From the NCBI GenBank assembly GCA_017470345.1, contig JAFUEP010000042.1:62001-126000 (forward strand): a stretch of DNA of 64,000 nt, read 5' to 3'. The notes beneath the pieces were generated by a model. That model made no database searches and was not told the origin of the DNA. It worked only from the letters and a program-made list of their open reading frames with translations. Positions 1 through 64,000 of the stretch are shown here, one piece after another (positions within the stretch are counted from its first letter, which is position 1; each line of letters begins with the position of its first letter). The position numbers and the translations under genes were made by a program. This stretch comes from Prevotella sp. Its GTDB lineage: Bacteria > Bacteroidota > Bacteroidia > Bacteroidales > Bacteroidaceae.

Positions 1-576
1 CTGGCCACATCTTATGCACTGGCCACGGCCATCAAGAAGATCGGTGACGTCGACATCGTCATTGGCGGCCGTCAGGCCATCGACGGCGACACGGCCCAGG
101 TTGGTCCCCAGGTGGCCCAGAAGCTGGGTCTCAACCAGGTGACCTATGCTGAGGAAGTATGTTCGGTGAAGGACGGCATTGCCGTCATTAAGCGCGTCAT
201 CGACGGCGGCGTGGAGACGGTTGAGGCTCCCCTGCCCGTTGTCATCACGGTGAACGGAAGCGCAGCTCCCTGCCGTCCGCAAAATGCGAAGCTGGTGATG
301 AAGTACAAGCGTGCCACCTGTCCCATGGAGCGTCCTGCCGAAGGCACGCCTTACGACCATCTCTACGAGGAGCGTCTTTATCTGACGCTCAACCAGTGGT
401 CCGTAGCCGATGTCGACGGCGATGCCTCACAGTGCGGTCTGGCCGGCTCGCCCACCAAGGTGAAGGCTATTAAGAACATCGTGTTCCAGGCCAAGGAATC
501 GAAGACGCTCAGCGCCAGCGATGCTGACATCGAGGGAATGATCAAGGAATTGTTAGACGAAAAGATTATTGGATAA
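1..576 (+). CDS. etfB: Electron transfer flavoprotein beta subunit (5' end missing)
   Basis: This is the C-terminal 191 residues of EtfB; the frame is open from base 1, so roughly the first third lies outside the window. EtfB pairs with EtfA to form the FAD/AMP-binding heterodimer that takes electrons from acyl-CoA dehydrogenases. The EtfB/FixA signature is visible near the window start (GDTAQVGPQVA) followed by the ADP/AMP-side fold. The etfA start lies 6 bases downstream and an acyl-CoA dehydrogenase follows, which supports the call. An ATG at 112 is internal to the conserved domain and is not the start. Confidence 0.95.
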   Translation: MATSYALATAIKKIGDVDIVIGGRQAIDGDTAQVGPQVAQKLGLNQVTYAEEVCSVKDGIAVIKRVIDGGVETVEAPLPVVITVNGSAAPCRPQNAKLVMKYKRATCPMERPAEGTPYDHLYEERLYLTLNQWSVADVDGDASQCGLAGSPTKVKAIKNIVFQAKESKTLSASDADIEGMIKELLDEKIIG

Positions 577-582
577 CGAGAT

Positions 583-1605
583 ATGAATAATGTATTTGTT
601 TATGTTGAGATAGAAGGTACGCAGGTACAGGAAGTATCTCAGGAGCTGTTGACCAAGGGTCGCAAGCTCGCCAATGAACTGGGCGTAGAGCTCCACGCCG
701 TGGTGGCCGGTACGGGCATCAAGGATAAAGTGGAGGATCAGATTCTGCCTTACGGCGTCGACAAGCTCTTCGTCTTCGATGGCGAAGGCCTCTTCCCCTA
801 TACTTCAGCTCCCCACACGGACATCCTCGTCAACCTCTTCAAGGAGGAGCAGCCGCAGATTTGCCTCATGGGCGCTACGGTGATAGGTCGTGACCTCGGT
901 CCCCGCGTCAGTTCGTCGCTGACCTCTGGCCTCACCGCTGACTGCACGGAGCTGGAGATTGGCCCGTATGACGACGCCAAGAGCGGCAAGCACTACGACC
1001 AGCTGCTCTATCAGATCCGTCCCGCTTTTGGTGGCAACATCGTGGCTACGATTGTCAATCCTGACCATCGTCCGCAGATGGCTACCGTCCGCTCGGGCGT
1101 CATGCAGAAGGCCCTCTACGAGGGTGACTGCAAGAAGGAAGTGGTCTATCCCGAGATCAGCAAGTATGTCTCCCCCGAGGCCTTCGTCGTGAAGGTGCTC
1201 GACCACCACGTGGAGGCTGCCAAGCACAACCTGAAGGGTGCTCCCATCGTGGTTGCTGGCGGTTACGGCATGGGCTGCAAGGAGAACTTCGACATGCTCT
1301 TCCAGCTCGCTAAGGTGCTCCATGGTGAGGTGGGCGGAAGCCGCGCCGCCGTCGATGCAGGCTGGCTCGACCACGACCGTCAGATTGGTCAGACGGGCGT
1401 CACCGTTCATCCGAAGGTTTACATCGCCTGCGGCATCTCTGGTCAGATTCAGCACATTGCCGGTATGCAGGATTCGGGCATCATCATCTCTATCAACAGC
1501 GATCCCGATGCGCCCATCAACAAGATCGCTGACTATGTCATTGTTGGTACTGTTGAAGAGGTAGTTCCCAAGCTCATTAAGTATTATAAGCAGAACTCTA
1601 AATAG
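583..1605 (+). CDS. etfA: Electron transfer flavoprotein alpha subunit
   Basis: A full-length EtfA of 340 residues. The N-terminal half is the alpha/beta ETF domain; the C-terminal FAD-binding domain carries the family signature in order: VGGSRAAVDAGW, then IGQTG, then GISGQIQHIAGM and NSDPDAPI. It holds the FAD that receives electrons from the acyl-CoA dehydrogenase encoded just downstream. The gene begins 6 bases after etfB and its TAG stop overlaps a GTG start of the next small frame, so the four genes appear to be one transcription unit. Whether the complex is a simple or a bifurcating ETF cannot be decided from what is visible. Confidence 0.96.
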   Translation: MNNVFVYVEIEGTQVQEVSQELLTKGRKLANELGVELHAVVAGTGIKDKVEDQILPYGVDKLFVFDGEGLFPYTSAPHTDILVNLFKEEQPQICLMGATVIGRDLGPRVSSSLTSGLTADCTELEIGPYDDAKSGKHYDQLLYQIRPAFGGNIVATIVNPDHRPQMATVRSGVMQKALYEGDCKKEVVYPEISKYVSPEAFVVKVLDHHVEAAKHNLKGAPIVVAGGYGMGCKENFDMLFQLAKVLHGEVGGSRAAVDAGWLDHDRQIGQTGVTVHPKVYIACGISGQIQHIAGMQDSGIIISINSDPDAPINKIADYVIVGTVEEVVPKLIKYYKQNSK

Positions 1606-1787
1606 TGCAATACATAGAAAGTCTTCTGAAGATTTTACTTTACGTCTTTGCTTTTATTGCTTTCGTCTGCATCTTTTTCTTTTGGGACAGCGACAGAGCC
1701 GTAATGCAATGTTTAGGAGTATTTCTTGTTACATTAATATTATATATCATAGTAAAAAGAATAAATAACAATGGCAAACTATTATAG
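1605..1787 (+). CDS. Small two-helix membrane protein in the etf operon
   Basis: A 60-residue frame with two strongly hydrophobic segments (about residues 6-27 and 33-51) separated by a short charged turn (WDSDRA) and ending in a basic tail (VKRINNNGKLL). It begins with GTG that shares its G with the etfA stop and ends inside the start of the acyl-CoA dehydrogenase gene (17-base overlap). It is much more AT-rich than its neighbours. I do not recognise the family. The position suggests co-translation with etfA and the dehydrogenase, perhaps as a membrane anchor for the ETF system, but this is inference; it could also be a non-coding junction that happens to be open. Confidence 0.5.
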   Translation: MQYIESLLKILLYVFAFIAFVCIFFFWDSDRAVMQCLGVFLVTLILYIIVKRINNNGKLL

Positions 1788-3498
1788 CGATCATCCTGAG
1801 ATCGGGTTCTACCTGAACCATCCCCTCATGGCTCGTATTGTCGAGCTGAAAGAGAAAGGCTTCGCTGATGCGAAAGAATATGACTATGCTCCCGTTGACC
1901 TGGGCGATGCCATCGAGAACTACAAGCAGATTCTCGACATCACGGGCGACATTGCTGCCAACATCATCGCGCCTAACTCCGAGAGCGTGGACCTGGAAGG
2001 GCCTCACCTCGAGAACGGCCGCATGATCTACGCCTCGAAGACATTCGAGAACATCGACGCCACCCGCAAGGCTGGCCTTTGGGGCGTCTCCATGCCCCGT
2101 CGCTACGGCGGTCTGAACCTGCCTAACGCTGTGTTCTCGATGCTGAGCGAGCTTATCGCAGCTGCCGATGCCGGGTTCCAGAACATCTGGAGCCTTCAGA
2201 GCTGTATCGACACGCTCTATGAGTTCGGTTCTGAGGAGCAGCGCCAAAAGTACATTCCCCGCGTCTGCGCTGGCGAAGGCATGTCGATGGACCTCACTGA
2301 GCCCGATGCCGGATCTGACCTGCAGCGCGTCATGCTGAAGGCAACCTACGACGAGAAGGAGCAGTGCTGGCGTCTGAACGGCGTGAAGCGTTTCATCACC
2401 AACGGCGACTCCGACATCCACCTCGTGCTGGCCCGCTCAGAGGAAGGCACTAAGGACGGCCGCGGCCTTTCGATGTTCATCTACGACAAGCGCCAGGGCG
2501 GCGTCGACGTGCGCCACATCGAGCATAAACTCGGCATCCACGGCTCGCCCACCTGCGAGCTGACCTACAAGAACGCTAAGGCTGAGCTCTGCGGCTCGAC
2601 CCGCATGGGTCTCATCAAATATGTGATGGCCCTGATGAACGGTGCCCGCCTGGGCATCGCCGCCCAGTCAGTCGGTCTCTCGCAGGAGGCCTACAACGAG
2701 GGTCTTGCTTACGCTAAGGAGCGCCAGCAGTTCGGCCAGAAGATCATCGAGTTCCCTGCCGTCTACGATATGCTCTCGCGCATGAAGGCCAAGCTCGACG
2801 CAGGTCGCTCGCTGCTCTATCAGACGGCCTGTTACGTCGACATCTACAAATGCCTCGAGGACATCGAGCGCGACCGCAAGCTGACGCCTGAGGAGAAGCA
2901 GGAGATGAAGAAGTATCAGCGTCTGGCCGACGCCTTCACGCCGCTGGCCAAGGGTATGAACTCTGAATATGCCAACCAGAACGCCTACGACGCCATCTCG
3001 ATTCACGGCGGATCGGGCTTCATCATGGAATACAAGAGCCAGCGCCTCTATCGCGACGCCCGCATCTTCTCCATCTATGAGGGAACCACCCAGTTGCAGG
3101 TCGTTGCTGCCATCCGCTACATCTCGAACGGCACGATGCTCCAGAACATCAAGGACATGGCTGCCTCCATTGTGCCCAGCGATTCCGTCGCTGGGTTAAA
3201 GGCCCGCGTCGAGAAGCTCATCCCCATCTACGAAGATGCCCTCAACTATGCCAAGAGCCTCGACCATCAGGACGCCTTCGACTTCCTGGCCCGCCGTCTC
3301 TACGACATGACCTGCGAGCTGGTGATGTCGCTTCTCATCATCCGCGACGCAGCCAAGGCCCCTGAGCTCTTCACAAAGAGCGCACAGGTCTACGTGCGCA
3401 TGGCTGAGGAGGACGTCATTGGCAAGGCTGCCTATATCAAGGCTTTCACGCCCGACGACCTCTGCAGCTTCCGCGCCGCAGAGCCCGAAGCAGAATAA
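1771..3498 (+). CDS. Acyl-CoA dehydrogenase family protein
   Basis: A 575-residue FAD enzyme of the long acyl-CoA dehydrogenase type. Visible features are the N-terminal helical domain, the middle beta-domain with the FAD-binding motif (MDLTEPDAGSD), the C-terminal helical domain with RQQFGQKI, and SIYEGTTQLQ where the Glu is the usual catalytic base position. The extra C-terminal segment (about 470-575) matches the extension found in DmdC-like dehydrogenases. It oxidises an acyl-CoA to enoyl-CoA and passes electrons to EtfAB encoded directly upstream. The exact substrate cannot be told. The ATG overlaps the upstream small frame by 17 bases. Confidence 0.94.
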   Translation: MANYYSDHPEIGFYLNHPLMARIVELKEKGFADAKEYDYAPVDLGDAIENYKQILDITGDIAANIIAPNSESVDLEGPHLENGRMIYASKTFENIDATRKAGLWGVSMPRRYGGLNLPNAVFSMLSELIAAADAGFQNIWSLQSCIDTLYEFGSEEQRQKYIPRVCAGEGMSMDLTEPDAGSDLQRVMLKATYDEKEQCWRLNGVKRFITNGDSDIHLVLARSEEGTKDGRGLSMFIYDKRQGGVDVRHIEHKLGIHGSPTCELTYKNAKAELCGSTRMGLIKYVMALMNGARLGIAAQSVGLSQEAYNEGLAYAKERQQFGQKIIEFPAVYDMLSRMKAKLDAGRSLLYQTACYVDIYKCLEDIERDRKLTPEEKQEMKKYQRLADAFTPLAKGMNSEYANQNAYDAISIHGGSGFIMEYKSQRLYRDARIFSIYEGTTQLQVVAAIRYISNGTMLQNIKDMAASIVPSDSVAGLKARVEKLIPIYEDALNYAKSLDHQDAFDFLARRLYDMTCELVMSLLIIRDAAKAPELFTKSAQVYVRMAEEDVIGKAAYIKAFTPDDLCSFRAAEPEAE

Positions 3499-3523
3499 CT
3501 GTAACATTACATTTCTTTTTTTC

Positions 3524-4573
3524 ATGAAGAAACTGATGACTTTCCTGCTGGCCATGCTGGGCCTCAACTCAGCATGCAGCCAGCAGGCTTTCGTTAATGC
3601 CGACGTCGACGCCTTCGCTCAGCTCATCAGCGAGGACGCCGTGCAGCTCATCGATGTGCGAACCGCCAAAGAATATGCCGAGGGCCACATCGCTGGTGCA
3701 GCTAACGTGGATGTGAAAAACAACGATTTCGTTGCTGAGGCTTCCGCTCAGCTCTGCAAGGAGCGTCCAGTGGCTGTCTATTGCCGCAGCGGACGACGCT
3801 CGGCCCATGCCGCTAACCTGCTTGCAACTGAAGGCTTCAACGTGACCAACCTTTCTGGTGGCATACTTGCATGGGAAGAGCGCCAGATGCCTACCACGAA
3901 GACGGAGGTCGACGTGTTCACCACCCAGTGCGGTCACTCCGTCAAGTTCTATGCACTTTTGCATGCCAGCATCCGCATCGTCATTGATGGCAAAGAGATC
4001 CAAGTGGATCCCGTCAAAGAACTGGGTGGTCGTGTCATAGACTATTCTGCCATGCCGAAGGCCGACTACATCTTCGTCACCCATGAGCACCACGACCACT
4101 TCGACGAAAGAGCCATTACCCAGCTGACCAATAATAACACACGACTCATCACCAACAGCCGATGCGCTGAGATGTTAGGACGTGGCGAAGTCATGTCCAA
4201 TGGCGATAGCCTCGACCTGGACAGTCTGCTGAAGGTGGAGGCTGTGCCAGCTTACAACACCACAGAGGGCCATCTCCAGTTCCATCCTAAAGGACGCGAC
4301 AATGGCTACATCCTCAACATCGACGGCTTGCGCATCTATATTGCAGGCGATACTGAAGACATTCCCGAGATGACAGACCTTGGACCCATCGACATCGCCT
4401 TTCTGCCCTGCAACCAGCCCTACACAATGACCACTGCCCAGCTGGTGCGGGCCGCCCGGATGGTGAAGCCCCACGTACTGTTCCCCTATCACTATGGCGA
4501 CACCGACGTCAGCACGCTGCCAGCCCAACTGAAGGCTGACGGCATCGACGTCCGCATCCGCCACTACGAGTGA
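3524..4573 (+). CDS. Lipoprotein with rhodanese domain fused to UlaG-like metallo-beta-lactamase fold
   Basis: A 349-residue two-domain protein. The chosen start gives a signal peptide ending in a Cys (GLNSACSQQ), which fits a Bacteroidetes lipoprotein. Residues about 25-125 form a rhodanese domain with active-site loop YCRSGRRS. Residues about 130-349 form a metallo-beta-lactamase-fold hydrolase with the THEHHDHFDE metal motif and AGDTED. Both domains look catalytically intact. The substrate is unknown; sulfur transfer coupled to hydrolysis of a thioester or persulfide is only a guess. It sits 25 bases after the acyl-CoA dehydrogenase, with MGMT and helicase genes close behind. An in-frame ATG at 3419 lies inside the upstream gene and lacks the signal peptide, so it was rejected. 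Confidence 0.88.
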   Translation: MKKLMTFLLAMLGLNSACSQQAFVNADVDAFAQLISEDAVQLIDVRTAKEYAEGHIAGAANVDVKNNDFVAEASAQLCKERPVAVYCRSGRRSAHAANLLATEGFNVTNLSGGILAWEERQMPTTKTEVDVFTTQCGHSVKFYALLHASIRIVIDGKEIQVDPVKELGGRVIDYSAMPKADYIFVTHEHHDHFDERAITQLTNNNTRLITNSRCAEMLGRGEVMSNGDSLDLDSLLKVEAVPAYNTTEGHLQFHPKGRDNGYILNIDGLRIYIAGDTEDIPEMTDLGPIDIAFLPCNQPYTMTTAQLVRAARMVKPHVLFPYHYGDTDVSTLPAQLKADGIDVRIRHYE

Positions 4574-4592
4574 AGGCAACGAGCCGCATGAT

Positions 4593-4931
4593 ATGAGAGA
4601 CTATCCCGACCACATGACGCCTGAGCAGGCCCGACAGTTCCGTGCAGACGTCCTCTTGGTCGTCAGCCAGATTCCTGCAGGGTACGTCACCACCTATGGC
4701 ACTATCGCCGTGCTATCCGGATGGCCAAGCCACTCGCGCATGGTGGGCCGCACGCTGCGCTATAGTCCCGAGTCAGAGCATCTGCCCTGCCATCGCGTAG
4801 TCAACAGCGAAGGCCGCACAGCCCCAGGCTGGAGCCGCCAGCGCCCGTTGCTCGAGGCAGAAGGCGTTCACTTCATGCCAAATGGTCATGTGGACATGAA
4901 GCAACACCTATGGAAACCAGAAATCATCTGA
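4593..4931 (+). CDS. MGMT-family DNA-binding / alkyltransferase-like protein
   Basis: A 112-residue protein equal to only the C-terminal DNA-binding domain of O6-methylguanine-DNA methyltransferases. The active-site motif PCHRVV is present with its Cys at residue 66, so it is not a typical alkyltransferase-like protein, in which this Cys is Trp. Short stand-alone members like this (COG3695 type) are common in bacteria and their repair activity is less certain than that of full Ada/Ogt proteins. The start is the second of two nearby ATGs; the first is followed at once by a stop. A helicase gene follows after 9 bases, so DNA repair is a plausible shared theme. Confidence 0.88.
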   Translation: MRDYPDHMTPEQARQFRADVLLVVSQIPAGYVTTYGTIAVLSGWPSHSRMVGRTLRYSPESEHLPCHRVVNSEGRTAPGWSRQRPLLEAEGVHFMPNGHVDMKQHLWKPEII

Positions 4932-4940
4932 GGAAGAATA

Positions 4941-7082
4941 ATGATGAAAGAACAAAACACAGAGCTGCGTACGGCGTGGGATTTCGTAGAAAACACCGGT
5001 CGCAGCATTTTTCTTACAGGCAAGGCCGGCACAGGAAAGACCACCTTTCTGAAGACCATCGTAGAGCGCTCACGCAAGCGTTCCGTCGTTGTCGCTCCAA
5101 CTGGCGTGGCCGCCATCAACGCAGGCGGCGTCACCATACATTCCTTCTTTCAGCTGCCCTTCTCACCCTACGTACCTGGAGCACATATAAAGGATAAGTT
5201 CGACTTCAGTAAGCAAAAGCGCAAGATCATCGCCTCGCTCGACCTGCTCATCATCGACGAGATTTCGATGGTGCGAGCCGACCTGCTCGATGCCATCGAC
5301 GCCGTACTGCGCCGCTATCGCGATCACCAGCAGCCTTTTGGCGGAGTACAGATGCTCATGATCGGCGACCTGGCCCAGCTGACCCCCGTCGTCACTCCCG
5401 AGGATGAACGTCTGCTGAAACCATATTATGATACGCCTTATTTCTTCGGCTCACGCGCCCTGTCACAGACCGACTATGTCACAATACAGCTGACAAAAGT
5501 CTACCGCCAGCAAGACGACCGATTCCTCAACATCCTCAACAACATCCGCACCAGCCACGTCACCCAGGCCGATCTCGATGCCCTGAACAGCCGTGTTCAG
5601 GCGACGCCCAGCCCTGATGCTATCCGGCTGACAACACATAATCAGCTGGCTAACTTCTACAACGAATCCGCTCTGCAACAACTCTCGGGGAAGCCCTTCT
5701 GGTACAAAGCCGAGACCAGCGGAACCTTTCCCGAATACAACTACCCCACATCCGAGATGCTCATCCTGAAGGTGGGAGCACAAGTCATGTTCGTCAAGAA
5801 CGACCCCACAGGCAAGCACCGCTACTACAATGGCCGCATCGGGCACGTCACCTATGCCGACCCGCAGAAAGTTCTTGTTGTCTGTCCAGGCGATGAACAG
5901 GCCATCGAGGTGGAACCGCTGGAATGGGAGAACACACGCTACACGCTGAACCCCACGACACGCGAGATTGAAACCGACGTGCAGGGCACGTTCCGACAGC
6001 TGCCCCTCCGACTCGCCTGGGCCATCACCATCCACAAGAGCCAGGGCCTCACCTTCGACCACGCCATTATCGATGCCAACCAGTCGTTTGCTCCGGGGCA
6101 AGTCTACGTCGCACTCAGCCGCTGCCGTACACTCGAAGGCCTCTCGCTTGCCAGCCCCCTCGAGGCCCGAGCCATCATCAGCGACCAGCGCGTCGACAAC
6201 TATATCGATTGTCAGGAGAAGCAGGCCACCCAGAGCATTGCCCAACTGCCCACCCTGAAGCAGGAATACGAGCGGCAGCTGCTCATGCAGCTCTTCGATC
6301 TTCAGCCGTTGCTCAGTGCAGAAGAGCAAATGATTCGGCTCTTTGCCGAATTCTTCCTGCGCAGCCACGCCTCGCTCATGCAACTCCACAATCAAGCTTA
6401 TGCAGACCTGAGACATCTCGCAGAGACAGCCACCCGATGGCGACAAGTCATCAGCGCTACACCCGTCGACGACCTCCGTCAGCCAGCCCTGCTCGACCGC
6501 ATCAAGCGTAGTGCCGCTTATTTCGCAGAACAGCTGACAGCCATACTTCTCAAGCCCATCGGCCTGTCGGCTGAAGTGAAAAGCAACAACAAGCGGGCTG
6601 CAGCACGGCTCGCAGACATGCTGCCAGACCTGAGCCAGACTTACTACGCCCGACAATTGCTCTTTACGAAGATTGCAGAGCAGGGCTTCACCGTCGACAC
6701 CTATCTCCACGAGAAGCAGATGGCTATGCTCGACGCCATGGACGACGGAAAGCTGCGCCGTGCGCTGCGTCCCAAGAAGGAGAAAACCACAGAGGTCACC
6801 CTTCGGCTCTACAACCAAGGACTGCGTCCTGAACAAATAGCCCAACAGCGCAACATCAGCCTCAGCACCGTCTTCAGCCATCTCTCCCTCCTGGTCCAAG
6901 AAAGACGCATCAGCGCAGAAGGCCTCGTCAGTCCCGAGCACCAACAAGCCATCAGCAAGATTATTTCTGTCGTCGGAACAGCCAATGGGCTCAATCCCAT
7001 CAAGGCTCTCTGCCCGCCAGACATATCCTACGAGGAGATACGTCTCGTTCTAAGTTCACTGACTGGCAGTCAAGGTGAGTGA
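4941..7082 (+). CDS. Pif1/RecD-like superfamily 1 helicase with C-terminal helix-turn-helix
   Basis: A 713-residue ATPase. Walker A (GKAGTGKT) is at residues 27-34, Walker B (LLIIDEISMV) near residue 100, and the late helicase motif (AITIHKSQGLTFDHAIID) near residue 360, all as in Pif1/RecD-type SF1B helicases. After a helical region, residues about 610-680 form a winged helix-turn-helix (GLRPEQIAQQRNISLSTVFSHL) of the kind found at the end of RecQ-like and other bacterial helicases. Expected role: 5'-3' DNA unwinding in repair or replication. It ends 9 bases from a convergent gene, with no room for a conventional terminator. Confidence 0.92.
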   Translation: MMKEQNTELRTAWDFVENTGRSIFLTGKAGTGKTTFLKTIVERSRKRSVVVAPTGVAAINAGGVTIHSFFQLPFSPYVPGAHIKDKFDFSKQKRKIIASLDLLIIDEISMVRADLLDAIDAVLRRYRDHQQPFGGVQMLMIGDLAQLTPVVTPEDERLLKPYYDTPYFFGSRALSQTDYVTIQLTKVYRQQDDRFLNILNNIRTSHVTQADLDALNSRVQATPSPDAIRLTTHNQLANFYNESALQQLSGKPFWYKAETSGTFPEYNYPTSEMLILKVGAQVMFVKNDPTGKHRYYNGRIGHVTYADPQKVLVVCPGDEQAIEVEPLEWENTRYTLNPTTREIETDVQGTFRQLPLRLAWAITIHKSQGLTFDHAIIDANQSFAPGQVYVALSRCRTLEGLSLASPLEARAIISDQRVDNYIDCQEKQATQSIAQLPTLKQEYERQLLMQLFDLQPLLSAEEQMIRLFAEFFLRSHASLMQLHNQAYADLRHLAETATRWRQVISATPVDDLRQPALLDRIKRSAAYFAEQLTAILLKPIGLSAEVKSNNKRAAARLADMLPDLSQTYYARQLLFTKIAEQGFTVDTYLHEKQMAMLDAMDDGKLRRALRPKKEKTTEVTLRLYNQGLRPEQIAQQRNISLSTVFSHLSLLVQERRISAEGLVSPEHQQAISKIISVVGTANGLNPIKALCPPDISYEEIRLVLSSLTGSQGE

Positions 7083-7091
7083 CGGGGGCCT

Positions 7092-8156
7092 CTACGGCTT
7101 CTGGTAATAATAGAAGCGGTAGGTGCCCCGCTGAGGCATTCCGAGTGTATCGTTCGGCAGTAGCGCATGCAGCTCCATCGCCTCGCGATAGAAGCGGGGC
7201 AGCGGCAGGCTGTCAGGATAGTATGAGGGAAGCGTCTGGACGAAGGCGTCGAGACGGCGGTCGATGAGCATTCCTGTGAGGATATAGTCGGCAGCCATGG
7301 GATGGGCCACGCTGTCGACAGTCAAGGCATGCAGGTACTGCGCCGTCGTGATCTTATAGACAGGTCGGGCTCCGAACGACTTCCAGATGCTGTCCATGGG
7401 CAACAGCCGCAGTCGGGCGGTGCTGCCCTTCATCGGCAGCATGTCGGCACTGGTGCCAGCAAGTGGATAGCAGAAGAGGCGTTCGCCCAGCTCGCCCCTC
7501 GTCCCCAGGGCATAGATGCGCAGCATCGTCAGGTTCTCGTCCGTCTCGAGCGAGCGCTCCCCTACCCTCAGGGCCTCAGCGGCATCGCCCTTCAGCAGCG
7601 ACGCCTCAGCGTGAGCCGTGAAGTGGAACACGGCATTCGAGTTGCCCACCAGCGCCACGACGAGCATCATGGCGACCATCTGCAGCAGGTTGAGCCACAT
7701 GCGCTGCGAGAAGATGCCCGTCGGCTGCTTGTCGTCGTTCTCGAAGGGCAGCACGTTGCGCGCCAGCCAGACGGCCACTGCCCACACGACGAGCACGACG
7801 GGCACTATCCATGCCCATGCGCCGAAGGAGAAGTGCTGGTCGATCGTCGGCGGCACGTCGCTCATGATGGTCAGCAGCAGCATCGACGGCAGATAGGTCA
7901 GTGCATGCGTGCGCCGTGCCAGCCGCGTGACGTAGTAGACGCCCAGCTGGAGCAGCTGTAGCACGAGGGTGATGATGACGGCTCCGACGGTGCGGTCGTA
8001 GTGTGTCTGTCCGCCGCTGAGCACATGCTGCCCTACGGCCAGCACGTCCGCCTGGAACTCATAGAGCCAGAGGAAGGTGAAGGCGAGAAAGATGATGGCA
8101 CACATCGCCCTGACGGCGATGGTGCCATTCTTCTTGTGCGGATCGTGATCTTGCAT
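7092..8156 (-). CDS. Polytopic membrane protein with soluble C-terminal domain, unknown function
   Basis: A 354-residue protein. About five hydrophobic segments occupy residues 17-200 (for example AMCAIIFLAFTFLWLYEF and IVPVVLVVWAVAVWLA); the rest is soluble and mixed helical, with an alpha-solenoid-like stretch (AEASLLKGDAAEALRVGERS) resembling a tetratricopeptide-type repeat. It resembles uncharacterised Bacteroidales membrane proteins of the DUF6057 type, but I cannot confirm this. It starts 10 bases after the glgB stop on the same strand, so it is probably co-transcribed with the branching enzyme; no functional link is evident. Confidence 0.75.
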   Translation of the reverse strand: MQDHDPHKKNGTIAVRAMCAIIFLAFTFLWLYEFQADVLAVGQHVLSGGQTHYDRTVGAVIITLVLQLLQLGVYYVTRLARRTHALTYLPSMLLLTIMSDVPPTIDQHFSFGAWAWIVPVVLVVWAVAVWLARNVLPFENDDKQPTGIFSQRMWLNLLQMVAMMLVVALVGNSNAVFHFTAHAEASLLKGDAAEALRVGERSLETDENLTMLRIYALGTRGELGERLFCYPLAGTSADMLPMKGSTARLRLLPMDSIWKSFGARPVYKITTAQYLHALTVDSVAHPMAADYILTGMLIDRRLDAFVQTLPSYYPDSLPLPRFYREAMELHALLPNDTLGMPQRGTYRFYYYQKP

Positions 8157-8166
8157 GAATCCCGTG

Positions 8167-10218
8167 TCAGTTCTTTTTCAGGACGACGGCCGACCGCGCA
8201 GGGATATAGAGCTTGAGCCACTCCTTGTGATCCTTGACGTAGAGGGGGTCGTAGTTGGTGAAATGCGTGACGGAGTCGTCAGCCAGTCCGTTGCCGCCGA
8301 ACTCCTTCGCGTCCGTGTTAAGCACCACCTCATAGCTGCCCGTGGGTACGAGGAAGCCATAGTCGGCGAAGGAGCGCGTGGGCGAGAAGTTGAAGACGAA
8401 GATGAGGTCGCCGCGCATGAAGGCGAGCACCTGGTCGCCGTCGTTGTGCCATATCTCGACGACGGGCTTGTTCTGGAAGTTGCGCACCGTCTTGACCACC
8501 TTGATCATCTCGCGGTCGAAGTCGCCCAGCCAGTGATAGCAGAGGTCGTGGTTGTCGACGAGGTTCCACTGGCGTCGTGCATACTTGTAGCTCCATCCGT
8601 TGCCCTCGCGCGGGAAGTCGATCCATTCGGGATGTCCGAACTCGTTGCCCATGAAGTTGAGGTAGCCGCCGTTGATGGCCGCCAGTGTGACGAGGCGTAT
8701 CATCTTGTGGAGGGCGATGCCGCGCTCAGCCACGCCGTTGACGTCCTTCTTGGCGAAGTGCCAGTACATGTCGGCGTCGATGAGCCGGAAGATGATGGTC
8801 TTGTCGCCGACGAGTGCCTGGTCGTGGCTCTCGCAGTACGAGATGGTCTTCTCGTCCGGACGGCGGTTCTTGACCTCCCAGAAGATGGAGCTGGGCTTCC
8901 AGTCCTCGTCCTTCAGCTCTTTGATCGTCTTGATCCAGTAGTCGGGGATGTTCATGGCCATGCGATAGTCGAATCCCATGCCGCCGTCCTCGAAGCTGGC
9001 CGCCAGTCCTGGCATGCCGCTGACCTCCTCGGCGATGGTGATCGCGTTGGGGTTCACCTCGTGGATGAGCAGGTTGGCCAGCGACAGGTAGCAGATGGCC
9101 TCGTCGTCCTCATGGCCGTTGAAGTAGTCGCCGTAGCCTCCGAAGGCCTCGCCCAGTCCGTGGCTATAGTAGAGCATGGAGGTGACTCCGTCGAATCGGA
9201 AGCCGTCGAAGTGGAACTCCTCGAGCCAGTATTTGCAGTTGGAGAGCAGGAAGTGCTTCACGCCGTCGTTGCCGTAGTCGAAGCAGAGCGAGTCCCATGC
9301 GGGATGCTCGTGGCGGTCGCCGCGGCAGAAGAACTGATAGGGGTCGCCGGCCAGGTTGCCCAGTCCCTCCACCTCGTTCTTCACGGCGTGGCTGTGGACG
9401 ATGTCCATGATCACGCTGATGCCCAGCCGGTGGGCCTCGTCGATGAGCGCCTTGAGTTCCTCGGGCGTGCCGAAGCGGCTGCTGGGGGCGAAGAACGACG
9501 AGACGTGATATCCGAACGACCCGTAGTAGGGATGCTCCTGGATGGCCATCACCTGGATGCAGTTGTAGCCGTCCTTGGCCACGCGCGGCAGCACGTTCTC
9601 GCGGAATTCGTTGTACGTACCCACCTTCTCGGCGTCCTGGCTCATGCCGACGTGGCACTCATAGATGAGCAGCGGCGACTTCTTCGGCTTGAAGCCCGCC
9701 TTCTTCCATACGTAGGGCACGGCGGGGTTCCACACCTGTGCGGAGAAGATCTTCGTCTCCTCGTCCTGCACCACGCGGCGGCACCAGGCGGGAATGCGCT
9801 CTCCCTCGCCGCCGTCCCAGTGGACGCGCATCTTGTAGAGCTGTCCGTGGCGCAGGTCCTTCTCGCGCAGCTTCAGCTCCCAGTTGCCCGTGCCCTCGAT
9901 GCGCTTGCAACGGTAGTGCTCGTCCTCCTGCCAGTTGTTGAAGTCGCCGACGAGATAGATGTCCGTGGCGTTGGGCGCCCACTCGCGGAAGACCCATCCG
10001 CGCGTCTGCTTGTGCAGTCCGTAGTAGAGGTGTCCTGTGGCGAAGTCGCTGAGCGACCTGCGTCCGTTGTTCGTCAGCTGGTTCAGCTTCCACAGCGCGT
10101 GGTCGTGGCGTCCGCGGATGGCCTCCTCGTAGGGTTCCAGCCACGAGTCGTTCTGCACGAGGCCTATGTGCTGCGGCTGCTTCTGTACCTGCTTCTGTTC
10201 CTGTTTCTTTGTTGCCAT
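8167..10218 (-). CDS. glgB: 1,4-alpha-glucan branching enzyme, eukaryote-type (GH13_8)
   Basis: A 683-residue branching enzyme that makes alpha-1,6 branches in glycogen. An N-terminal CBM48-like domain (FREWAPNATDIYLVGDFNNW, residues 77-96) precedes the GH13 barrel. Catalytic regions are visible: DIVHSHA (272-278), GFRFDG with the nucleophile Asp at 343, IAEE with the acid Glu at 397/398, and ESHDQ at 463-467. Length and motif spelling match the eukaryotic/Bacteroidetes branch rather than E. coli GlgB. The ATG is preceded by an array of 7-bp units that fills the whole gap to the upstream YhcH-family gene. Confidence 0.96.
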   Translation of the reverse strand: MATKKQEQKQVQKQPQHIGLVQNDSWLEPYEEAIRGRHDHALWKLNQLTNNGRRSLSDFATGHLYYGLHKQTRGWVFREWAPNATDIYLVGDFNNWQEDEHYRCKRIEGTGNWELKLREKDLRHGQLYKMRVHWDGGEGERIPAWCRRVVQDEETKIFSAQVWNPAVPYVWKKAGFKPKKSPLLIYECHVGMSQDAEKVGTYNEFRENVLPRVAKDGYNCIQVMAIQEHPYYGSFGYHVSSFFAPSSRFGTPEELKALIDEAHRLGISVIMDIVHSHAVKNEVEGLGNLAGDPYQFFCRGDRHEHPAWDSLCFDYGNDGVKHFLLSNCKYWLEEFHFDGFRFDGVTSMLYYSHGLGEAFGGYGDYFNGHEDDEAICYLSLANLLIHEVNPNAITIAEEVSGMPGLAASFEDGGMGFDYRMAMNIPDYWIKTIKELKDEDWKPSSIFWEVKNRRPDEKTISYCESHDQALVGDKTIIFRLIDADMYWHFAKKDVNGVAERGIALHKMIRLVTLAAINGGYLNFMGNEFGHPEWIDFPREGNGWSYKYARRQWNLVDNHDLCYHWLGDFDREMIKVVKTVRNFQNKPVVEIWHNDGDQVLAFMRGDLIFVFNFSPTRSFADYGFLVPTGSYEVVLNTDAKEFGGNGLADDSVTHFTNYDPLYVKDHKEWLKLYIPARSAVVLKKN

Positions 10219-10265
10219 AACTATAAACTATTCAATTCTTCACTCTTCACTCATAACTCTTCACC
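10217..10265 (-). repeat. Heptamer array between yhcH-like gene and glgB
   Basis: Read on the minus strand this is a run of 7-base units: GTGAAGA, GTTATGA, GTGAAGA, GTGAAGA, ATTGAAT, AGTTTAT, AGTTATG. The TGA stop of the upstream gene is part of the array and the glgB ATG falls in its last unit. Most units carry TGA. Confidence 0.75.
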
Positions 10266-10699
10266 TTGAAGATGGCTTTCTTGATCTCAGGCATGATGGA
10301 GATGCAGGGTGCATGTCCGTCCTGGGGGAAGAAGATGGCGAACATACCAGGCAGACAGTCGATGAAACTCTCGGCCAAAAGGCCAGGATACTTCGTGATG
10401 TCCTTCTCGTCGTTGTAGGGTGTCTCGGGCAGTCGGCAGAGCGGCGTGTAGCCGTAGGTCTCAGGCCCGTCCAGCGGGATCTGGATATCGATCATGCGGC
10501 GGTGCGTCTCGATGACGGCCTCGTCGGGCGTCCTGCCCTTGGCGGTGGTGATGTTGACGAAGAGGTCGGCGCCCTGTATGGGGTGCTTACCCTCTGGGAG
10601 CTCCTCGAGGCGGTTGTTGGCGATGAACTCCACGACCTGCTTGAAGAGCGGGTTGACGGCCTCGTACTTGGCGAGGTTCTCAATAGTGTCGATAATCAT
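10247..10699 (-). CDS. YhcH/YjgK/YiaL family protein (DUF386 cupin-like)
   Basis: A 150-residue single-domain protein matching the YhcH/YjgK/YiaL family, with the characteristic ETHRRMIDIQIPLDGPE segment and the metal/ligand-lining FFPQDGHAPCI region near the C-terminus. These small beta-barrel proteins are found with sialic-acid or sugar catabolic genes and EbgC-type beta-galactosidase subunits, but their reaction is mostly uncharacterised. Here it precedes glgB by 28 bases, so a sugar-related role is reasonable. The last codons and the stop lie inside a 7-bp repeat array. Confidence 0.9.
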   Translation of the reverse strand: MIIDTIENLAKYEAVNPLFKQVVEFIANNRLEELPEGKHPIQGADLFVNITTAKGRTPDEAVIETHRRMIDIQIPLDGPETYGYTPLCRLPETPYNDEKDITKYPGLLAESFIDCLPGMFAIFFPQDGHAPCISIMPEIKKAIFKVKSYE

Positions 10700-10738
10700 A
10701 ATGGCTTATATATTTTAGTTATTATTTTTATCTTTAGG

Positions 10739-10803
10739 AGTTTTTTGGGGGAGTTTAGGAGTTTAAAAGTTTTTGGGGGAGTTTAGGAGTATAGGAGTTT
10801 AGA
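10739..10803. repeat. Direct repeat with octamer-like units upstream of yhcH-like gene
   Basis: A motif of about 24 bases (AG, a T run, a G5 run, AGTTTAGGAGT) occurs at 10739-10762 and again, one T shorter, at 10768-10790. It is followed by 8-base units GTTTAGGA, GTATAGGA and GTTTAGAC. I see no gene in the 199-base gap 10700-10898. Confidence 0.7.
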
Positions 10804-10842
10804 CGATAGCCTTGCCGCTGATGCAGCGCTGAAGGTCACGAA

Positions 10843-10901
10843 GGATTTTAATTCTTAATTCTCAACTCTTAATCGCCAAAGGCGACAACTCTTAACTCTT
10901 A
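10843..10901 (-). repeat. Heptamer array around a GC hairpin after the MORN gene
   Basis: On the minus strand the units GAATTAA, GAGTTAA and GAGTTGT lead into the hairpin TCGCC-TTT-GGCGA, then ATTAAGA, GTTGAGA, ATTAAGA. The TAA stop of the MORN protein gene is inside the first unit. The hairpin might aid termination, but it has no T-tract directly after it. Confidence 0.65.
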
Positions 10902-12020
10902 ATTCTTCTTCCTGTGTCCGTTGACGTAGGTGCCCTGAGCCGTGACGTTGCCGTTGCGGTCCTTCTCCACGAAGTCGCCGTCGCGCCTGCCGTTGACATA
11001 GCAGCCCTCAAAGCGCTGGCCGTCCTTCGACTCCTCAATCGACTTGCCGTGGCGCTGGCCACCCTTGTAGGTAGCCTTGAATCGCGAACCATCAGCCATG
11101 TGTCCGATGCACTCGCCCTCAGGCTGTCCGTTCTTGAACTGCCCCTCGACGAGGTCGCCTTGCTTCGTGGTCAGCTTGCCGTGACCGTTGGGCAGGTCGT
11201 AGTGCCACTGTCCCGTATACGTGTTGCCGTTCTTCCAGACCAGTGTTCCCTGTCCGTGCTTGTCGCCGTTGAGGAACTGTCCGCTGTACTTGTCGCCGTT
11301 GGCATAGCGGAAGATGCCCGTGCCCGTGCGCATACCATTCTCATAGTCACCTTCGTAGATATCGCCGTTCTGGAAGCGGTAGATGCCCTTGCCGTGCATG
11401 CGGTCGGCCTGCCACTGTCCCACGTAGACGTCGCCGTTGGCATATCGGAATGTACCCTTGCCGTTGCGCTGGTCGTTCAGCCACTGCCCCTCGTAGGTCG
11501 AGCCGTCAGCCCAGTCGAAGAATCCCTGTCCGTTCTTCTTGTCCTGCTTCCACTCGCCGTTGTAGTAGGCTCCGCTGGCAAAGGTGTAGAGCCCCTTGCC
11601 CTCGCGCTTGTCCTCACGCCACATGCCGTTGTATACGTCGCCGTTGAAGTAGTACATCGTGCCCTTGCCCTGCTGGTAGTCACGATACCACAGCCCTACA
11701 TATTTATTATTGTTTTGGAAGTAATACGTACCCTGGCCGTGCTGCTGGTCGAGCAGCCACTGCCCCTCGTATCGCTCGCCGTCGCTGAACTGATAGACGC
11801 CGTAGCCCTCGCGGTGGCCCTTGACGTATTCTCCCTCGTAGGTGTTGCCGTTTTTCCATGTCGTCTTGCCCTTGCCGTGCGGCCGTCCTGAGGCCATCTC
11901 TCCGTTGTAGCTGCCGCCGTCCTTGGTGGTGCACGATCCGAGCGAGATCTTCTGTGCGCTGGCGATCAAAGGCACGGCCGTGATGAGTAATAATGATATG
12001 ATATGTCTGCTGATATTCAT
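10899..12020 (-). CDS. Exported MORN-repeat protein (14 repeats)
   Basis: A 373-residue protein with an N-terminal signal peptide (MNISRHIISLLLITAVPLIA, then SAQ) followed by 14 consecutive 23-residue MORN repeats of the form YxGxWxxGxxxGxGxxxxxxGxx, nearly filling the mature chain. The last repeats are degenerate (FKATYKGGQRHGKS, FEGCYVNGRRDG) and the tail is basic. MORN repeats form elongated beta-sheets that bind lipids or proteins; exported bacterial MORN proteins have no settled role. The ATG at 12020 was chosen over one 33 bases upstream because the latter lies over the likely promoter (12043-12050) and spoils the signal peptide. Confidence 0.9.
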   Translation of the reverse strand: MNISRHIISLLLITAVPLIASAQKISLGSCTTKDGGSYNGEMASGRPHGKGKTTWKNGNTYEGEYVKGHREGYGVYQFSDGERYEGQWLLDQQHGQGTYYFQNNNKYVGLWYRDYQQGKGTMYYFNGDVYNGMWREDKREGKGLYTFASGAYYNGEWKQDKKNGQGFFDWADGSTYEGQWLNDQRNGKGTFRYANGDVYVGQWQADRMHGKGIYRFQNGDIYEGDYENGMRTGTGIFRYANGDKYSGQFLNGDKHGQGTLVWKNGNTYTGQWHYDLPNGHGKLTTKQGDLVEGQFKNGQPEGECIGHMADGSRFKATYKGGQRHGKSIEESKDGQRFEGCYVNGRRDGDFVEKDRNGNVTAQGTYVNGHRKKN

Positions 12021-12042
12021 TGTTGCATAGCTTTTTGAAGCC

Positions 12043-12050
12043 CAAAAGTA
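12043..12050 (-). promoter_or_regulatory. -7 box (TACTTTTG) for the MORN gene
   Basis: Matches the Bacteroidetes TAnnTTTG -7 element on the minus strand, 22 bases before the chosen ATG. Confidence 0.6.
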
Positions 12051-12082
12051 CAAAAAAAATGTCGAGCAGGCAAAAAATTTAA

Positions 12083-12110
12083 GGAATTAGGAATAAGAAT
12101 TAAGAATTAT
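12083..12110 (+). repeat. Four 7-bp units in the kdsB promoter
   Basis: GGAATTA, GGAATAA, GAATTAA and GAATTAT in unbroken 7-base phase, ending directly before TTGTATCTTTG. They fill the place where the -33 element and spacer of the kdsB promoter would be. Confidence 0.7.
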
Positions 12111-12113
12111 TTG

Positions 12114-12121
12114 TATCTTTG
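12114..12121 (+). promoter_or_regulatory. -7 box (TATCTTTG) for kdsB
   Basis: A perfect TAnnTTTG element 22 bases before the kdsB ATG, implying a short leader. Confidence 0.7.
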
Positions 12122-12143
12122 CCGCCAAATCTGATCATCGACC

Positions 12144-12896
12144 ATGAAGTTTATCGGTATAATCCCCGCCCGCTATGCCTCCACGCGCTTTCCGGGCAAA
12201 CCCCTCGCCATGCTGGGCGGACGCACCGTCATCCAGCGAGTCTACGAACAGGTCAGCGGCGCCCTCGGCGAGGCCTACGTCGCCACCGACGACGAGCGCA
12301 TCCTCCGTGCCGTCCGACAGTTCGGCGGCCGCGCCGTCATGACGCGCGCCGACCACCGCAGCGGCACCGACCGCATCGAGGAGGCCGCCGAGCAGCTCCA
12401 GACCGACGCCGACGTCATCATCAACGTTCAGGGCGATGAGCCCTTCGTCCAGCGCTCGCAGCTCGAGACGGTGAAGTCGCTCTTTGCCGACCCCGAGGCA
12501 CAGATCTGCACACTGGGCAAGCCCTTCGAGTCGATGGAGGCCGTCATGAATCCCAACTCGCCCAAGATCGTCTGCGACGTGCGCGGCTACGCCCTCTACT
12601 TCAGCCGCTCCCCCATCCCCTACGTCCGCGGCCGCGAGCAGCAGGAGTGGCTCCAGGCCTTCCCCTACCTTAAGCACATCGGCCTCTACGCCTATCGCCG
12701 CGAGGTGCTGCGCGAGATCACACGTCTGCCGCAGAGCCCCCTCGAGCTCGCCGAGAGCCTCGAGCAACTGCGGTGGCTGCAGCACGGCTATCGCATCCGT
12801 GTGGGTCTCACCGACGTCGAGACCGTCGGCATAGACACGCCCGCCGACCTCAGCCGCGCCGAGGCCCTCCTCGGCGCGATGGAGGCGGAGCGTTAA
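12144..12896 (+). CDS. kdsB: 3-deoxy-manno-octulosonate cytidylyltransferase
   Basis: A 250-residue KdsB that makes CMP-Kdo from CTP and Kdo for the inner core of lipopolysaccharide. The N-terminal nucleotide-binding motif (IIPARYASTRFPGKPL), the substrate loop (DHRSGTDRI), the INVQGDEPF metal-binding segment and the C-terminal TVGIDTPADLSRAE are all present. Length is normal for the family. It has its own promoter, and the next gene also has its own, so it is probably monocistronic. lpxB at 25 kb belongs to the same outer-membrane pathway but is not linked. Confidence 0.97.
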   Translation: MKFIGIIPARYASTRFPGKPLAMLGGRTVIQRVYEQVSGALGEAYVATDDERILRAVRQFGGRAVMTRADHRSGTDRIEEAAEQLQTDADVIINVQGDEPFVQRSQLETVKSLFADPEAQICTLGKPFESMEAVMNPNSPKIVCDVRGYALYFSRSPIPYVRGREQQEWLQAFPYLKHIGLYAYRREVLREITRLPQSPLELAESLEQLRWLQHGYRIRVGLTDVETVGIDTPADLSRAEALLGAMEAER

Positions 12897-12948
12897 GGAG
12901 ACGCAGAAAAAAAGCGGGGAAAAAGGTAATTATATAAGAATAATTTTA

Positions 12949-12956
12949 TATCTTTG
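12949..12956 (+). promoter_or_regulatory. -7 box (TATCTTTG) for the acidic-tail protein
   Basis: Perfect TAnnTTTG element 23 bases before the ATG at 12980, in an AT-rich stretch. Confidence 0.7.
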
Positions 12957-12979
12957 CACCCACAAACATAATCACAGAA

Positions 12980-13795
12980 ATGAAAGAGACAAGCCAAGAC
13001 ACTGCAACCAAAGCCCTTACGCTGAAGACTCTGACGAAGAGCAGCGTCTGGGACGTACAAGAGAACGACATCTTCCGGATGTGGGAGGGTGCTGACAAGG
13101 ATGCCGAAGTGAAGGACAACGTGCGTCGCTATGTCGACATCATCCGTTCGGCATTCATGATCGAAGAGGTCAATTCGGATGCCCCTGTCGTCAAGGCCAA
13201 GTATGAGAAGCAAGGCTACAAGGTGGGCCAGGTGCGGATCGACGAGAACCAGAAGATCACGTGGGCCATCAAGAAGCGGCCTATCATGCGCGTAACTGAC
13301 CTCACCTACGAGAACATCCGCCACATCACGGCTACTAAACTCGTGGAGGTGCTCGACCGCAACTTCGGCGGCGGCTGGGACTCCCTGTCGCAGTCGATCA
13401 AGGACATCATCGAGTCCGGCTTCGACATCTCGACGACAACACTGCCCAAGGACCGTCTGCACAAGAAGGGAGGCATGTACGAGAAGAAGATCGACGACGG
13501 CTTCGAGGTGCTGGAAGTACCCAAGGGCACCTGGGTGGAGGCCATCTTCGCCAAGGCCAAGCCAGAGTCGGAGAAGCCCCGAATGAAGTTCAACAGCTAC
13601 GGCGACGACGAGGAGAACGACGATGAGGATGTCGAGATCGAGGACAACTACAACAAGCCTGACGAGGACGACATCGAACTCGACGGCCCCAACGACGACG
13701 AGATCACGGAGGACAACTACTCGACCATGATGGACCTCGGAGGCGACGACCCCGACGAGGAGGCTGAGAACATGGTCGACTACGTCGACGACTGA
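12980..13795 (+). CDS. Unknown protein with long acidic C-terminal tail
   Basis: A 271-residue soluble protein I do not recognise. Residues about 1-200 are a mixed-charge folded region with repeated basic/aromatic segments (for example YEKQGYKVGQVRIDENQKIT, RNFGGGWDSLSQSIKDI). Residues about 205-271 are overwhelmingly Asp and Glu (DDEENDDEDVEIEDNY and further blocks). No signal peptide or membrane segment is visible. The architecture recalls RNA polymerase- or ribosome-associated proteins with acidic tails, such as the Firmicutes delta subunit, but there is no sequence evidence for homology. It has its own strong-looking promoter and stands alone, which suggests good expression. Confidence 0.85.
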   Translation: MKETSQDTATKALTLKTLTKSSVWDVQENDIFRMWEGADKDAEVKDNVRRYVDIIRSAFMIEEVNSDAPVVKAKYEKQGYKVGQVRIDENQKITWAIKKRPIMRVTDLTYENIRHITATKLVEVLDRNFGGGWDSLSQSIKDIIESGFDISTTTLPKDRLHKKGGMYEKKIDDGFEVLEVPKGTWVEAIFAKAKPESEKPRMKFNSYGDDEENDDEDVEIEDNYNKPDEDDIELDGPNDDEITEDNYSTMMDLGGDDPDEEAENMVDYVDD

Positions 13796-13925
13796 CAAGG
13801 AAAACACGTCGGAAATGGAAGGAATATAATGAATAAATCTGAAACGACAAAGTCGACAAGTAGACATTTTGTTTTTTTCATATATATTTTTGACCCGACG
13901 ACTCGTCATTTCGGATTTCTATTGT

Positions 13926-13933
13926 TAACTTTG
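13926..13933 (+). promoter_or_regulatory. Possible distal -7 box (TAACTTTG) upstream of agmatine deiminase
   Basis: A TAnnTTTG match 88 bases before the ATG of the agmatine deiminase gene, in a 225-base gap that holds no other gene I can support. A second, closer match lies at 14008. Confidence 0.45.
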
Positions 13934-14007
13934 CCGTCAAAGACGGCGAACTTACTCTGTCTCGGCAAAAAAAGAATAAATTCTTTTGTTTTGCTCTCGA
14001 CTATTTG

Positions 14008-14015
14008 TAACTTTG
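14008..14015 (+). promoter_or_regulatory. -7 box (TAACTTTG) directly before the agmatine deiminase ATG
   Basis: A perfect TAnnTTTG element whose last G is only 6 bases from the ATG at 14021. With normal spacing, transcription would begin at or within a few bases of the start codon. Confidence 0.6.
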
Positions 14016-14020
14016 CACCC

Positions 14021-14998
14021 ATGAATGACAAGGACGACTACAGGCTGCCAGCAGAATGGGAGCCGCAGAGCGGCGTCCAGCTGACATGGCCGCACGCAGG
14101 GACCGACTGGGCGCCGATGCTCGACGAGATCATGGAGACGTATCGGACGATGGCCCGCGAGATAGGACGGCGGGAGCCGGTGCTGAACGTCGGACAGCCG
14201 AACGACGACACGTGGGCCCGCGACCACGGCTTCATCACGCTGACAGCTCCGGGCAAGCCTGCACGGCTGCTCGACTTCAGGTTCAACGGATGGGGCGAGA
14301 AATTCCCCTCTGAGCTCGACAACGCCATCAACCGCCGCCTCTTCGACGAGGGACGGCTGGAGGGCATCTATGAGAATCACCTGGACTTCGTCCTGGAGGG
14401 AGGCTCCATCGAGAGCGACGGCCGGGGGACGATTTTCACCACGACCGCCTGCCTGATGGCTCCTCATCGCAACCAGCCGCTGACACAGGGTGAGATAGAG
14501 GAGCGGCTGAAGAGATGGCTCAGGGCGGAGCGCATCGTCTGGATTGACCACGGCAGCCTCGTGGGCGACGACACCGACGGGCATATCGACACGCTGGTGC
14601 GCGTCGGGCCCGACGACACCCTGCTGTATGTAGGTTGCGACGATCCGGCGGATGAGCAATACGAGGAGCTACGACTGATGGAGCAACAACTTGTCGGGCT
14701 GCTCACCACCGACGGACGGCCCTACAGGCTGGTGCGGCTGCCGATGCCACGCCCCATCCGCGATGAGCAGGGGCAGCGGCTGCCGGCTACGTATGCAAAT
14801 TTCCTCGTCGTCAACGGCGCCGTTCTCTGCCCCACCTACGCCCAACCCGATCTCGACGCTGAGGCCATGCGACGCATCGGCGAGTCATTTCCCCGTCGTG
14901 ACGTCGTCGGCATCGACTGCCGCAGCATCATCCGCCAGCACGGCTCGCTCCACTGCTGCACCATGCAGTTTCCTGCGGGCGTCGTCGGAAAGAGATAA
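14021..14998 (+). CDS. aguA: Agmatine deiminase
   Basis: A 325-residue member of the peptidyl-arginine-deiminase-like family; converts agmatine to N-carbamoylputrescine and ammonia. Visible motifs are the N-terminal WPHAGTDW, the active-site segment NDDTWARDHGF, the conserved LEGGSIESDGRGT, DGHIDTLVR, and the C-terminal catalytic Cys in GSLHCCTMQ. The next gene encodes the following enzyme of the pathway, which makes the assignment firm over other deiminases of the family. The ATG at 14021 sits 6 bases after a promoter -7 box. The stop codon lies at the beginning of an AT-rich repeat array. Confidence 0.95.
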   Translation: MNDKDDYRLPAEWEPQSGVQLTWPHAGTDWAPMLDEIMETYRTMAREIGRREPVLNVGQPNDDTWARDHGFITLTAPGKPARLLDFRFNGWGEKFPSELDNAINRRLFDEGRLEGIYENHLDFVLEGGSIESDGRGTIFTTTACLMAPHRNQPLTQGEIEERLKRWLRAERIVWIDHGSLVGDDTDGHIDTLVRVGPDDTLLYVGCDDPADEQYEELRLMEQQLVGLLTTDGRPYRLVRLPMPRPIRDEQGQRLPATYANFLVVNGAVLCPTYAQPDLDAEAMRRIGESFPRRDVVGIDCRSIIRQHGSLHCCTMQFPAGVVGKR

Positions 14999-15037
14999 TA
15001 GATAATAGATAAGAGATAATAGATAAGAGATAATAAA
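14996..15037 (+). repeat. Heptamer array between aguA and aguB
   Basis: Alternating 7-base units GATAATA and GATAAGA; the 14-base pair of units occurs twice exactly at 15008-15035. The aguA stop codon TAA is in the first unit and the array ends at the TTG start of the next gene. Every unit carries TAA. Confidence 0.8.
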
Positions 15038-15925
15038 TTGAAAAAAGAACTGAAAATAGGATTCCTGCAGCAGCACAACGTCGCTGACACGATGAACAAC
15101 ATCGGGCGGCTCAGCGACGGCATCCGCGACCTCGCCGGACGCGGCGCACAGCTCATCGTCCTGCAGGAGCTGCACAATGCGCTCTACTTCTGTCAGGTGG
15201 AGGCGGTCGACAATTTCAATCTGGCTGAGCCCATACCGGGACCCTCCACCGAACACTACGGCCGGTTGGCCAAGGAACTGGGCGTGGTGCTCGTCACGTC
15301 GCTCTTCGAACGGCGTGCCCCGGGACTCTGTCACAATACGGCGGTGGTGTTCGAACGGGACGGGCAGATAGCCGGGCGCTATCGTAAGATGCACATCCCT
15401 GACGACCCAGCCTACTACGAGAAGTTCTATTTCACGCCGGGCGACCTCGGCTTCCGGCCCATCGAGACGAGCGTCGGCCGACTGGGCGTGCTCGTCTGCT
15501 GGGACCAGTGGTATCCTGAGGCTGCCAGGCTGATGGCCCTGGCGGGAGCCGAGCTGCTCATCTACCCGACAGCCATCGGATATGAGAGCAGCGATGCCGA
15601 CGACGAGCAGCAGCGGCAGCGCCGTGCCTGGCAGACGGTGATGCGCGGACATGCCGTGGCCAACGGGCTGCCGGTCGTGGCCGTCAACCGTGTGGGCAAG
15701 GAGGCCGACCCGTCGGGCCAGACGGGCGGCATACGGTTCTGGGGCACGTCGTTCGTCTGCGGGCCTCAGGGCGAGATTCTCTATGAAGCATCCGACGACG
15801 AGGAGGAGAGTGTTGTCGTGGCCCTCGACATGGGGCGCTCTGAGCAGGTGAGGCGCTGGTGGCCCTTCCTGCGCGACCGCCGCATCGACAGCTACGGAGA
15901 GCTGACGCGACGATACATTGATTAA
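15038..15925 (+). CDS. aguB: N-carbamoylputrescine amidase (nitrilase superfamily)
   Basis: A 295-residue nitrilase-fold enzyme that hydrolyses N-carbamoylputrescine to putrescine, CO2 and ammonia. The catalytic triad positions are clear: Glu in LQELHNALYF, Lys in YRKMHIPDD, and Cys in GVLVCWDQWYPEAAR, the last being typical of the plant/bacterial AguB group. The start is TTG at 15038, immediately after the repeat array; no ATG upstream preserves the conserved N-terminus (LKIGFLQQH). Together with agmatine deiminase it forms a two-step putrescine route. Confidence 0.95.
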   Translation: MKKELKIGFLQQHNVADTMNNIGRLSDGIRDLAGRGAQLIVLQELHNALYFCQVEAVDNFNLAEPIPGPSTEHYGRLAKELGVVLVTSLFERRAPGLCHNTAVVFERDGQIAGRYRKMHIPDDPAYYEKFYFTPGDLGFRPIETSVGRLGVLVCWDQWYPEAARLMALAGAELLIYPTAIGYESSDADDEQQRQRRAWQTVMRGHAVANGLPVVAVNRVGKEADPSGQTGGIRFWGTSFVCGPQGEILYEASDDEEESVVVALDMGRSEQVRRWWPFLRDRRIDSYGELTRRYID

Positions 15926-15947
15926 GATAAGAGATATTGTGAGAGAA

Positions 15948-18140
15948 ATGGCAAGCAATTTAAGGTTTCGGGTTGTTGAAGAGGCTTTCAAGAAGAATGC
16001 CGTGAAGGTAGAGGCGCGAAGCGAGCGCCCGTCGGAATACTTCGGCAAGTATGTGTTTAACAGGCAAAAGATGTACAAGTATCTGCCGAAGACGGTCTAC
16101 GACAAGCTCGTCGACGTCATCGACAACGGCGCACGGCTCGACAGCTCGATAGCCGACGACGTGGCCGAGGGCATGAAGCGCTGGGCCCAGGACATGGGCG
16201 CCACGCACTACACCCACTGGTTTCAGCCCCTGACCGAGGGGACGGCCGAGAAGCACGACGCCTTCATCAATCACGACGGCAAGGGCGGCATGGTGGAGAA
16301 CTTCAGCGGCAAGCTGCTGGTGCAGCAGGAGCCCGATGCGTCGAGCTTCCCCAGCGGCGGCATCCGCAACACGTTCGAGGCCCGCGGCTATTCGGCATGG
16401 GACCCCACCAGCCCCGTCTTCATCATCGACGACACACTCTGTATTCCCACCATCTTCATAGCCTACACAGGCGAGGCGCTCGACTATAAGGCACCGCTGC
16501 TGCGGGCCCTGCATGCCGTCGACCGCGCCGCCACGGACGTCTGCTCACTCTTCTACGACGACGTCAGGAAGTGTCAGGTCAATCTCGGATGGGAGCAGGA
16601 GTACTTCCTCGTCGACGAGGGGCTCTACTCGGCCCGCCCCGACCTGATGCTCACAGGCCGCACGCTGATGGGCCACGAGAGCGCTAAGAACCAGCAGATG
16701 GACGACCACTACTTCGGCACCATCCCCGACCGTGTGCAGGCCTTCATGAAGGACCTCGAGATTCAGGCCCTGGAGCTGGCCATCCCTTGCAAGACACGCC
16801 ACAACGAGGTGGCTCCCAACCAGTTTGAGCTGGCCCCGATCTTCGAGGAGTGCAACCTGGCCGTCGACCACAACATGCTGCTCATGTCGCTCATGAAGCG
16901 CGTGGCCCGCAACCACGGCTTCCGTGTGCTGCTCCACGAGAAACCCTTCGACGGCATCAACGGCTCGGGCAAGCACAATAACTGGAGCATCTCGACCGAC
17001 ACGGGCATCCTGCTCCATGCCCCAGGAAAGACGCCAGAGGAGAACCTGCGCTTCGTCACGTTCATCGTCGAAACGCTCATGGCCGTCTATCGCCATAACG
17101 GACTGCTCAAGGCCAGCATCGTCAGCGCCACCAACGCCCACCGACTCGGAGGCAACGAGGCGCCGCCGGCCATCATCTCGTCATTCCTCGGCACGCAGCT
17201 CACTGAGCTGCTCGACCACATCGAGACGTCTGACGCCAACGACCTGTTCACGCTCAAGGGAAAGAAGGGCTTTGAAGTTGACATCCCTCAGATCCCCGAT
17301 CTCATCATCGACAACACTGACCGCAACCGCACCTCGCCCTTCGCCTTCACTGGTAACCGCTTCGAATTCCGTGCGCCAGGCTCGTCGGCCAACTGCGCCA
17401 GCGCCATGATTGCGCTGAACTCTGCCATGGCTGAGTCGCTGGCAGATTTCTATAGTCGCGTCAGTAATCGTATCTCGCAAGGCGAAAGTAAGATAACAGC
17501 TATCATTGAAGTGCTTAAGGAAGACATCAAGACCTGCCGTCCCGTCCGGTTCGATGGCAACGGATACAGCGACGAATGGGTCGAGGAGGCCCGCCGTCGT
17601 GGGCTCGACGTCGAGAAGTCGTGCCCTGTCATCATTGAGCACTACCTCGACGAGGCGACGGTGCGCATGTTCGAATCGACCAAGGTGATGAACCGCAAGG
17701 AGCTCGAAGCCCGCAACGAGGTGAAGTGGGAGATGTACGTCAAGACAGTCCAAATAGAGGCCCGCGTGCTGGGCGACCTGGCCATGAACCACATCATCCC
17801 CGTCTCGACCCACTATCAGAGCACGCTCATCAAGAACGTGCAGGGGACGAAGGACGTGTTCCCCGCCGAGAAAGCCTCGCGCCTCTGCTCACGCAACATG
17901 AAGCTCATCGAGGAGATTGCCGAGCGCACGGAAGCCATTGAGCGCTTCGTGGAAGAACTGACTGAGGCCCGCCGCGTGGCTAACCGCATTGCCGACATCC
18001 ATCAGCGTGCCATCGCCTATCACGACACGGTCTGCCCGAAGATGGAGCTCATCCGCAACGAGGCCGACCATCTTGAGATGATCGTGGAGGACGGTCTGTG
18101 GACGCTGCCCAAGTATCGCGAACTGCTGTTCATCAGATAA
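15948..18140 (+). CDS. glnN: Glutamine synthetase type III
   Basis: A 730-residue GSIII, the long glutamine synthetase typical of Bacteroides and Prevotella. Recognisable parts are the N-terminal GSIII-specific domain (FGKYVFNRQKMYKYLP), the catalytic segments GWEQEYFLVD, HNEVAPNQFELAPIFEE, GSGKHNNWSIST and NRTSPFAFTGNRFEFRAPG, and the C-terminal GSIII region. It condenses glutamate with ammonia using ATP. The ATG at 15948 is 22 bases after aguB; an upstream in-frame TTG at 15918 would overlap aguB and adds nothing conserved. The two upstream enzymes each release ammonia that this enzyme could recapture. Confidence 0.96.
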   Translation: MASNLRFRVVEEAFKKNAVKVEARSERPSEYFGKYVFNRQKMYKYLPKTVYDKLVDVIDNGARLDSSIADDVAEGMKRWAQDMGATHYTHWFQPLTEGTAEKHDAFINHDGKGGMVENFSGKLLVQQEPDASSFPSGGIRNTFEARGYSAWDPTSPVFIIDDTLCIPTIFIAYTGEALDYKAPLLRALHAVDRAATDVCSLFYDDVRKCQVNLGWEQEYFLVDEGLYSARPDLMLTGRTLMGHESAKNQQMDDHYFGTIPDRVQAFMKDLEIQALELAIPCKTRHNEVAPNQFELAPIFEECNLAVDHNMLLMSLMKRVARNHGFRVLLHEKPFDGINGSGKHNNWSISTDTGILLHAPGKTPEENLRFVTFIVETLMAVYRHNGLLKASIVSATNAHRLGGNEAPPAIISSFLGTQLTELLDHIETSDANDLFTLKGKKGFEVDIPQIPDLIIDNTDRNRTSPFAFTGNRFEFRAPGSSANCASAMIALNSAMAESLADFYSRVSNRISQGESKITAIIEVLKEDIKTCRPVRFDGNGYSDEWVEEARRRGLDVEKSCPVIIEHYLDEATVRMFESTKVMNRKELEARNEVKWEMYVKTVQIEARVLGDLAMNHIIPVSTHYQSTLIKNVQGTKDVFPAEKASRLCSRNMKLIEEIAERTEAIERFVEELTEARRVANRIADIHQRAIAYHDTVCPKMELIRNEADHLEMIVEDGLWTLPKYRELLFIR

Positions 18141-18155
18141 AATTCTAATACGGAA

Positions 18156-18743
18156 GTGGCAATAGAAGTGACCTACAGAAGGACGCGCAGGCTGTCGATG
18201 CGCATCATCAGGAACGGCGACGTGCACGTTTCGGCACCCATCGGCATGCCGAAGTCCGAAGTGGAGCGCTTCATTGAGGAGCATCGCGAATGGATCGCAG
18301 AAGCACGCAGGAAGACCTATGAACGGCAAGCGAAGCGTGAGGCCTTCTTCAACCAGCTGCCCCTTAAGTCCAGGGCTCAGGCCACCGACGCCTATCAGCG
18401 AATCCGCTCCATCATTGAACCAATGGTGGAGCGTCACTCCAAGCTGATGGGTGTCAAGCCGTCCCAGGTCTGCTACAAGCCCATGATTTCACGCTGGGGC
18501 GTCTGTAATGTGAAGGATTCCACCATTTGCTTCTCAGCCTATCTGCTGTTGTTGCCCGAATGGTGCGTCGAGCATGTCGTGGTCCACGAGCTGTGCCATC
18601 TGCTGGAGCCCACTCATAATGCCCGCTTCCATTCCCTCATGGACCGCTACTACCCACGATGGCGCGAAGCCCGCAGAGAGACGCACCGCATCTGCCGAAT
18701 GGAAGACGAGGCAGAGGACGACGAGGGCAGCTCCGCCATATAG
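18156..18743 (+). CDS. YgjP-like (DUF45) zinc metallopeptidase
   Basis: A 195-residue member of the YgjP/UPF0758-neighbour DUF45 metallopeptidase group. The zinc motif HELCHLLEPTHNARFHSLM is present in the C-terminal half, with the upstream WGVCNVKDSTICFSAYLLLLP strand typical of the family shortened here to its core WGVC. These proteins resemble SprT-type gluzincins; some cooperate with type I restriction or DNA repair, but here there is no such neighbour. The start is GTG at 18156, 15 bases after glnN; no better ATG exists upstream. Function remains inferred from the fold. Confidence 0.88.
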   Translation: MAIEVTYRRTRRLSMRIIRNGDVHVSAPIGMPKSEVERFIEEHREWIAEARRKTYERQAKREAFFNQLPLKSRAQATDAYQRIRSIIEPMVERHSKLMGVKPSQVCYKPMISRWGVCNVKDSTICFSAYLLLLPEWCVEHVVVHELCHLLEPTHNARFHSLMDRYYPRWREARRETHRICRMEDEAEDDEGSSAI

Positions 18744-18772
18744 TCCCTTCAATCCTTTCAACCAACCAAGAC

Positions 18773-19483
18773 ATGACGGCCAAAGACGTCTTTGAACTCC
18801 GAAAGCAGGGCCTCACAGAGGAGGCTTACGAGGCAGCACGGATGATTTACGCCAACGACAAAAGCCCCTACACGTCGCTGGCCATGTTCTGGGCGGCTGT
18901 CGACGTGCTGAGAGTCCGCAACGGCGAAGGTCGTCACGAGGAAGCCCACAAGATTCTGCTGGCACTGGAGCGTATGCTGCCCCAGGTTCCCGACAAGGAA
19001 GGATGGGTGAAGGACGCTTTCCTCAACTGCAAGCTGCTGTTGGAAAAAGCCGAACAACGCAACAAATCCGACGCCGAGGCCCCCAAACATCTCGAAATGG
19101 GCATCTGGGGCGAAGAACTGGCAGCCGCCTATCTGCGCCATAAAGGTTATGTCATCCTTGAACGCGACTGGCGCTCCGGCCATCGCGACATCGACATCAT
19201 TGCCCGCAATTCGGAGTTCATCGTCTTTGTGGAAGTCAAGACACGCCGCAGTGCCGACTTCTGCGACCCGGCCAAGGCCGTCGACAACAAGAAACGCCGC
19301 AACATCCGCCAGTCGATGAATCATTATATCAAATACCACCACATCGACCTTCCCGTCCGCTTTGATATCATCACCGTCGTCGGACAAATAGGCGACGAAT
19401 CACCTGAGGTGAACCATCTCGAAGATGTCAACATCATGGAGCTGAATAAAAAAACTCATTTTTTTAGGCGCAACATGCCGTAA
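18773..19483 (+). CDS. YraN-family endonuclease-like protein with N-terminal helical extension
   Basis: A 236-residue protein. The C-terminal ~120 residues are a UPF0102/YraN nuclease-fold domain: GIWGEELAAAYLRHKGYVIL, then RDIDIIA and FVEVKTRR, which hold the restriction-endonuclease-like D-(E/D)xK residues. The N-terminal ~95 residues (MTAKDVFELRKQGLTEEAYE onward) form an alpha-helical, repeat-like region absent from ordinary YraN proteins of about 120 residues. YraN function is unknown; some link it to Holliday junction or DNA processing. The ATG at 18773 was preferred to one at 18659 inside the upstream gene. Confidence 0.88.
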   Translation: MTAKDVFELRKQGLTEEAYEAARMIYANDKSPYTSLAMFWAAVDVLRVRNGEGRHEEAHKILLALERMLPQVPDKEGWVKDAFLNCKLLLEKAEQRNKSDAEAPKHLEMGIWGEELAAAYLRHKGYVILERDWRSGHRDIDIIARNSEFIVFVEVKTRRSADFCDPAKAVDNKKRRNIRQSMNHYIKYHHIDLPVRFDIITVVGQIGDESPEVNHLEDVNIMELNKKTHFFRRNMP

Positions 19484-19499
19484 ACTCACTAAAAATCAT

Positions 19500-19507
19500 T
19501 ACCTTTG
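19500..19507 (+). promoter_or_regulatory. -7 box (TACCTTTG) for the AAA-CYTH/pheS operon
   Basis: Perfect TAnnTTTG element 18 bases before the ATG at 19526. Confidence 0.7.
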
Positions 19508-19525
19508 CATCGCAATTGAAAAATA

Positions 19526-20641
19526 ATGGCAATGAACGACATCAAAAAGATTGTGCTCACGGGAGGCCCCTGTGCAGGAAAGACAACGGCGCTCGTTCGC
19601 GTCATTGAGCACTTTTCAAGCCTGGGCTTCAAGGTGTTCACCATCCCCGAAGTGCCCACGCTCTTCACTCAGGCAGGCATGAACTACCTGACGAAGAACG
19701 AGGGATTCTTCTATGAAGGCGAGAAGGCGACACTCGAGATTCAGCTGGCCCTTGAGGACAAATTCCAGCGCATGGCTCAGGAATGCTCGCAGCCCTGCAT
19801 CATCGTCTGCGACCGCGGTGCTATGGACATCTCGGCCTACATGGCACCTGAGATGTGGGCAGACATCACGAGGGCCGTCGGCACGACGACAGCCGAGCTG
19901 CGTGAGCGCTATGACGCCGTGCTCCACCTGGTGTCAGCAGCCGACGGCGCAGAGCAATACTATACGACGGCAAATAACGCCCAGCGCTACGAGCAGATGA
20001 ACGAGGAAGGACTCCGCATTGCACGCTCTTTGGACAAAAAGGTGATTCACGCATGGAAGGGCCATCCCCACCTGCGCGTCATCAACAACCACGACGACTT
20101 CGACACCAAGATGCGCCGCGTGCTGAAGGAGATCAGCAGCGTGCTCTGTCTGCCCCAACCCATTGAGGAGGAGCGCAAGTATATCGTGGAGATCGACGGC
20201 CAGCTGCCTGACGACTGCATCGAGAGCGACATCGTCCAAACCTATCTGCAGAGCGAACCCGACTGCGAGGTGCGGCTTCGCAAGCGCGGCTTCGACGGCA
20301 AGTTCGTCTATGTGCATACGACGAAGAAGAAGACGTCGGCCCGCGAGGAGCTCGTCACTGAGCGGCAGATCAACCTGAGCCTCTACGAGATGATGCTCGG
20401 ACTGGCTGATCCCCAGTGCACTACCATTGAGAAGCATCGCCACAGCTTCATCTGGCAGGGACAGTACTTCGAGGTGGACACCTATCAAGGCGCGCTCTCC
20501 GGCCTCGTCATCCTTGAGACCAAGGGCATTGCTGACGGCGAGCCCGTCAAGTTCCCCCCTTTCCTCAAGGTGGTACGCGACATCACTGGCGACCAGGAAT
20601 ACTACAATCACAATTTAGCAAAGCATAACCATAAAGAATAA
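19526..20641 (+). CDS. AAA-type NTPase fused to a CYTH domain
   Basis: A 371-residue two-domain protein. Residues about 8-190 are a P-loop kinase-like AAA_28 domain with Walker A GGPCAGKTT and a CDRGAMDISAYM segment. Residues about 205-360 are a CYTH (triphosphate tunnel) domain, seen as ERKYIVEI at its start, alternating charged strands and FEVDTY near the end. The same pairing occurs in the eukaryotic Ttd14 protein. Expected role: binding or hydrolysis of nucleotides or phospho-compounds; the substrate is unknown. It is the first gene of an operon with pheS (1-base gap) and a Nudix hydrolase. Confidence 0.88.
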   Translation: MAMNDIKKIVLTGGPCAGKTTALVRVIEHFSSLGFKVFTIPEVPTLFTQAGMNYLTKNEGFFYEGEKATLEIQLALEDKFQRMAQECSQPCIIVCDRGAMDISAYMAPEMWADITRAVGTTTAELRERYDAVLHLVSAADGAEQYYTTANNAQRYEQMNEEGLRIARSLDKKVIHAWKGHPHLRVINNHDDFDTKMRRVLKEISSVLCLPQPIEEERKYIVEIDGQLPDDCIESDIVQTYLQSEPDCEVRLRKRGFDGKFVYVHTTKKKTSAREELVTERQINLSLYEMMLGLADPQCTTIEKHRHSFIWQGQYFEVDTYQGALSGLVILETKGIADGEPVKFPPFLKVVRDITGDQEYYNHNLAKHNHKE

Positions 20642-20642
20642 T

Positions 20643-21701
20643 ATGATACTCGACAAGATTGATGAACTTCTGAAAGAAGTACAGACGCTGAGCGCCAAAA
20701 ACGCAGATGAAGTGGAACTGCTCCGCCTGAAATACCTGAGCAAGAAGGGCGAGATTACAGCCTTGATGCAGGATTTCCGCAATGTAGCCGCTGATGAGAA
20801 GAAGACCATTGGTATGAAGATCAACGAGCTGAAAACGATGGCCACGGAGCGTATCAATCAGCTGAGAGAGGAGTGCCAGACACAAGAGTCGGGCGACGAG
20901 GCAGTCGACCTGACCCGTACGCCCTACCCCATCCAGCTCGGAACGCGCCATCCCCTGACCATCGTCACCAACGAGATCATCGACATCTTCTCACGCATGG
21001 GCTTCGTCCTGGCCGACGGACCAGAGGTGGAGGACGACCTGCACATCTTCACCAAGATGAACTTCGCCGCCGACCATCCCGCCCGCGACATGCAGGACAC
21101 CTTCTTCGTCTCGCAGCATCCCGACGACGTCACGAAGAACATCCTGTTACGCTCGCACACGTCGAGTGTACAGGCACGCGTCATGGAACAGATGCACACT
21201 GACGAAGGACGTCTGACGGCTCCCATCCGTGTCATCTGCCCAGGCCGTGTCTATCGCAATGAGGCCATCACAGCCCGTGCCCACTGCTTCTTCCATCAGG
21301 TGGAAGGCCTCTACATCGACAAGAACGTTTCATTTACCGACCTCAAGCAGGTGCTCCTCTCATTCGCTCAGGAGATGTTCGGCCCTGACACAAAGATTCG
21401 TCTGCGTCCCTCCTACTTCCCCTTCACGGAGCCTTCAGCCGAGATGGACATCTCGTGCTTCATCTGTGGTGGCGAGGGCTGCGGCTTCTGCAAGCACACT
21501 GGATGGGTGGAGATCCTGGGCTGCGGCATGGTCGACCCCAACGTGCTGGAGCAGTGCGGCATCGACTCGACCATCTATAGTGGCTATGCCTTCGGAATGG
21601 GCGTGGAGCGAATCACCAACCTGAAGTATCGCGTCTCTGACCTGCGCATGTTCTCCGAGAACGACGTGCAGTTCCTGCGCGAGTTTGAGTCAGCTGACTA
21701 A
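20643..21701 (+). CDS. pheS: Phenylalanyl-tRNA synthetase alpha subunit
   Basis: A 352-residue class II synthetase alpha chain. The N-terminal coiled-coil tRNA-binding arm (about 1-90) is followed by class II motif 1 (HPLTIVTNEIIDIFSRMGF), motif 2 (GRVYRNEAITARAHCFFHQV) and motif 3 (GMGVERITNLKY). It pairs with PheT, which is not in this window. It begins 1 base after the AAA-CYTH gene, and its TAA stop overlaps the next ATG by one base, so the three genes are translationally linked. Confidence 0.97.
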   Translation: MILDKIDELLKEVQTLSAKNADEVELLRLKYLSKKGEITALMQDFRNVAADEKKTIGMKINELKTMATERINQLREECQTQESGDEAVDLTRTPYPIQLGTRHPLTIVTNEIIDIFSRMGFVLADGPEVEDDLHIFTKMNFAADHPARDMQDTFFVSQHPDDVTKNILLRSHTSSVQARVMEQMHTDEGRLTAPIRVICPGRVYRNEAITARAHCFFHQVEGLYIDKNVSFTDLKQVLLSFAQEMFGPDTKIRLRPSYFPFTEPSAEMDISCFICGGEGCGFCKHTGWVEILGCGMVDPNVLEQCGIDSTIYSGYAFGMGVERITNLKYRVSDLRMFSENDVQFLREFESAD

Positions 21702-22102
21702 TGAGGACACGAGTTGTGGCAGCCGTCGTCATGGAGGATGGCTGTACGGGCGAAGGTCCTAAATTCCTGTGTATGAAGCGCACGCGGAGTCGCTATCCCT
21801 ACATCTCCGAGCACTGGGAGTTCCCTGGCGGCAAGGTAGAGGCAGGCGAGAGCGACCATGAGGCGCTGGTGCGCGAAATCAAGGAGGAGATGGACTGGGA
21901 CATCTTCGTCGGCCGTAAGCTTGGAGAGGTCGACTATGACTACCCAGACTTCCAGATCACCGTGGCGGCGTATCTGTGCAAAGGCGACAGCAAGCCCTTC
22001 AAGCTCTACGACCACTTAGCCTTCAGCTGGCGGGAGCGTGATGAATTAGAAGACTTGGATTGGACGGCCGCCGACCAACTGTTAATTGATTCATTTCTTT
22101 GA
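21701..22102 (+). CDS. Nudix hydrolase (MutT-like)
   Basis: A 133-residue Nudix protein. The Nudix box runs from GGKVEAGE through REIKEEMDW, satisfying G-x5-E-x7-RE-U-x-EE. The preceding EHWEFPGG and overall length fit the MutT/8-oxo-dGTP diphosphatase branch or a related CTP pyrophosphohydrolase; the exact substrate cannot be assigned. Its ATG overlaps the pheS stop by one base, and a strong terminator begins 8 bases after its end. Confidence 0.9.
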   Translation: MRTRVVAAVVMEDGCTGEGPKFLCMKRTRSRYPYISEHWEFPGGKVEAGESDHEALVREIKEEMDWDIFVGRKLGEVDYDYPDFQITVAAYLCKGDSKPFKLYDHLAFSWRERDELEDLDWTAADQLLIDSFL

Positions 22103-22110
22103 AGGAATAA

Positions 22111-22141
22111 AGGAGTTTAGATGTCTAAACTCCCTTTTTTT
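22111..22141 (+). terminator. Intrinsic terminator after the pheS operon
   Basis: A 10-bp perfect stem (GGAGTTTAGA / TCTAAACTCC) with a 2-base apex, effectively a smaller stem with a longer loop, followed by a run of seven T. The stop codon of the convergent yihY gene (22125-22127) lies inside the stem, so the hairpin is partly coding on the other strand. Confidence 0.85.
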
Positions 22142-23453
22142 GCAGGTCTTCCAGACGGATGTCGCGCAAGGCCTTCAGATAGTTCATTCTTAAGTCTACG
22201 GCCTTTGCCCACTCGTCGGCAAAGAGCTCTCCGACAGGCAGATCCAGCTGCCAGTGGCCCTGAGCTTCCAAACGGTCGATCATGACGCCCACGCTCAGGT
22301 TGGCCAGGCTTTCAGCAGGAATAAACTTTGAGCTGGCCCCCTTCTCGTCTGGCGAGATTTCGACGAGCAGGCGGGCGCTGACCAGCCTGTAGAGCAAGTC
22401 GTTGACAATACGGATGGGCACGCCCGTAACGCGACGGAGCCTGTCAGCCGTATAGGGTCTCTCGCCATCAGCAAAACTCCGGCAGATGCGCGACATGAGC
22501 AGAGCCGACAGCATGATCTGATAGCGATGGCTGATGTCGTCAGTCGTCGCGTTGAAGTCATAGTAGTCGAGATTCTGGCTTGTATAGGTCAGCTCCGCTC
22601 CGAACAAGCATATCGTCCATGAAATCTGGACCCAAAGCATGAACAGCGGCAGGGCAGCGAACGAGCCGTAGATAGCATTGTAGCCCGTCATCCATATCTG
22701 CGAATGGATGTAGAAGAACTGGAGCCACTGCATGGCGATACCAGCCAGGATGCCTGGCACAATGGCGTTCTTCACCTTCACATGCGTGTTGGGCATGAAG
22801 ACGTAGAGGGCGATGAAGAGCAGCGACATCAGGAAGTAGGGCGACAGGTCGATGAGTTTTCTCACGGCAGGCCCCAGCAGCAGGAAGTCAGGCAACGAGT
22901 CGGCCATCGTGGCCAGGAAGATGCTCAAGCCCGACGACACCACGATGAGGATGGGAAAGAGCAGGAACATGGCCAGATAGTCCGTGAACGTGCGGAAGAT
23001 GCTGCGCTGATGCTTCACCTGCCATATCTCGTTGAACGTCTGCTCAATATTGCTGACCAGCATCAGCACGGTGTAGAGCATGAAGACGAGGCCTACGCCG
23101 AGAAAGATGCCGCTCTTCGTATGAACCAGATAGCTGTTGACGAAGCCCACGATGACCTCTGCCGCCTGTGGCTGCGAGGCAAAGGCGTCGCGAAACCACA
23201 CCTCTATATATTTACTATAGCCGAAGCCGCGTGCAATGGCGAAGACGACGGCCAGGATGGGCACGATGGCCAGCAGCGTCGAATAAGTCAGGGCCGATGC
23301 CTGCGTCAGCACCCGCTTCGCGGTGAAGAACCTGACGGCCAGCACGACCACCTTGACGACCTCGTAGCAAAGCCGTCGCACTGGCGACATCGTCTCTGTG
23401 GGCGTGCGCCAGATGTCCTCCCTGAGAAACCTGACAATCTCCTTAATCTTCAA
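22125..23453 (-). CDS. YihY/virulence factor BrkB family membrane protein
   Basis: A 442-residue inner-membrane protein. Residues about 30-300 hold six hydrophobic helices with the family landmarks ALTYSTLLAIVPILAV, the LMLVSNIEQTFNEIW segment and GYNAIYGSFAALPLFMLWVQ. Residues about 310-440 are a soluble, winged-helix-like tail often present in Bacteroidetes members. Once named RNase BN by mistake, YihY proteins are now regarded as transporters of unknown substrate. The C-terminal codons overlap the terminator of the convergent operon. The RNase P RNA gene lies just upstream on the same strand. Confidence 0.92.
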   Translation of the reverse strand: MKIKEIVRFLREDIWRTPTETMSPVRRLCYEVVKVVVLAVRFFTAKRVLTQASALTYSTLLAIVPILAVVFAIARGFGYSKYIEVWFRDAFASQPQAAEVIVGFVNSYLVHTKSGIFLGVGLVFMLYTVLMLVSNIEQTFNEIWQVKHQRSIFRTFTDYLAMFLLFPILIVVSSGLSIFLATMADSLPDFLLLGPAVRKLIDLSPYFLMSLLFIALYVFMPNTHVKVKNAIVPGILAGIAMQWLQFFYIHSQIWMTGYNAIYGSFAALPLFMLWVQISWTICLFGAELTYTSQNLDYYDFNATTDDISHRYQIMLSALLMSRICRSFADGERPYTADRLRRVTGVPIRIVNDLLYRLVSARLLVEISPDEKGASSKFIPAESLANLSVGVMIDRLEAQGHWQLDLPVGELFADEWAKAVDLRMNYLKALRDIRLEDLQKKGV

Positions 23454-23502
23454 TTCTGCTATCGGATTTCAAAAGCTGAAACAATCATACACATGAGAAA
23501 AA

Positions 23503-23906
23503 GGAAAGCACTGCCCCTGTAAGCCGGGTTCTGTACCACTCCCTCTCGTGAGGGACTGGCGTCTGTCATTTATCTACTACGCACGTCGCCATGCGTCTCT
23601 AGCGTTCTACCCTCCATCGCATTGCTCGGGCGGACGACCCTCAGTCGATGGTATACATGAACTTGCAGCCTCCAGCGGGAACAGCCCGACGATCACCCGC
23701 CGACTGGTGGTCTCTTACACACACCTTCTCACCCTTACCATCCTCCTGAAGACATGATCAGCAGGAGGAGGCGGTCGTTCTCTTCTTCCCTAACCAGCTG
23801 TCGCCAACTGCTTCTACTTTCAGAAGTGGAGCGTCCTAGCTGCCCGGACTTTCCTCTCGCCCCGCCTTGTGAGCGACGCCAGCGACAGACCGTGACAGTG
23901 CCTTCC
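23503..23906 (-). ncRNA. rnpB: RNase P RNA, bacterial type A
   Basis: The catalytic RNA that removes 5' leaders from tRNA precursors. On the minus strand the conserved 5' core GAGGAAAGTCCGGGC and the 3' core ACAGAACCCGGCTTA are both present in the right order, with GGTAAGGGTGAGAAGG between them. The ends were set by the P1 helix: GGAAGGCACTG at the 5' end pairs over 11 positions (one G-T) with CAGTGCTTTCC at the 3' end. A promoter -7 box lies 6 bases upstream of the 5' end. Confidence 0.96.
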
Positions 23907-23912
23907 AGCATG

Positions 23913-23920
23913 CAAAGGTA
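23913..23920 (-). promoter_or_regulatory. -7 box (TACCTTTG) for rnpB
   Basis: Perfect TAnnTTTG element on the minus strand, placed so that transcription would start at the P1-defined 5' end of the RNase P RNA. Confidence 0.75.
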
Positions 23921-24020
23921 GTCATTATTTTCGAAATAACGGCGTTCCGAGGCAAAGAATCTCTGAAGAAGCTTCTTTTTTCTGAAAATGAAACGGTCCG
24001 ACGCCTGCTTCGCGGGGGTC

Positions 24021-24049
24021 CTGTGTGCATGACACAGCGGCGTTTCGCC
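24021..24049 (+). other. Two adjacent small hairpins between rnpB and surE
   Basis: CTGTGT-GCATG-ACACAG is directly followed by CGGCG-TTT-CGCCG. They lie in a 257-base gap (23921-24178) that holds no gene I can support. No T-run follows, so they are not clear terminators. Confidence 0.5.
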
Positions 24050-24147
24050 GACTTCAAAGTGCCCCTTCTTTCATCAGCACGAGGAGGAAATGAAAAAACA
24101 AAACTATATTCCCGTCCCAATCATTTGGATTTTCTTCAAAAATTCGC

Positions 24148-24155
24148 TAACTTTG
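24148..24155 (+). promoter_or_regulatory. -7 box (TAACTTTG) for surE
   Basis: Perfect TAnnTTTG element 23 bases before the surE ATG. Confidence 0.7.
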
Positions 24156-24178
24156 CAGTCCAATATAACGAAAGCAAC

Positions 24179-24955
24179 ATGAAGAGACCACTGATATTGA
24201 TTTCTAACGACGACGGCTATCAGGCCAAGGGCATCCGCTGCCTCGTCGATATGGTGAGGGAGATGGGCGACGTCGTCGTCTGCGCTCCCGAGGGCCCCCG
24301 ATCGGGCTTCTCATGCGCCTTCTCGGCCACCACTCCGCTACAGCTGACCCTGCGCCATCGCGAGCCAGGCGTCGAGATATGGTCGTCGAACGGCACGCCC
24401 GTCGATTGCGTGAAGCTGGCCCTCCATGAGATCGTCGACCGCCGTCCCGGCCTTGTCCTCGGAGGCATCAACCACGGCGACAACGGATCAGTCAACTCCC
24501 ACTATTCTGGCACGATGGGCGTGGTCATGGAGGGCTGCATGAAATACATCCCCAGCGTGGCCTATTCGCTCTGCGACCACCGCGACGATGCTGACTTCGA
24601 ACCGTTGCGCCCCTATGTCAAGAGGTTCAACCGTCAGGTGCTCGACGAAGGGCTGCCCAAAGGGGTCTGCCTGAATGTCAACTTCCCCCTGGCTGAGTCG
24701 TTCCGCGGCGTCAAGGTGTGCCGCATGGCGCATGGGACGTGGTCCAACGAAGTGACCAAGTGCCACCATCCGCGCGGCTACGACTACTACTGGATGGTCG
24801 GCCACTACGTCAACGACGAGCCTCAGCGCGACGACACTGACAACTGGGCCCTCCAGCACGGCTATGTAGCCATCACGCCAACCACCTTCGACGTGACGGC
24901 CTATGAGGCTCTCCGACGGATGAAGGATTGGGAGAAGGAGGACGTGGAGAAGTAA
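24179..24955 (+). CDS. surE: 5'/3'-nucleotidase SurE
   Basis: A 258-residue metal-dependent phosphatase of nucleoside monophosphates and polyphosphate. The N-terminal metal-binding ISNDDGYQAKGI, the NGTPVDCVKLAL strand and the long signature GINHGDNGSVNSHYSGTMG are all intact. The ATG at 24179 gives the normal N-terminus; an in-frame ATG at 24023 lies before the promoter box and was rejected. lpxB follows after 32 bases, a gene order seen in other Bacteroidales. Confidence 0.96.
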   Translation: MKRPLILISNDDGYQAKGIRCLVDMVREMGDVVVCAPEGPRSGFSCAFSATTPLQLTLRHREPGVEIWSSNGTPVDCVKLALHEIVDRRPGLVLGGINHGDNGSVNSHYSGTMGVVMEGCMKYIPSVAYSLCDHRDDADFEPLRPYVKRFNRQVLDEGLPKGVCLNVNFPLAESFRGVKVCRMAHGTWSNEVTKCHHPRGYDYYWMVGHYVNDEPQRDDTDNWALQHGYVAITPTTFDVTAYEALRRMKDWEKEDVEK

Positions 24956-24987
24956 GAAAGAAAACGCACAGGAAGGAGGAGTGAGAT

Positions 24988-26169
24988 ATGAAGTACTACC
25001 TGATTGCAGGTGAGGCCAGCGGCGACCTGCACGCCTCGCGACTGATGAGAGCCCTGCGGACGGAGGATCCCGAGGCCCAGTTCCGATGCATCGGGGGCGA
25101 CCTGATGCAGGCTGAGGGGGGCGTGCTCCTGCGCCACTACCGCGAGCTGGCCTATATGGGCTTCGTGCCTGTGCTGATGCATCTGCCGACCATCTTTCGC
25201 AACATGAGCCGATGCAAGGCCGACATTGTCAGCTGGAAGCCTGACGTCGTCATTCTCGTCGACTATCCGGGCTTCAATCTCAGCATTGCCAAGTTTGTAC
25301 ACGAGAAAGCCGTCTGCCCCGTCTACTACTACATCTCGCCCAAGATATGGGCTTGGAAGGAGTATCGCATCCGCAACATCCGACGCGACGTCGACGAGCT
25401 GTTCTCCATTCTTCCCTTCGAGGTCGACTTCTTTGAAGGCAAGCATCACTACCCTATCCACTACGTAGGCAATCCCACGGCTGACGAGGTCAGCGAATAT
25501 CTCAAAGCTGCGAAGGCCAGTAATGATTCCTTTACAGACGACAACGGCATCGAACCCGACAAGCCCATCATCGCACTGCTCTGCGGAAGTCGGCGTCAAG
25601 AGATCAAGGACAACCTGCCCGCCATGCTCGAAGCGACTGACGATCTCGTAGCCAACGGAGGCTATCAGGCCGTCATCGCCTGCGCGCCTGCCATCGAGCC
25701 AGAATATTACCATCAATTCACCACTGGCCACAACGCCCTGCTGTTGCCAGCCGGCGGCACCTACAGACTGCTCAGTAAAGCCCACGCAGCCCTCGTCACC
25801 AGCGGCACGGCCACACTCGAGACGGCACTCTTCCGCGTGCCACAGGTGGTCTGCTACGAGACTCCCCTGCCCCGCCTCATCGGCTGGCTACGACGACGCA
25901 TATTGAAGGTCAGGTTCATCTCGCTGGTCAACCTGATTGCCGACCGCGAGGTGGTCAGCGAGCTCGTCGCTGACTCATTCTCTGTCGATAACATCCGCTG
26001 CCAGCTGGACAGCATCCTCAGAGGCCCACGTCGCCAGCAGATGCTCGAAGGCTACGATGACGTCTGGCGCCGCCTGGGCAACGAGAATGCCCCTCAATGC
26101 GCTGCCGCAACCATGACAAGACTGCTCCGCACCCGTCAGGGGCAGACAGACTGGAAGCTAAGTATGTGA
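24988..26169 (+). CDS. lpxB: Lipid-A-disaccharide synthase
   Basis: A 393-residue GT19 glycosyltransferase that joins UDP-2,3-diacylglucosamine and lipid X to give the lipid A disaccharide. Landmarks: GEASGDLHASRLMRAL at residues 8-23, YYISPKIWAWKEYRIRNI, YVGNPTADE, the LLCGSRRQEIKDNLP nucleotide-binding region and VTSGTATLETALF. It acts at the inner leaflet of the inner membrane. It is probably co-transcribed with surE. Its 3' end faces cdsA across an inverted repeat. Confidence 0.96.
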   Translation: MKYYLIAGEASGDLHASRLMRALRTEDPEAQFRCIGGDLMQAEGGVLLRHYRELAYMGFVPVLMHLPTIFRNMSRCKADIVSWKPDVVILVDYPGFNLSIAKFVHEKAVCPVYYYISPKIWAWKEYRIRNIRRDVDELFSILPFEVDFFEGKHHYPIHYVGNPTADEVSEYLKAAKASNDSFTDDNGIEPDKPIIALLCGSRRQEIKDNLPAMLEATDDLVANGGYQAVIACAPAIEPEYYHQFTTGHNALLLPAGGTYRLLSKAHAALVTSGTATLETALFRVPQVVCYETPLPRLIGWLRRRILKVRFISLVNLIADREVVSELVADSFSVDNIRCQLDSILRGPRRQQMLEGYDDVWRRLGNENAPQCAAATMTRLLRTRQGQTDWKLSM

Positions 26170-26172
26170 AAA

Positions 26173-26236
26173 TGTCACTTTGCCCTTTGCCACATTATTT
26201 AGGATTTCCCTCATGTGGCAAAGTGACAAAGTGACA
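26173..26236. repeat. Inverted repeat with 8-bp units between convergent lpxB and cdsA
   Basis: The left arm (26173-26195) and right arm (26213-26236) are near-perfect reverse complements of 23 and 24 bases. The right arm reads as AGTGACAA units in 8-base phase. Loop of 17 bases. There is no adjacent T-run, but the position fits a bidirectional transcription end. Confidence 0.75.
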
Positions 26237-26248
26237 AGTGCGTTATAA

Positions 26249-27088
26249 TCAGAACAAAGTGAGCGTGTAAAGATAGACGACGGCTGCAGGGATGGCCAGG
26301 AGCGAGGAGTCGAAGCGATCGAGCATGCCACCATGACCAGGCAGGATATTACCAGAATCCTTAATGCCGAGGGTGCGCTTGAAGAGCGACTCGACAAGGT
26401 CGCCCCACGTGCCGAAGACCACCACCGTCAGGCCTAGGCCTGCCCACTGAAGTGCATCGAGGCCCGATACCCCAAGGTCGTACTTCTTCAGCAGATAGCT
26501 GATGACGACGGCCACGACCACGACGAGCAGTCCGCCGCCGATGCTGCCCTCCCAGGTCTTGCCTGGCGAGATGCGCGGGAAGAGCTTATGGCGTCCAAGG
26601 AGTGAGCCGAAGCAATAGGCCCCCGAGTCGTTGAGCCATAAGAAGACGAAGACGGAAAGGGGCATGACGGGGCTATAGCTACCGTTCTCAGGAAAAGCGA
26701 GGACGGTCAGCATGGAGAGTGGTAGTGCGATGTAGAGCTGGGGGAGCATGGTGTAGGCCCAGTTGTTGATGGGGTCCTTCTCCTTGAGATACAGCTCGGC
26801 CACGAGGAGATAGATGATCGTGACGAGGTAGGGGATGAAGACCGTGGGTGGCGTCAAGCCGCTATTGAAGCCGGCCATCGAAAGGAAGAGATAGACGGCT
26901 GCAACGGTCGAGATGAATTGATTGACGTGGGTGTAGGGGCGTTCGTTGACCAGCCCGCAGAACTCCCACGTAGTCATACCTGTGACGACGGCAAAGAGGA
27001 AGACCATGGCCGTTGGGTTGAGGAAACTCGTGACGATAGCGGCGACGAAGATGACGCCTGTGATGGTGCGTACTATGAAGTTATTCAT
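26249..27088 (-). CDS. cdsA: Phosphatidate cytidylyltransferase
   Basis: A 279-residue integral membrane enzyme that makes CDP-diacylglycerol from CTP and phosphatidate. About eight hydrophobic helices are visible and the complete CDS signature sits near the C-terminus (KRTLGIKDSGNILPGHGGML then DRFDS). The ATG at 27088 overlaps the 3' end of ftsH by 8 bases; the longer upstream frame is ftsH read in another frame. It is the last gene of the rsfS-ftsH-cdsA group. Confidence 0.95.
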   Translation of the reverse strand: MNNFIVRTITGVIFVAAIVTSFLNPTAMVFLFAVVTGMTTWEFCGLVNERPYTHVNQFISTVAAVYLFLSMAGFNSGLTPPTVFIPYLVTIIYLLVAELYLKEKDPINNWAYTMLPQLYIALPLSMLTVLAFPENGSYSPVMPLSVFVFLWLNDSGAYCFGSLLGRHKLFPRISPGKTWEGSIGGGLLVVVVAVVISYLLKKYDLGVSGLDALQWAGLGLTVVVFGTWGDLVESLFKRTLGIKDSGNILPGHGGMLDRFDSSLLAIPAAVVYLYTLTLF

Positions 27089-29123
27089 CGTTCTTCTCCT
27101 CCTTTCCTGATGTTTGTTCGTCATTCTGCTGCTGGGCTTCCAAAGCCTTGGCGCGCTCCTCGGCCATGCGCTCAGCATCGGCACGCATCTGAGCCTCAAG
27201 CAGTTCCTCGGTGCGGCTCTGCCATGGGCGTTTGCCGAAGATCTTCTCGACGTCGTCAGCGAAGATGACCTCGCGCTCGATGAGCAGCTGGGCCAGCTGG
27301 GCGTGACCATCGGCATGCTCAGTGAGGATGCGCTTGGCGCGATCATATTGCTCGTTGATCATCCTCAGCACCTCGTCGTCCATAAGCTTGGCTGTAGCCT
27401 CAGAGTAAGGCCGCTGGAACTGATACTCACTATTATTATAATAGCACACGTTGGGCAGCCTATCGCTCATACCAGCAAAGGCAATCATGCCGTAGGCTTG
27501 CTTTGTCGTGCGCTCCAAGTCGTTCATGGCGCCTGTGGAGATGTGGCCGATGAAGAGTTCCTCAGCAGCGCGTCCGCCAAGCAGCGAGCACATCTCGTCG
27601 AGCATGGCCTCCTTGGTTTGGAGGACTCGCTCTTCTGGCAGATACCAGGCAGCGCCGAGGGCCTGACCACGAGGTACGATGGAGACCTTGACCAAGGGGT
27701 TGGCGAACTCCGTGAACCAGGAGATGGTGGCATGACCAGCCTCATGAATGGCAATGGAGCGCTTCTCTTGATCCGTCATCACTTTGGTCTTCTTCTCCAG
27801 TCCGCCAATGATGCGGTCGACGGCGTCAAGGAAGTCCTGACGGCCCACTGTGGGGCTATCATGGCGGGCAGCGATGAGAGCAGCCTCGTTGCAGACGTTG
27901 GCAATGTCGGCACCCGAGAAGCCTGGCGTCTGGCGTGCCAGGAAGTCGACGTCGACGGAGTCGTCCGTCTTGATGGGACGCAGGTGGACGAGGAATATCT
28001 CGCGTCGCTCGCTCAGGTCAGGCAGGTCGACATGAATCTGTCGATCGAAGCGTCCGGCTCGCAGGAGGGCCGAGTCGAGCATGTCGGCACGGTTAGTGGC
28101 CGCAAGGATGATGACGCCGCTATTGGTGCCGAAGCCGTCCATCTCAGTGAGCAGGGCGTTGAGGGTGTTCTCGCGCTCATCGTTGCCGCCCATGGCAGGA
28201 TTCTTCGAGCGGGCCCGTCCTACGGCGTCAATCTCGTCGATGAAGATAATACAGGGCGACTTCGCCTTAGCCTGCTGAAACAGATCGCGCACACGTGAGG
28301 CTCCGACGCCTACGAACATCTCGACAAAGTCGGAACCCGACATCGAGAAGAAGGGCACACCGGCTTCACCTGCTACGGCTTTGGCCAACAAGGTCTTACC
28401 CGTGCCCGGAGGGCCGACGAGTAATGCGCCCTTGGGAATCTTGCCGCCCAGGTCGGTATACTTCTGCGGGTTCTTCAGGAATTCGACGATCTCCTGCACC
28501 TCCTGTTTGGCGCCCTCTTGACCAGCCACGTCCTTGAACGTAATGCCCAGTTCGCCACCCTTCTCATACATCTTGGCCTTCGACTTGCCGACATTGAAGA
28601 TGCCGCCCATGCCGCCGCCCATGCCGCCACTCATCAGGCGCATGAAAAGCATCCAGACAATGACAAGCAGGAAGATGGGCAGAAGCAGATTGAACAGATA
28701 GCCCAGCACGCCGCCTTCCTTCTCGCGCTCATAGGTCAGCTCACCCGTGAAGACGCTGTCGGCACGTGCCGTCTCAACGATTTTCTCAACCTTCTCGACA
28801 CTGCCGAACTCAACGCTGAGATAGGGCGTGGTGCCCACTTGGTCAGTTCCTTTGTGGAAGACGGAGCGGATGCTGTCGGGCTTGACATACATCTTGAGCG
28901 TATTCTTCGTCTTGTTGACCACGATGTTGGAGGCATTACCCTTAGCCAGCAACTCCTGAAACTCAGAATAGGACACCTCCTTTTGAGCAGTCTGCGGCTG
29001 CTGAATACCCGTAGCTCCATTGCTGAAGTAAAGGAACGTCAGTGCCAGGATAACGAGCAAATAGATCCAGTTCATATTGAACCGGGGCATCTTCGGTTGT
29101 TGATTGTTGTTCTGTTGTTCCAT
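27081..29123 (-). CDS. ftsH: ATP-dependent zinc metalloprotease FtsH
   Basis: A 680-residue membrane AAA+ protease that degrades membrane and short-lived cytosolic proteins. An N-terminal helix (about 20-36) and a second (about 140-160) flank the periplasmic part. The AAA module has Walker A GPPGTGKT near residue 235 and the second region of homology ([11 protein letters not shown]). The zinc motif HEAGH is near residue 459. A Gly-rich GGMGGGMGG stretch follows the second helix. The C-terminal tail is long and rich in Glu/Gln/Lys. Organised with rsfS upstream and cdsA downstream. Confidence 0.97.
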
Positions 29124-29149
29124 AAAGATGGCTTAATTCTATTCTTTAT

Positions 29150-29509
29150 TTAGTCTAAATCGGGAATATGAGTCAGCTGGGCATCCTCCCACAGATGTTC
29201 CAGATCGTAGTAGGCACGCACGTCAGGCAGGAAAATATGGACCAGCACCTCGCCATAGTCCATAGCCACCCATTGGGCATTCTCGAGTCCTACCACGTGT
29301 GTAGGCTTCTCTTTGAGCTGCTCACGGAGCACATCACCCACAGATTCGGCGATGGCTTCGACCTGAGTGGGCGAGTTGCCCTGACAGACTACGAACGAGG
29401 AGCAAATGGTGCCGTCGATGCCGCTTAGGTCGACAACGACGACTTGACTCCCCTTTTTCTCATGGATTCCCTTGATGATGTTCTCAACGAGTATGGCTGT
29501 TTGTTCCAT
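29150..29509 (-). CDS. rsfS: Ribosome silencing factor RsfS (Iojap family)
   Basis: A 119-residue RsfS/YbeB. It binds ribosomal protein uL14 on the large subunit and blocks subunit joining in slow growth. Family landmarks are present: DGTICSSFVVCQGNSPTQVEAIAESV shortened to its core FVVCQGNS, VVGLENAQWVAMDYGEVLVH and the final tryptophan-containing LEHLWEDA. It has its own promoter box at 29551-29558 and is followed by ftsH after 26 bases, a common gene order in Bacteroidetes. Confidence 0.95.
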   Translation of the reverse strand: MEQTAILVENIIKGIHEKKGSQVVVVDLSGIDGTICSSFVVCQGNSPTQVEAIAESVGDVLREQLKEKPTHVVGLENAQWVAMDYGEVLVHIFLPDVRAYYDLEHLWEDAQLTHIPDLD

Positions 29510-29550
29510 TCAATGATTTTAGATGACTATGTTGTTCGGTTTATATGCTG

Positions 29551-29558
29551 CAAAGATA
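29551..29558 (-). promoter_or_regulatory. -7 box (TATCTTTG) for rsfS-ftsH-cdsA
   Basis: Perfect TAnnTTTG element on the minus strand, 41 bases before the rsfS ATG. Confidence 0.7.
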
Positions 29559-29652
29559 GTGCTTTTTGTCCGAATTTAGCCCTTAATTGCACTTTTTTTG
29601 AGAATTTTTAAAAAAAAGTCGCGAAAAGTTTTGGTGGTTCAAGAAAAATGCG

Positions 29653-29660
29653 TACCTTTG
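29653..29660 (+). promoter_or_regulatory. -7 box (TACCTTTG) for tRNA-Gln
   Basis: Perfect TAnnTTTG element 40 bases before the mature tRNA 5' end. Confidence 0.7.
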
Positions 29661-29700
29661 CAACCGCAAAACGGAAATGATTCCGATTGCAGTCCAAGTT

Positions 29701-29771
29701 TGGGGTATGGTGTAATGGTAACACTGCAGATTCTGGTCCTGCCTTTCCTGGTTCGAGTCCGGGTACCCCAA
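29701..29771 (+). tRNA. tRNA-Gln (anticodon CTG)
   Basis: A full cloverleaf of 71 bases: acceptor TGGGGTA pairs with TACCCCA; D stem GTGT/ACAC; anticodon loop TTCTGGT giving CTG, which reads CAG; T arm CCTGG-TTCGAGT-CCGGG; discriminator A. CCA is not encoded. The anticodon stem has one A-C mismatch at its loop-closing pair (positions 31-39). A strong terminator follows. Confidence 0.95.
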
Positions 29772-29778
29772 CAAAAGA

Positions 29779-29816
29779 AAAGCTGCTAAGTTCAAACTTA
29801 GCAGCTTTCTTTTTTC
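29779..29816 (+). terminator. Terminator after tRNA-Gln, probably bidirectional
   Basis: A 14-base perfect inverted repeat (AAAGCTGCTAAGTT and complement) followed by CTTTTTTC. The opposite strand also has a T-rich exit (TTTTCTTTT) 18 bases after the dcuB stop, so it can serve the convergent dcuB operon. Confidence 0.9.
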
Positions 29817-29834
29817 TATATCTCCCAAGAAGCG

Positions 29835-31169
29835 TCAATAGATAATCATCGAGAGCACGTAGGCCACGATTGTCGAAACGAAGACACAGATCAGGCCAGG
29901 CATCATGAACGAATGGTTCAGCAGATACTTACCAATGACGGTGGTGCCCGAACGGTCGAAGTTGACGGTTGCGATATCTGAGGGATAGTTGGGAATGAAG
30001 AAGTAGCCATAGACGCTAGGCAGCACACCCAGCAGCACGGGCCCTTCGATGCCGAGGGAATAGGCCAGCGGCAGCATGGCGACGACGACAGCCCCCTGCG
30101 AGTTGATGAGCACAGAGACGAGGAAGAAGACGAAGGCAATCGACCACGGATAAGCCTCGACGATGTCGGAGAGCATCAGTTTCATCTCGTCGAGATAGTT
30201 TGAGAAGTAGGTGTCAGCCAGCCAGGCAATACCATAGATAGCCACGACGGCCACCATACCCGACTGCCACACAGGCCCTGCGACGGCTTTCTTCGGCTGT
30301 GCCTTGCAGAAGATAATCATGAGGGCAGCTGCCGAGATCATGACAATCTGAATGACAAGGTTCATCTTCAGAGATTGGCCGTCCCATGAGGGCAGCAGGT
30401 TGGGGAAGATGGCAAACATCACGATGACACAGAGGGCTGCGAGGAAGACGTAGACGGCGTTCTTGGCTTCGCGCGGGATCTTGAGGTCGAGAGTTGTGGC
30501 GCTCTTGCCATAGATGTAGGCACGCTGCTCGGGATCCTTCAGCTTAGCCTGGAACTGCGGGTCCTTGTCGAGGTCGAGGCCACGATGATAGCTGGCAGCG
30601 GCAGCGGTCATCAAGCCACAGATGCAGGCTGGGATGGAGACCATCAGTACGCGTGGAATGGTGATGTCGAACCCGTTCGCGTTGGATATTGAGACGAAGG
30701 CGACGACGGCAGCCGCAATGGGCGAACAGGTGATGCCCACCTGCGATGCGATGGAAGCCACTCCACAGGGGCGCTCCGGACGGATGCCTTTCTTCAGCGC
30801 GATGTCGCATATAATAGGCATCAGCGTGTAGACGACGTGGCCCGTCCCAACGAGCACGGTGAGGAAGAAGGTGCAGAGGGGCGCCAGGAAGGTGATGCGG
30901 TCGGGATGCTTGCGCAGCAGTCGTTCGGCAATCTGGATGAGCCAGTCCATACCGCCTGAGGCCTGCATGATGCCAGCACACGTGACGGCAGCGATGATGA
31001 TGTAAATCACGTCCGTCGGAGGTGTGCCAGGCTTGAGTCCGAATCCAAAAACGAGGATCGCCAGTCCGATGCCGGAGATGGCGCCGAGTGCCAGTGAGCC
31101 GTAGCGCGAGCCCACCCAGAGAGCTCCTAAGACGATGAGGAGCTGCAGAAGCATTGTTAGTGTAATCAT
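29835..31169 (-). CDS. dcuB: Anaerobic C4-dicarboxylate transporter (DcuA/DcuB family)
   Basis: A 444-residue inner-membrane carrier with about ten to twelve hydrophobic helices. Family landmarks: GSRYGSLALGAISGIGLAIL near the N-terminus, GTGHVVYTLMPIICDIALK, ASIASQVGITCSPIAAAVVA and the C-terminal YGYFFIPNYPSDIATVNFD. Such carriers exchange fumarate, malate or aspartate for succinate, which suits a succinate-producing anaerobe. DcuA and DcuB cannot be told apart with certainty from sequence alone. It is the last gene of the lysC-lysA-fbp run and ends at a bidirectional terminator. Confidence 0.93.
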   Translation of the reverse strand: MITLTMLLQLLIVLGALWVGSRYGSLALGAISGIGLAILVFGFGLKPGTPPTDVIYIIIAAVTCAGIMQASGGMDWLIQIAERLLRKHPDRITFLAPLCTFFLTVLVGTGHVVYTLMPIICDIALKKGIRPERPCGVASIASQVGITCSPIAAAVVAFVSISNANGFDITIPRVLMVSIPACICGLMTAAAASYHRGLDLDKDPQFQAKLKDPEQRAYIYGKSATTLDLKIPREAKNAVYVFLAALCVIVMFAIFPNLLPSWDGQSLKMNLVIQIVMISAAALMIIFCKAQPKKAVAGPVWQSGMVAVVAIYGIAWLADTYFSNYLDEMKLMLSDIVEAYPWSIAFVFFLVSVLINSQGAVVVAMLPLAYSLGIEGPVLLGVLPSVYGYFFIPNYPSDIATVNFDRSGTTVIGKYLLNHSFMMPGLICVFVSTIVAYVLSMIIY

Positions 31170-31199
31170 AGGCTAAAAATTGGTTATTTGTTAGAGAAC

Positions 31200-33164
31200 T
31201 TAGGTTCGTTTTTCCTTGATGATGCCGTGCCGATAGGCATAGAGCAAATCCTTCAGGTCGGCTATCTGAGAGCGCAGCTCGGCCCCCTTGTCAGTATCAG
31301 CGACGAGCATGCGGTGGGTTGACATCTCGACGATCTGAGTTGTCGACTTGATGTCAGTGCCCCTGATGACGGCGTCGCGCTCGCTGGTGAAGGGCTCATG
31401 CTGGACAAGCTGGAAGCCACGACTGTGATAGACCAGCGTATAGCCGGCAATGCCCGTCTCCTTGTGATAGGCTTCGGAGAATCCGCCGTCAATGACCATC
31501 AGACGGCCTCCAGCCTTTATAGGGTTCTCGCCCGAGCCGGCATGCACAGGCACGTGGCCATTGATGATGTGACGCGTCTCGCCCTTCACGCCGAAGGCAT
31601 CCAGGATGCGGTCGCACACCTCCTGCGAGTCGCGCAATTTGAAATAGTTTCCCTTCTCCTCATGGTAGGTGGTCTTGTCCTCAAGGAAATAGCGCTCGAA
31701 GGTGGCCATCTTCGACTTGTCGAACAATGGAGAATCCTTGCCACACCAGAGGTAGAGGAAGTAGTCCTTGGCGAAGGCCTTGGTCTCTGCGGGGGTGTCG
31801 TTCTCAAAGGCGGCACGAATGAGCTGGCCTGTGAATTCCATCAGCTCACGTCCGGCATAGGTCTTCCCGAGGATTTCAACCTCTTTCAGTGTGCCGTCAT
31901 CGTTGAGCGGCACAGAGGCATGGAAGAGCAAGTTCTGATTGCAGACATTGTACATGCACCCGTGGCTGAGGATGGAGCGGATATGCTTGCGCAGCTTCTC
32001 AGAGACGCGGAACGAGTGGTGAAGTTTCTTCATCAGATCGTCCTCCTCAGGCGTCAGGGCTGAAGGGTCATTGGGGTCGATGGTCGGGAAGCAGCATGAC
32101 TTCATCGCGTAGTCATGGCCGTCGACATTGCACGTGTGCTTCGCGTAGTCTACGTGCTCCAGCAGGCAGCGGTCCTCCATCTGCCATTCGGGGCGCCGAT
32201 GGAAGATGCGGGCCTCCTCCTTAAACTGGATTACGGAGATGGCCTTGTGCATCTTTGCCGTCAGCTGGAGCGTCTTCTCGTCCATCCGGCTGTCTTCCTT
32301 GAGCAGTTTGGGCATGAATTCCTCACAGGGATCATCGCCGTAGACCTCAAGCGCAAACGTGGCCAGCGGCACGAGATTGATGCCGTAGCCCTCCTCGAGT
32401 GTCGTCAGGTTGGCATAGCGCAGCGACAGGCGGAGGACGTTGCAGATACAGGCATCGTTGCCCGCACAGGCTCCCATCCACAAGATGTCGTGATTGCCCC
32501 ACTGTATGTCCCAGGAGTGGTATTTCTCCAGGGTGTCCATGATGATGTGCGCGCCAGGCCCGCGATCGTAGATGTCGCCCAGGATATGCAGCTGGTCAAT
32601 GACAAGCTGCTGTATGACATTCGAAATGGCCACGATGAAGTCGTCGGCCCGTCCTGTCGAGATGATGGTGTCGACGATGACAGCCACGTAGGCCGCCTTG
32701 TTCTGATCGTCAGTGCTCTCGTGGAGCAATTCCTCGATGATATACGAGAATTCTGCAGGCAACGACTTGCGCACCTTCGAGCGCGTGTATTTTGAGGAGA
32801 CGTCACGACAGACTCTCACCAGCTGGTGGATCGTGATGCGATACCAGTCGTCGAGGTCATCCTCATTGGTCTTGATCAGTTCCAGCTTTTGCTCAGGATA
32901 GTAGATCAGCGTGCAGAGTTCCTTCTTCTCCGACTCCCTGATGGTGTTGCCGAATATCTCGCTGACCTTGCGCTTGATGTTGCCTGAAGCATTCTTCAGC
33001 ACATGGCGGAAGGCCTCGTATTCGCCGTGAATGTCGGCCAGGAAGTGCTCTGTCCCCTTGGGCAGGTTAAGTATGGCCTCGAGATTGATAATCTCGCGTG
33101 AAGCATCGGCCACGGTTGGGAAGATGTTGGATAGCAGATGAAGGTATTTCTCGTCAGTATTCAT
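31200..33164 (-). CDS. fbp: Fructose-1,6-bisphosphatase class III
   Basis: A 654-residue class III enzyme, the metallophosphatase-fold type of Firmicutes and Bacteroidetes, unrelated to E. coli Fbp. It hydrolyses fructose-1,6-bisphosphate for gluconeogenesis. Metal-binding motifs are visible: FLADIHGEYEAF near residue 40, LGDIYDRGPGAHIIMD, WDIQWGNHDILWMGA, and INGHVPVHAG. The ATG at 33164 overlaps the upstream gene stop as ATGA, indicating translational coupling; the longer frame upstream is the neighbouring gene in another frame. Confidence 0.95.
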   Translation of the reverse strand: MNTDEKYLHLLSNIFPTVADASREIINLEAILNLPKGTEHFLADIHGEYEAFRHVLKNASGNIKRKVSEIFGNTIRESEKKELCTLIYYPEQKLELIKTNEDDLDDWYRITIHQLVRVCRDVSSKYTRSKVRKSLPAEFSYIIEELLHESTDDQNKAAYVAVIVDTIISTGRADDFIVAISNVIQQLVIDQLHILGDIYDRGPGAHIIMDTLEKYHSWDIQWGNHDILWMGACAGNDACICNVLRLSLRYANLTTLEEGYGINLVPLATFALEVYGDDPCEEFMPKLLKEDSRMDEKTLQLTAKMHKAISVIQFKEEARIFHRRPEWQMEDRCLLEHVDYAKHTCNVDGHDYAMKSCCFPTIDPNDPSALTPEEDDLMKKLHHSFRVSEKLRKHIRSILSHGCMYNVCNQNLLFHASVPLNDDGTLKEVEILGKTYAGRELMEFTGQLIRAAFENDTPAETKAFAKDYFLYLWCGKDSPLFDKSKMATFERYFLEDKTTYHEEKGNYFKLRDSQEVCDRILDAFGVKGETRHIINGHVPVHAGSGENPIKAGGRLMVIDGGFSEAYHKETGIAGYTLVYHSRGFQLVQHEPFTSERDAVIRGTDIKSTTQIVEMSTHRMLVADTDKGAELRSQIADLKDLLYAYRHGIIKEKRT

Positions 33165-34129
33165 ATTTTCATGTGATTGGTCAGACTCGTCCGAAGCTGT
33201 GCCGTCGTACGGTTGTCCGCTGGCGGACACGGCATGAAGCCCTCGTCGAGCAACATTTGTTCTTTTAGTAGCTGTAAGGCGCTGGCAAACAGCCCTGTCA
33301 GCTTTTTGTCCTCGAGCTCTCTGAGCAGTCTCTCCTCGATGAGCGAGGGTCGTCGGAGTGCCTGATGCAGGTCGCATAGCAACATCAGTTCCAGCCTTCC
33401 GCCCTGCATCTGCCGCTTCATCTCTTTCACGAGATCCGCGATGCCGGCCTTCGTCCGTGCCACGGGTCTCTGATAGCCTTCAGGCAGATAGCTGACAGGT
33501 GTCGTGTGGGGCGGAATCTGCAGGCCCATGAGGCTCAGCCCGCGATCGAGCAGCGCGCTGACCCCTTCGTGTGAGGTGTAGATATAGAGTAGCCGCCATT
33601 GGACGTCAGCAGGCAGCTTCTCATCGCCGACCCATCGCGGGTCGCCGCAGAGCGCCACTTTCAGTAGCAGGCTCAGCGCATGGCGTGAGTCGTCGTTGAG
33701 GAAAGACAACACGTCGGAGTCCATCACTTTCTGATAGATGCGGATCATCCTGTCTGCTGCTTCTTCCGGGCGGATAGTCTTGGTGATCAGAGGGTTTCGC
33801 AAGGTCTCTACCCTCGGGTTGTCGCCAAGCATTTCGGCCTCGATGTCACTTCGTGCCACGACGACGTAGGCATTCCGCCCGTCGACCGTCTGGCCGTGAG
33901 GTGTCAGTATGCGGCGCGAATGGCCCATTTTCAGCTGGGCAGCCCATTCCACCAGCCCATGCTGATGAACGATGTCGGGCTGATGCTCTTTGAGATAGTG
34001 CTTCGCCTCCTGCAGGTTGTCAGCGGAGATCGACGAGACACTCTGCCCCATTGCCCCGGCCAGCATGTTGACGTAGTTGGCTATCAAGCTGTCGTTCTTT
34101 GGGTAGATGTGAAGCACGCTCGTCGTCAT
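33161..34129 (-). CDS. Unknown protein with glycosyltransferase-4-like N-terminal half
   Basis: A 322-residue cytosolic protein. The N-terminal ~130 residues look like the first Rossmann half of a GT-B glycosyltransferase (HIYPKNDSLIANYVNMLAGA, PDIVHQHG, RRILTPHGQ). The second half is helical and charged and shows none of the donor-binding motifs of GT4 enzymes (no E-x7-E), so catalysis is doubtful. It overlaps both lysA upstream and fbp downstream by 4 bases (ATGA), which implies co-translation in a lysine/gluconeogenesis operon. I cannot name a function. Confidence 0.82.
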   Translation of the reverse strand: MTTSVLHIYPKNDSLIANYVNMLAGAMGQSVSSISADNLQEAKHYLKEHQPDIVHQHGLVEWAAQLKMGHSRRILTPHGQTVDGRNAYVVVARSDIEAEMLGDNPRVETLRNPLITKTIRPEEAADRMIRIYQKVMDSDVLSFLNDDSRHALSLLLKVALCGDPRWVGDEKLPADVQWRLLYIYTSHEGVSALLDRGLSLMGLQIPPHTTPVSYLPEGYQRPVARTKAGIADLVKEMKRQMQGGRLELMLLCDLHQALRRPSLIEERLLRELEDKKLTGLFASALQLLKEQMLLDEGFMPCPPADNRTTAQLRTSLTNHMKI

Positions 34130-35286
34130 ATCAGTTCGTCGCTTGTGTATCCCTTTGGCAGCTGGCGGCAGTTGTAGCCTGAGGCCATAATCTCGCCATA
34201 GGCGCCTGCCGAGCGGATGGCAATGAGATCGCCACGATGGCAACGGTTCAGGTCGATCTGTTTGGCAAAGACGTCGCTCGACTCGCAGATAGGCCCTACG
34301 ACGTCGTACGTCTCCAGGGGCTCGTCGCTGGTCAGGTTCTCTATCTTGTGGTAGGCCTGATAAAGGGCAGGCCTGATCAGGTCAGTCATGCCGGCATCGA
34401 CGATGCAGAACTTCTTGGCCGCTCCTTCCTTAATATATAATGTACGCGCGAAGAGCGTCCCGCAAGGGGCCACCACGGCACGCCCCAGTTCGAAGTGCAG
34501 GGTCTGCCTGGGCCTCAGCCTCAGTTGTCGAGCGAAGGTGTCGAAGTAGGCCTTGAAGTCGGCCATTGGCACGCGGTTGGGGTGCTGATAGTCGATGCCC
34601 AGTCCCCCGCCGACGTTGATGCTCTCGACGGCGATGTGATGGCGCTCCAGCTGCGTCTGCAGGTCGTTGATCCGATTGCATAGCGCCTGGAAGTCGCCCA
34701 TGTCGAGGATCTGGCTTCCGATGTGGAAATGGAGTCCGACGAATCTGACGGCTGTCATCTCCTGGGCTCTCATGATGACCGCTTCCATGTCACGCATGGC
34801 AATGCCGAACTTGTTCTCGGCCAGCCCCGTCGTGATGTTGGCATGGGTGTGAGCGCCGACGTCAGGATTGATGCGCAGGGCGACGCGGGCCGTCTTGCCC
34901 TCCTGCTGAGCCAGCTGATTGATGACTTCGAGCTCAGCCAGACTCTCGACGTTGAAGCACAGGATGTCATGGCGGAGTCCGCAGAGGATCTCCCAGTCGC
35001 TCTTGCCGACGCCTGCATAGACAATCTTGTCGGCAGGGAATCCGGCCTTGACGGCTGCCTCAATCTCGCCGCCACTGACGCAGTCGGCCCCCAGACCGGC
35101 CTGACGTATGATGCGCAGCACCTTCGGGTTGGCGTTGGCCTTCACGGCATAGTGCACCATGAAGCCCTCGTGCCTGCCTGCTTCTTTCTGAATGGCAGCG
35201 AGCGTCTGGCGCAGCAGGTCGGCGTCGTAGTAGTAGAATGGCGTGCGGACCTGCTGGAGTCGGTCGATGGGGAATTGGCCTTTCAT
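34126..35286 (-). CDS. lysA: Diaminopimelate decarboxylase
   Basis: A 386-residue PLP fold-type III enzyme that decarboxylates meso-diaminopimelate to lysine. The PLP-lysine motif HYAVKANANPKVL is near residue 46, the glycine-rich phosphate-binding GGGLGID near residue 220, and the active-site ICESSDVFA near residue 330. It follows lysC by 9 bases, so the first and last steps of lysine synthesis are paired. It overlaps the next gene by 4 bases. Confidence 0.96.
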   Translation of the reverse strand: MKGQFPIDRLQQVRTPFYYYDADLLRQTLAAIQKEAGRHEGFMVHYAVKANANPKVLRIIRQAGLGADCVSGGEIEAAVKAGFPADKIVYAGVGKSDWEILCGLRHDILCFNVESLAELEVINQLAQQEGKTARVALRINPDVGAHTHANITTGLAENKFGIAMRDMEAVIMRAQEMTAVRFVGLHFHIGSQILDMGDFQALCNRINDLQTQLERHHIAVESINVGGGLGIDYQHPNRVPMADFKAYFDTFARQLRLRPRQTLHFELGRAVVAPCGTLFARTLYIKEGAAKKFCIVDAGMTDLIRPALYQAYHKIENLTSDEPLETYDVVGPICESSDVFAKQIDLNRCHRGDLIAIRSAGAYGEIMASGYNCRQLPKGYTSDELI

Positions 35287-35295
35287 CCGGTTCTT

Positions 35296-36612
35296 TTATT
35301 TGAAGAGATGATCGCTCAGGCTCTGCAGAGCGCGCCGCTTATCCTCCTCGCGCACGAGGAACGAGATATTGTAGTTCGACCCGCCGTAGCTGATCATCCT
35401 GACAGGGATGTCCTTCATGGCGTCCATCACACGGGTCTCGAATCCCACGTTCGACCAGTCGAGGTCGCCCACGACGCAGATGACGCACAGGCTGGTGTCG
35501 ACCGTCACCGTGCCATACTTCTTCAGCTCGTCGACAATCTCGCCCAGATGGGACGAGTTGTCAATCGACATCGAGACGCCGACCTCCGATGTGCACACCA
35601 TGTCGATGGGCGTCTGATAGCTCTCGAAGATCTCGAACACCTTGCGCAGGAATCCCGTGGCCAGCAGCATGCGGCTCGACTTGATCTTGATGGCGATGAT
35701 GTTGTCCTTGGCGGCCACGGCCTTGATCTTGCCATACTCCGTGGCGTTGCTGATGGTCGTCCCTTCTGCTTCGGGGTCCATCGTGTTGAGCAGTCTGACG
35801 GGTATGCCGGCATACTTGGCGGGCTGCACGCAGGTGGGGTGCAGGATCTTGGCCCCGAAGTAAGCCAGCTCGGCAGCCTCCTCGAAGTGCAGCTGATGGA
35901 CGGGCTCCGTCTTGTCGACGATGCGGGGGTCGTTGTTGTGCATGCCGTCGATGTCGGTCCAGATCTGAATCTCCTCCGCGTTGAGGGCCGCTCCGACGAG
36001 CGAGGCCGTATAGTCGCTGCCGCCGCGCTGGAGGTTGTCGATCTCGCCGTAGGCATTGCGGCAGATGAATCCCTGGGTGATATAGACCTGAGCCCCAGGG
36101 TTCTGCTCCATCAGGGCCGTCAGCTTCTCTTTGATGTAGACGGGGTCGGGCTCGGCGTTCTTGTCAGTGCGCATGAAGTCGAGCGCATTGAGTAGCACCG
36201 TGCTGACGCCCTGCTCCTCGAGGTAGGCAGCCACCATGTGGGTCGACATCATCTCGCCCTGGGCGACGATGCTCTTCTCCTCAAACGACGTGAACAGCTC
36301 CTTGGTGAAGGAGCGCAGATACTGGAACTCCTCATGCAGGAAGTCGCGCGTGGCGGCCAGCCGCTGCTCGTCGCTGAGCAGTTCGGGCAGGTGGCGCATA
36401 TACTTGTCCTCCAGGTTGTTGATCACCTCGTTGGCGCCGTCAGGGTTCTTCTTGTAGAGGTAGTCGGATATCTCGACCAGCGAGTTGGTCGTCCCCGACA
36501 TGGCTGAGAGCACCACGAAGACGGGCTCGCCCTTAGCCGTCACCAGCCGCGCCACTTCTTTCATACGTTGTGGCGACCCTACGGAGGTGCCGCCGAATTT
36601 CATCACTTTCAT
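35296..36612 (-). CDS. lysC: Aspartate kinase (monofunctional)
   Basis: A 438-residue aspartokinase, first step of the aspartate family pathway (Lys, Thr, Met, DAP). The N-terminal kinase domain begins MKVMKFGGTSVGS and has RGGSDYTA and IWTDIDGMHNNDPR. The C-terminal ~140 residues hold two ACT domains (TPIDMVCTSEVGVSMSIDN; GVF-type second unit NYNISFLV). There is no homoserine dehydrogenase domain. Coupling with lysA suggests this isozyme is lysine-dedicated and probably lysine-inhibited, an inference from context. Confidence 0.96.
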   Translation of the reverse strand: MKVMKFGGTSVGSPQRMKEVARLVTAKGEPVFVVLSAMSGTTNSLVEISDYLYKKNPDGANEVINNLEDKYMRHLPELLSDEQRLAATRDFLHEEFQYLRSFTKELFTSFEEKSIVAQGEMMSTHMVAAYLEEQGVSTVLLNALDFMRTDKNAEPDPVYIKEKLTALMEQNPGAQVYITQGFICRNAYGEIDNLQRGGSDYTASLVGAALNAEEIQIWTDIDGMHNNDPRIVDKTEPVHQLHFEEAAELAYFGAKILHPTCVQPAKYAGIPVRLLNTMDPEAEGTTISNATEYGKIKAVAAKDNIIAIKIKSSRMLLATGFLRKVFEIFESYQTPIDMVCTSEVGVSMSIDNSSHLGEIVDELKKYGTVTVDTSLCVICVVGDLDWSNVGFETRVMDAMKDIPVRMISYGGSNYNISFLVREEDKRRALQSLSDHLFK

Positions 36613-36640
36613 ATCGTTGTCTTATTTTGTTTTTGTTGTT

Positions 36641-37351
36641 TTAATCATTATCTGCCTCAGCAGCACTCAGCGCCCCCTCGGCATCGCCTACCTCATAGAA
36701 GCGGCCGCCCTCACAGCGATAGACAATGCCAGGGAACTGGTCGAGCAGCGGCATGTTGTGGGTCGACATCACCACGGCCGTGCCCTGCTCCGAGATGCCC
36801 TTGAAGAGCTGCATGATACCACGCGCCGTCTCAGGGTCCAGGTTGCCCGTCGGCTCATCGGCCACGATCAGCCGCGGATGGTTCAGGATGGCCCGAGCGA
36901 TGGCGATGCGCTGCTGCTCGCCGCCCGACAGCTCGTGGGGCATCTGGCGGCTCTTGTCGCTCATCCCGACGGCCTCCAGCACCTCCTCGATGCGCTGCCG
37001 CCGCTCCTGCTTCTCCTTCCATCCCGTCGCCTTCAGCACGAACGACAGGTTCCTGAACACCGAGCGGTCGGCCAGCAGCTGGAAGTCCTGGAAGACGATG
37101 CCGATCTGGCGCCTCAGCGCCGGGACGTCCTTGCGCCTGATGGCCGTCATGTCGCAGCCGAGCACCTCAGCCTTGTCAGCCTCGTCGATGTCCAGCTCGT
37201 TGTAAATCGTTTTCAGCAGCGAGCTCTTGCCTGAGCCCACCCGCCCGATGATGTAGACGAAGGCACCCTCGCCGACCGTGAAATCGACGCCCGCAAGCAC
37301 CCGTTTCCCGTCCGTCTGGTCTATATTTGCATTTTTATAATCTATCAGCAT
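36641..37351 (-). CDS. ABC transporter ATP-binding protein, FtsE-like
   Basis: A 236-residue ABC ATPase. Walker A is GRVGSGKSS, the signature is LSGGEQQRIAIARAI, Walker B is LIVADEPTGNLD and the H-loop is STHN. Overall form, including LAGVDFTVGEGAFVYIIG, fits the FtsE cell-division/LolD group; FtsE in Bacteroidetes often stands apart from FtsX, and no permease gene is in the window. The ATG at 37351 gives the usual MLIDYKNAN start; an ATG 33 bases upstream adds only non-conserved residues. lysC follows after 28 bases. Confidence 0.88.
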   Translation of the reverse strand: MLIDYKNANIDQTDGKRVLAGVDFTVGEGAFVYIIGRVGSGKSSLLKTIYNELDIDEADKAEVLGCDMTAIRRKDVPALRRQIGIVFQDFQLLADRSVFRNLSFVLKATGWKEKQERRQRIEEVLEAVGMSDKSRQMPHELSGGEQQRIAIARAILNHPRLIVADEPTGNLDPETARGIMQLFKGISEQGTAVVMSTHNMPLLDQFPGIVYRCEGGRFYEVGDAEGALSAAEADND

Positions 37352-37381
37352 TTTTGTTATTAAAATAGCTATTTGAAGATG

Positions 37382-37389
37382 CAAAGATA
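37382..37389 (-). promoter_or_regulatory. -7 box (TATCTTTG) for the ftsE-like/lysC/lysA/fbp/dcuB run
   Basis: Perfect TAnnTTTG element on the minus strand, 30 bases before the ATG. Confidence 0.7.
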
Positions 37390-37473
37390 CACAAATTTTC
37401 CCCTAAAACACACTTTTTTATATATTTTTTATAAATAATCCAAAAAGTTTGATGTAATATCAAAAAAAAACAC

Positions 37474-37481
37474 TATATTTG
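37474..37481 (+). promoter_or_regulatory. -7 box (TATATTTG) for the AraC regulator, with upstream TTTG
   Basis: TAnnTTTG element 40 bases before the ATG; a TTTG at 37448-37451 is at a suitable distance for the -33 element. Confidence 0.7.
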
Positions 37482-37507
37482 CAAAAATTATCCGCAGTGA
37501 TTACTAT

Positions 37508-37515
37508 AAAGGAGG
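37508..37515 (+). promoter_or_regulatory. Strong Shine-Dalgarno sequence (AAAGGAGG)
   Basis: A near-perfect anti-16S match 6 bases before the ATG at 37522. This is unusual here; most genes in the window have no such site. Confidence 0.7.
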
Positions 37516-37521
37516 AATAAT

Positions 37522-37980
37522 ATGACCAAGTACAACATTACAGAGAGGAAAGAAAGGGAGGCCACCTACCGCACGCTGGTGAGCCCCGCGTTGATGGATG
37601 AGCTGAAGGATAAGATTCTCAACGTAATAGTTATGCAAAAGAAGTACAAGGACAAGGACTACTCTGCCAAGAAGCTGGCGGCCGACCTCGGCACCAACAC
37701 ACGCTACGTCTCGGCTGTGGTCAACGTAAAGTTCCACATGAACTACACTTCTTTTGTAAACAAATATCGGATTGAGGAAGCCATGTCCATCCTCGTCGAC
37801 AAGCGCTATCAGGACCTGCGCATCGAGGAGGTCAGCGACATGGTGGGATTTGCCAACCGCCAGTCGTTCTATGCCTCCTTCTATCGCATCATGGGCACCA
37901 CGCCCCGCGAATACAAGGCCCAGCACGCCGTCGCAGCACCCAAGCCAGCCACGCGGGCTCCCAAAAAAGCAAAGAACTGA
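37522..37980 (+). CDS. Small AraC-type transcription regulator
   Basis: A 152-residue protein made almost only of an AraC/XylS DNA-binding domain. The first helix-turn-helix reads YSAKKLAADLGTNTRYVSAV and the second has the hallmark VSDMVGFANRQSFYASFYR followed by MGTTPREYK. There is no sugar-binding or receiver domain, so the signal may come from elsewhere. The tail is basic and rich in Ala, Pro and Lys. Its stop overlaps the ATG of the M49 peptidase gene by one base. It is transcribed divergently from the FtsE-like operon. Confidence 0.92.
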   Translation: MTKYNITERKEREATYRTLVSPALMDELKDKILNVIVMQKKYKDKDYSAKKLAADLGTNTRYVSAVVNVKFHMNYTSFVNKYRIEEAMSILVDKRYQDLRIEEVSDMVGFANRQSFYASFYRIMGTTPREYKAQHAVAAPKPATRAPKKAKN

Positions 37981-39941
37981 TGGGCGCTGACCAATTCCCC
38001 TACAACGACGAGCGCTTTGCCGACATACAGCTGCTTCGATATCGCCTCAACGGCATCGAATCGCTGACCACACGACAGAAAGAACTCGTCTACTACCTCA
38101 CGCAGGCCACCCTCTTTGGGCGCGACATCACCTTCGACCAGTTCGGCCGCTACAACCTTCGCATCCGAAAGGTGCTCGAGACCATCTACACCGACCTGCG
38201 CATCGACCACACCACACCGTCATTCCGTTCGCTGGCCCTCTATCTCAAGAGGGTCTGGTTCTCCAGTGGCATCTATCACCACTACGCATCCGAGAAGTTC
38301 ACCCCAGGATTCACACCCGACTATCTGCTACAGGCAATGCGCACCGTCGATGCGCGACGACTGCCCCTCAACGACGGACAGACCGTCGACGAGCTGTTCA
38401 GCCTCCTTCAGCCCGTCATCTTCTCGCCCGACGTTCTGCCCAAGCGCGTCAACAAGGCCGACGGCGACGACCTCGTCGCGACCTCCGCCTGCCACTTCTA
38501 CGAAGGCGTCAGCCAGGCAGAGGCCGAAGCCTACTACGCCGAACTGAAGCGACGCCATGCCGACGACCCGCAGCCCCCCTCCTACGGGCTCAACTCCACC
38601 CTCGTCAAGCAGCCCGACGGCACCATCCGCGAAGACGTATGGTCAGCCCAAGGACGCTATGCCAACGCCATACGCCACATCGTCCACTGGCTACGCAAGG
38701 CAGCCGACGTCGCCGAGACGCCAGGCCAGCAGCAGCTCATCAACCACCTTATCAATTATTACGACGACGGCGACCTCCGCCACTTCAACGACTACTGTAT
38801 CGAGTGGGTCCGTTCGCTCGACACACGCGTCGACTTCATCAACGGCTTCATCGAAGTCTATGGCGACCCCCTCGGAATGAAAGGCTCATGGGAAGGACTC
38901 GTCGAATACATCGACGAGGAGGCCACCCAGCGCACACGCACCATCAGCAGCCACGCCCAGTGGTTCGAGGACCATTCGCCCGTCGACCCGCAATTCCGAA
39001 AGCCCCTCGTCAAGGGCGTCAGCGCCAACGTCATCTGCGCAGCCATGCTCGGCGGCGACGAGTATCCGTCGACAGCCATCGGCATCAACCTGCCCAACGC
39101 CGACTGGATCAGGGCCACCCACGGCTCAAAGAGCATCACCATCAGCAACATCACCGACGCCTACAACAAAGCCTCGCACGGCAACGGATTCAAGGAGGAA
39201 TTTGTCGTCGACCAAGCCATGCTCACACTCATCGACCGCTACGGCGACGCATGCGACGACCTCCACACCGACCTCCACGAATGTCTCGGACACGGCAGCG
39301 GACAGCTACTCCCAGGCGTCGACCCCGATGCCCTCAAGGCCTACGGCGACACCATCGAGGAGGCACGCGCCGACCTCTTCGCCCTCTACTACATCGCCGA
39401 CCCAAAGCTCGTCAAGCTGCAGCTACTGCCCGACCAGGAAGCCTACAAGTCGCAATACTACACCTACATGATGAACGGCCTCATGACGCAGCTCGTGCGC
39501 ATCGAGCCAGGACGGCAGATCGAGGAGGCCCACATGCGCAACCGCGCACTCATCGCACGATGGTGTCTCGAGCGCGCACAGCACACGTCGATCATCGTCC
39601 GCGACAACCACCACTACCTCCAGATCCGCGACTTCCACGAGCTCCGACAGCTCTTCGCACAGCTCCTGGCCGAGGTGCAGCGCATCAAGAGCTGCGGCGA
39701 CTACGAGGCAGCACGCCAGCTCGTCGAGACCTATGCCGTCAGCGTCGACCCCCATCTACACCAAGAGATACTCCAGCGCTACCGCCAGCTCAACCTCGCC
39801 CCCTACAAGGGATTCATCAACCCCGTCCTCATGCCCGTCTACGACGCCCAGGGACGCTTCGCCGACCTTCAGGTCAGCTACTCCGAGTCCTACGACCACC
39901 AGATGCTGCGCTACAGCTCCGAATACGCCACACTCATATGA
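37980..39941 (+). CDS. Dipeptidyl peptidase III-like zinc peptidase (M49)
   Basis: A 653-residue M49 peptidase. The diagnostic zinc motif HEXXGH is present as HECLGH at residues 433-438, followed by GSGQL, and the third-ligand motif EEARAD begins at residue 460. M49 enzymes cut dipeptides from the N-terminus of oligopeptides of about 4-10 residues; the Cys in the zinc motif is seen in Bacteroides homologues. No clear signal peptide is visible, so a cytosolic place is likely. It overlaps the regulator upstream by one base and the AlkD-like gene downstream by four. Confidence 0.92.
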   Translation: MGADQFPYNDERFADIQLLRYRLNGIESLTTRQKELVYYLTQATLFGRDITFDQFGRYNLRIRKVLETIYTDLRIDHTTPSFRSLALYLKRVWFSSGIYHHYASEKFTPGFTPDYLLQAMRTVDARRLPLNDGQTVDELFSLLQPVIFSPDVLPKRVNKADGDDLVATSACHFYEGVSQAEAEAYYAELKRRHADDPQPPSYGLNSTLVKQPDGTIREDVWSAQGRYANAIRHIVHWLRKAADVAETPGQQQLINHLINYYDDGDLRHFNDYCIEWVRSLDTRVDFINGFIEVYGDPLGMKGSWEGLVEYIDEEATQRTRTISSHAQWFEDHSPVDPQFRKPLVKGVSANVICAAMLGGDEYPSTAIGINLPNADWIRATHGSKSITISNITDAYNKASHGNGFKEEFVVDQAMLTLIDRYGDACDDLHTDLHECLGHGSGQLLPGVDPDALKAYGDTIEEARADLFALYYIADPKLVKLQLLPDQEAYKSQYYTYMMNGLMTQLVRIEPGRQIEEAHMRNRALIARWCLERAQHTSIIVRDNHHYLQIRDFHELRQLFAQLLAEVQRIKSCGDYEAARQLVETYAVSVDPHLHQEILQRYRQLNLAPYKGFINPVLMPVYDAQGRFADLQVSYSESYDHQMLRYSSEYATLI

Positions 39942-40552
39942 CCACCGACCAGCAAATCCTGCAGATCAAGCAGTCCTTCCGCCTCATGATGGACGGCGCG
40001 ACGGCACAGTCCATGCGCGACAAAGGACTCGACTACCACCTCAACTGGGGCGCCACACTCCCACGCCTGCGCGAGATGGCCCAATCCATCGCCCCAAGCT
40101 ATCCCCTCGCCATCGCACTATGGAAAGAGAACGTGCGCGAATGCAAGATCCTCGCCACCATGCTCATGCCCCCCGACGAGATGCTGCCCGACGTCGCCGA
40201 CCTATGGATGGAGCAGACACCCACCATCGAAATCGCCGAGCAGGCCGCCTTCAACCTCTATCAGCACATGCCCGCAGCCGCAGAAATGGCCTACAGATGG
40301 ATCGCCTCCCCCGACGACCTCACCCAGCTCTGCGGCTACCATATCCTCTCCCGCCTCTTCATGCAGCGCCGCGAGCCCAATGAGCGCGGCATCAACGAGT
40401 TCGTCGACCAGGCCACGGCCGCACTCCGCAGCCCCAACATCTCCCTCCGCAAGGCCGCCATGCAAGCCGTCAGCCGCTTCGCCCAGCTCGGACTCCTCTA
40501 CGAACGCATCGCCCGCTCCGCCCTCCGAAGCCAGGGACTCGATTTCCTCTGA
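39938..40552 (+). CDS. DNA alkylation repair-like (AlkD/HEAT) protein
   Basis: A 204-residue all-helical protein resembling the AlkC/AlkD HEAT-repeat DNA glycosylase family, with helix pairs such as ALWKENVRECKILATMLMPP and PNISLRKAAMQAVSRFAQL. WKENVRECKILA recalls the AlkD W-x4-h-R/E region, but I cannot confirm the catalytic Asp and Trp. It could be a non-catalytic HEAT protein. The ATG overlaps the M49 stop codon as ATGA, so translation is coupled. Confidence 0.75.
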   Translation: MTTDQQILQIKQSFRLMMDGATAQSMRDKGLDYHLNWGATLPRLREMAQSIAPSYPLAIALWKENVRECKILATMLMPPDEMLPDVADLWMEQTPTIEIAEQAAFNLYQHMPAAAEMAYRWIASPDDLTQLCGYHILSRLFMQRREPNERGINEFVDQATAALRSPNISLRKAAMQAVSRFAQLGLLYERIARSALRSQGLDFL

Positions 40553-40574
40553 CTGCACCCACCTCAACAACTGA

Positions 40575-40625
40575 CGTCACCTTCACTCCCCCTATCACTC
40601 CCCCATCACTCCTCATTCACTCCCC
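40575..40625 (-). repeat. GGAGTGA-type array after the AlkD-like gene
   Basis: On the minus strand the motif GGAGTGA or GGAGTGAT recurs four times at roughly 7-14-base spacing, each with TGA. Confidence 0.6.
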
Positions 40626-40639
40626 TTATTCCAACAATA

Positions 40640-40647
40640 CAAAGGTA
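40640..40647 (-). promoter_or_regulatory. Orphan -7 box (TACCTTTG)
   Basis: A perfect TAnnTTTG element on the minus strand that points at the 3' end of the AlkD-like gene. No gene starts downstream of it. Confidence 0.4.
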
Positions 40648-40795
40648 CAAACAAAAAGTCTGATTTCCAAATTATCAGCACTTTTGTTTTGATTTATTTT
40701 GATGGTCAACGACATAACGCCCTTTTCCCCAATATATTACGCCGACATTCACGTCCCTTAAAAGCACTCTAACCGACATTTTCACGACACCACAA

Positions 40796-40926
40796 CGCAG
40801 TATCGCAGTATCACAATACCACAATACCATTTGTGAATTAGAACGTTGAAAATATGGTGTATAATATTTTCGGTCTCTATGATTTCAGCAAATGGTATTG
40901 TAGTATTGTGGTATTGTGATACTGCG
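40796..40926. repeat. 38-bp inverted repeat built of 8-bp units
   Basis: The left arm (40796-40833) is CGCAGTAT twice, CACAATAC twice, then CATTTG. The right arm (40889-40926) is its reverse complement at 34 of 38 positions, and three of the mismatches would be G-T pairs. The loop is 55 bases. The octamer phase is unbroken in both arms. Confidence 0.85.
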
Positions 40927-41157
40927 CTGTGTCTTTTCCTAAATACGGTTCTTTGCATGCAAAGCGAACAAGTTCGAGCAGCCTTCTTTTATATATTGTT
41001 TTCTGGCATTTGCCTATCCATACTGAAAAGGTTGACTCGTCCTCATGGGATGTCTTGTTGTCTTGATGTCTTGATGTCCTTGATGCCTATTGTATTGTTG
41101 CCGGAAACAAAGCGGCATATCGGGAGTGACAAAGCACAGTTGTGTGATGTACACGAC

Positions 41158-41190
41158 GGCGTAACGCGCCAAAAGAAAGAGCGTTACGCC
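41158..41190. other. GC-rich hairpin
   Basis: GGCGTAACGC and GCGTTACGCC form a perfect 10-bp stem with a 13-base A-rich loop. No T-run follows on either strand. A related ATTACGCCGACAT sequence occurs near 40737. Confidence 0.6.
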
Positions 41191-41254
41191 GACATCGAAT
41201 ATAACAAATTGATAATAAAAAGTCTAAAAGCTTGATTTTACGCGAAGAAATTTG

Positions 41255-41262
41255 TATATTTG
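41255..41262 (+). promoter_or_regulatory. Orphan -7 box (TATATTTG) pointing into a convergent gene
   Basis: TAnnTTTG element on the plus strand, 39 bases before the 3' end of the minus-strand dockerin gene. It would make an antisense transcript; no plus-strand gene follows. Confidence 0.4.
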
Positions 41263-41300
41263 CATTGTGTAAACACCGCCTCCTTCACCCTCACAACGTT

Positions 41301-44300
41301 TTAGTATCCCCCAGTGGGCGTGACGCTGCTCGATGATCCCCCCGTGAGCGTAGCGCCTGTGGTATAGACGCCGTCCCAGTGGCTGGTGGCAGGATTGCTG
41401 ACGGCCGTGCTGCCATAGACGACGGTGGCGCGGCTGGCTGAGGAGAGCTGCGGGGCACTCATGAGCAGCGAGGCCTGCGAGGTGGTCTGTGGTATGCGAT
41501 AGGAACACAAGACGTTGCCGGAGGCATCCTTCAGACTGACATAGGTGGAGGCGCTGAGTGACACGGAGGAGAGCGTGACGTAGGGCTGACGGGCGCTGGT
41601 GGGCTTTCCGCCACCGCCACCGCCGCCGCCTTGCGATCCGCCCGTGCCGATGACGACGCCGCCGTTGAGCTGGAAGGCAGCATTGTCGCAGTCGAAGCCT
41701 TCCTCGGGGCTTGACGATCCTGAGGCGATGACGACGCCGTCGTTGATGACGATGCCCGTCGAGGCGTCGTTGGAGTCGATGGCATCATTGTTGGAGGCAT
41801 GGGCCCAGACGTAGCCGCCATTGAAGGTGATGGTCGAGGCGGCATTGATGGCATCGTCGTAGGCGCTGCTCTCAAGCGAACCACCATTGACGGTAATGGT
41901 GTGCTTGCTCTCCAAGCCCTCGGCGCCTTGGGTGGAGGTGGCGAGGCTGACGGTGCCGCCATAGACCTCGATTGGTCCCATCACCTTGACAGCCTTGGTA
42001 CTGCCGATGAAACCGCTGTCTCCGCCGGGGCCCCATCCTCCTCCGCCGCCCGACGAGGATTCAGAGGCGAGATAGGAGCCGGTGGTCGTGACGCTGAGCA
42101 GAGGTCCCTGGCCGATGCTGGCGGCATCGCCGATGACGAGGCGTGCGCCCTGTGCTCCGCTGCGGCTGCTCGTGCCCACCTTGATGCCCTTGCCTCCGCG
42201 TGCGGAGCTGGTGATGGTGATGTCGCCGCCCTTGAGGGTCATGTCGCCGTCGCTCTTGAGTCCGCGTGAGCCGACGCCCTCTGTCGAGCCGTCGCCCGTG
42301 TAGGTGGCGCCGTCGCCAGTGAGGGTGATGTCGTAAGTGCCGCCCGTGATGGTCAGTGTGCTGTCGGCAGAGATGCCTCGCGAGGCGCTGCCCGTGGCCT
42401 TGATGGTCAGGCGTCCGTCGGAGCCTACGTAGTGGTCGCACTTGACGGCCGTGGAGTAAGCGGGGTCAGTGCCCACGATCATGTAGGAGCCTGCGGCGGT
42501 GTCCGTGATGTCGGCATCGGCAGCGATATTGACTGTCGGAGCCTTGATGCCCTTGCTCATCGTCCCTGAGTGGGTCAGCGTGAGGGTGGCGGCGGCGATG
42601 CTGACGAGGGCGTCGCTCTTCAGGCAGCAGGCCTTGTAGGTCTCGCCCTCCTCGCTGGCTGAGACGGCATTGGCATAGGTCGACGTGACGTTGCTGACGG
42701 AGTAGGTGCGGGTGGTGCCCGACGTGCTGTAGGAGCTGCTGATGCTGTAGAAGGCGTCGCTGCCCGTCATGTCGAGAGTGAAGCTGGCCGAGCGGATGGT
42801 GTAGGACGTTCCGCCGCCCATTCCGCTGCTGGTGTAGTTGTCGCTCTTGAAATAGTAGGTGCCGCTGGTGGCTGAGCCGAAGTCGTAGTAATAGAAGGTG
42901 GTGGTGGTGCCGCCTATGGTGAAGCTCTTCTGGTCGCCCAGTGCGGCGACTTGATTGTCAGTCGTGGCGTCGTAGAGATAGACGTTGGTCCAGGCAGGGC
43001 GCTGATAGCTGTAGGAGGCGGCAGGCAGGGCGACGTAGAGGCGGAAGCTCTTGGCCGCCATGGTGGCGGTGGAGCTGAGGTCGAGTGTGCCGCCAGGCCC
43101 GTTGGCATCAATCTGCAGCTGTCCGCCCGTGACGCTGATGCCCTTGTCGGCATTGAGCCCCCGGCCGCCTTCAGCGGTGGAGCTGACGTGGATGGTGCCG
43201 CCGCTGACGATGATCATCGAGTCGGCCTTGAGGGCAGCCGAGAAGCTGGGGTCCTGGACGGTGCCGTCCGTGGTGGCTACCTCGCTGATGATGTAGCCGC
43301 CGCTCTGAGTGACGTCGACGGTGCCGTCCGCGACGCTGATGTTCGCCTTCGACTTGAGGCCCTTGGCGTCGTCGCCCGTGGTGACGATGGTGACCTGGCC
43401 GCCCGTGACGCTGAGCAGCGAGTCGGCCTTGAGGCCTGCCACGTCGCTGCCCGCGAGGGTGATGTCGACGGTGCCGCCGCTGATCATCATCTGGCCGTCG
43501 TATTCGTCGCCTGCCAGTCGGGCCTCGGCCTGGATGCCGTCGCCCATGACGCCGCTGCGCACGACGACCTGCCCGCCCTTCTGCATGTAGTACTGGCCAG
43601 CATGGATGGCGTCGCCCGGGGCGGCAGTCAGGGTGATCAGGCCCGTGGTCTTCTTCAGCTCGATGTATTCCTTGGCGCTGATGGCATGCTTGACGCTGCC
43701 CGCCACGGTGAGCGAGCCGCCACGGCTGATCTCCAGGTGGCCCTTGCAGTAGAGGGCAGCCTTCTGCGAGCCCGCGCCGTCAGCGAGGGTGTTCGCCGTG
43801 CCGTCTGCCAGCTGGAGGCTGACGCGCTTGCCGTCCTCGATGTCGATGGCAGCGCCTGAGGGATTCGTCAGCGTCAGTCCGGCCAACACGATAGTGGTCT
43901 TGTAGGAGCCGTTGTATATGAACGAGCCGCTCTGGCACGAGCCGGAGAGAAGGGTGACGTATTCGTCAGTGACGTTCGAGTTGTCGACGACGACGTCTGT
44001 GCCGCTCACCCGCACGCTGACGTCATCTTGCCAAGCCGTAGGGAGGTCGTAGGTGACGGCCTGGTCAGTGAAGCGGATGAAGAGCGTGTCGGCAGCTGCG
44101 CCCTCGAGCTCTTGGGCGGTGGCGCGTCCGAGGATGATGTCGACCAGGGCCGAGAGGTCGCCGAGTCCGAGGGCTCCGTTGCCGTCGACATCAGTGAGGC
44201 GTGTGTCGACGGTCGCGCTGTTGTCAGGCGAGAGGAGCAGACTGACCATCGCCGTCACGTCGGCAATGTCGATCACGCCGTCGCCGTTGACGTCGCCTAT

Positions 44301-44363
44301 ATACTTGGGTGATGCCCATAGGGCACAGCATAGAAAGGCTAAAGAAATCAAGAATCGTTTCAT
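41301..44363 (-). CDS. Exported Cthe_2159-type carbohydrate-binding protein with N-terminal dockerin
   Basis: A 1020-residue exported protein. After a signal peptide (MKRFLISLAFLCCALWA) come two dockerin/EF-hand-like repeats: GDVNGDGVIDIADVTAM and TDVDGNGALGLGDLSALVD, with the Asp/Asn calcium positions kept. The rest is a long parallel beta-helix-like chain of short Gly/Ser/Thr repeats (KAALYCKGHLEI, GDGIQAEA, GGKGIKVGT, DAINAASTITFNGG, DAIDSNDAS) matching the Cthe_2159 family (PF14262), two modules end to end. Clostridium thermocellum Cthe_2159 binds cellulose and pectin. No cohesin gene is in the window. A smaller paralogue lies at 54808-56997. Confidence 0.88.
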   Translation of the reverse strand: MKRFLISLAFLCCALWASPKYIGDVNGDGVIDIADVTAMVSLLLSPDNSATVDTRLTDVDGNGALGLGDLSALVDIILGRATAQELEGAAADTLFIRFTDQAVTYDLPTAWQDDVSVRVSGTDVVVDNSNVTDEYVTLLSGSCQSGSFIYNGSYKTTIVLAGLTLTNPSGAAIDIEDGKRVSLQLADGTANTLADGAGSQKAALYCKGHLEISRGGSLTVAGSVKHAISAKEYIELKKTTGLITLTAAPGDAIHAGQYYMQKGGQVVVRSGVMGDGIQAEARLAGDEYDGQMMISGGTVDITLAGSDVAGLKADSLLSVTGGQVTIVTTGDDAKGLKSKANISVADGTVDVTQSGGYIISEVATTDGTVQDPSFSAALKADSMIIVSGGTIHVSSTAEGGRGLNADKGISVTGGQLQIDANGPGGTLDLSSTATMAAKSFRLYVALPAASYSYQRPAWTNVYLYDATTDNQVAALGDQKSFTIGGTTTTFYYYDFGSATSGTYYFKSDNYTSSGMGGGTSYTIRSASFTLDMTGSDAFYSISSSYSTSGTTRTYSVSNVTSTYANAVSASEEGETYKACCLKSDALVSIAAATLTLTHSGTMSKGIKAPTVNIAADADITDTAAGSYMIVGTDPAYSTAVKCDHYVGSDGRLTIKATGSASRGISADSTLTITGGTYDITLTGDGATYTGDGSTEGVGSRGLKSDGDMTLKGGDITITSSARGGKGIKVGTSSRSGAQGARLVIGDAASIGQGPLLSVTTTGSYLASESSSGGGGGWGPGGDSGFIGSTKAVKVMGPIEVYGGTVSLATSTQGAEGLESKHTITVNGGSLESSAYDDAINAASTITFNGGYVWAHASNNDAIDSNDASTGIVINDGVVIASGSSSPEEGFDCDNAAFQLNGGVVIGTGGSQGGGGGGGGKPTSARQPYVTLSSVSLSASTYVSLKDASGNVLCSYRIPQTTSQASLLMSAPQLSSASRATVVYGSTAVSNPATSHWDGVYTTGATLTGGSSSSVTPTGGY

Positions 44364-44386
44364 AATGATAATCGTTTTGGATGTTG

Positions 44387-44394
44387 CAAAAGTA
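44387..44394 (-). promoter_or_regulatory. -7 box (TACTTTTG) for the dockerin/Cthe_2159 gene
   Basis: TAnnTTTG match on the minus strand, 23 bases before the ATG. Confidence 0.6.
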
Positions 44395-44469
44395 GGGAAA
44401 AAGATGCGAACAGCCAAAACTATTCAACAAAAAGGCTTCTTTTTAGTACGAATCGCCCCGCCACGCGCC

Positions 44470-45453
44470 CTACTCGTTGTAGGCCCCGCAACGCGGGCAG
44501 AGACCCTTCTGATGGAGCGGCCCGCCACAACGGCCGCAGCGATAGCGGGGGCGCGAGGTGCGGACATAGCGTCGGACGGCGAAGAGGACGTAGGCCAAGA
44601 GGAGGGGATAGCCCAGATAGTAGAGGGTGGTGACGCTGAAGACGACATAGCAGACGGCACAGACGCCCACGAGGCTGAGGGCATAGAAGAAGGCGTCGGC
44701 AGGCTGGAGCTGGCGCCGCACATCGTCGAAGGCGGCCATGGCAACGATGAGCATGGCCCAGACTGAAGCCAGGAAGAGGCCGAGATGTAGGGGTACGGCG
44801 AAGGGGTTGAGCGTCGGATGATAGTAATAGTGACGCCAGGAGGAGGGATTGAAGAGCTGGATGGAGCTATAGAAGACGGCGGAAGCGGCCACGAGGAGGC
44901 AGAGGAGCGTGGGATAGAAGGAGGGAATGTCGTTGAAATGGACCATCTTGGCATTGCGGCGCGAGAGGATGCGGAAGGTCAGGGCCGCGCCGACGACGAC
45001 GAGGAGGGCCAGGATGACGAGCAGATGCTTGTCGCTGAAGGAGTCGATGAACTGCGAGATGGGGTTGTCAGGCGAGACGGCGGCGAGGAGCTCGCTCTCG
45101 TGGAGCCAGCCCATGGTCCATTCGTCGCGTGCCACCTGCACCCAGACGCTGTCGACGGTGTCAGTGGGCATGATGACGATGTCGGCCACGACGAGGCGGT
45201 CGCCCCGCAGGACGGTTGTCGTGTCGACGAGCATGCCTGAGACGGTCTCGCTGGGAATCTGGATGATAATGCGCAGCGAGTCGGCACGGACGAGGAAGTT
45301 GTAGTTATGGGTGTAGTGGTGGGTGGTGTAGAATGAGATGGAGTCCATCTGATCCTCAGTGAGGGGCAGGGCGTCGCTGGTCTGCACCTCCTGACGATAG
45401 CAGGATGTGAGCACGGCGAAGGCCATGAGGACGATGAGGAACATTCTACGCAT
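44470..45453 (-). CDS. Membrane lipoprotein with C-terminal zinc ribbon, unknown function
   Basis: A 327-residue protein. The N-terminus is a lipoprotein-like signal (FAVLTSCYRQE). Residues about 20-135 are a soluble extracytoplasmic part containing an SH3-like stretch (VWVQVARDEWTMGWLHESEL). Four to five hydrophobic helices follow (about 140-300), and the tail is a four-Cys zinc ribbon (CGRCGGPLHQKGLCPRCG). The lipidation signal with an internal membrane domain is unusual; the first helix may instead be an uncleaved anchor. It overlaps the U32 gene by 8 bases and ends the metA operon. Confidence 0.8.
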   Translation of the reverse strand: MRRMFLIVLMAFAVLTSCYRQEVQTSDALPLTEDQMDSISFYTTHHYTHNYNFLVRADSLRIIIQIPSETVSGMLVDTTTVLRGDRLVVADIVIMPTDTVDSVWVQVARDEWTMGWLHESELLAAVSPDNPISQFIDSFSDKHLLVILALLVVVGAALTFRILSRRNAKMVHFNDIPSFYPTLLCLLVAASAVFYSSIQLFNPSSWRHYYYHPTLNPFAVPLHLGLFLASVWAMLIVAMAAFDDVRRQLQPADAFFYALSLVGVCAVCYVVFSVTTLYYLGYPLLLAYVLFAVRRYVRTSRPRYRCGRCGGPLHQKGLCPRCGAYNE

Positions 45454-47251
45454 CAGTCAGCACATTCATCTGGCAATGGCGGCAGTCGAACTCGAGGGGG
45501 AAGCGTCGGCCGTCGGCCAGCTGCAGGGTGAGGGGCTCGCGCCACTGGGGGCGTCGCCCGCCATGCTTGACGCAACAGCCGAGGGCATAGCGCAGGCAAT
45601 GGCGGCACTGCATGAGCACAGCATGGCGTGGCTCCTTGACTTCAAAGGCGGGGGCGGTGCGGACGGCCAGAGCGGCGTAGAAGTCGCGCGACATGCTGTT
45701 TGCCACATTATATAAATAAGGTATGGGATAAGATGGGGCCTCGCTGACCTTCAGCACCTCCTCCGCGACCTGAGCGCCAAGGCAGGGCGTAAGGCCAGAG
45801 ATCGCCTTGCGACGAAGCTCGGCGAGCAGGCTGCTGGGAATGAAGTAGTTGAAGTCTGCGGGCAGCTCTACGTCGCTACAGACGTAGGGTGTGCCGCCAA
45901 GACGGGTGAGCTGGCGGATGATGTTGTCGCGCTGGGGCTTCTCGGCCGTCTGATGCTCGCAGACGATGCTGGCGCGACAGCCGTCGACGGTGAGGGCGAA
46001 GCCGTCGGGGGTGGCTTCAAGGCGCATGACAACGGGTATCTTGCGTTCGGCGCTGGGTCGCGAGAGCAGGCGCTCCATCTCCTGGTCGTTGTTGCGATAG
46101 AGGCGCTGCCCGGGCCTGAGACTCTGCGGCATCTTCAGGGGGAAGAGGCGGTTGCCCTCTACCCTATTGACGCGGAAGCCCTCCAGCTCCTTGTTGGCAT
46201 TGACAAAGCAGAGACCGTCGCCATTGGCAAAGCGGGCCGTGCCAGCGACGCTGAACGAGGGGCCGCGCAGCTCTTTCACCGTGCCGACGAACTCGCCCAT
46301 GGCCTTGGGCGTGTCGAAGGAGGCGATGTCCGGCTGGCGTCCGTCAGCAAAGTAGGTGGTATAGCCGCGATTGAACGTCTTGCGGAGATCAGGGCGGAAG
46401 GTGTAGGTGACCTGTCCGCGCGAAGCCCGCTCATAGCGGTCAGGATGCTGGCGGACGAGCTGATTGAGGCGCTCGCTGTAGGCCGCCGTGACGTTCTTCA
46501 CATAGGCGACGTCCTTCAGGCGCCCCTCGATCTTGAACGACGTGGCGCCAGCTGCTGCCAGCCGCCCGAGGTTGTCAATCTGACACATGTCGCGGAGCGA
46601 GAGCAGATAGCGGCCGTGCTCAATCTGGCGGCCGTCGGCATCGATGAGGTCGAACTTCATGCGGCAGAACTGGGCACACTCGCCACGGTTGGCGGAGCGA
46701 TGGAAGCAATGCTGGGAGGCATAGCAGAGGCCGCTGTAGCTGACGCAGAGGGCCCCATGGACAAAGACCTCGAGCTCGGCCTCAGGCACCTGGGCATGAA
46801 TCTCAGCCACCTCGTCGACTGACAGCTCGCGGGCCAGCACGACACGTCGGAAGCCCAGCGACGAGAGCCATCGCACCTTGTCGGGGGTGCGGTTGTCCGT
46901 CTGGGTGGAGGCATGGACAGCGAGTCCGGCCTCGAGAGCCATCTGCAGAACGGCCATGTCCTGGACGAGGATGGCGTCGACGCTGGCCGCCTTCAGCTCT
47001 GCGAGCAGATGGCGGGTCTGCTCCAGCTCGTCATCGTAGACGATGGTGTTGACCGTCACGTAGACGCGGGCGCCGAACTGATGAGCATAGCTGCACAGAC
47101 GGGCAATGTCGTCGACGGTGTTGCCAGCGGCGGCACGGGCTCCGAAACGCGAGGCCCCGATGTAGACGGCATCGGCCCCATGGTCGATGGCAGCGAGGCC
47201 GCACTCCAGGTTGCGGGCAGGCGCAAGCAGTTCAAGACGTTGTCGGCTCAT
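45446..47251 (-). CDS. Peptidase U32 family protein (RlhA/TrhP-like)
   Basis: A 601-residue U32 protein. The barrel begins ELLAPARNLECGLAAIDHGA and carries the family core VFVHGALCVSYSGLCYAS followed by the NRGECAQFCR iron-sulfur-type cysteines and FKIEGRLKD. A C-terminal extension of about 170 residues ends in paired cysteines (CRHCLRYALGCC, FDCRHCQ). Members once called collagenases act in tRNA or 23S rRNA hydroxylation (TrhP, RlhA), so an RNA-modification role is more likely than proteolysis. Its ATG overlaps the metA stop by 4 bases. Confidence 0.9.
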   Translation of the reverse strand: MSRQRLELLAPARNLECGLAAIDHGADAVYIGASRFGARAAAGNTVDDIARLCSYAHQFGARVYVTVNTIVYDDELEQTRHLLAELKAASVDAILVQDMAVLQMALEAGLAVHASTQTDNRTPDKVRWLSSLGFRRVVLARELSVDEVAEIHAQVPEAELEVFVHGALCVSYSGLCYASQHCFHRSANRGECAQFCRMKFDLIDADGRQIEHGRYLLSLRDMCQIDNLGRLAAAGATSFKIEGRLKDVAYVKNVTAAYSERLNQLVRQHPDRYERASRGQVTYTFRPDLRKTFNRGYTTYFADGRQPDIASFDTPKAMGEFVGTVKELRGPSFSVAGTARFANGDGLCFVNANKELEGFRVNRVEGNRLFPLKMPQSLRPGQRLYRNNDQEMERLLSRPSAERKIPVVMRLEATPDGFALTVDGCRASIVCEHQTAEKPQRDNIIRQLTRLGGTPYVCSDVELPADFNYFIPSSLLAELRRKAISGLTPCLGAQVAEEVLKVSEAPSYPIPYLYNVANSMSRDFYAALAVRTAPAFEVKEPRHAVLMQCRHCLRYALGCCVKHGGRRPQWREPLTLQLADGRRFPLEFDCRHCQMNVLTDA

Positions 47252-48165
47252 CGTATGGCGTTGATGTCGTAGGGAGTCTCCTGATAGACGTAGTAGTTGA
47301 TCCAGTTGCTATAGAACAGATTGGCATGGGCACGCCACGTGACGCGTGGCCCCAGCTCGGGATTGTCGTCGACGTAGTAGTGGCGGGGCAGTCCGACGTC
47401 GGAGCGAATGCCAAGGTCGCGGCGGTACTCAGTGTCGAGCGTGCCAGGGGCATACTCCAGATGACCCGTGATGAAGAATTCGCGGCCACCGCGGGCCATG
47501 ACGATGCTGGGGCCGCTCGCTGGCGACTCGGCAATGAGCTGCAGCTCGGGGCGGGCCAGGATGTCGTCGGCATGCACCTCAGTATGACGGCTCTGGGGCA
47601 TCATGAACGTGTCGTCGAAGCCGCGGAAGATGGGCATCAGGGGCTGCAGCACGTGCTGCTCATAGATGCCGAACATCTTCTGGGGCAGCGGATACTTAGG
47701 CACACCATAATAATAATACAAGCCAGCCTGAGCGGCCCAGCAGATGTAGAGGGTCGACGTGACGTGGGTGCGGGCCCACTGGAAGATGTCGACCATCTCG
47801 GGCCAATAGCTGACCTCCTCGAAGGCCATCTGCTCGACGGGTGCGCCCGTGATGATCATGCCGTCGAAACGCTCGTCGCGCATGGAGTCGAAGTCGCGAT
47901 AGAACATCATCATGTGCTCGATGGGCGTATTCTTCGGCGTGTGGCTGCGGAGCTTCATAAAGTTGACGTCGATCTGCAGGGGCGTGTTCGAGAGCAGACG
48001 GATGAGGTCGGTCTCAGTGGTAATCTTCAGCGGCATGAGGTTGAGGATGACAATGCGAAGCGGACGTATGTCTTGCGCATGCGCCCGCGTCGTGTCCATC
48101 ACGAAGATGTTCTCGTGCTTCAGAAGATCAATGGCCGGGAGCCGGTCAGGTAGTCTTAATGGCAT
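47248..48165 (-). CDS. metA: Homoserine O-acetyltransferase (MetA family)
   Basis: A 305-residue MetA. The catalytic Cys is at residue 142 (YICWAAQAG) and the His/Glu pair is in FITGHLEYA. Residue 111, which decides the acyl donor in this family, is Glu (TGAPVE) as in Bacillus cereus, not Gly as in E. coli; so acetyl-CoA rather than succinyl-CoA is expected. It makes O-acetylhomoserine for methionine synthesis. It heads a tight group with the U32 and zinc-ribbon genes. Upstream lies a 96-base repeat with inverted ends; I see no clear -7 box or riboswitch. Confidence 0.95.
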   Translation of the reverse strand: MPLRLPDRLPAIDLLKHENIFVMDTTRAHAQDIRPLRIVILNLMPLKITTETDLIRLLSNTPLQIDVNFMKLRSHTPKNTPIEHMMMFYRDFDSMRDERFDGMIITGAPVEQMAFEEVSYWPEMVDIFQWARTHVTSTLYICWAAQAGLYYYYGVPKYPLPQKMFGIYEQHVLQPLMPIFRGFDDTFMMPQSRHTEVHADDILARPELQLIAESPASGPSIVMARGGREFFITGHLEYAPGTLDTEYRRDLGIRSDVGLPRHYYVDDNPELGPRVTWRAHANLFYSNWINYYVYQETPYDINAIR

Positions 48166-48188
48166 GTCTCTTCTTTTTTCTTAATAAT

Positions 48189-48284
48189 GTTATGGCGGTA
48201 TTCCGTAATATCGTTATATCGTAATTCCGTTATTTCGTTATATCGTTATTTCGTTATTCCGTTATTTCGTCATACCGCCATAAC
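48189..48284. repeat. Tandem 8-bp array bounded by 13-bp inverted repeats
   Basis: GTTATGGCGGTAT (48189-48201) and its exact reverse complement (48272-48284) bound 70 bases composed of octamers in phase: TCCGTAAT, ATCGTTAT, ATCGTAAT, TCCGTTAT, TTCGTTAT, ATCGTTAT, TTCGTTAT, TCCGTTAT, TTCGTC. It fills most of the gap between the M13 peptidase gene and metA. Confidence 0.88.
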
Positions 48285-48297
48285 ACCAGTCATGAAT

Positions 48298-50337
48298 TTA
48301 CCAGAGGGGCAGACGCTCCTCCTTGGGGATGTACATCTTGTTGTCGGGGGTCACACCAAAGGCCTCATACCAGGCATCGATGTGCGGCAGGGCGCCGTTG
48401 ACGCGCCAGCGGCCCAGGGCGTGGGGATCGCTCTTGGTGCGGTTGCGGATCTCCTCGTCAGTGATGTTGCCAGCCCATACGCCAGCATAAGCCAGGAAGA
48501 AGCGCTGAGCGGGCGTGAAGCCATCCACGTCGCCGAGGGGCTGCTCAGCCAGTGCGTTCTGGAGGGCAGCATAAGCCACCTGCAGACCGCCGTGGTCAGC
48601 CAGGTTCTCACCCAGCGTGAGGCGTCCGTTGGCGTTAAGTCCGGGGAGCACCTCGATAGCGGAGAAGAAGTCGGCATACTTGTCAGTGCGCTCCTTGAAG
48701 TTCAGGCCGTCCTGCTCAGTCCACCAGTCGTGCATGTTGCCGTCCTTGTCGTACTGACGGCCCTGGTCGTCGAATCCGTGGGTCATCTCATGGCCGATGA
48801 CCACGCCGATGGCTCCATAGTTGAAGGCATCGTCGGCCGTCATGTCGAAGAAGGGGGGCTGCAGGATGCCTGCGGGGAAGCAGATCTCGTTGGTCGTGGG
48901 GTTATAGTAGGCGTTGACCGTCTGGGGATACATGAACCACTCGTCCTTGTCGACGGGCTTACCAGCCTTCTTCTCGATGTTCCACTTGTTCCAGAAGCGC
49001 TGGCACTCCTGCATGTTCTCAAGATACGACTTCGAGGGGTCGATGTTGAGCCCTGAGAGATCGGTCCACTTGTCAGGATAGCCCACCTTGACGTAGAATG
49101 TAGAGAGCTTGTCGAGGGCGTTCTGCTTCGTCGAGTCGCTCATCCAGTCCTGAGCCTTGATGCGCTCGGCCAGTGCCTTCTGCAGGTTGCCGACGAGCTT
49201 CACCATGCGCTCCTTGGCAGGTGCGGGGAAGTACTTCTCGACGTAGATCTTGCCAATGGCCTCACCCATCTGACGCTCAATCTGGCTGACGGCGCGGCGC
49301 CAAAGGGGGTGATCCTCCTGACGGCCCGACATCACCTTGCCAAAGAACTCGAAGTTGGCCTGCTGCACCTCGCTCGAGAGCAGTCCGGCAGCGCCCATGA
49401 TCTGGCCCCACTCCATGTAGTCGCGGTATTCGTCAGCCGTCATGTTGTCGACGATGCGGTCGGCACCTGCCAAGAACTCTGGCTGTCCGACGACGAGGGT
49501 CTGGAAATACTTGGTCTCGATGCCCTTGGCGTTCATCTGCTTCTCAAACTGCAGGTGGGGATAAGCCTTCTGGAAGTCCTCGAGCGTCATCTTGTTATAG
49601 TTGCGCTGGGGGTCGCGGAGCTCAGTGCGCGAGCGTGAGACGAGTGCCAGCTGGGTCTCCAGGCGCAAGATGTTGTCGCGCTTTGCCTGAGCCTGTTCCT
49701 CAGTGAAGCCGAAGAGCTTGAACATGCGGACGATGTGGTTCTTATACTCCTCGCGGATCTTAGCCGTGGCGGAGTCGTTCTCCAGATAGTAGTCCTTCTG
49801 TCCGAGGGCCAGTCCGCCCTGGCTGACGCTCAGGATGTTCTGCGTGGCCTCTTTCTCGTCAGCTCCGAGGTAGGCGCCATAGAACTCCATGTCGCCATAA
49901 GGGGCCAGCTCCAGCTGGATGGCGAAGAGGTCGTCCTTCGTCTTAGCTTCTTCCATGCGATTGATGATGCCCATGGCAGGAGCGACGCCGTCCTGGTCGC
50001 GCTTCACGGAATCCATGGCCAGTTTGTAGAGGTCGGAGAGCTTCTGCTCAGGCGTCCCGGCCTCGAACTTCTTCTTGAGCAGTTCGTCGAGGATGCCGTT
50101 GAGTCGCTTGTTGTTCTCCTCGCCGAGCACGTCGAACGAGCCGTAGCGCGAGTAGGCGGCAGGCAGCGGATTGTTCTTCATCCATCCGCCGCAGGCATAC
50201 TCGTAGAAGTCGTCGCCGGCCACGGCCGTCGTGTCGAGATTGCTGAGGTCGATGCCCGACTTCAGCGCGTTGTCGTTGCTGGTGCAAGCCATCATAGTGG
50301 CCATTGATGCAGCCGCAATCATAAGTTTTGCTTTCAT
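48298..50337 (-). CDS. M13 (neprilysin/PepO) family metallopeptidase, lipoprotein
   Basis: A 679-residue zinc endopeptidase. The N-terminus is a lipoprotein signal (ASMATMMACTSNDN). The zinc motif is VIGHEMTHGFDDQGR, with the first His near residue 513, followed by the third-ligand motif GENLADHGG near residue 579 and the C-terminal CxxW-like region ending in ERLPLW. The substrate-binding NAYYNPTTNEICFPAGILQPP strand is present in its core NAYYNP. It degrades peptides of up to about 40 residues, probably on the periplasmic side. It is 18 bases after the ABC-F gene. Confidence 0.94.
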   Translation of the reverse strand: MKAKLMIAAASMATMMACTSNDNALKSGIDLSNLDTTAVAGDDFYEYACGGWMKNNPLPAAYSRYGSFDVLGEENNKRLNGILDELLKKKFEAGTPEQKLSDLYKLAMDSVKRDQDGVAPAMGIINRMEEAKTKDDLFAIQLELAPYGDMEFYGAYLGADEKEATQNILSVSQGGLALGQKDYYLENDSATAKIREEYKNHIVRMFKLFGFTEEQAQAKRDNILRLETQLALVSRSRTELRDPQRNYNKMTLEDFQKAYPHLQFEKQMNAKGIETKYFQTLVVGQPEFLAGADRIVDNMTADEYRDYMEWGQIMGAAGLLSSEVQQANFEFFGKVMSGRQEDHPLWRRAVSQIERQMGEAIGKIYVEKYFPAPAKERMVKLVGNLQKALAERIKAQDWMSDSTKQNALDKLSTFYVKVGYPDKWTDLSGLNIDPSKSYLENMQECQRFWNKWNIEKKAGKPVDKDEWFMYPQTVNAYYNPTTNEICFPAGILQPPFFDMTADDAFNYGAIGVVIGHEMTHGFDDQGRQYDKDGNMHDWWTEQDGLNFKERTDKYADFFSAIEVLPGLNANGRLTLGENLADHGGLQVAYAALQNALAEQPLGDVDGFTPAQRFFLAYAGVWAGNITDEEIRNRTKSDPHALGRWRVNGALPHIDAWYEAFGVTPDNKMYIPKEERLPLW

Positions 50338-50355
50338 AGCTTTTGATGTTAATGA

Positions 50356-52323
<1,968 letters not shown>

Positions 52324-52327
52324 GCGG

Positions 52328-52335
52328 CAAAGGTA
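52328..52335 (-). promoter_or_regulatory. -7 box (TACCTTTG) directly before the ABC-F ATG
   Basis: Perfect TAnnTTTG element on the minus strand; its last G is 5 bases from the A of the ATG. Confidence 0.65.
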
Positions 52336-52373
52336 CGAAAAATTCGCGATACAAACAAAACTTTTTGCATATA

Positions 52374-54497
52374 TTATTCACTGACGGCTTCCCAGTGGAG
52401 CACCGCTCCGTTGCGGCGGGCAGGATCGGGGCCTGCGAAGTCTATTGAATAGGGACTGCCCGTGGTCGGCGATTTGCCGATATAGCGGTGATTGCGCAGG
52501 GAGAAGAGCATGAAGTCTGCATCGAGATAATCCTGCCAGAGGAACACCTCGGCCTCAGCCTCGTTGGTCGTGAAGCGCACGTCGCCAGGCAGGCCCTCGC
52601 CGTAGACCTTGACGTAGCGGCCGTCGACGCACTTGAGCGACACCCGGCCTTGTCCGCGATCGACGATCTGGAACTGAGTGCGCGCGCTGCGGTCGTCAGC
52701 CCGCGTATCGTAGAGGACGCCGTGAGGATCGCACGTGGCGGGGCGGCCCGTCGACTTGTTGATGATGCGGAAGGTCTTGCCGTAAGGAATATTCTGCGAG
52801 CGGTCGGCTGAGGGCTCCTCGACGATGAAGTTGTCAAACTCGGCATAGCCGCCCTGACGGCCATTCGTATTGAAGGCAAAGAGGGCATGGCGCGAGCCCT
52901 GGAAGGAGATGAGCTGATACGAGAGGGGCATCATGCGGCCCAGCGTCTGGAATGTCTGGCCGTCGAGCGAATAGGCATATTGTGCCTGGTCGTTGTCGTA
53001 GTCGCCGATGCTGCGGAGCCAGATTTTCCCGTCGACTAAATCGACGGGCACATTGAGGGTGTCGTTGGTCAGCTGTTCGAAGCAGCGCAGGGTCGTCGTC
53101 TTGCCTTGCTTGACGATGCCAATCCACGAACATGGCACGTTGATGTTGCCCAGTCCGCTGACATCGCCGTCCTTGAGACCCTTCACAGAGAGTTCAACGG
53201 TCACTACCGACTTAGGGCCTACGACGCGCTGTGTCAGCGTATTACGCGCCCACATCAACTGCTCGGCAGGCATGCTGTTAAGGCGCAGCTTACCGCCCTT
53301 CAGGCGCCACATCTTCTCCTCGGGATTGTGGTTCCACTGCCAGATGCGGCCCAGCTGTCGGCCGTCGAAGTTGTCAGAGCGGACGTAGGGAGCATGGGGC
53401 TGTTCCGTCCCTGTTTGTTGCGTTGGCAACGCAACAGACTGGACGCCGGGCTTCAGCCATGTGCGGGGGGCGCGGCCAAGGTTGCCCTCGAGGCCCACCA
53501 TGGGCCAGCCGTCCTTCCACGTCATGGGCATCAGACAGACAGTGCGCCCGATGGAGTGGAAGTCCATCATGAAGAGGGCCCACCAGGAGCCGTCCTGATA
53601 TTGCACGATGCCGCCCTGATGGGCGTTGGTGCAGGCCGTGGCGTCCTTGTCGAGCGGTCCGAGGCCAAACTTCGTGCCGTCGCTGCCGATGCGATACTTC
53701 TCGCCACGCGGCACCTGGGTCAGTCGGGCGGCATGATAGCCGTAGGTCTCATCAGCCGTGATGACGCGCGTCTCATAGGGTCCCCATATCGACTTCGAGC
53801 GCGAGCAGAGCGTGCGGCCATTGGGGCGATAGTCAGTCGAGATGAGATAGTACATGCCGTTGATCTTATACATGTGATGTCCCTCGCCGACGCCGTTGCC
53901 CTCAGGAATGATGACGCGCTCGGTGCCCTCAACGGGGCCGCTCATGTCGGGCTTCAGCTCAGTGCACTTCACCGTGCCGTAGCCATGAATGGCATACACC
54001 TTGCCATCGTCGTCGAAGAGGACGCCCAGGTCGTAGATGTTACCCTTCATGTTATGATGCGTCCATGGGCCATGGATATCCTTGGCCGTGTAGCACTGCA
54101 GGCCCTTGCCGTTGACGTTGGAGAAGACATAGAACTGGCCGTTGGCATAGCGGATGCAAGGGGCCCAGATGCCCTGTCCGTAGATCTCCTCGTGGTTCTT
54201 CAGGGCAAAGCGGTCGTCGCCGAAGTCGAAGCGGTCGAAGCAATAGGCGACGTTCTCCCAGTTGACGAGGTCATTCGAGTGGAGGATGACGAGGCCTGGG
54301 ACGGCATGCATCGTGGTGCCAGCCAGATAGTAGTCGTCGCCCACACGGAGGATGTCGGGGTCAGAGAACTCATCGTAGAACAGGGGATTCGTAAACGTTC
54401 CGTTGCCATTGTCGGCCGTCCACGAGCGGTTCTCCTGAGCCGTCGCAGAGGCTATGCCAAGCCAGCAGCCCAGCAGCATGATTGAGAGTTGTTTCAT
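52374..54497 (-). CDS. GH43 glycoside hydrolase with C-terminal beta-trefoil-like domain
   Basis: A 707-residue exported enzyme. After the signal peptide (MKQLSIMLLGCWLGIASATA) the five-bladed propeller starts with the base motif NPLFYDEFSDPDILRVGDDY, continues with GIWAPCIRYANGQFYVF, and has the acid Glu in NGVGEGHHMYKI. A laminin-G/GH43_C2-like sandwich follows (about 395-590), then a beta-trefoil or fascin-like domain (about 595-707). Likely beta-xylosidase or arabinofuranosidase on plant xylan; the substrate is not certain. No SusC/SusD pair is nearby. The ATG at 54497 was chosen for the signal peptide; upstream in-frame codons precede the promoter. Confidence 0.92.
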   Translation of the reverse strand: MKQLSIMLLGCWLGIASATAQENRSWTADNGNGTFTNPLFYDEFSDPDILRVGDDYYLAGTTMHAVPGLVILHSNDLVNWENVAYCFDRFDFGDDRFALKNHEEIYGQGIWAPCIRYANGQFYVFSNVNGKGLQCYTAKDIHGPWTHHNMKGNIYDLGVLFDDDGKVYAIHGYGTVKCTELKPDMSGPVEGTERVIIPEGNGVGEGHHMYKINGMYYLISTDYRPNGRTLCSRSKSIWGPYETRVITADETYGYHAARLTQVPRGEKYRIGSDGTKFGLGPLDKDATACTNAHQGGIVQYQDGSWWALFMMDFHSIGRTVCLMPMTWKDGWPMVGLEGNLGRAPRTWLKPGVQSVALPTQQTGTEQPHAPYVRSDNFDGRQLGRIWQWNHNPEEKMWRLKGGKLRLNSMPAEQLMWARNTLTQRVVGPKSVVTVELSVKGLKDGDVSGLGNINVPCSWIGIVKQGKTTTLRCFEQLTNDTLNVPVDLVDGKIWLRSIGDYDNDQAQYAYSLDGQTFQTLGRMMPLSYQLISFQGSRHALFAFNTNGRQGGYAEFDNFIVEEPSADRSQNIPYGKTFRIINKSTGRPATCDPHGVLYDTRADDRSARTQFQIVDRGQGRVSLKCVDGRYVKVYGEGLPGDVRFTTNEAEAEVFLWQDYLDADFMLFSLRNHRYIGKSPTTGSPYSIDFAGPDPARRNGAVLHWEAVSE

Positions 54498-54530
54498 TGT
54501 TTTGTTTAGAATAATGGTTGTTTCAGACCG

Positions 54531-54538
54531 CAAATTTA
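54531..54538 (-). promoter_or_regulatory. -7 box (TAAATTTG) for the GH43 gene
   Basis: TAnnTTTG match on the minus strand, 33 bases before the chosen ATG. Confidence 0.6.
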
Positions 54539-54623
54539 CGACTTTTTCCTGAAACAATCGAATAACTGACGAGAAAATTGCTCCCAAAATCAGGCACGGA
54601 GCCGTTGCAGGCACGAAGAAGGA

Positions 54624-54689
54624 CCGTTTTGTCCTCAGCAAAGTGCCGTTGTGTCCTCAGCACAGCACCGCTGTGTCGTCAGCACAGCA
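54624..54689. repeat. 22-bp tandem repeat, three copies
   Basis: Units start at 54624, 54646 and 54668, each beginning CCGTT or CCGCT and sharing TGTCCTCAGCA or TGTCGTCAGCA. Copies 2 and 3 differ at two positions, copy 1 at a few more. A fourth unit begins (CCGCT) and diverges. Confidence 0.8.
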
Positions 54690-54807
54690 CCGCTTCTTCA
54701 GAAGGGAAGGAGCGCTTGCCCAAGCGCCAAGAAACAGAACAATGCGACAGAAGTCGTCCGACGTCTGCCGCATCGCCATTGTTTGTCTGCCCAAGTGAAG
54801 CGACTCC

Positions 54808-56997
54808 TCACTTGGCCGTCATGGAAGTGACGCTGGAGGTGCCTACGTGCGAGGAGCCGAGGTAGAGGCCGTGCCACTCCGTGGTGGCGTCCGTAGGTGC
54901 CTTGGTGGAGTACTTCACGTTGTAGGAAGAATTCTTCGTCATCCCCTTGGCCGTGAAGAGCGACAGCGAGCTGCTGCACGAGGCGGGGAAGCTGTAGGTC
55001 ATGAGGTTGTTGCCTGAGGCATCAGCCAGCGTGTAGTAGCGGCCCGACTGATAGCTGATACTACTGGTCACAAAGGCATAGCCCTGCGATGCGTTCGAGA
55101 TGGTATAGCCACTGCTGGAGCCGCCCCATCCGCCGCCTCCGCCGCCACCCTGCGAGGCGCCCGCGCTGACGGCATAGCCTGAGCCCGTGATCTGGATGTA
55201 AGAGTTGTTGTCGCAGTCGATGCCCTCCTCTGGCGCGCCTTTCGTGGTGAAGGCGAAAATGGCTCCGTCGCCAATGGTGACAGCCCCTGTCGTGGCCGCA
55301 TTGGAGTCAATGGCGTCGTTGCCGTTGGAATAACAGACAGTGGCTCCGCCATCGAAGATGAGCTTGCCAGCCGAGTTGATGCAGTCGTCGTAGCATTGGA
55401 AGTAGTGCAGTCCGCCCTTGACGGTGACGCTGGTCTTTGACTCCAGTCCCTCTGCTCCGTCAGTCTTGGTCGACACCTCAGTGGTGCCGCCATAGAGCAT
55501 CACGGCGCAGATGGCCTTGATAGCCTTGGCCGACGAGGAGCTGTAGGCCGAGCCCGTCGTGCTGACAGTCAGCGTGGGCCCTGAGCCGTCGCTGAGGCCC
55601 TGGGTGTAGGAGCCCTTAATGTTGCTCCACGAGGAGCCGCCGCCCATGCCGCCACCCATGCCGCCACCTGGGCGTCCGCCACCCCAGCCGCCGCCAGAGC
55701 TGCCGCTGGATGACTGCGTGCCCGATCCGGCTGAGATGCCCTTGCCTGCGTTGCCGCTCATGGCGATATTGATGATGCCGCCGTTGAGGGCGATATTGAG
55801 GCCCTTGAGGCCCTTGGCACTCTTGACGTCAGACGAGATGGTCGTTGGCGTGGCCGCGTTGGTGATGGTGAGCGAGCCGCTGTTGGTCTCGATGTCCCAT
55901 GCCTTGACGCCGCGTCCCGCCGTGCCCTTGATGGTCATAGTGATAGAGCCGCCGTTCTGAACGAACTTGCCGCAACTGACCCCCGAGACGTAGGAGGGGT
56001 CCGAGGCGTCGCTCGTATCGACCGCCCCGCTGGCGTTGAGCTCGAGCGTGCCACCGCTGACGACGAGCGTCGAGTCGCTCTTGAGGCACTTGGTGCCTGC
56101 CGCTGTCGTCGTGATGGTCAGCGAGCCGCCCTGGATGTAAATGTTGCCAGAGTCCTCGTCCTCATGGTCAGCCGTCTCACCCGTGTTCGACGTCCCGTCG
56201 AGGTCGCACTGGATGCCGTCGTCGCCCACCCCGCTGATGGTCAGCGTGCCACTCTCCATGAGGAAGTATTCATCGCACGAGAGACCGTCCTTCACTGCCT
56301 TGACGACGTTGAGCGTCAGGTTCTTCATCTGCATATACTCCGCGCTCTTGACGGCGTGGGCCGTCAGGCCGCTGACGTTGAGCGTGCCCTTGCCCTTGAG
56401 CTCCAGATGCCCCTTGCAGTAGAGGGCCGCCTTCTGGTCGCCATTAGCCGCATCGACGAGCGTATTCACCGTGCCGCTCTTGGCACTCAGGTCGATGCGC
56501 TTGCCGTCCATGATGCAGACGGCCGCCCCGCTGTAGACGGGCGTCTGGTTGGTCAGCGTCAGCCCTGCAAGTTCAACGGTGGCCTTGAAGGAGCCTGCCA
56601 TGTAGAACTCGCCGTCGCTGCTCGCGCCGCTCAGGGCGTAAGTGATCTCCTCGCTGACGTCGTCGCTTTGGGTGATTGAGACGTGCGCGCCGCTCTGCTC
56701 GATGGTGAGATACTGGGCGATGTTGCCTGCCACGCGTATCAAGGCCGTCGAGCCGTCGTATTCGACCTCGACACGGCTGTCAGTCACCTCCGTGTTGTCG
56801 ACAAACATGCGATTCACATCGGCGAGCGTGAACGCTTTATTGATAATAGTGACAGTCTGCCCGTCCTGATATGTCATCTCGCCAGCCTGTGCAGCCGGGA
56901 ACTGATAGACGACCTGTCCCACTTCGACATTCAATGTCTGGGCTGCCATAGTCATCCCGACCACGGCCGCCACGATTGTTATTACGATCCTCTTCAT
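54808..56997 (-). CDS. Exported Cthe_2159-type carbohydrate-binding protein
   Basis: A 729-residue exported protein. A signal peptide (MKRIVITIVAAVVGMTMAAQ) leads into an N-terminal region of about 140 residues without a dockerin, then a beta-helix of the Cthe_2159 family: KAALYCKGHLELKGKGTLNV, DGIQCDLDG, GAEGLESKTSVTVKGG, NDAIDSNAATTG and a Gly-rich loop (GGGWGGGRPGGGMGGG). The order of motifs parallels the 1020-residue protein at 41301-44363. It probably binds plant polysaccharide at the cell surface. A second ATG at 57003 would add two residues. It has its own promoter box. Confidence 0.88.
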   Translation of the reverse strand: MKRIVITIVAAVVGMTMAAQTLNVEVGQVVYQFPAAQAGEMTYQDGQTVTIINKAFTLADVNRMFVDNTEVTDSRVEVEYDGSTALIRVAGNIAQYLTIEQSGAHVSITQSDDVSEEITYALSGASSDGEFYMAGSFKATVELAGLTLTNQTPVYSGAAVCIMDGKRIDLSAKSGTVNTLVDAANGDQKAALYCKGHLELKGKGTLNVSGLTAHAVKSAEYMQMKNLTLNVVKAVKDGLSCDEYFLMESGTLTISGVGDDGIQCDLDGTSNTGETADHEDEDSGNIYIQGGSLTITTTAAGTKCLKSDSTLVVSGGTLELNASGAVDTSDASDPSYVSGVSCGKFVQNGGSITMTIKGTAGRGVKAWDIETNSGSLTITNAATPTTISSDVKSAKGLKGLNIALNGGIINIAMSGNAGKGISAGSGTQSSSGSSGGGWGGGRPGGGMGGGMGGGSSWSNIKGSYTQGLSDGSGPTLTVSTTGSAYSSSSAKAIKAICAVMLYGGTTEVSTKTDGAEGLESKTSVTVKGGLHYFQCYDDCINSAGKLIFDGGATVCYSNGNDAIDSNAATTGAVTIGDGAIFAFTTKGAPEEGIDCDNNSYIQITGSGYAVSAGASQGGGGGGGWGGSSSGYTISNASQGYAFVTSSISYQSGRYYTLADASGNNLMTYSFPASCSSSLSLFTAKGMTKNSSYNVKYSTKAPTDATTEWHGLYLGSSHVGTSSVTSMTAK

Positions 56998-57023
56998 AAG
57001 CATTCTTACAATAAAATTTGCCA

Positions 57024-57031
57024 CAAAGGTA
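57024..57031 (-). promoter_or_regulatory. -7 box (TACCTTTG) for the second Cthe_2159 gene
   Basis: Perfect TAnnTTTG element on the minus strand, 26 bases before the ATG. Confidence 0.65.
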
Positions 57032-57081
57032 GGCAAAAGACCTCGTAGCAACAAATTCTTTCAACGAAGGGGCAGATTCGT

Positions 57082-57744
57082 TCAGTAAATCAGCACACTG
57101 CCGCCATCGCTGGCAGCATACTTCCTGCAAAGCTCCTGAATGTAGCGGGCGTTGGCTTCCACCCGCACGCGGTTGCCGTCGTAGCCATTGACAAGCACCA
57201 CGAGATGGCGGGTCGAGAGTGTCATCTTCGTGCGCTCGTTGTCGCTCGTGGGTGTGCCGACGCCCCCCATGGCATCGCGATAGACAGGCAAGCCGGCAAT
57301 GTTGAGCATTCCGCGCCCGATGCCCTCATAGGGCTCACTCTCGCGCCCGATGCCAAGGGTCAGCGTGTCGCCCACAAACTTTGAGGCGTCGAAGCCTCCG
57401 ATGCTGTAGCCATAGGCAATTGAGGCCAGGTTGACGAGGTCGACGAGCGTGTCGATCTGATAGAGTTCCTTGCCCTGAAGCATGCGGCGGATCAGGGCTT
57501 CCGAGGCGGGGCGATAGCGCGAGGGATCCTTGCCGCACTTCCTATAGACGGCACGCGTGGCCGCAATCGAAGGCAGGTCCTTCAGCGACTCTGTGGTCAG
57601 CTCGCTGCGGAACTGCTCCTCCAGCCTGTGGATCTCGTCCCAAAGCTCAGGGCAGTAGCTGCTGTTCTCCACCTGCGCGTCGACACAGGCCCCTACGAAG
57701 TTGGGGCAGACGCTCTCTATCTCTTGTGAAACAATGATTTGCAT
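57082..57744 (-). CDS. B3/B4 tRNA-binding domain protein
   Basis: A 220-residue protein consisting of the B3/B4 domain found in the phenylalanyl-tRNA synthetase beta subunit (COG3382-like). Landmarks are SIAATRAVYRKCGKDPSRYRP and LVDLVNLASIAYGYSIGGFD, then a DAMGGVGTPTSDNERTKMT segment in its core GTPTSDNERT. In PheT this fold edits mischarged tRNA; stand-alone copies may act as trans-editing or amino-acid-binding proteins. It follows ligA by 13 bases, which is probably only operon packing. Confidence 0.9.
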   Translation of the reverse strand: MQIIVSQEIESVCPNFVGACVDAQVENSSYCPELWDEIHRLEEQFRSELTTESLKDLPSIAATRAVYRKCGKDPSRYRPASEALIRRMLQGKELYQIDTLVDLVNLASIAYGYSIGGFDASKFVGDTLTLGIGRESEPYEGIGRGMLNIAGLPVYRDAMGGVGTPTSDNERTKMTLSTRHLVVLVNGYDGNRVRVEANARYIQELCRKYAASDGGSVLIY

Positions 57745-57757
57745 AATATAGTCCGTA

Positions 57758-59884
<2,127 letters not shown>

Positions 59885-59905
59885 CTAAAGAAAGAAGAAA
59901 CGACA

Positions 59906-60064
59906 ATGAAGAAGTATGTTTGCGACGTATGCGGCTATGAGTATGATCCCGAAGTAGGCGACCCCGAAAACGGCATCGCCCCCGGCACCAGTTTTGAAGA
60001 CCTGCCCGACGACTGGGTGTGCCCCCTCTGCGGCGTCGGCAAGGATCAGTTCAGCGAAGCCTGA
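59906..60064 (+). CDS. Rubredoxin
   Basis: A 52-residue iron protein, found by reading the gap by eye. It begins [18 protein letters not shown] and has both CxxCG iron-binding pairs (CDVCGY near residue 6 and CPLCGVGKD near residue 39), with the WVCPLCG core intact. One Fe is held by the four Cys. It acts as a small electron carrier, in anaerobes often to rubrerythrin or superoxide reductase for oxygen defence. It has its own promoter; the next gene starts 14 bases later. Confidence 0.97.
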
Positions 60065-60078
60065 CCCCCGCCCCACCA

Positions 60079-60543
60079 TTGAAACGCGACAACCCACTGG
60101 CGCTGCTGCGCCTCGTCTGGCGCGCCCGCAAGCCGTCAGCCCTGAGCGACATGCCTGCCGTACGCAACGACTTCTGGCTGCGTCGGGGCTATGAGGCGAT
60201 GACCTTCTTCGGCTTCATCGTCACGGCCACGCAGCAGGAGGCCGACCACATCAACGGCCGCATGACGCCGCTGAAGCGCCACGAGATGATCCATCTGCGG
60301 CAAGCGCAGTCGACGGGTAATTCCTGGCTGCGCTTCTACTTTTTATATTTATGGCACTACCTACGGGCCCTGCCACAAAACCGTCGTATGAAGAATGCGG
60401 CCTATCGGCTCAACCCCTTCGAGATAGAGGCCTACGCCCACATGTATGAGCCCGACTATCTCGACCGTCCCGCCGACGAGTGGCGACGGTGGGCCCGGAT
60501 GAAGCCCCGCCAGAGACTGAAACTCTTTAAGACATGCGAATAG
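60079..60543 (+). CDS. Unknown protein with HExxH-like motif
   Basis: A 154-residue protein of a small Bacteroidetes group that I cannot name. Its most notable feature is [12 protein letters not shown], an HExxH-type segment, followed by an aromatic stretch ([16 protein letters not shown]) that may be a membrane-associated helix, and [17 protein letters not shown], where the Glu could be a third metal ligand. This suggests a shortened membrane metalloprotease-like domain related to M56 or BlaR1 types. The start is taken as TTG at 60079, since no ATG lies between the rubredoxin stop and the conserved region; an ATG at 60149 is possible. It overlaps trmD by 10 bases. Confidence 0.7.
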
Positions 60544-61208
60544 ACATCATCACCGTACTGCCCGAGATGCTCGAGGGCTTCGTCCACGAGTCCATACTGG
60601 CCCGCGCCGAGAAGAAGGGTCTGGCCGAGATCCGGCTGCATAACCTGCGCGACTACACACTCGACAAGTGGCGCCGCGTCGACGACTATCCCTACGGCGG
60701 CTCAGCCGGCATGGTCATGCAGTGCGAGCCCATCGACCGCTGCATCACGGCCCTCAAGCAGGAGCGAACCTACGACGAGGTCATCTTCACCTCCCCCGAC
60801 GGCGAGCGCTTCAATCAGCACATCGCCAACGAGCTCTCGCTCATGGGCAACATCATCATCCTCTGCGGACACTACAAGGGCATCGACCAGCGTATACGCG
60901 ACCATCTGATCACCCGCGAGATCTCTATCGGCGACTTCGTCCTCACGGGTGGAGAGCTCGTCGCTGCCATGATTGCCGATGCCGTCGTGCGCGTCGTCCC
61001 CGGCGTCATCGGCGACGAGCAGAGCGCCCTCTCCGACTGTTTCCAGGACGACCTCCTCGCCGCCCCCATCTACACCCGGCCTGCCGACTACAAGGGATGG
61101 CGCGTACCCGACATCCTCCTCAGCGGCAACGAGGCCAAAATCCGCAACTGGGAGCTCGAGCAGGCCATGGAGCGCACCCGCCGGCTTCGGCCCGACCTGC
61201 TGGACTGA
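60534..61208 (+). CDS. trmD: tRNA (guanine37-N1)-methyltransferase
   Basis: A 224-residue SPOUT methyltransferase that makes m1G37 beside the anticodon. The N-terminal [34 protein letters not shown], the trefoil-knot SAM site ([12 protein letters not shown], then [12 protein letters not shown]) and the C-terminal [20 protein letters not shown] are present. Length is typical. It overlaps the upstream unknown gene by 10 bases and is followed by a hairpin. Confidence 0.97.
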
Positions 61209-61233
61209 TCCTCTTTTATCCCTATCAAGACAA

Positions 61234-61270
61234 AAACATGGGGCGCAGTCGCTGCGGCCCATGTTTCTTT
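61234..61270 (+). terminator. Probable terminator after trmD
   Basis: A long hairpin: AAACATGGG pairs with CCCATGTTT, and after one G-G mismatch CGCAG pairs with CTGCG over a TCG loop. The exit is only CTTTC, so the T-run is weak. Confidence 0.6.
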
Positions 61271-61315
61271 CCCGGGGTATTATAAAAAGACTATTTTAAA
61301 TATTAAGCTAATAAA

Positions 61316-61978
61316 CTATCTGATGATCCGGCCCTGCGACTTCGGCATTGCTGCGCGAGCCGACCTCGCGGGGCTCGGTCTGAGGTCGTCGACGTCGACG
61401 GGCTTCGTCAGCATGCCCGTGCCGTCCATCCAGCGGCGCGACTCGGCGCTGGCTTCATAGATCTGGATACGCTTCACGGTGAGCGGCATCGGCGGATAGA
61501 CCTGCACGAAGCGGATGGTCTCCGTTGACTGTCCATAGACCCAGTAGCACTGGTCCATGGGGAAGTGCTCCACCTCCTGCAGCAGGTAGCGGTCGCCCGT
61601 GTCGGCGTCGATGATGGCCGAGCCGGTGGTGAAACGCCAGAAGAACCAGTCCTGATGCTTAGGCACGGTGTAGTCGAGGCATAGGTAGGTGGCTTCACGG
61701 CAGCGATAGAGGGTCATGCGGCTGGTCCAACCATTGGCATCATTATGCTCGATATGACGTCCGGTCTGACCCTCGGGCGCCGTCTGTATGTGCGAGAAGG
61801 CGGCAAACGAGCGGTCGTCGTGCAGGTTGTAGTTAGGCCATGCGGGGCGCTCCAGCACCGGTTGTTTGTTCTCAGGGCGCTCGTCGTAGGCTGAGCGGAT
61901 GAAGCCCTGCGTGGCGTGGCAGCTGGAGAGCATGGCCACCGCCACCGACATCAGAAGATGCAAATATCTGTTCCTCAT
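61316..61978 (-). CDS. Lipoprotein resembling the C-terminal domain of the upstream M56 peptidase
   Basis: A 220-residue lipoprotein (LLMSVAVAMLSSCHATQG). The mature chain looks like one beta-rich domain. The segment IIDADTGDRYLLQEVEHFP, then FVQVYPPMPLTVKRIQIYEA, lines up by eye with KQTNDKYMLRSLDD and YQVCLVFPPLGKKVDEVSM in the last part of the M56 protein, and both proteins end in GRII. I infer a shared domain but cannot measure it. It starts about 30 bases after the M56 stop, across a heptamer array, so the two are probably co-transcribed. Nearby ATGs at 61981 and 61990 are alternatives. Confidence 0.8.
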   Translation of the reverse strand: MRNRYLHLLMSVAVAMLSSCHATQGFIRSAYDERPENKQPVLERPAWPNYNLHDDRSFAAFSHIQTAPEGQTGRHIEHNDANGWTSRMTLYRCREATYLCLDYTVPKHQDWFFWRFTTGSAIIDADTGDRYLLQEVEHFPMDQCYWVYGQSTETIRFVQVYPPMPLTVKRIQIYEASAESRRWMDGTGMLTKPVDVDDLRPSPARSARAAMPKSQGRIIR

Positions 61979-61982
61979 CATA

Positions 61983-62015
61983 ATTATCATTTTTCAATTT
62001 TCACTTTTCAATTTG
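61983..62015 (-). repeat. Heptamer array between the M56 gene and the lipoprotein
   Basis: On the minus strand: AATTGAA, AAGTGAA, AATTGAA, AAATGAT, in 7-base phase. The TGA stop of the M56 gene is inside the first unit. Confidence 0.75.
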
Positions 62016-63969
62016 TAATGATGCGCCCCCTGTGTGGCAGGGCTTTGATGCTGAATGAGTTCGTAAACTCTTGGTAGCCACTGTTGGTGACAACGCCCAT
62101 AGAGACTTCATCGACTTTCTTGCCGAGGGGCGGGAAGACGAGACACACCTGATAGACGTAGCTCGTGTCGCCCGGTTCAACATCCTTTTTCACAAACTTC
62201 AGGTAAGAGTCGTCCAGCGACCGAAGCATGTATTTGTCGTTCGTCTGCTTGTCGCAGATATGCATCTGCCACAGTTTAAAAATGTTCTGCTCAGAGTCGT
62301 TTTTCAGTGATGCCATTTGGGTGGCATTGAGGTCGTGGGCGCTCCAGGCATACATAAAGACGCGCGTCTCCTTCTTCGATCGTTCGATGGCAACAGGATA
62401 ATAGCTCGGCAGGTAGCCACGCTTCGTCAGCACGCTGTCCGTTGAGAGCAGTTTCGGGTCGACGGCCTTACGGTCGTAGTTGCGGAGTTTCGACGAGACG
62501 GGCCGCAGGTAGCGGATGTAGTATCCCGTGCGCTCCTTGCGGGTCTCGGCGTTGAGGGTGACGTTGTAGGCGTCGGCTCTGTCGGCATGCTGGCTGAAGC
62601 GGTGTCCGTCCGTCTGGCGGCTCTGGCGGTCGAGAATGGTGGCCTGGGCTATGCGCACGGTGTCGCTGTCAAGACTGGGCTGGAAGTGGCCGACGTAGGT
62701 GCCTTCACCTATCTTCCGCGCGCCTACGGCCTGCATGGTGCTGTCGAGCAGCTCGACGGCCGACTTGGCGGAGGAAGCGCCAGGCACCGTGGCGCCCGAT
62801 TCGCGCAGGTCGGCAGCGACGAGGTTGCTGTCGGTGCCCATGATGCGGGTCGTGTCAGCGGCCTCATGCCCGCCGTCGGCCTCATCGGTTTCCACGGGCA
62901 ACTCGTTTTCCTCGGCCGCGACTGTCTCAGCCAGCAACGGAGCGTCGTCAGCGGCGGTGCCCGTCATGACGGCCACGGCCTCCTTCACCGTTGCCTTGAC
63001 GGTCTGTGCGACGGCAGGCGCCGCCTGCTCCACATGTTTCTCTATCTCGCTCATCGTCTGCGGACGGGCGAAAGCCACGAGCGCCAAGGCGGCGAGCGGC
63101 AGCAGATAGGCAGCCTTCAGTGCCACCCATCGTCGTGATGGTTTCTTGTACATCATTTGGAATCTTCTTTTAATTGGACTTTGGTTGAGGGCGTTCACCA
63201 CAGGCTGCAGTCCCGTAGAGGTTGCCTTACGTATCAATAACAGCTGATATTCATTTTCGTCGATGCCGCTCCGCAGCACACGGCGGTCGGCCTGAAACTC
63301 ATGGACGTCGCGCAGGTCCTGGCGCAGCATCCAGACGAAGGGCACCGGCCATAGCATGCAGCAGGTCAACTCGCAGAGCAGCATGTCGAACGAGTGGCCA
63401 TAGCGGATGTGGGCCAGCTCATGGCGCAGTAGCCCCTGCCCCGCCTGGCCCGGCTGCATGAGGAGCTGGGCGTCGTCAGGGCTGAGCATCACCCATCGCA
63501 TCCAGCTGCACGGGGTCGTGATGGCCTTATGTGCCACCACCTTCACCCCTCGTGTCAGATGGCCGACGCTGACGGGTCGGCTCTGGCGGATGAGCCTCAG
63601 CAGCGAGGCGAGCGACCAGAAGTAGCGCAGCCATGCGACGACCACACCTATTATATATATAGCGATCAGGCCCATGACGACTCTCCCGGTCGGATTCGTC
63701 GTCTGGGCGCCATGAGCATCGTTGGGCCGCAGACCAAAATCGACCGTACTGAGTGGCATCTCTACGGCCTCACGGATCTCCGTAATGACATTGGCCTCAC
63801 GCGTCTCCACCTGCACCAGCGGCAGCAGCATGGCGGCCACGAGGATGACGAGCAGCACCAGGCGATTGATCGAGTGGAGCGTCTCGCGCTTCATGAACAG
63901 CCCATAGAGCGAGTAGAGCATGGTCAGCACGACGGCCCAGCGAATGATATAGATAAGAAATTCGGTCAT
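62008..63969 (-). CDS. M56 (BlaR1/MecR1-like) membrane metallopeptidase
   Basis: A 653-residue membrane protein. Four hydrophobic helices lie in the first ~320 residues (IIRWAVVLTMLYSLYGLF; LVILVAAMLLPLV; GLIAIYIIGVVVAWLRY; AAYLLPLAALALVAFA), and the zinc motif HELAHIRYGH is near residue 183. After the last helix comes a long extracytoplasmic part: an Ala/Glu/Thr-rich linker (about 320-440) and a folded C-terminal domain (about 450-653) in place of a penicillin-binding sensor. In related systems such proteins cleave a BlaI-type repressor, whose gene would lie beyond the window end. The signal sensed is unknown. Confidence 0.88.
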   Translation of the reverse strand: MTEFLIYIIRWAVVLTMLYSLYGLFMKRETLHSINRLVLLVILVAAMLLPLVQVETREANVITEIREAVEMPLSTVDFGLRPNDAHGAQTTNPTGRVVMGLIAIYIIGVVVAWLRYFWSLASLLRLIRQSRPVSVGHLTRGVKVVAHKAITTPCSWMRWVMLSPDDAQLLMQPGQAGQGLLRHELAHIRYGHSFDMLLCELTCCMLWPVPFVWMLRQDLRDVHEFQADRRVLRSGIDENEYQLLLIRKATSTGLQPVVNALNQSPIKRRFQMMYKKPSRRWVALKAAYLLPLAALALVAFARPQTMSEIEKHVEQAAPAVAQTVKATVKEAVAVMTGTAADDAPLLAETVAAEENELPVETDEADGGHEAADTTRIMGTDSNLVAADLRESGATVPGASSAKSAVELLDSTMQAVGARKIGEGTYVGHFQPSLDSDTVRIAQATILDRQSRQTDGHRFSQHADRADAYNVTLNAETRKERTGYYIRYLRPVSSKLRNYDRKAVDPKLLSTDSVLTKRGYLPSYYPVAIERSKKETRVFMYAWSAHDLNATQMASLKNDSEQNIFKLWQMHICDKQTNDKYMLRSLDDSYLKFVKKDVEPGDTSYVYQVCLVFPPLGKKVDEVSMGVVTNSGYQEFTNSFSIKALPHRGRIITN

Positions 63970-63970
63970 G

Positions 63971-64000
63971 TTTTAAGTGAATAGTGAAAAGTGAACAATC
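63971..64000 (-). repeat. Heptamer units before the M56 gene (runs to the window edge)
   Basis: TTCACTT, TTCACTA and TTCACTT in 7-base phase on the minus strand (AGTGAAN on the plus strand), ending a few bases before the M56 ATG. Confidence 0.6.

Follow-up and report, generated by a model that had tools for sequence, protein, structure and literature searches.

Heptamer arrays at stop codons of a Prevotella genome as probable ends of small selfish hairpin elements

In a stretch of 64,000 nt of Prevotella sp. DNA (the window), several genes end inside short tandem arrays, and the question is why the arrays sit there. A sequence-only reading of the window had named four arrays of 7-bp units, behind the genes for a YhcH-family protein, a MORN protein, AguA and an M56 peptidase, and proposed that they serve as translation stops in all three frames. 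All four are present, each with the stop codon inside it, and Pfam confirms the gene names (YhcH/DUF386, MORN, PAD_porph of the aguA type, and Peptidase_M56). On the minus strand, an array of the GTGAAGA type (10217-10264, extent judged by eye) covers the final codons of the YhcH gene and its stop (10247-10249) and reaches the ATG of the gene that follows. Its unit is of the type seen in the arms of our E1 element model, AGTGAAR. The M56 array (AATTGAA/AAGTGAA, 61982-62014, minus strand) covers the stop at 62008-62010 and extends into the beginning of the following gene, and the aguA array (AGATAAT/AGATAAG, 14990-15035, plus strand) covers the stop at 14996-14998 and fills the gap to aguB. The MORN array lies over its stop (10899-10901) as claimed, but it is not one tract. 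It consists of two heptamer tracts (GAATTAA/GAGTTAA, 10848-10907, minus strand) around a mini-hairpin, ATCGCC-AA-AGGCGAC, at 10872-10886. Here we argue that such arrays most likely are terminal parts of small selfish hairpin elements, either whole or left over.

Arrays were counted in 513 intergenic gaps (171,117 bp) of a 1,151,872-bp (~1.15-Mb) sample of the genome of the window, called G000, in which a simple codon model called 692 genes; the array score had to be at least 11, and the control was the mean of 10 dinucleotide shuffles. Period 7 gave 69 arrays against 0.0 in shuffled gaps, followed by period 8 (21 vs 0.1), period 14 (19 vs 0.2), period 9 (13 vs 0.2) and period 10 (6 vs 0.0), and the remaining periods were close to their controls: 2 vs 0.3 for period 11, 1 vs 0.1 for period 6, 0 vs 0.1 for period 5 and 1 vs 0.3 for period 4. 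In 80 loci of relatives, which like all genomes compared with G000 belong to other species, a scan that included coding sequence (1,405,518 bp, score at least 14) found 31 arrays of period 7, 12 of period 8, 7 of period 9 and 2 of period 6. The excess of 7 and 8 and the near absence of 6 are as the sequence-only reading expected, but period 9 should also have been depleted and is present. As it outnumbers periods 10, 11, 5 and 4, the period is not selected for being a non-multiple of 3.

The predicted enrichment after stop codons was found, as 36 of the 59 period-7/14 arrays of codirectional gaps adjoin the upstream stop where uniform placement would give 23.3. The predicted strand bias was also found at stops: 35 of these 36 arrays are purine-rich on the coding strand, and stops occur in all three frames in 30 of 36 in the sense direction compared to 3 of 36 in antisense. 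These are the results that speak for arrays selected to catch read-through or frameshifted ribosomes. Away from stops, however, the bias is gone or reversed (9 of 23 arrays purine-rich, three-frame stops in 5 of 23 in sense and 14 of 23 in antisense), and arrays also occur within genes. More than half of the array lies within a called gene for 43 of 100 period-7 arrays, some of them at gene ends, and in 9 of 10 gene-interior purine arrays the gene's own frame is open while the other two are stopped. Pyrimidine arms mostly lack stops, and arrays of periods 9 and 10 exist. Relatives lack the array at the same junction: by eye, the orthologous aguA-aguB junction carries no array or a different unit, once in the opposite orientation. 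The inverted arms and the IVP genes described below would also be left unexplained. Period, strand, position and coding insertions together rule out three-frame stops as the organizing principle, and we consider selection for stop function very unlikely. We see the stops rather as a by-product, with the 5' arm of an element supplying the stop of the preceding gene, and the arrays may have an incidental fail-safe effect.

Purine- and AT-rich unstructured tracts could instead aid the start of ribosomes on the next gene. Such a leader would fit the lack of Shine-Dalgarno use reported for Bacteroidetes (PMC3155529), and the array fills the gap through to the next start in 18 of the 59 codirectional cases. 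A translational role has been proposed for TAACTGA repeats, which are described as lying mostly directly upstream of starts (PMC4679880). However, next starts are adjoined no more often than placement predicts (15 observed, 19.5 expected), unlike stops, and other arrays lie in convergent gaps or gene interiors, so that a leader function is an unlikely explanation.

What ties the arrays to elements is their presence around genes for IVP/S23 (PF05635), the 23S-rRNA intervening-sequence protein. All nine assessable IVP genes of G000 lie between inverted heptamer arms, eight of them at our threshold of an inverted-repeat (IR) score of at least 14; the G000 element L242 reaches only 11. The same threshold is passed by 56 of 70 IVP genes of relatives (14 of 70 are below 14 and 7 of 70 below 12), which with G000 makes 64 of 79 mostly high-scoring genes rather than a random draw (L236, where the contig ends after 79 bases of flank, was left out). 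Controls gave 1 of 149 other genes of 80 to 233 aa and 1 of 240 random segments. Among 30 IVP loci of distant Bacteroidota, only 11 have an IR of at least 14 and 15 of at least 12. PF05635 scored above its cut-off for all 10 matches in G000, TIGR02436 matched two element ORFs (1e-29 and 5e-29), and 90 of 118 genomes of Bacteroidota contain PF05635 at E ≤ 0.001. A whole element measures about 480 bp. In order, it consists of a 5' arm made of purine-rich tandem units, in many cases a conserved inner stem, the gene for the TIGR02436 four-helix-bundle protein, the complementary stem and the inverse array (3' arm). In the transcript, the arms would pair into a long stem whose loop carries the IVP gene, which is the plan of 23S rRNA intervening sequences. 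When one element was folded as RNA, its arms closed the structure (z = -4.7). This fold suggested a stem of 6 bp plus a mismatch as the reason for the period of 7, which we rejected because arm mismatches are not phased (59 of 148 vs 57.8 at random, in 27 elements). The arm period in the 64 elements, which exclude loci with IR below 14, is 7 in 30, 8 in 20, 9 in 4, 10 in 4 and 12 in 3, and 3 have none. Arms of one element type thus have periods 7, 8, 9, 10 and 12, which likewise speaks against periods being selected as non-multiples of 3. Periods 7 and 8 lead among the element arms as they do among the arrays of the genome.

The elements sit between operon genes, directly behind the upstream gene and in its sense. 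The stop of a codirectional ORF lies within 60 nt of the start of the 5' arm in 57 of 64 elements, compared to 12 of 104 random points in the same loci, and in 41 of those 57 it lies within -20 to +12 of that start. Their presence is lineage specific, and orthologous sites are empty. The elements of G028 and G029, at one junction, are absent from the corresponding junction of G000, as is that of G004 at another; in these two empty junctions 5 and 6 nt separate the stop from the ATG that follows. No case of transposition or of polymorphism within a species was observed, and in 13 element flanks no target-site duplication was apparent by eye in a comparison of strongly diverged relatives (the empty-site, flank and mismatch-phase comparisons drew on a set of 61 elements, other counts on 64). 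Random insertion followed by capture of the stop by the sense arm was rejected as the sole reason for the placement. It would give antisense arms reading through gene ends, and among the listed arrays none in antisense inside a gene comes within 160 nt of where the gene ends, so that a genuine bias toward sense arms on the stop side is still to be accounted for. Solo sense arms may be in excess at stops because 5' arms were retained. These would be left after loss of the ORF and the 3' arm and would have stayed because the stop of the upstream gene now lies in them, with stops in three frames because the 7-base unit contains TGA or TAA. We read the YhcH and M56 arrays as solo 5' arms. Directly upstream of the M56 gene start, a heptamer tract (63975-63995, minus strand) is pyrimidine-rich on the coding strand, as 3' arms are.

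Units and motifs are shared between solo arrays and whole elements. The unit of the aguA array also forms the arms of an IVP element of G000 (C63:1371-1825), and the array sequence has matches at 20 other places of that genome; the inner motif of the MORN array is of the same type as that in the 5' arm of another (C24:118639). The window holds a further heptamer tract, AAGAATT, in a divergent gap (12079-12109, plus strand). As 61 of 145 period-7 blocks are intergenic and have no partner inside 600 bp, their tie to elements rests on shared units and position. Array density follows IVP count in the expected direction, but unevenly. Four genomes with 0 to 1 IVP matches gave 4 period-7/14 arrays in 400 kb, and four with 6 to 15 matches gave 24, also in 400 kb (14 in G008, 6 in G059 and 2 each in G028 and G067). 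All 4 arrays of the first group lie in 100 kb of G003, which has no IVP match, and G028 and G067 have few arrays for IVP-rich genomes.

Copies without an ORF share arms and inner stems with the IVP elements of the same genome. They are about 100 bp long (99 to 111 bp) with a 41-bp stem, and the E1 model has at least 60 strand-hits in G000, at least ~30 places. In ten such palindromes, 91.5% of stem cells are paired compared to 41 to 51% when the strands are slid, and 17 pairs changed on both sides, compared to 11.0 after shuffling (0 of 500 shuffles). The inner stem TTTGCT[AGT]CCGC occurs at both ends of the IVP elements L239 and L244. Of its 33 copies in the G000 sample, 31 lie within 12 bp of a period-7 stretch; regions within 20 bp of such a stretch make up 1.3% of the sample. 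E1-type matches (8 strand-hits) were also found in G010, which has no IVP match.

Neutral slippage of replication that favors steps of 7 bases (the proposal of Mrazek, as cited in PMC4679880) must be weighed against these data. In its favor, most genomes are reported to have heptanucleotides as their commonest class (PMC4679880), and the coding frame would keep arrays out of most gene positions. Solo arrays alone would fit the slippage class of heptanucleotide repeats, taken as tandem arrays that are not dispersed and have no further conserved parts. Here, however, units recur across loci, inner stems are common to far-off sites and the arms are inverted pairs that covary. Variant words of 3 are common to 68 pairs compared to 39.8 after shuffling (15 of 5000), with a weaker effect for words of 4 (10 vs 4.9 pairs; 248 of 5000). 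Pure slippage was rejected, as it leaves the shared inner stems, the inverted arms and the flanking IVP genes unexplained, and we give it little probability as the main cause. It may lengthen the arms.

ORF-less copies also lie in frame in conserved genes. Inserts in TopA, PurL and RNase R have no counterpart in solved homologues, and of 30 TopA sequences 28 lack a long insert seen here. In genes for an M24 peptidase, a MenC-like protein, GH88, a regulator and GH106, in-frame palindromes are candidate inserts of the same kind. Another lies in a gene of G006 that we take to be CarB-like, in a comparison that left out 3 of 24 loci because their lengths were odd. For annotators this calls for caution: inserts with peptides like SEKSEV..SHLSPLTSHF or SEEF..NSSLFTLHSSL are probably element derived. 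This would be a further case of selfish DNA adding peptides to working proteins.

Alternatively, IVP could be a host RNA-binding regulator and the arms its binding sites, with nothing moving. IVP genes and arms do co-occur, and the IVP-related structures 2rld and 2gsc have five chains per entry. Arm sequences vary between elements within one genome, however, so that one protein with one site is unlikely, and neither lineage-specific sites with empty orthologues nor ORF-less copies within unrelated genes fit a fixed regulator. We regard it as rather improbable. Our best reading is that the elements are intervening-sequence-like selfish elements outside rRNA, with MITE-like derivatives. They presumably move or are copied between sites, with IVP taking part as chaperone of the hairpin or as mobility factor. 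The function of IVP/S23 is given as unknown in PMC4990558, where a relative is described as a pentamer. Our reading offers a role for this protein. Reverse transcriptase in trans was considered and is not required: of 15 genomes that were searched, 8 have RVT_1, among them none of the IVP-rich G000 (incomplete), G008, G028 and G004. Elements of this kind would give one testable account of the heptanucleotide excess, the abundant 'four helix bundle' genes and the odd in-frame inserts in conserved enzymes. A wider proposal is plausible, though we stop short of calling it probable. It holds that these hairpins form a Bacteroidota-wide class with S23/IVP as their own mobility or packaging protein, landing at operon junctions at the upstream stop in the sense direction so that the neighbors are undisturbed, with units free to change while the arms stay complementary, and with ORF-less copies present as translated hairpins in essential enzymes. 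If true, the heptamer repeats long noted in bacteria would have a common origin and a very common protein family would have a function.

Several known systems resemble parts of this picture. The 23S rRNA intervening sequences likewise have stem-forming ends around a PF05635/TIGR02436 gene, and the one described for a gammaproteobacterium (428 nt) carries 2 to 3 tandem heptamers ahead of its S23 gene and is excised by RNase III (PMC4990558). The present elements differ in that they lie in protein operons and protein genes, behind codirectional ORFs rather than in rRNA, have tandem-array arms at both ends and several copies per genome, and have ORF-less copies and solo arrays without the S23/IVP ORF. 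In the open-licence literature, titles and the beginnings of abstracts gave no link of heptamer arrays to IVP genes outside rRNA. Rickettsia palindromic elements are likewise described as palindromes, of ~150 bp, in frame in unrelated genes (PMC10969869); likened by description, they differ from ours, which have heptamer-array arms and related full-length IVP elements in the same genome and belong to a different phylum. The TAACTGA repeats of Beggiatoaceae, Cyanobacteria and some Bacteroidetes are direct heptamers with three-frame stops in the forward direction (MacGregor 2015, PMC4679880). The asymmetry is as here: of 14 sets overlapping the end of an upstream ORF, 13 are forward, and the 10 within ORFs are reverse. 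In contrast to our arrays, they have one fixed unit that is almost always repeated directly, with a single inverted repeat in that genome, and no IVP gene is reported for them (PMC4679880). The ORF-less copies are short, noncoding and dispersed in many copies with terminal inverted repeats, as MITEs are. Their longer relatives carry the IVP gene.

The window contains an ORF-less palindrome with octamer arms, CACAATAC ... GTATTGTG (40796-40930, unstranded), and several octamer tracts. The unit of one (41049-41085, unstranded), GATGTCTT, also occurs as an inverted pair at C15:200169-200530 of G000. Another, GGAGTTTA (10735-10802, unstranded), resembles an arm type, AGGAGTTA, present on either side of some IVP genes in relatives (L262, L269, L277, L284), and GTGACAAA (26215-26237, plus strand) lies within a convergent-gap hairpin recognized by eye. 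An octamer array of the ACGAAATA type on the minus strand lies inside a 14-bp inverted repeat, also seen by eye (48188-48201 and 48272-48285; whole feature 48188-48285, unstranded). The BrickBuilt MITE of Porphyromonas gingivalis, also of the Bacteroidales, is described as a short inverted-repeat element with tandem repeats; its unit has 23 bp and its location is always intergenic (PMC4596501). It is nearer to this last element than to the heptamer arms.

The window belongs to a genome, G000 (C41:62001-126000), that is 2.67 Mb in size and 61.55% complete. The nearest named relative for a window protein was Marseilla massiliensis at 81%, among matches listed from which near-identical records may be absent. 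The sequence-only reading had placed at least four arrays on stop codons and proposed that such arrays may act as three-frame translation stops. The four that it named were indeed found over the stops of the YhcH, MORN, aguA-type and M56 genes (named by Pfam). To count arrays more widely, 1,151,872 bp of G000 were joined as 20 stretches, 692 genes were called with a simple codon model (which makes the start codons approximate), and 513 gaps were scanned. The gaps held 69 period-7 arrays versus 0.0 in shuffles, followed in abundance by period 8 (21 arrays) and period 9 (13 arrays), and period 6 was almost missing (1 array). The predicted excess of 7 and 8 over 6 is present. Because period 9 outnumbers periods 10, 11, 5 and 4, the modulo-3 property and stop content do not fit as the organising principle. 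Position relative to genes is nevertheless not haphazard, as some factor orders array placement. Of the 59 period-7/14 arrays in codirectional gaps, 36 adjoin the stop of the upstream gene (expected, 23.3); the same holds for 3 of 18 period-8 and 0 of 9 period-9 arrays. The expected sense-strand bias holds for the stop-abutting period-7/14 arrays, 35 of 36 being purine-rich on the coding strand, and fails for the 23 others, which lean the opposite way (9 purine-rich).

Two inverted-array pairs of 450-480 bp enclose sequence that encodes a 23S-rRNA intervening-sequence protein (IVP/S23, TIGR02436), with 2rld as the closest solved structure (1.2e-35). There are ten PF05635 matches in G000, and a search of 14 named control genomes for this domain gave none. 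Every one of the nine G000 IVP genes with sufficient flank is enclosed by inverted heptamer arms, weakly in the case of L242. Together with 70 loci from relatives, a non-random draw of chiefly top-ranked matches, these make 79 assessable loci, of which 64 reach an inverted-repeat (IR) score of at least 14 and 71 a score of at least 12. Other small genes reached these scores in 1/149 and 5/149 cases and random segments in 1/240 and 2/240; among 30 top-scoring loci phylum-wide, 11 and 15 did so. The median element length is 480 bp (range, 407-709; n = 64). In 57 of the 64 elements, a codirectional open reading frame has its stop no more than 60 nt from where the 5' arm begins; this is so for 12 of 104 points chosen at random in these loci. 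Of the remaining elements, four are preceded by an open frame in antisense and three by neither.

The arms and inner stems of the G000 IVP elements are those of families of short palindromes that lack the gene. Families were set by arm and inner stem: E1 has arms AGTGAAR or AGTGTAG and the stem TTTGCTRCCGC / GCGGYAGCAAA, E2 the arm AGAAGTG, E3 AGATGAA with ATATGATTA, E5 GAAGGTT with GTCGGCTTCGCCGA, and E6 AGAGTTA with GTCGCC..GGCGA; others use 8- and 9-base units. The IVP loci L239 and L244 belong to E1, L238 to E3, L240 to E5 and L245 to E6, and L237 has AGATAAT arms, as in the aguA array. Of 33 E1 cores in the sample, 31 have a period-7 stretch no more than 12 bp away. Such a stretch is also nearby in 8/9 E3 and 5/5 E5 cases, more weakly in E2 (4/7) and E6 (2/6), and in 0/6 scrambled controls. 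The 41-bp E1 stem co-varies across ten copies, eight of which sit in genes. A model built on these ten gave, with rough E-values, at least 60 strand-hits at about 30 or more places in G000 and matches in at least 21 of 60 genomes (its own included). Two other genomes, G003 with period-7 arrays and G010 with E1-type hairpins, have no PF05635 match. The elements may persist after loss of the protein gene.

The G000 sample was matched by 25 of 84 flanking proteins. Clean empty-site comparisons, with the neighbour conserved, were obtained for three elements; the remaining matches are less clear, their neighbours being unconserved or separated by 169-346 nt. The G028 and G029 elements occupy one common junction, between what we take to be fumarate reductase subunit genes, and the G004 element occupies a different one, presumably between genes for electron-transfer flavoprotein subunits. 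At the corresponding G000 junctions, 5 and 6 nt separate the stop from the next ATG. In G028, the upstream TAG stop is created where the gene joins the arm, and the 3' arm terminates on the next ATG. By eye, the aguA-aguB junction shows the same presence/absence pattern for arrays without the gene: Marseilla (L069) has no array; L070 has overlapping genes; L072, L075 and L078 carry different heptamer-like units; and L110 has the opposite orientation. The apparent aguB start in the window is a TTG at 15038, directly behind the array, and many relatives have an ATG near a conserved AAAATAGG.

Whole elements would form hairpins whose loop contains IVP, on the plan of the intervening sequences (IVS) of 23S rRNA. 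One such IVS reportedly carries tandem heptamers beside its S23 gene and is excised by RNase III (PMC4990558). The Bacteroidales elements would be relatives of such sequences living at operon junctions, and IVP would serve the hairpin. The solo arrays of the window are best taken for remnant 5' arms, which would have been retained for carrying the stop of the upstream gene. Retrotransposition driven by a resident reverse transcriptase would not be needed. This is the probable mechanism, inferred throughout.

When coding DNA is included, 43 period-7 arrays have over half their length within called genes, some at the 3' ends, and 57 lie outside (score of at least 13). An inverted partner lies within 600 bp for 24 of 47 genic period-7 blocks. 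The typical pair spans about 90-110 bp and runs from a purine arm through a loop to a pyrimidine arm, and the frame of the host gene stays open across all of it; of 10 purine arrays in gene interiors, 9 place their stops in the two frames that the gene does not use. Comparison with solved structures identified TopA, PurL and RNase R as hosts; Pfam named others as an M24 peptidase, a GH88-family enzyme, a MenC-like enzyme, a periplasmic-binding/AraC regulator and a GH106 enzyme. The best solved homologue of TopA covers residues 2-377 and resumes at 415. In a set of 30 TopA sequences, that of G000 among them, all but G000 and G023 have a shorter loop at this site; several of these others have up to about 12 additional residues there. 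The G023 insert (L207), which has heptamer features, differs from that of G000 and is a second heptamer-type insert in the same loop in another species, so this loop may be a repeated insertion target. PurL has 40 residues in place of 11 in its solved homologue, and RNase R has 17 residues without counterpart in its own. Three more in-frame copies were found, two in G006, of which one host is presumably CarB-like, and one in G013. Five of 21 scored E1-type loci are in frame, two of these five from G000.

Other dispersed repeats were also seen. Nine-base arms of the CACGAATTA type form a separate hairpin family without the gene (G000 C15:181852-182348, C34:17061-17135, C16:86910-86985 and C20:11220-11298), several with an inner GCGCAGC motif. 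REP-like palindromes on CACGNCGTGACGNCATG recur in several G000 intergenic gaps, for example at C15:60821-60892, C16:114925-115002, C20:34325-34402 and C34:68509-68582. At 48188-48285 of the window, an octamer array lies inside a perfect 14-bp inverted repeat (TGTTATGGCGGTAT/ATACCGCCATAACA); it differs from the heptamer arms and resembles the minisatellite-in-MITE plan. Upstream of aguA, a promoter-like stretch of about 90 bp (window about 13926-14021), ending in TATTTGTAACTTTGCAC, recurs at six further G000 places with 77-94% identity, as if promoters were dispersed too.
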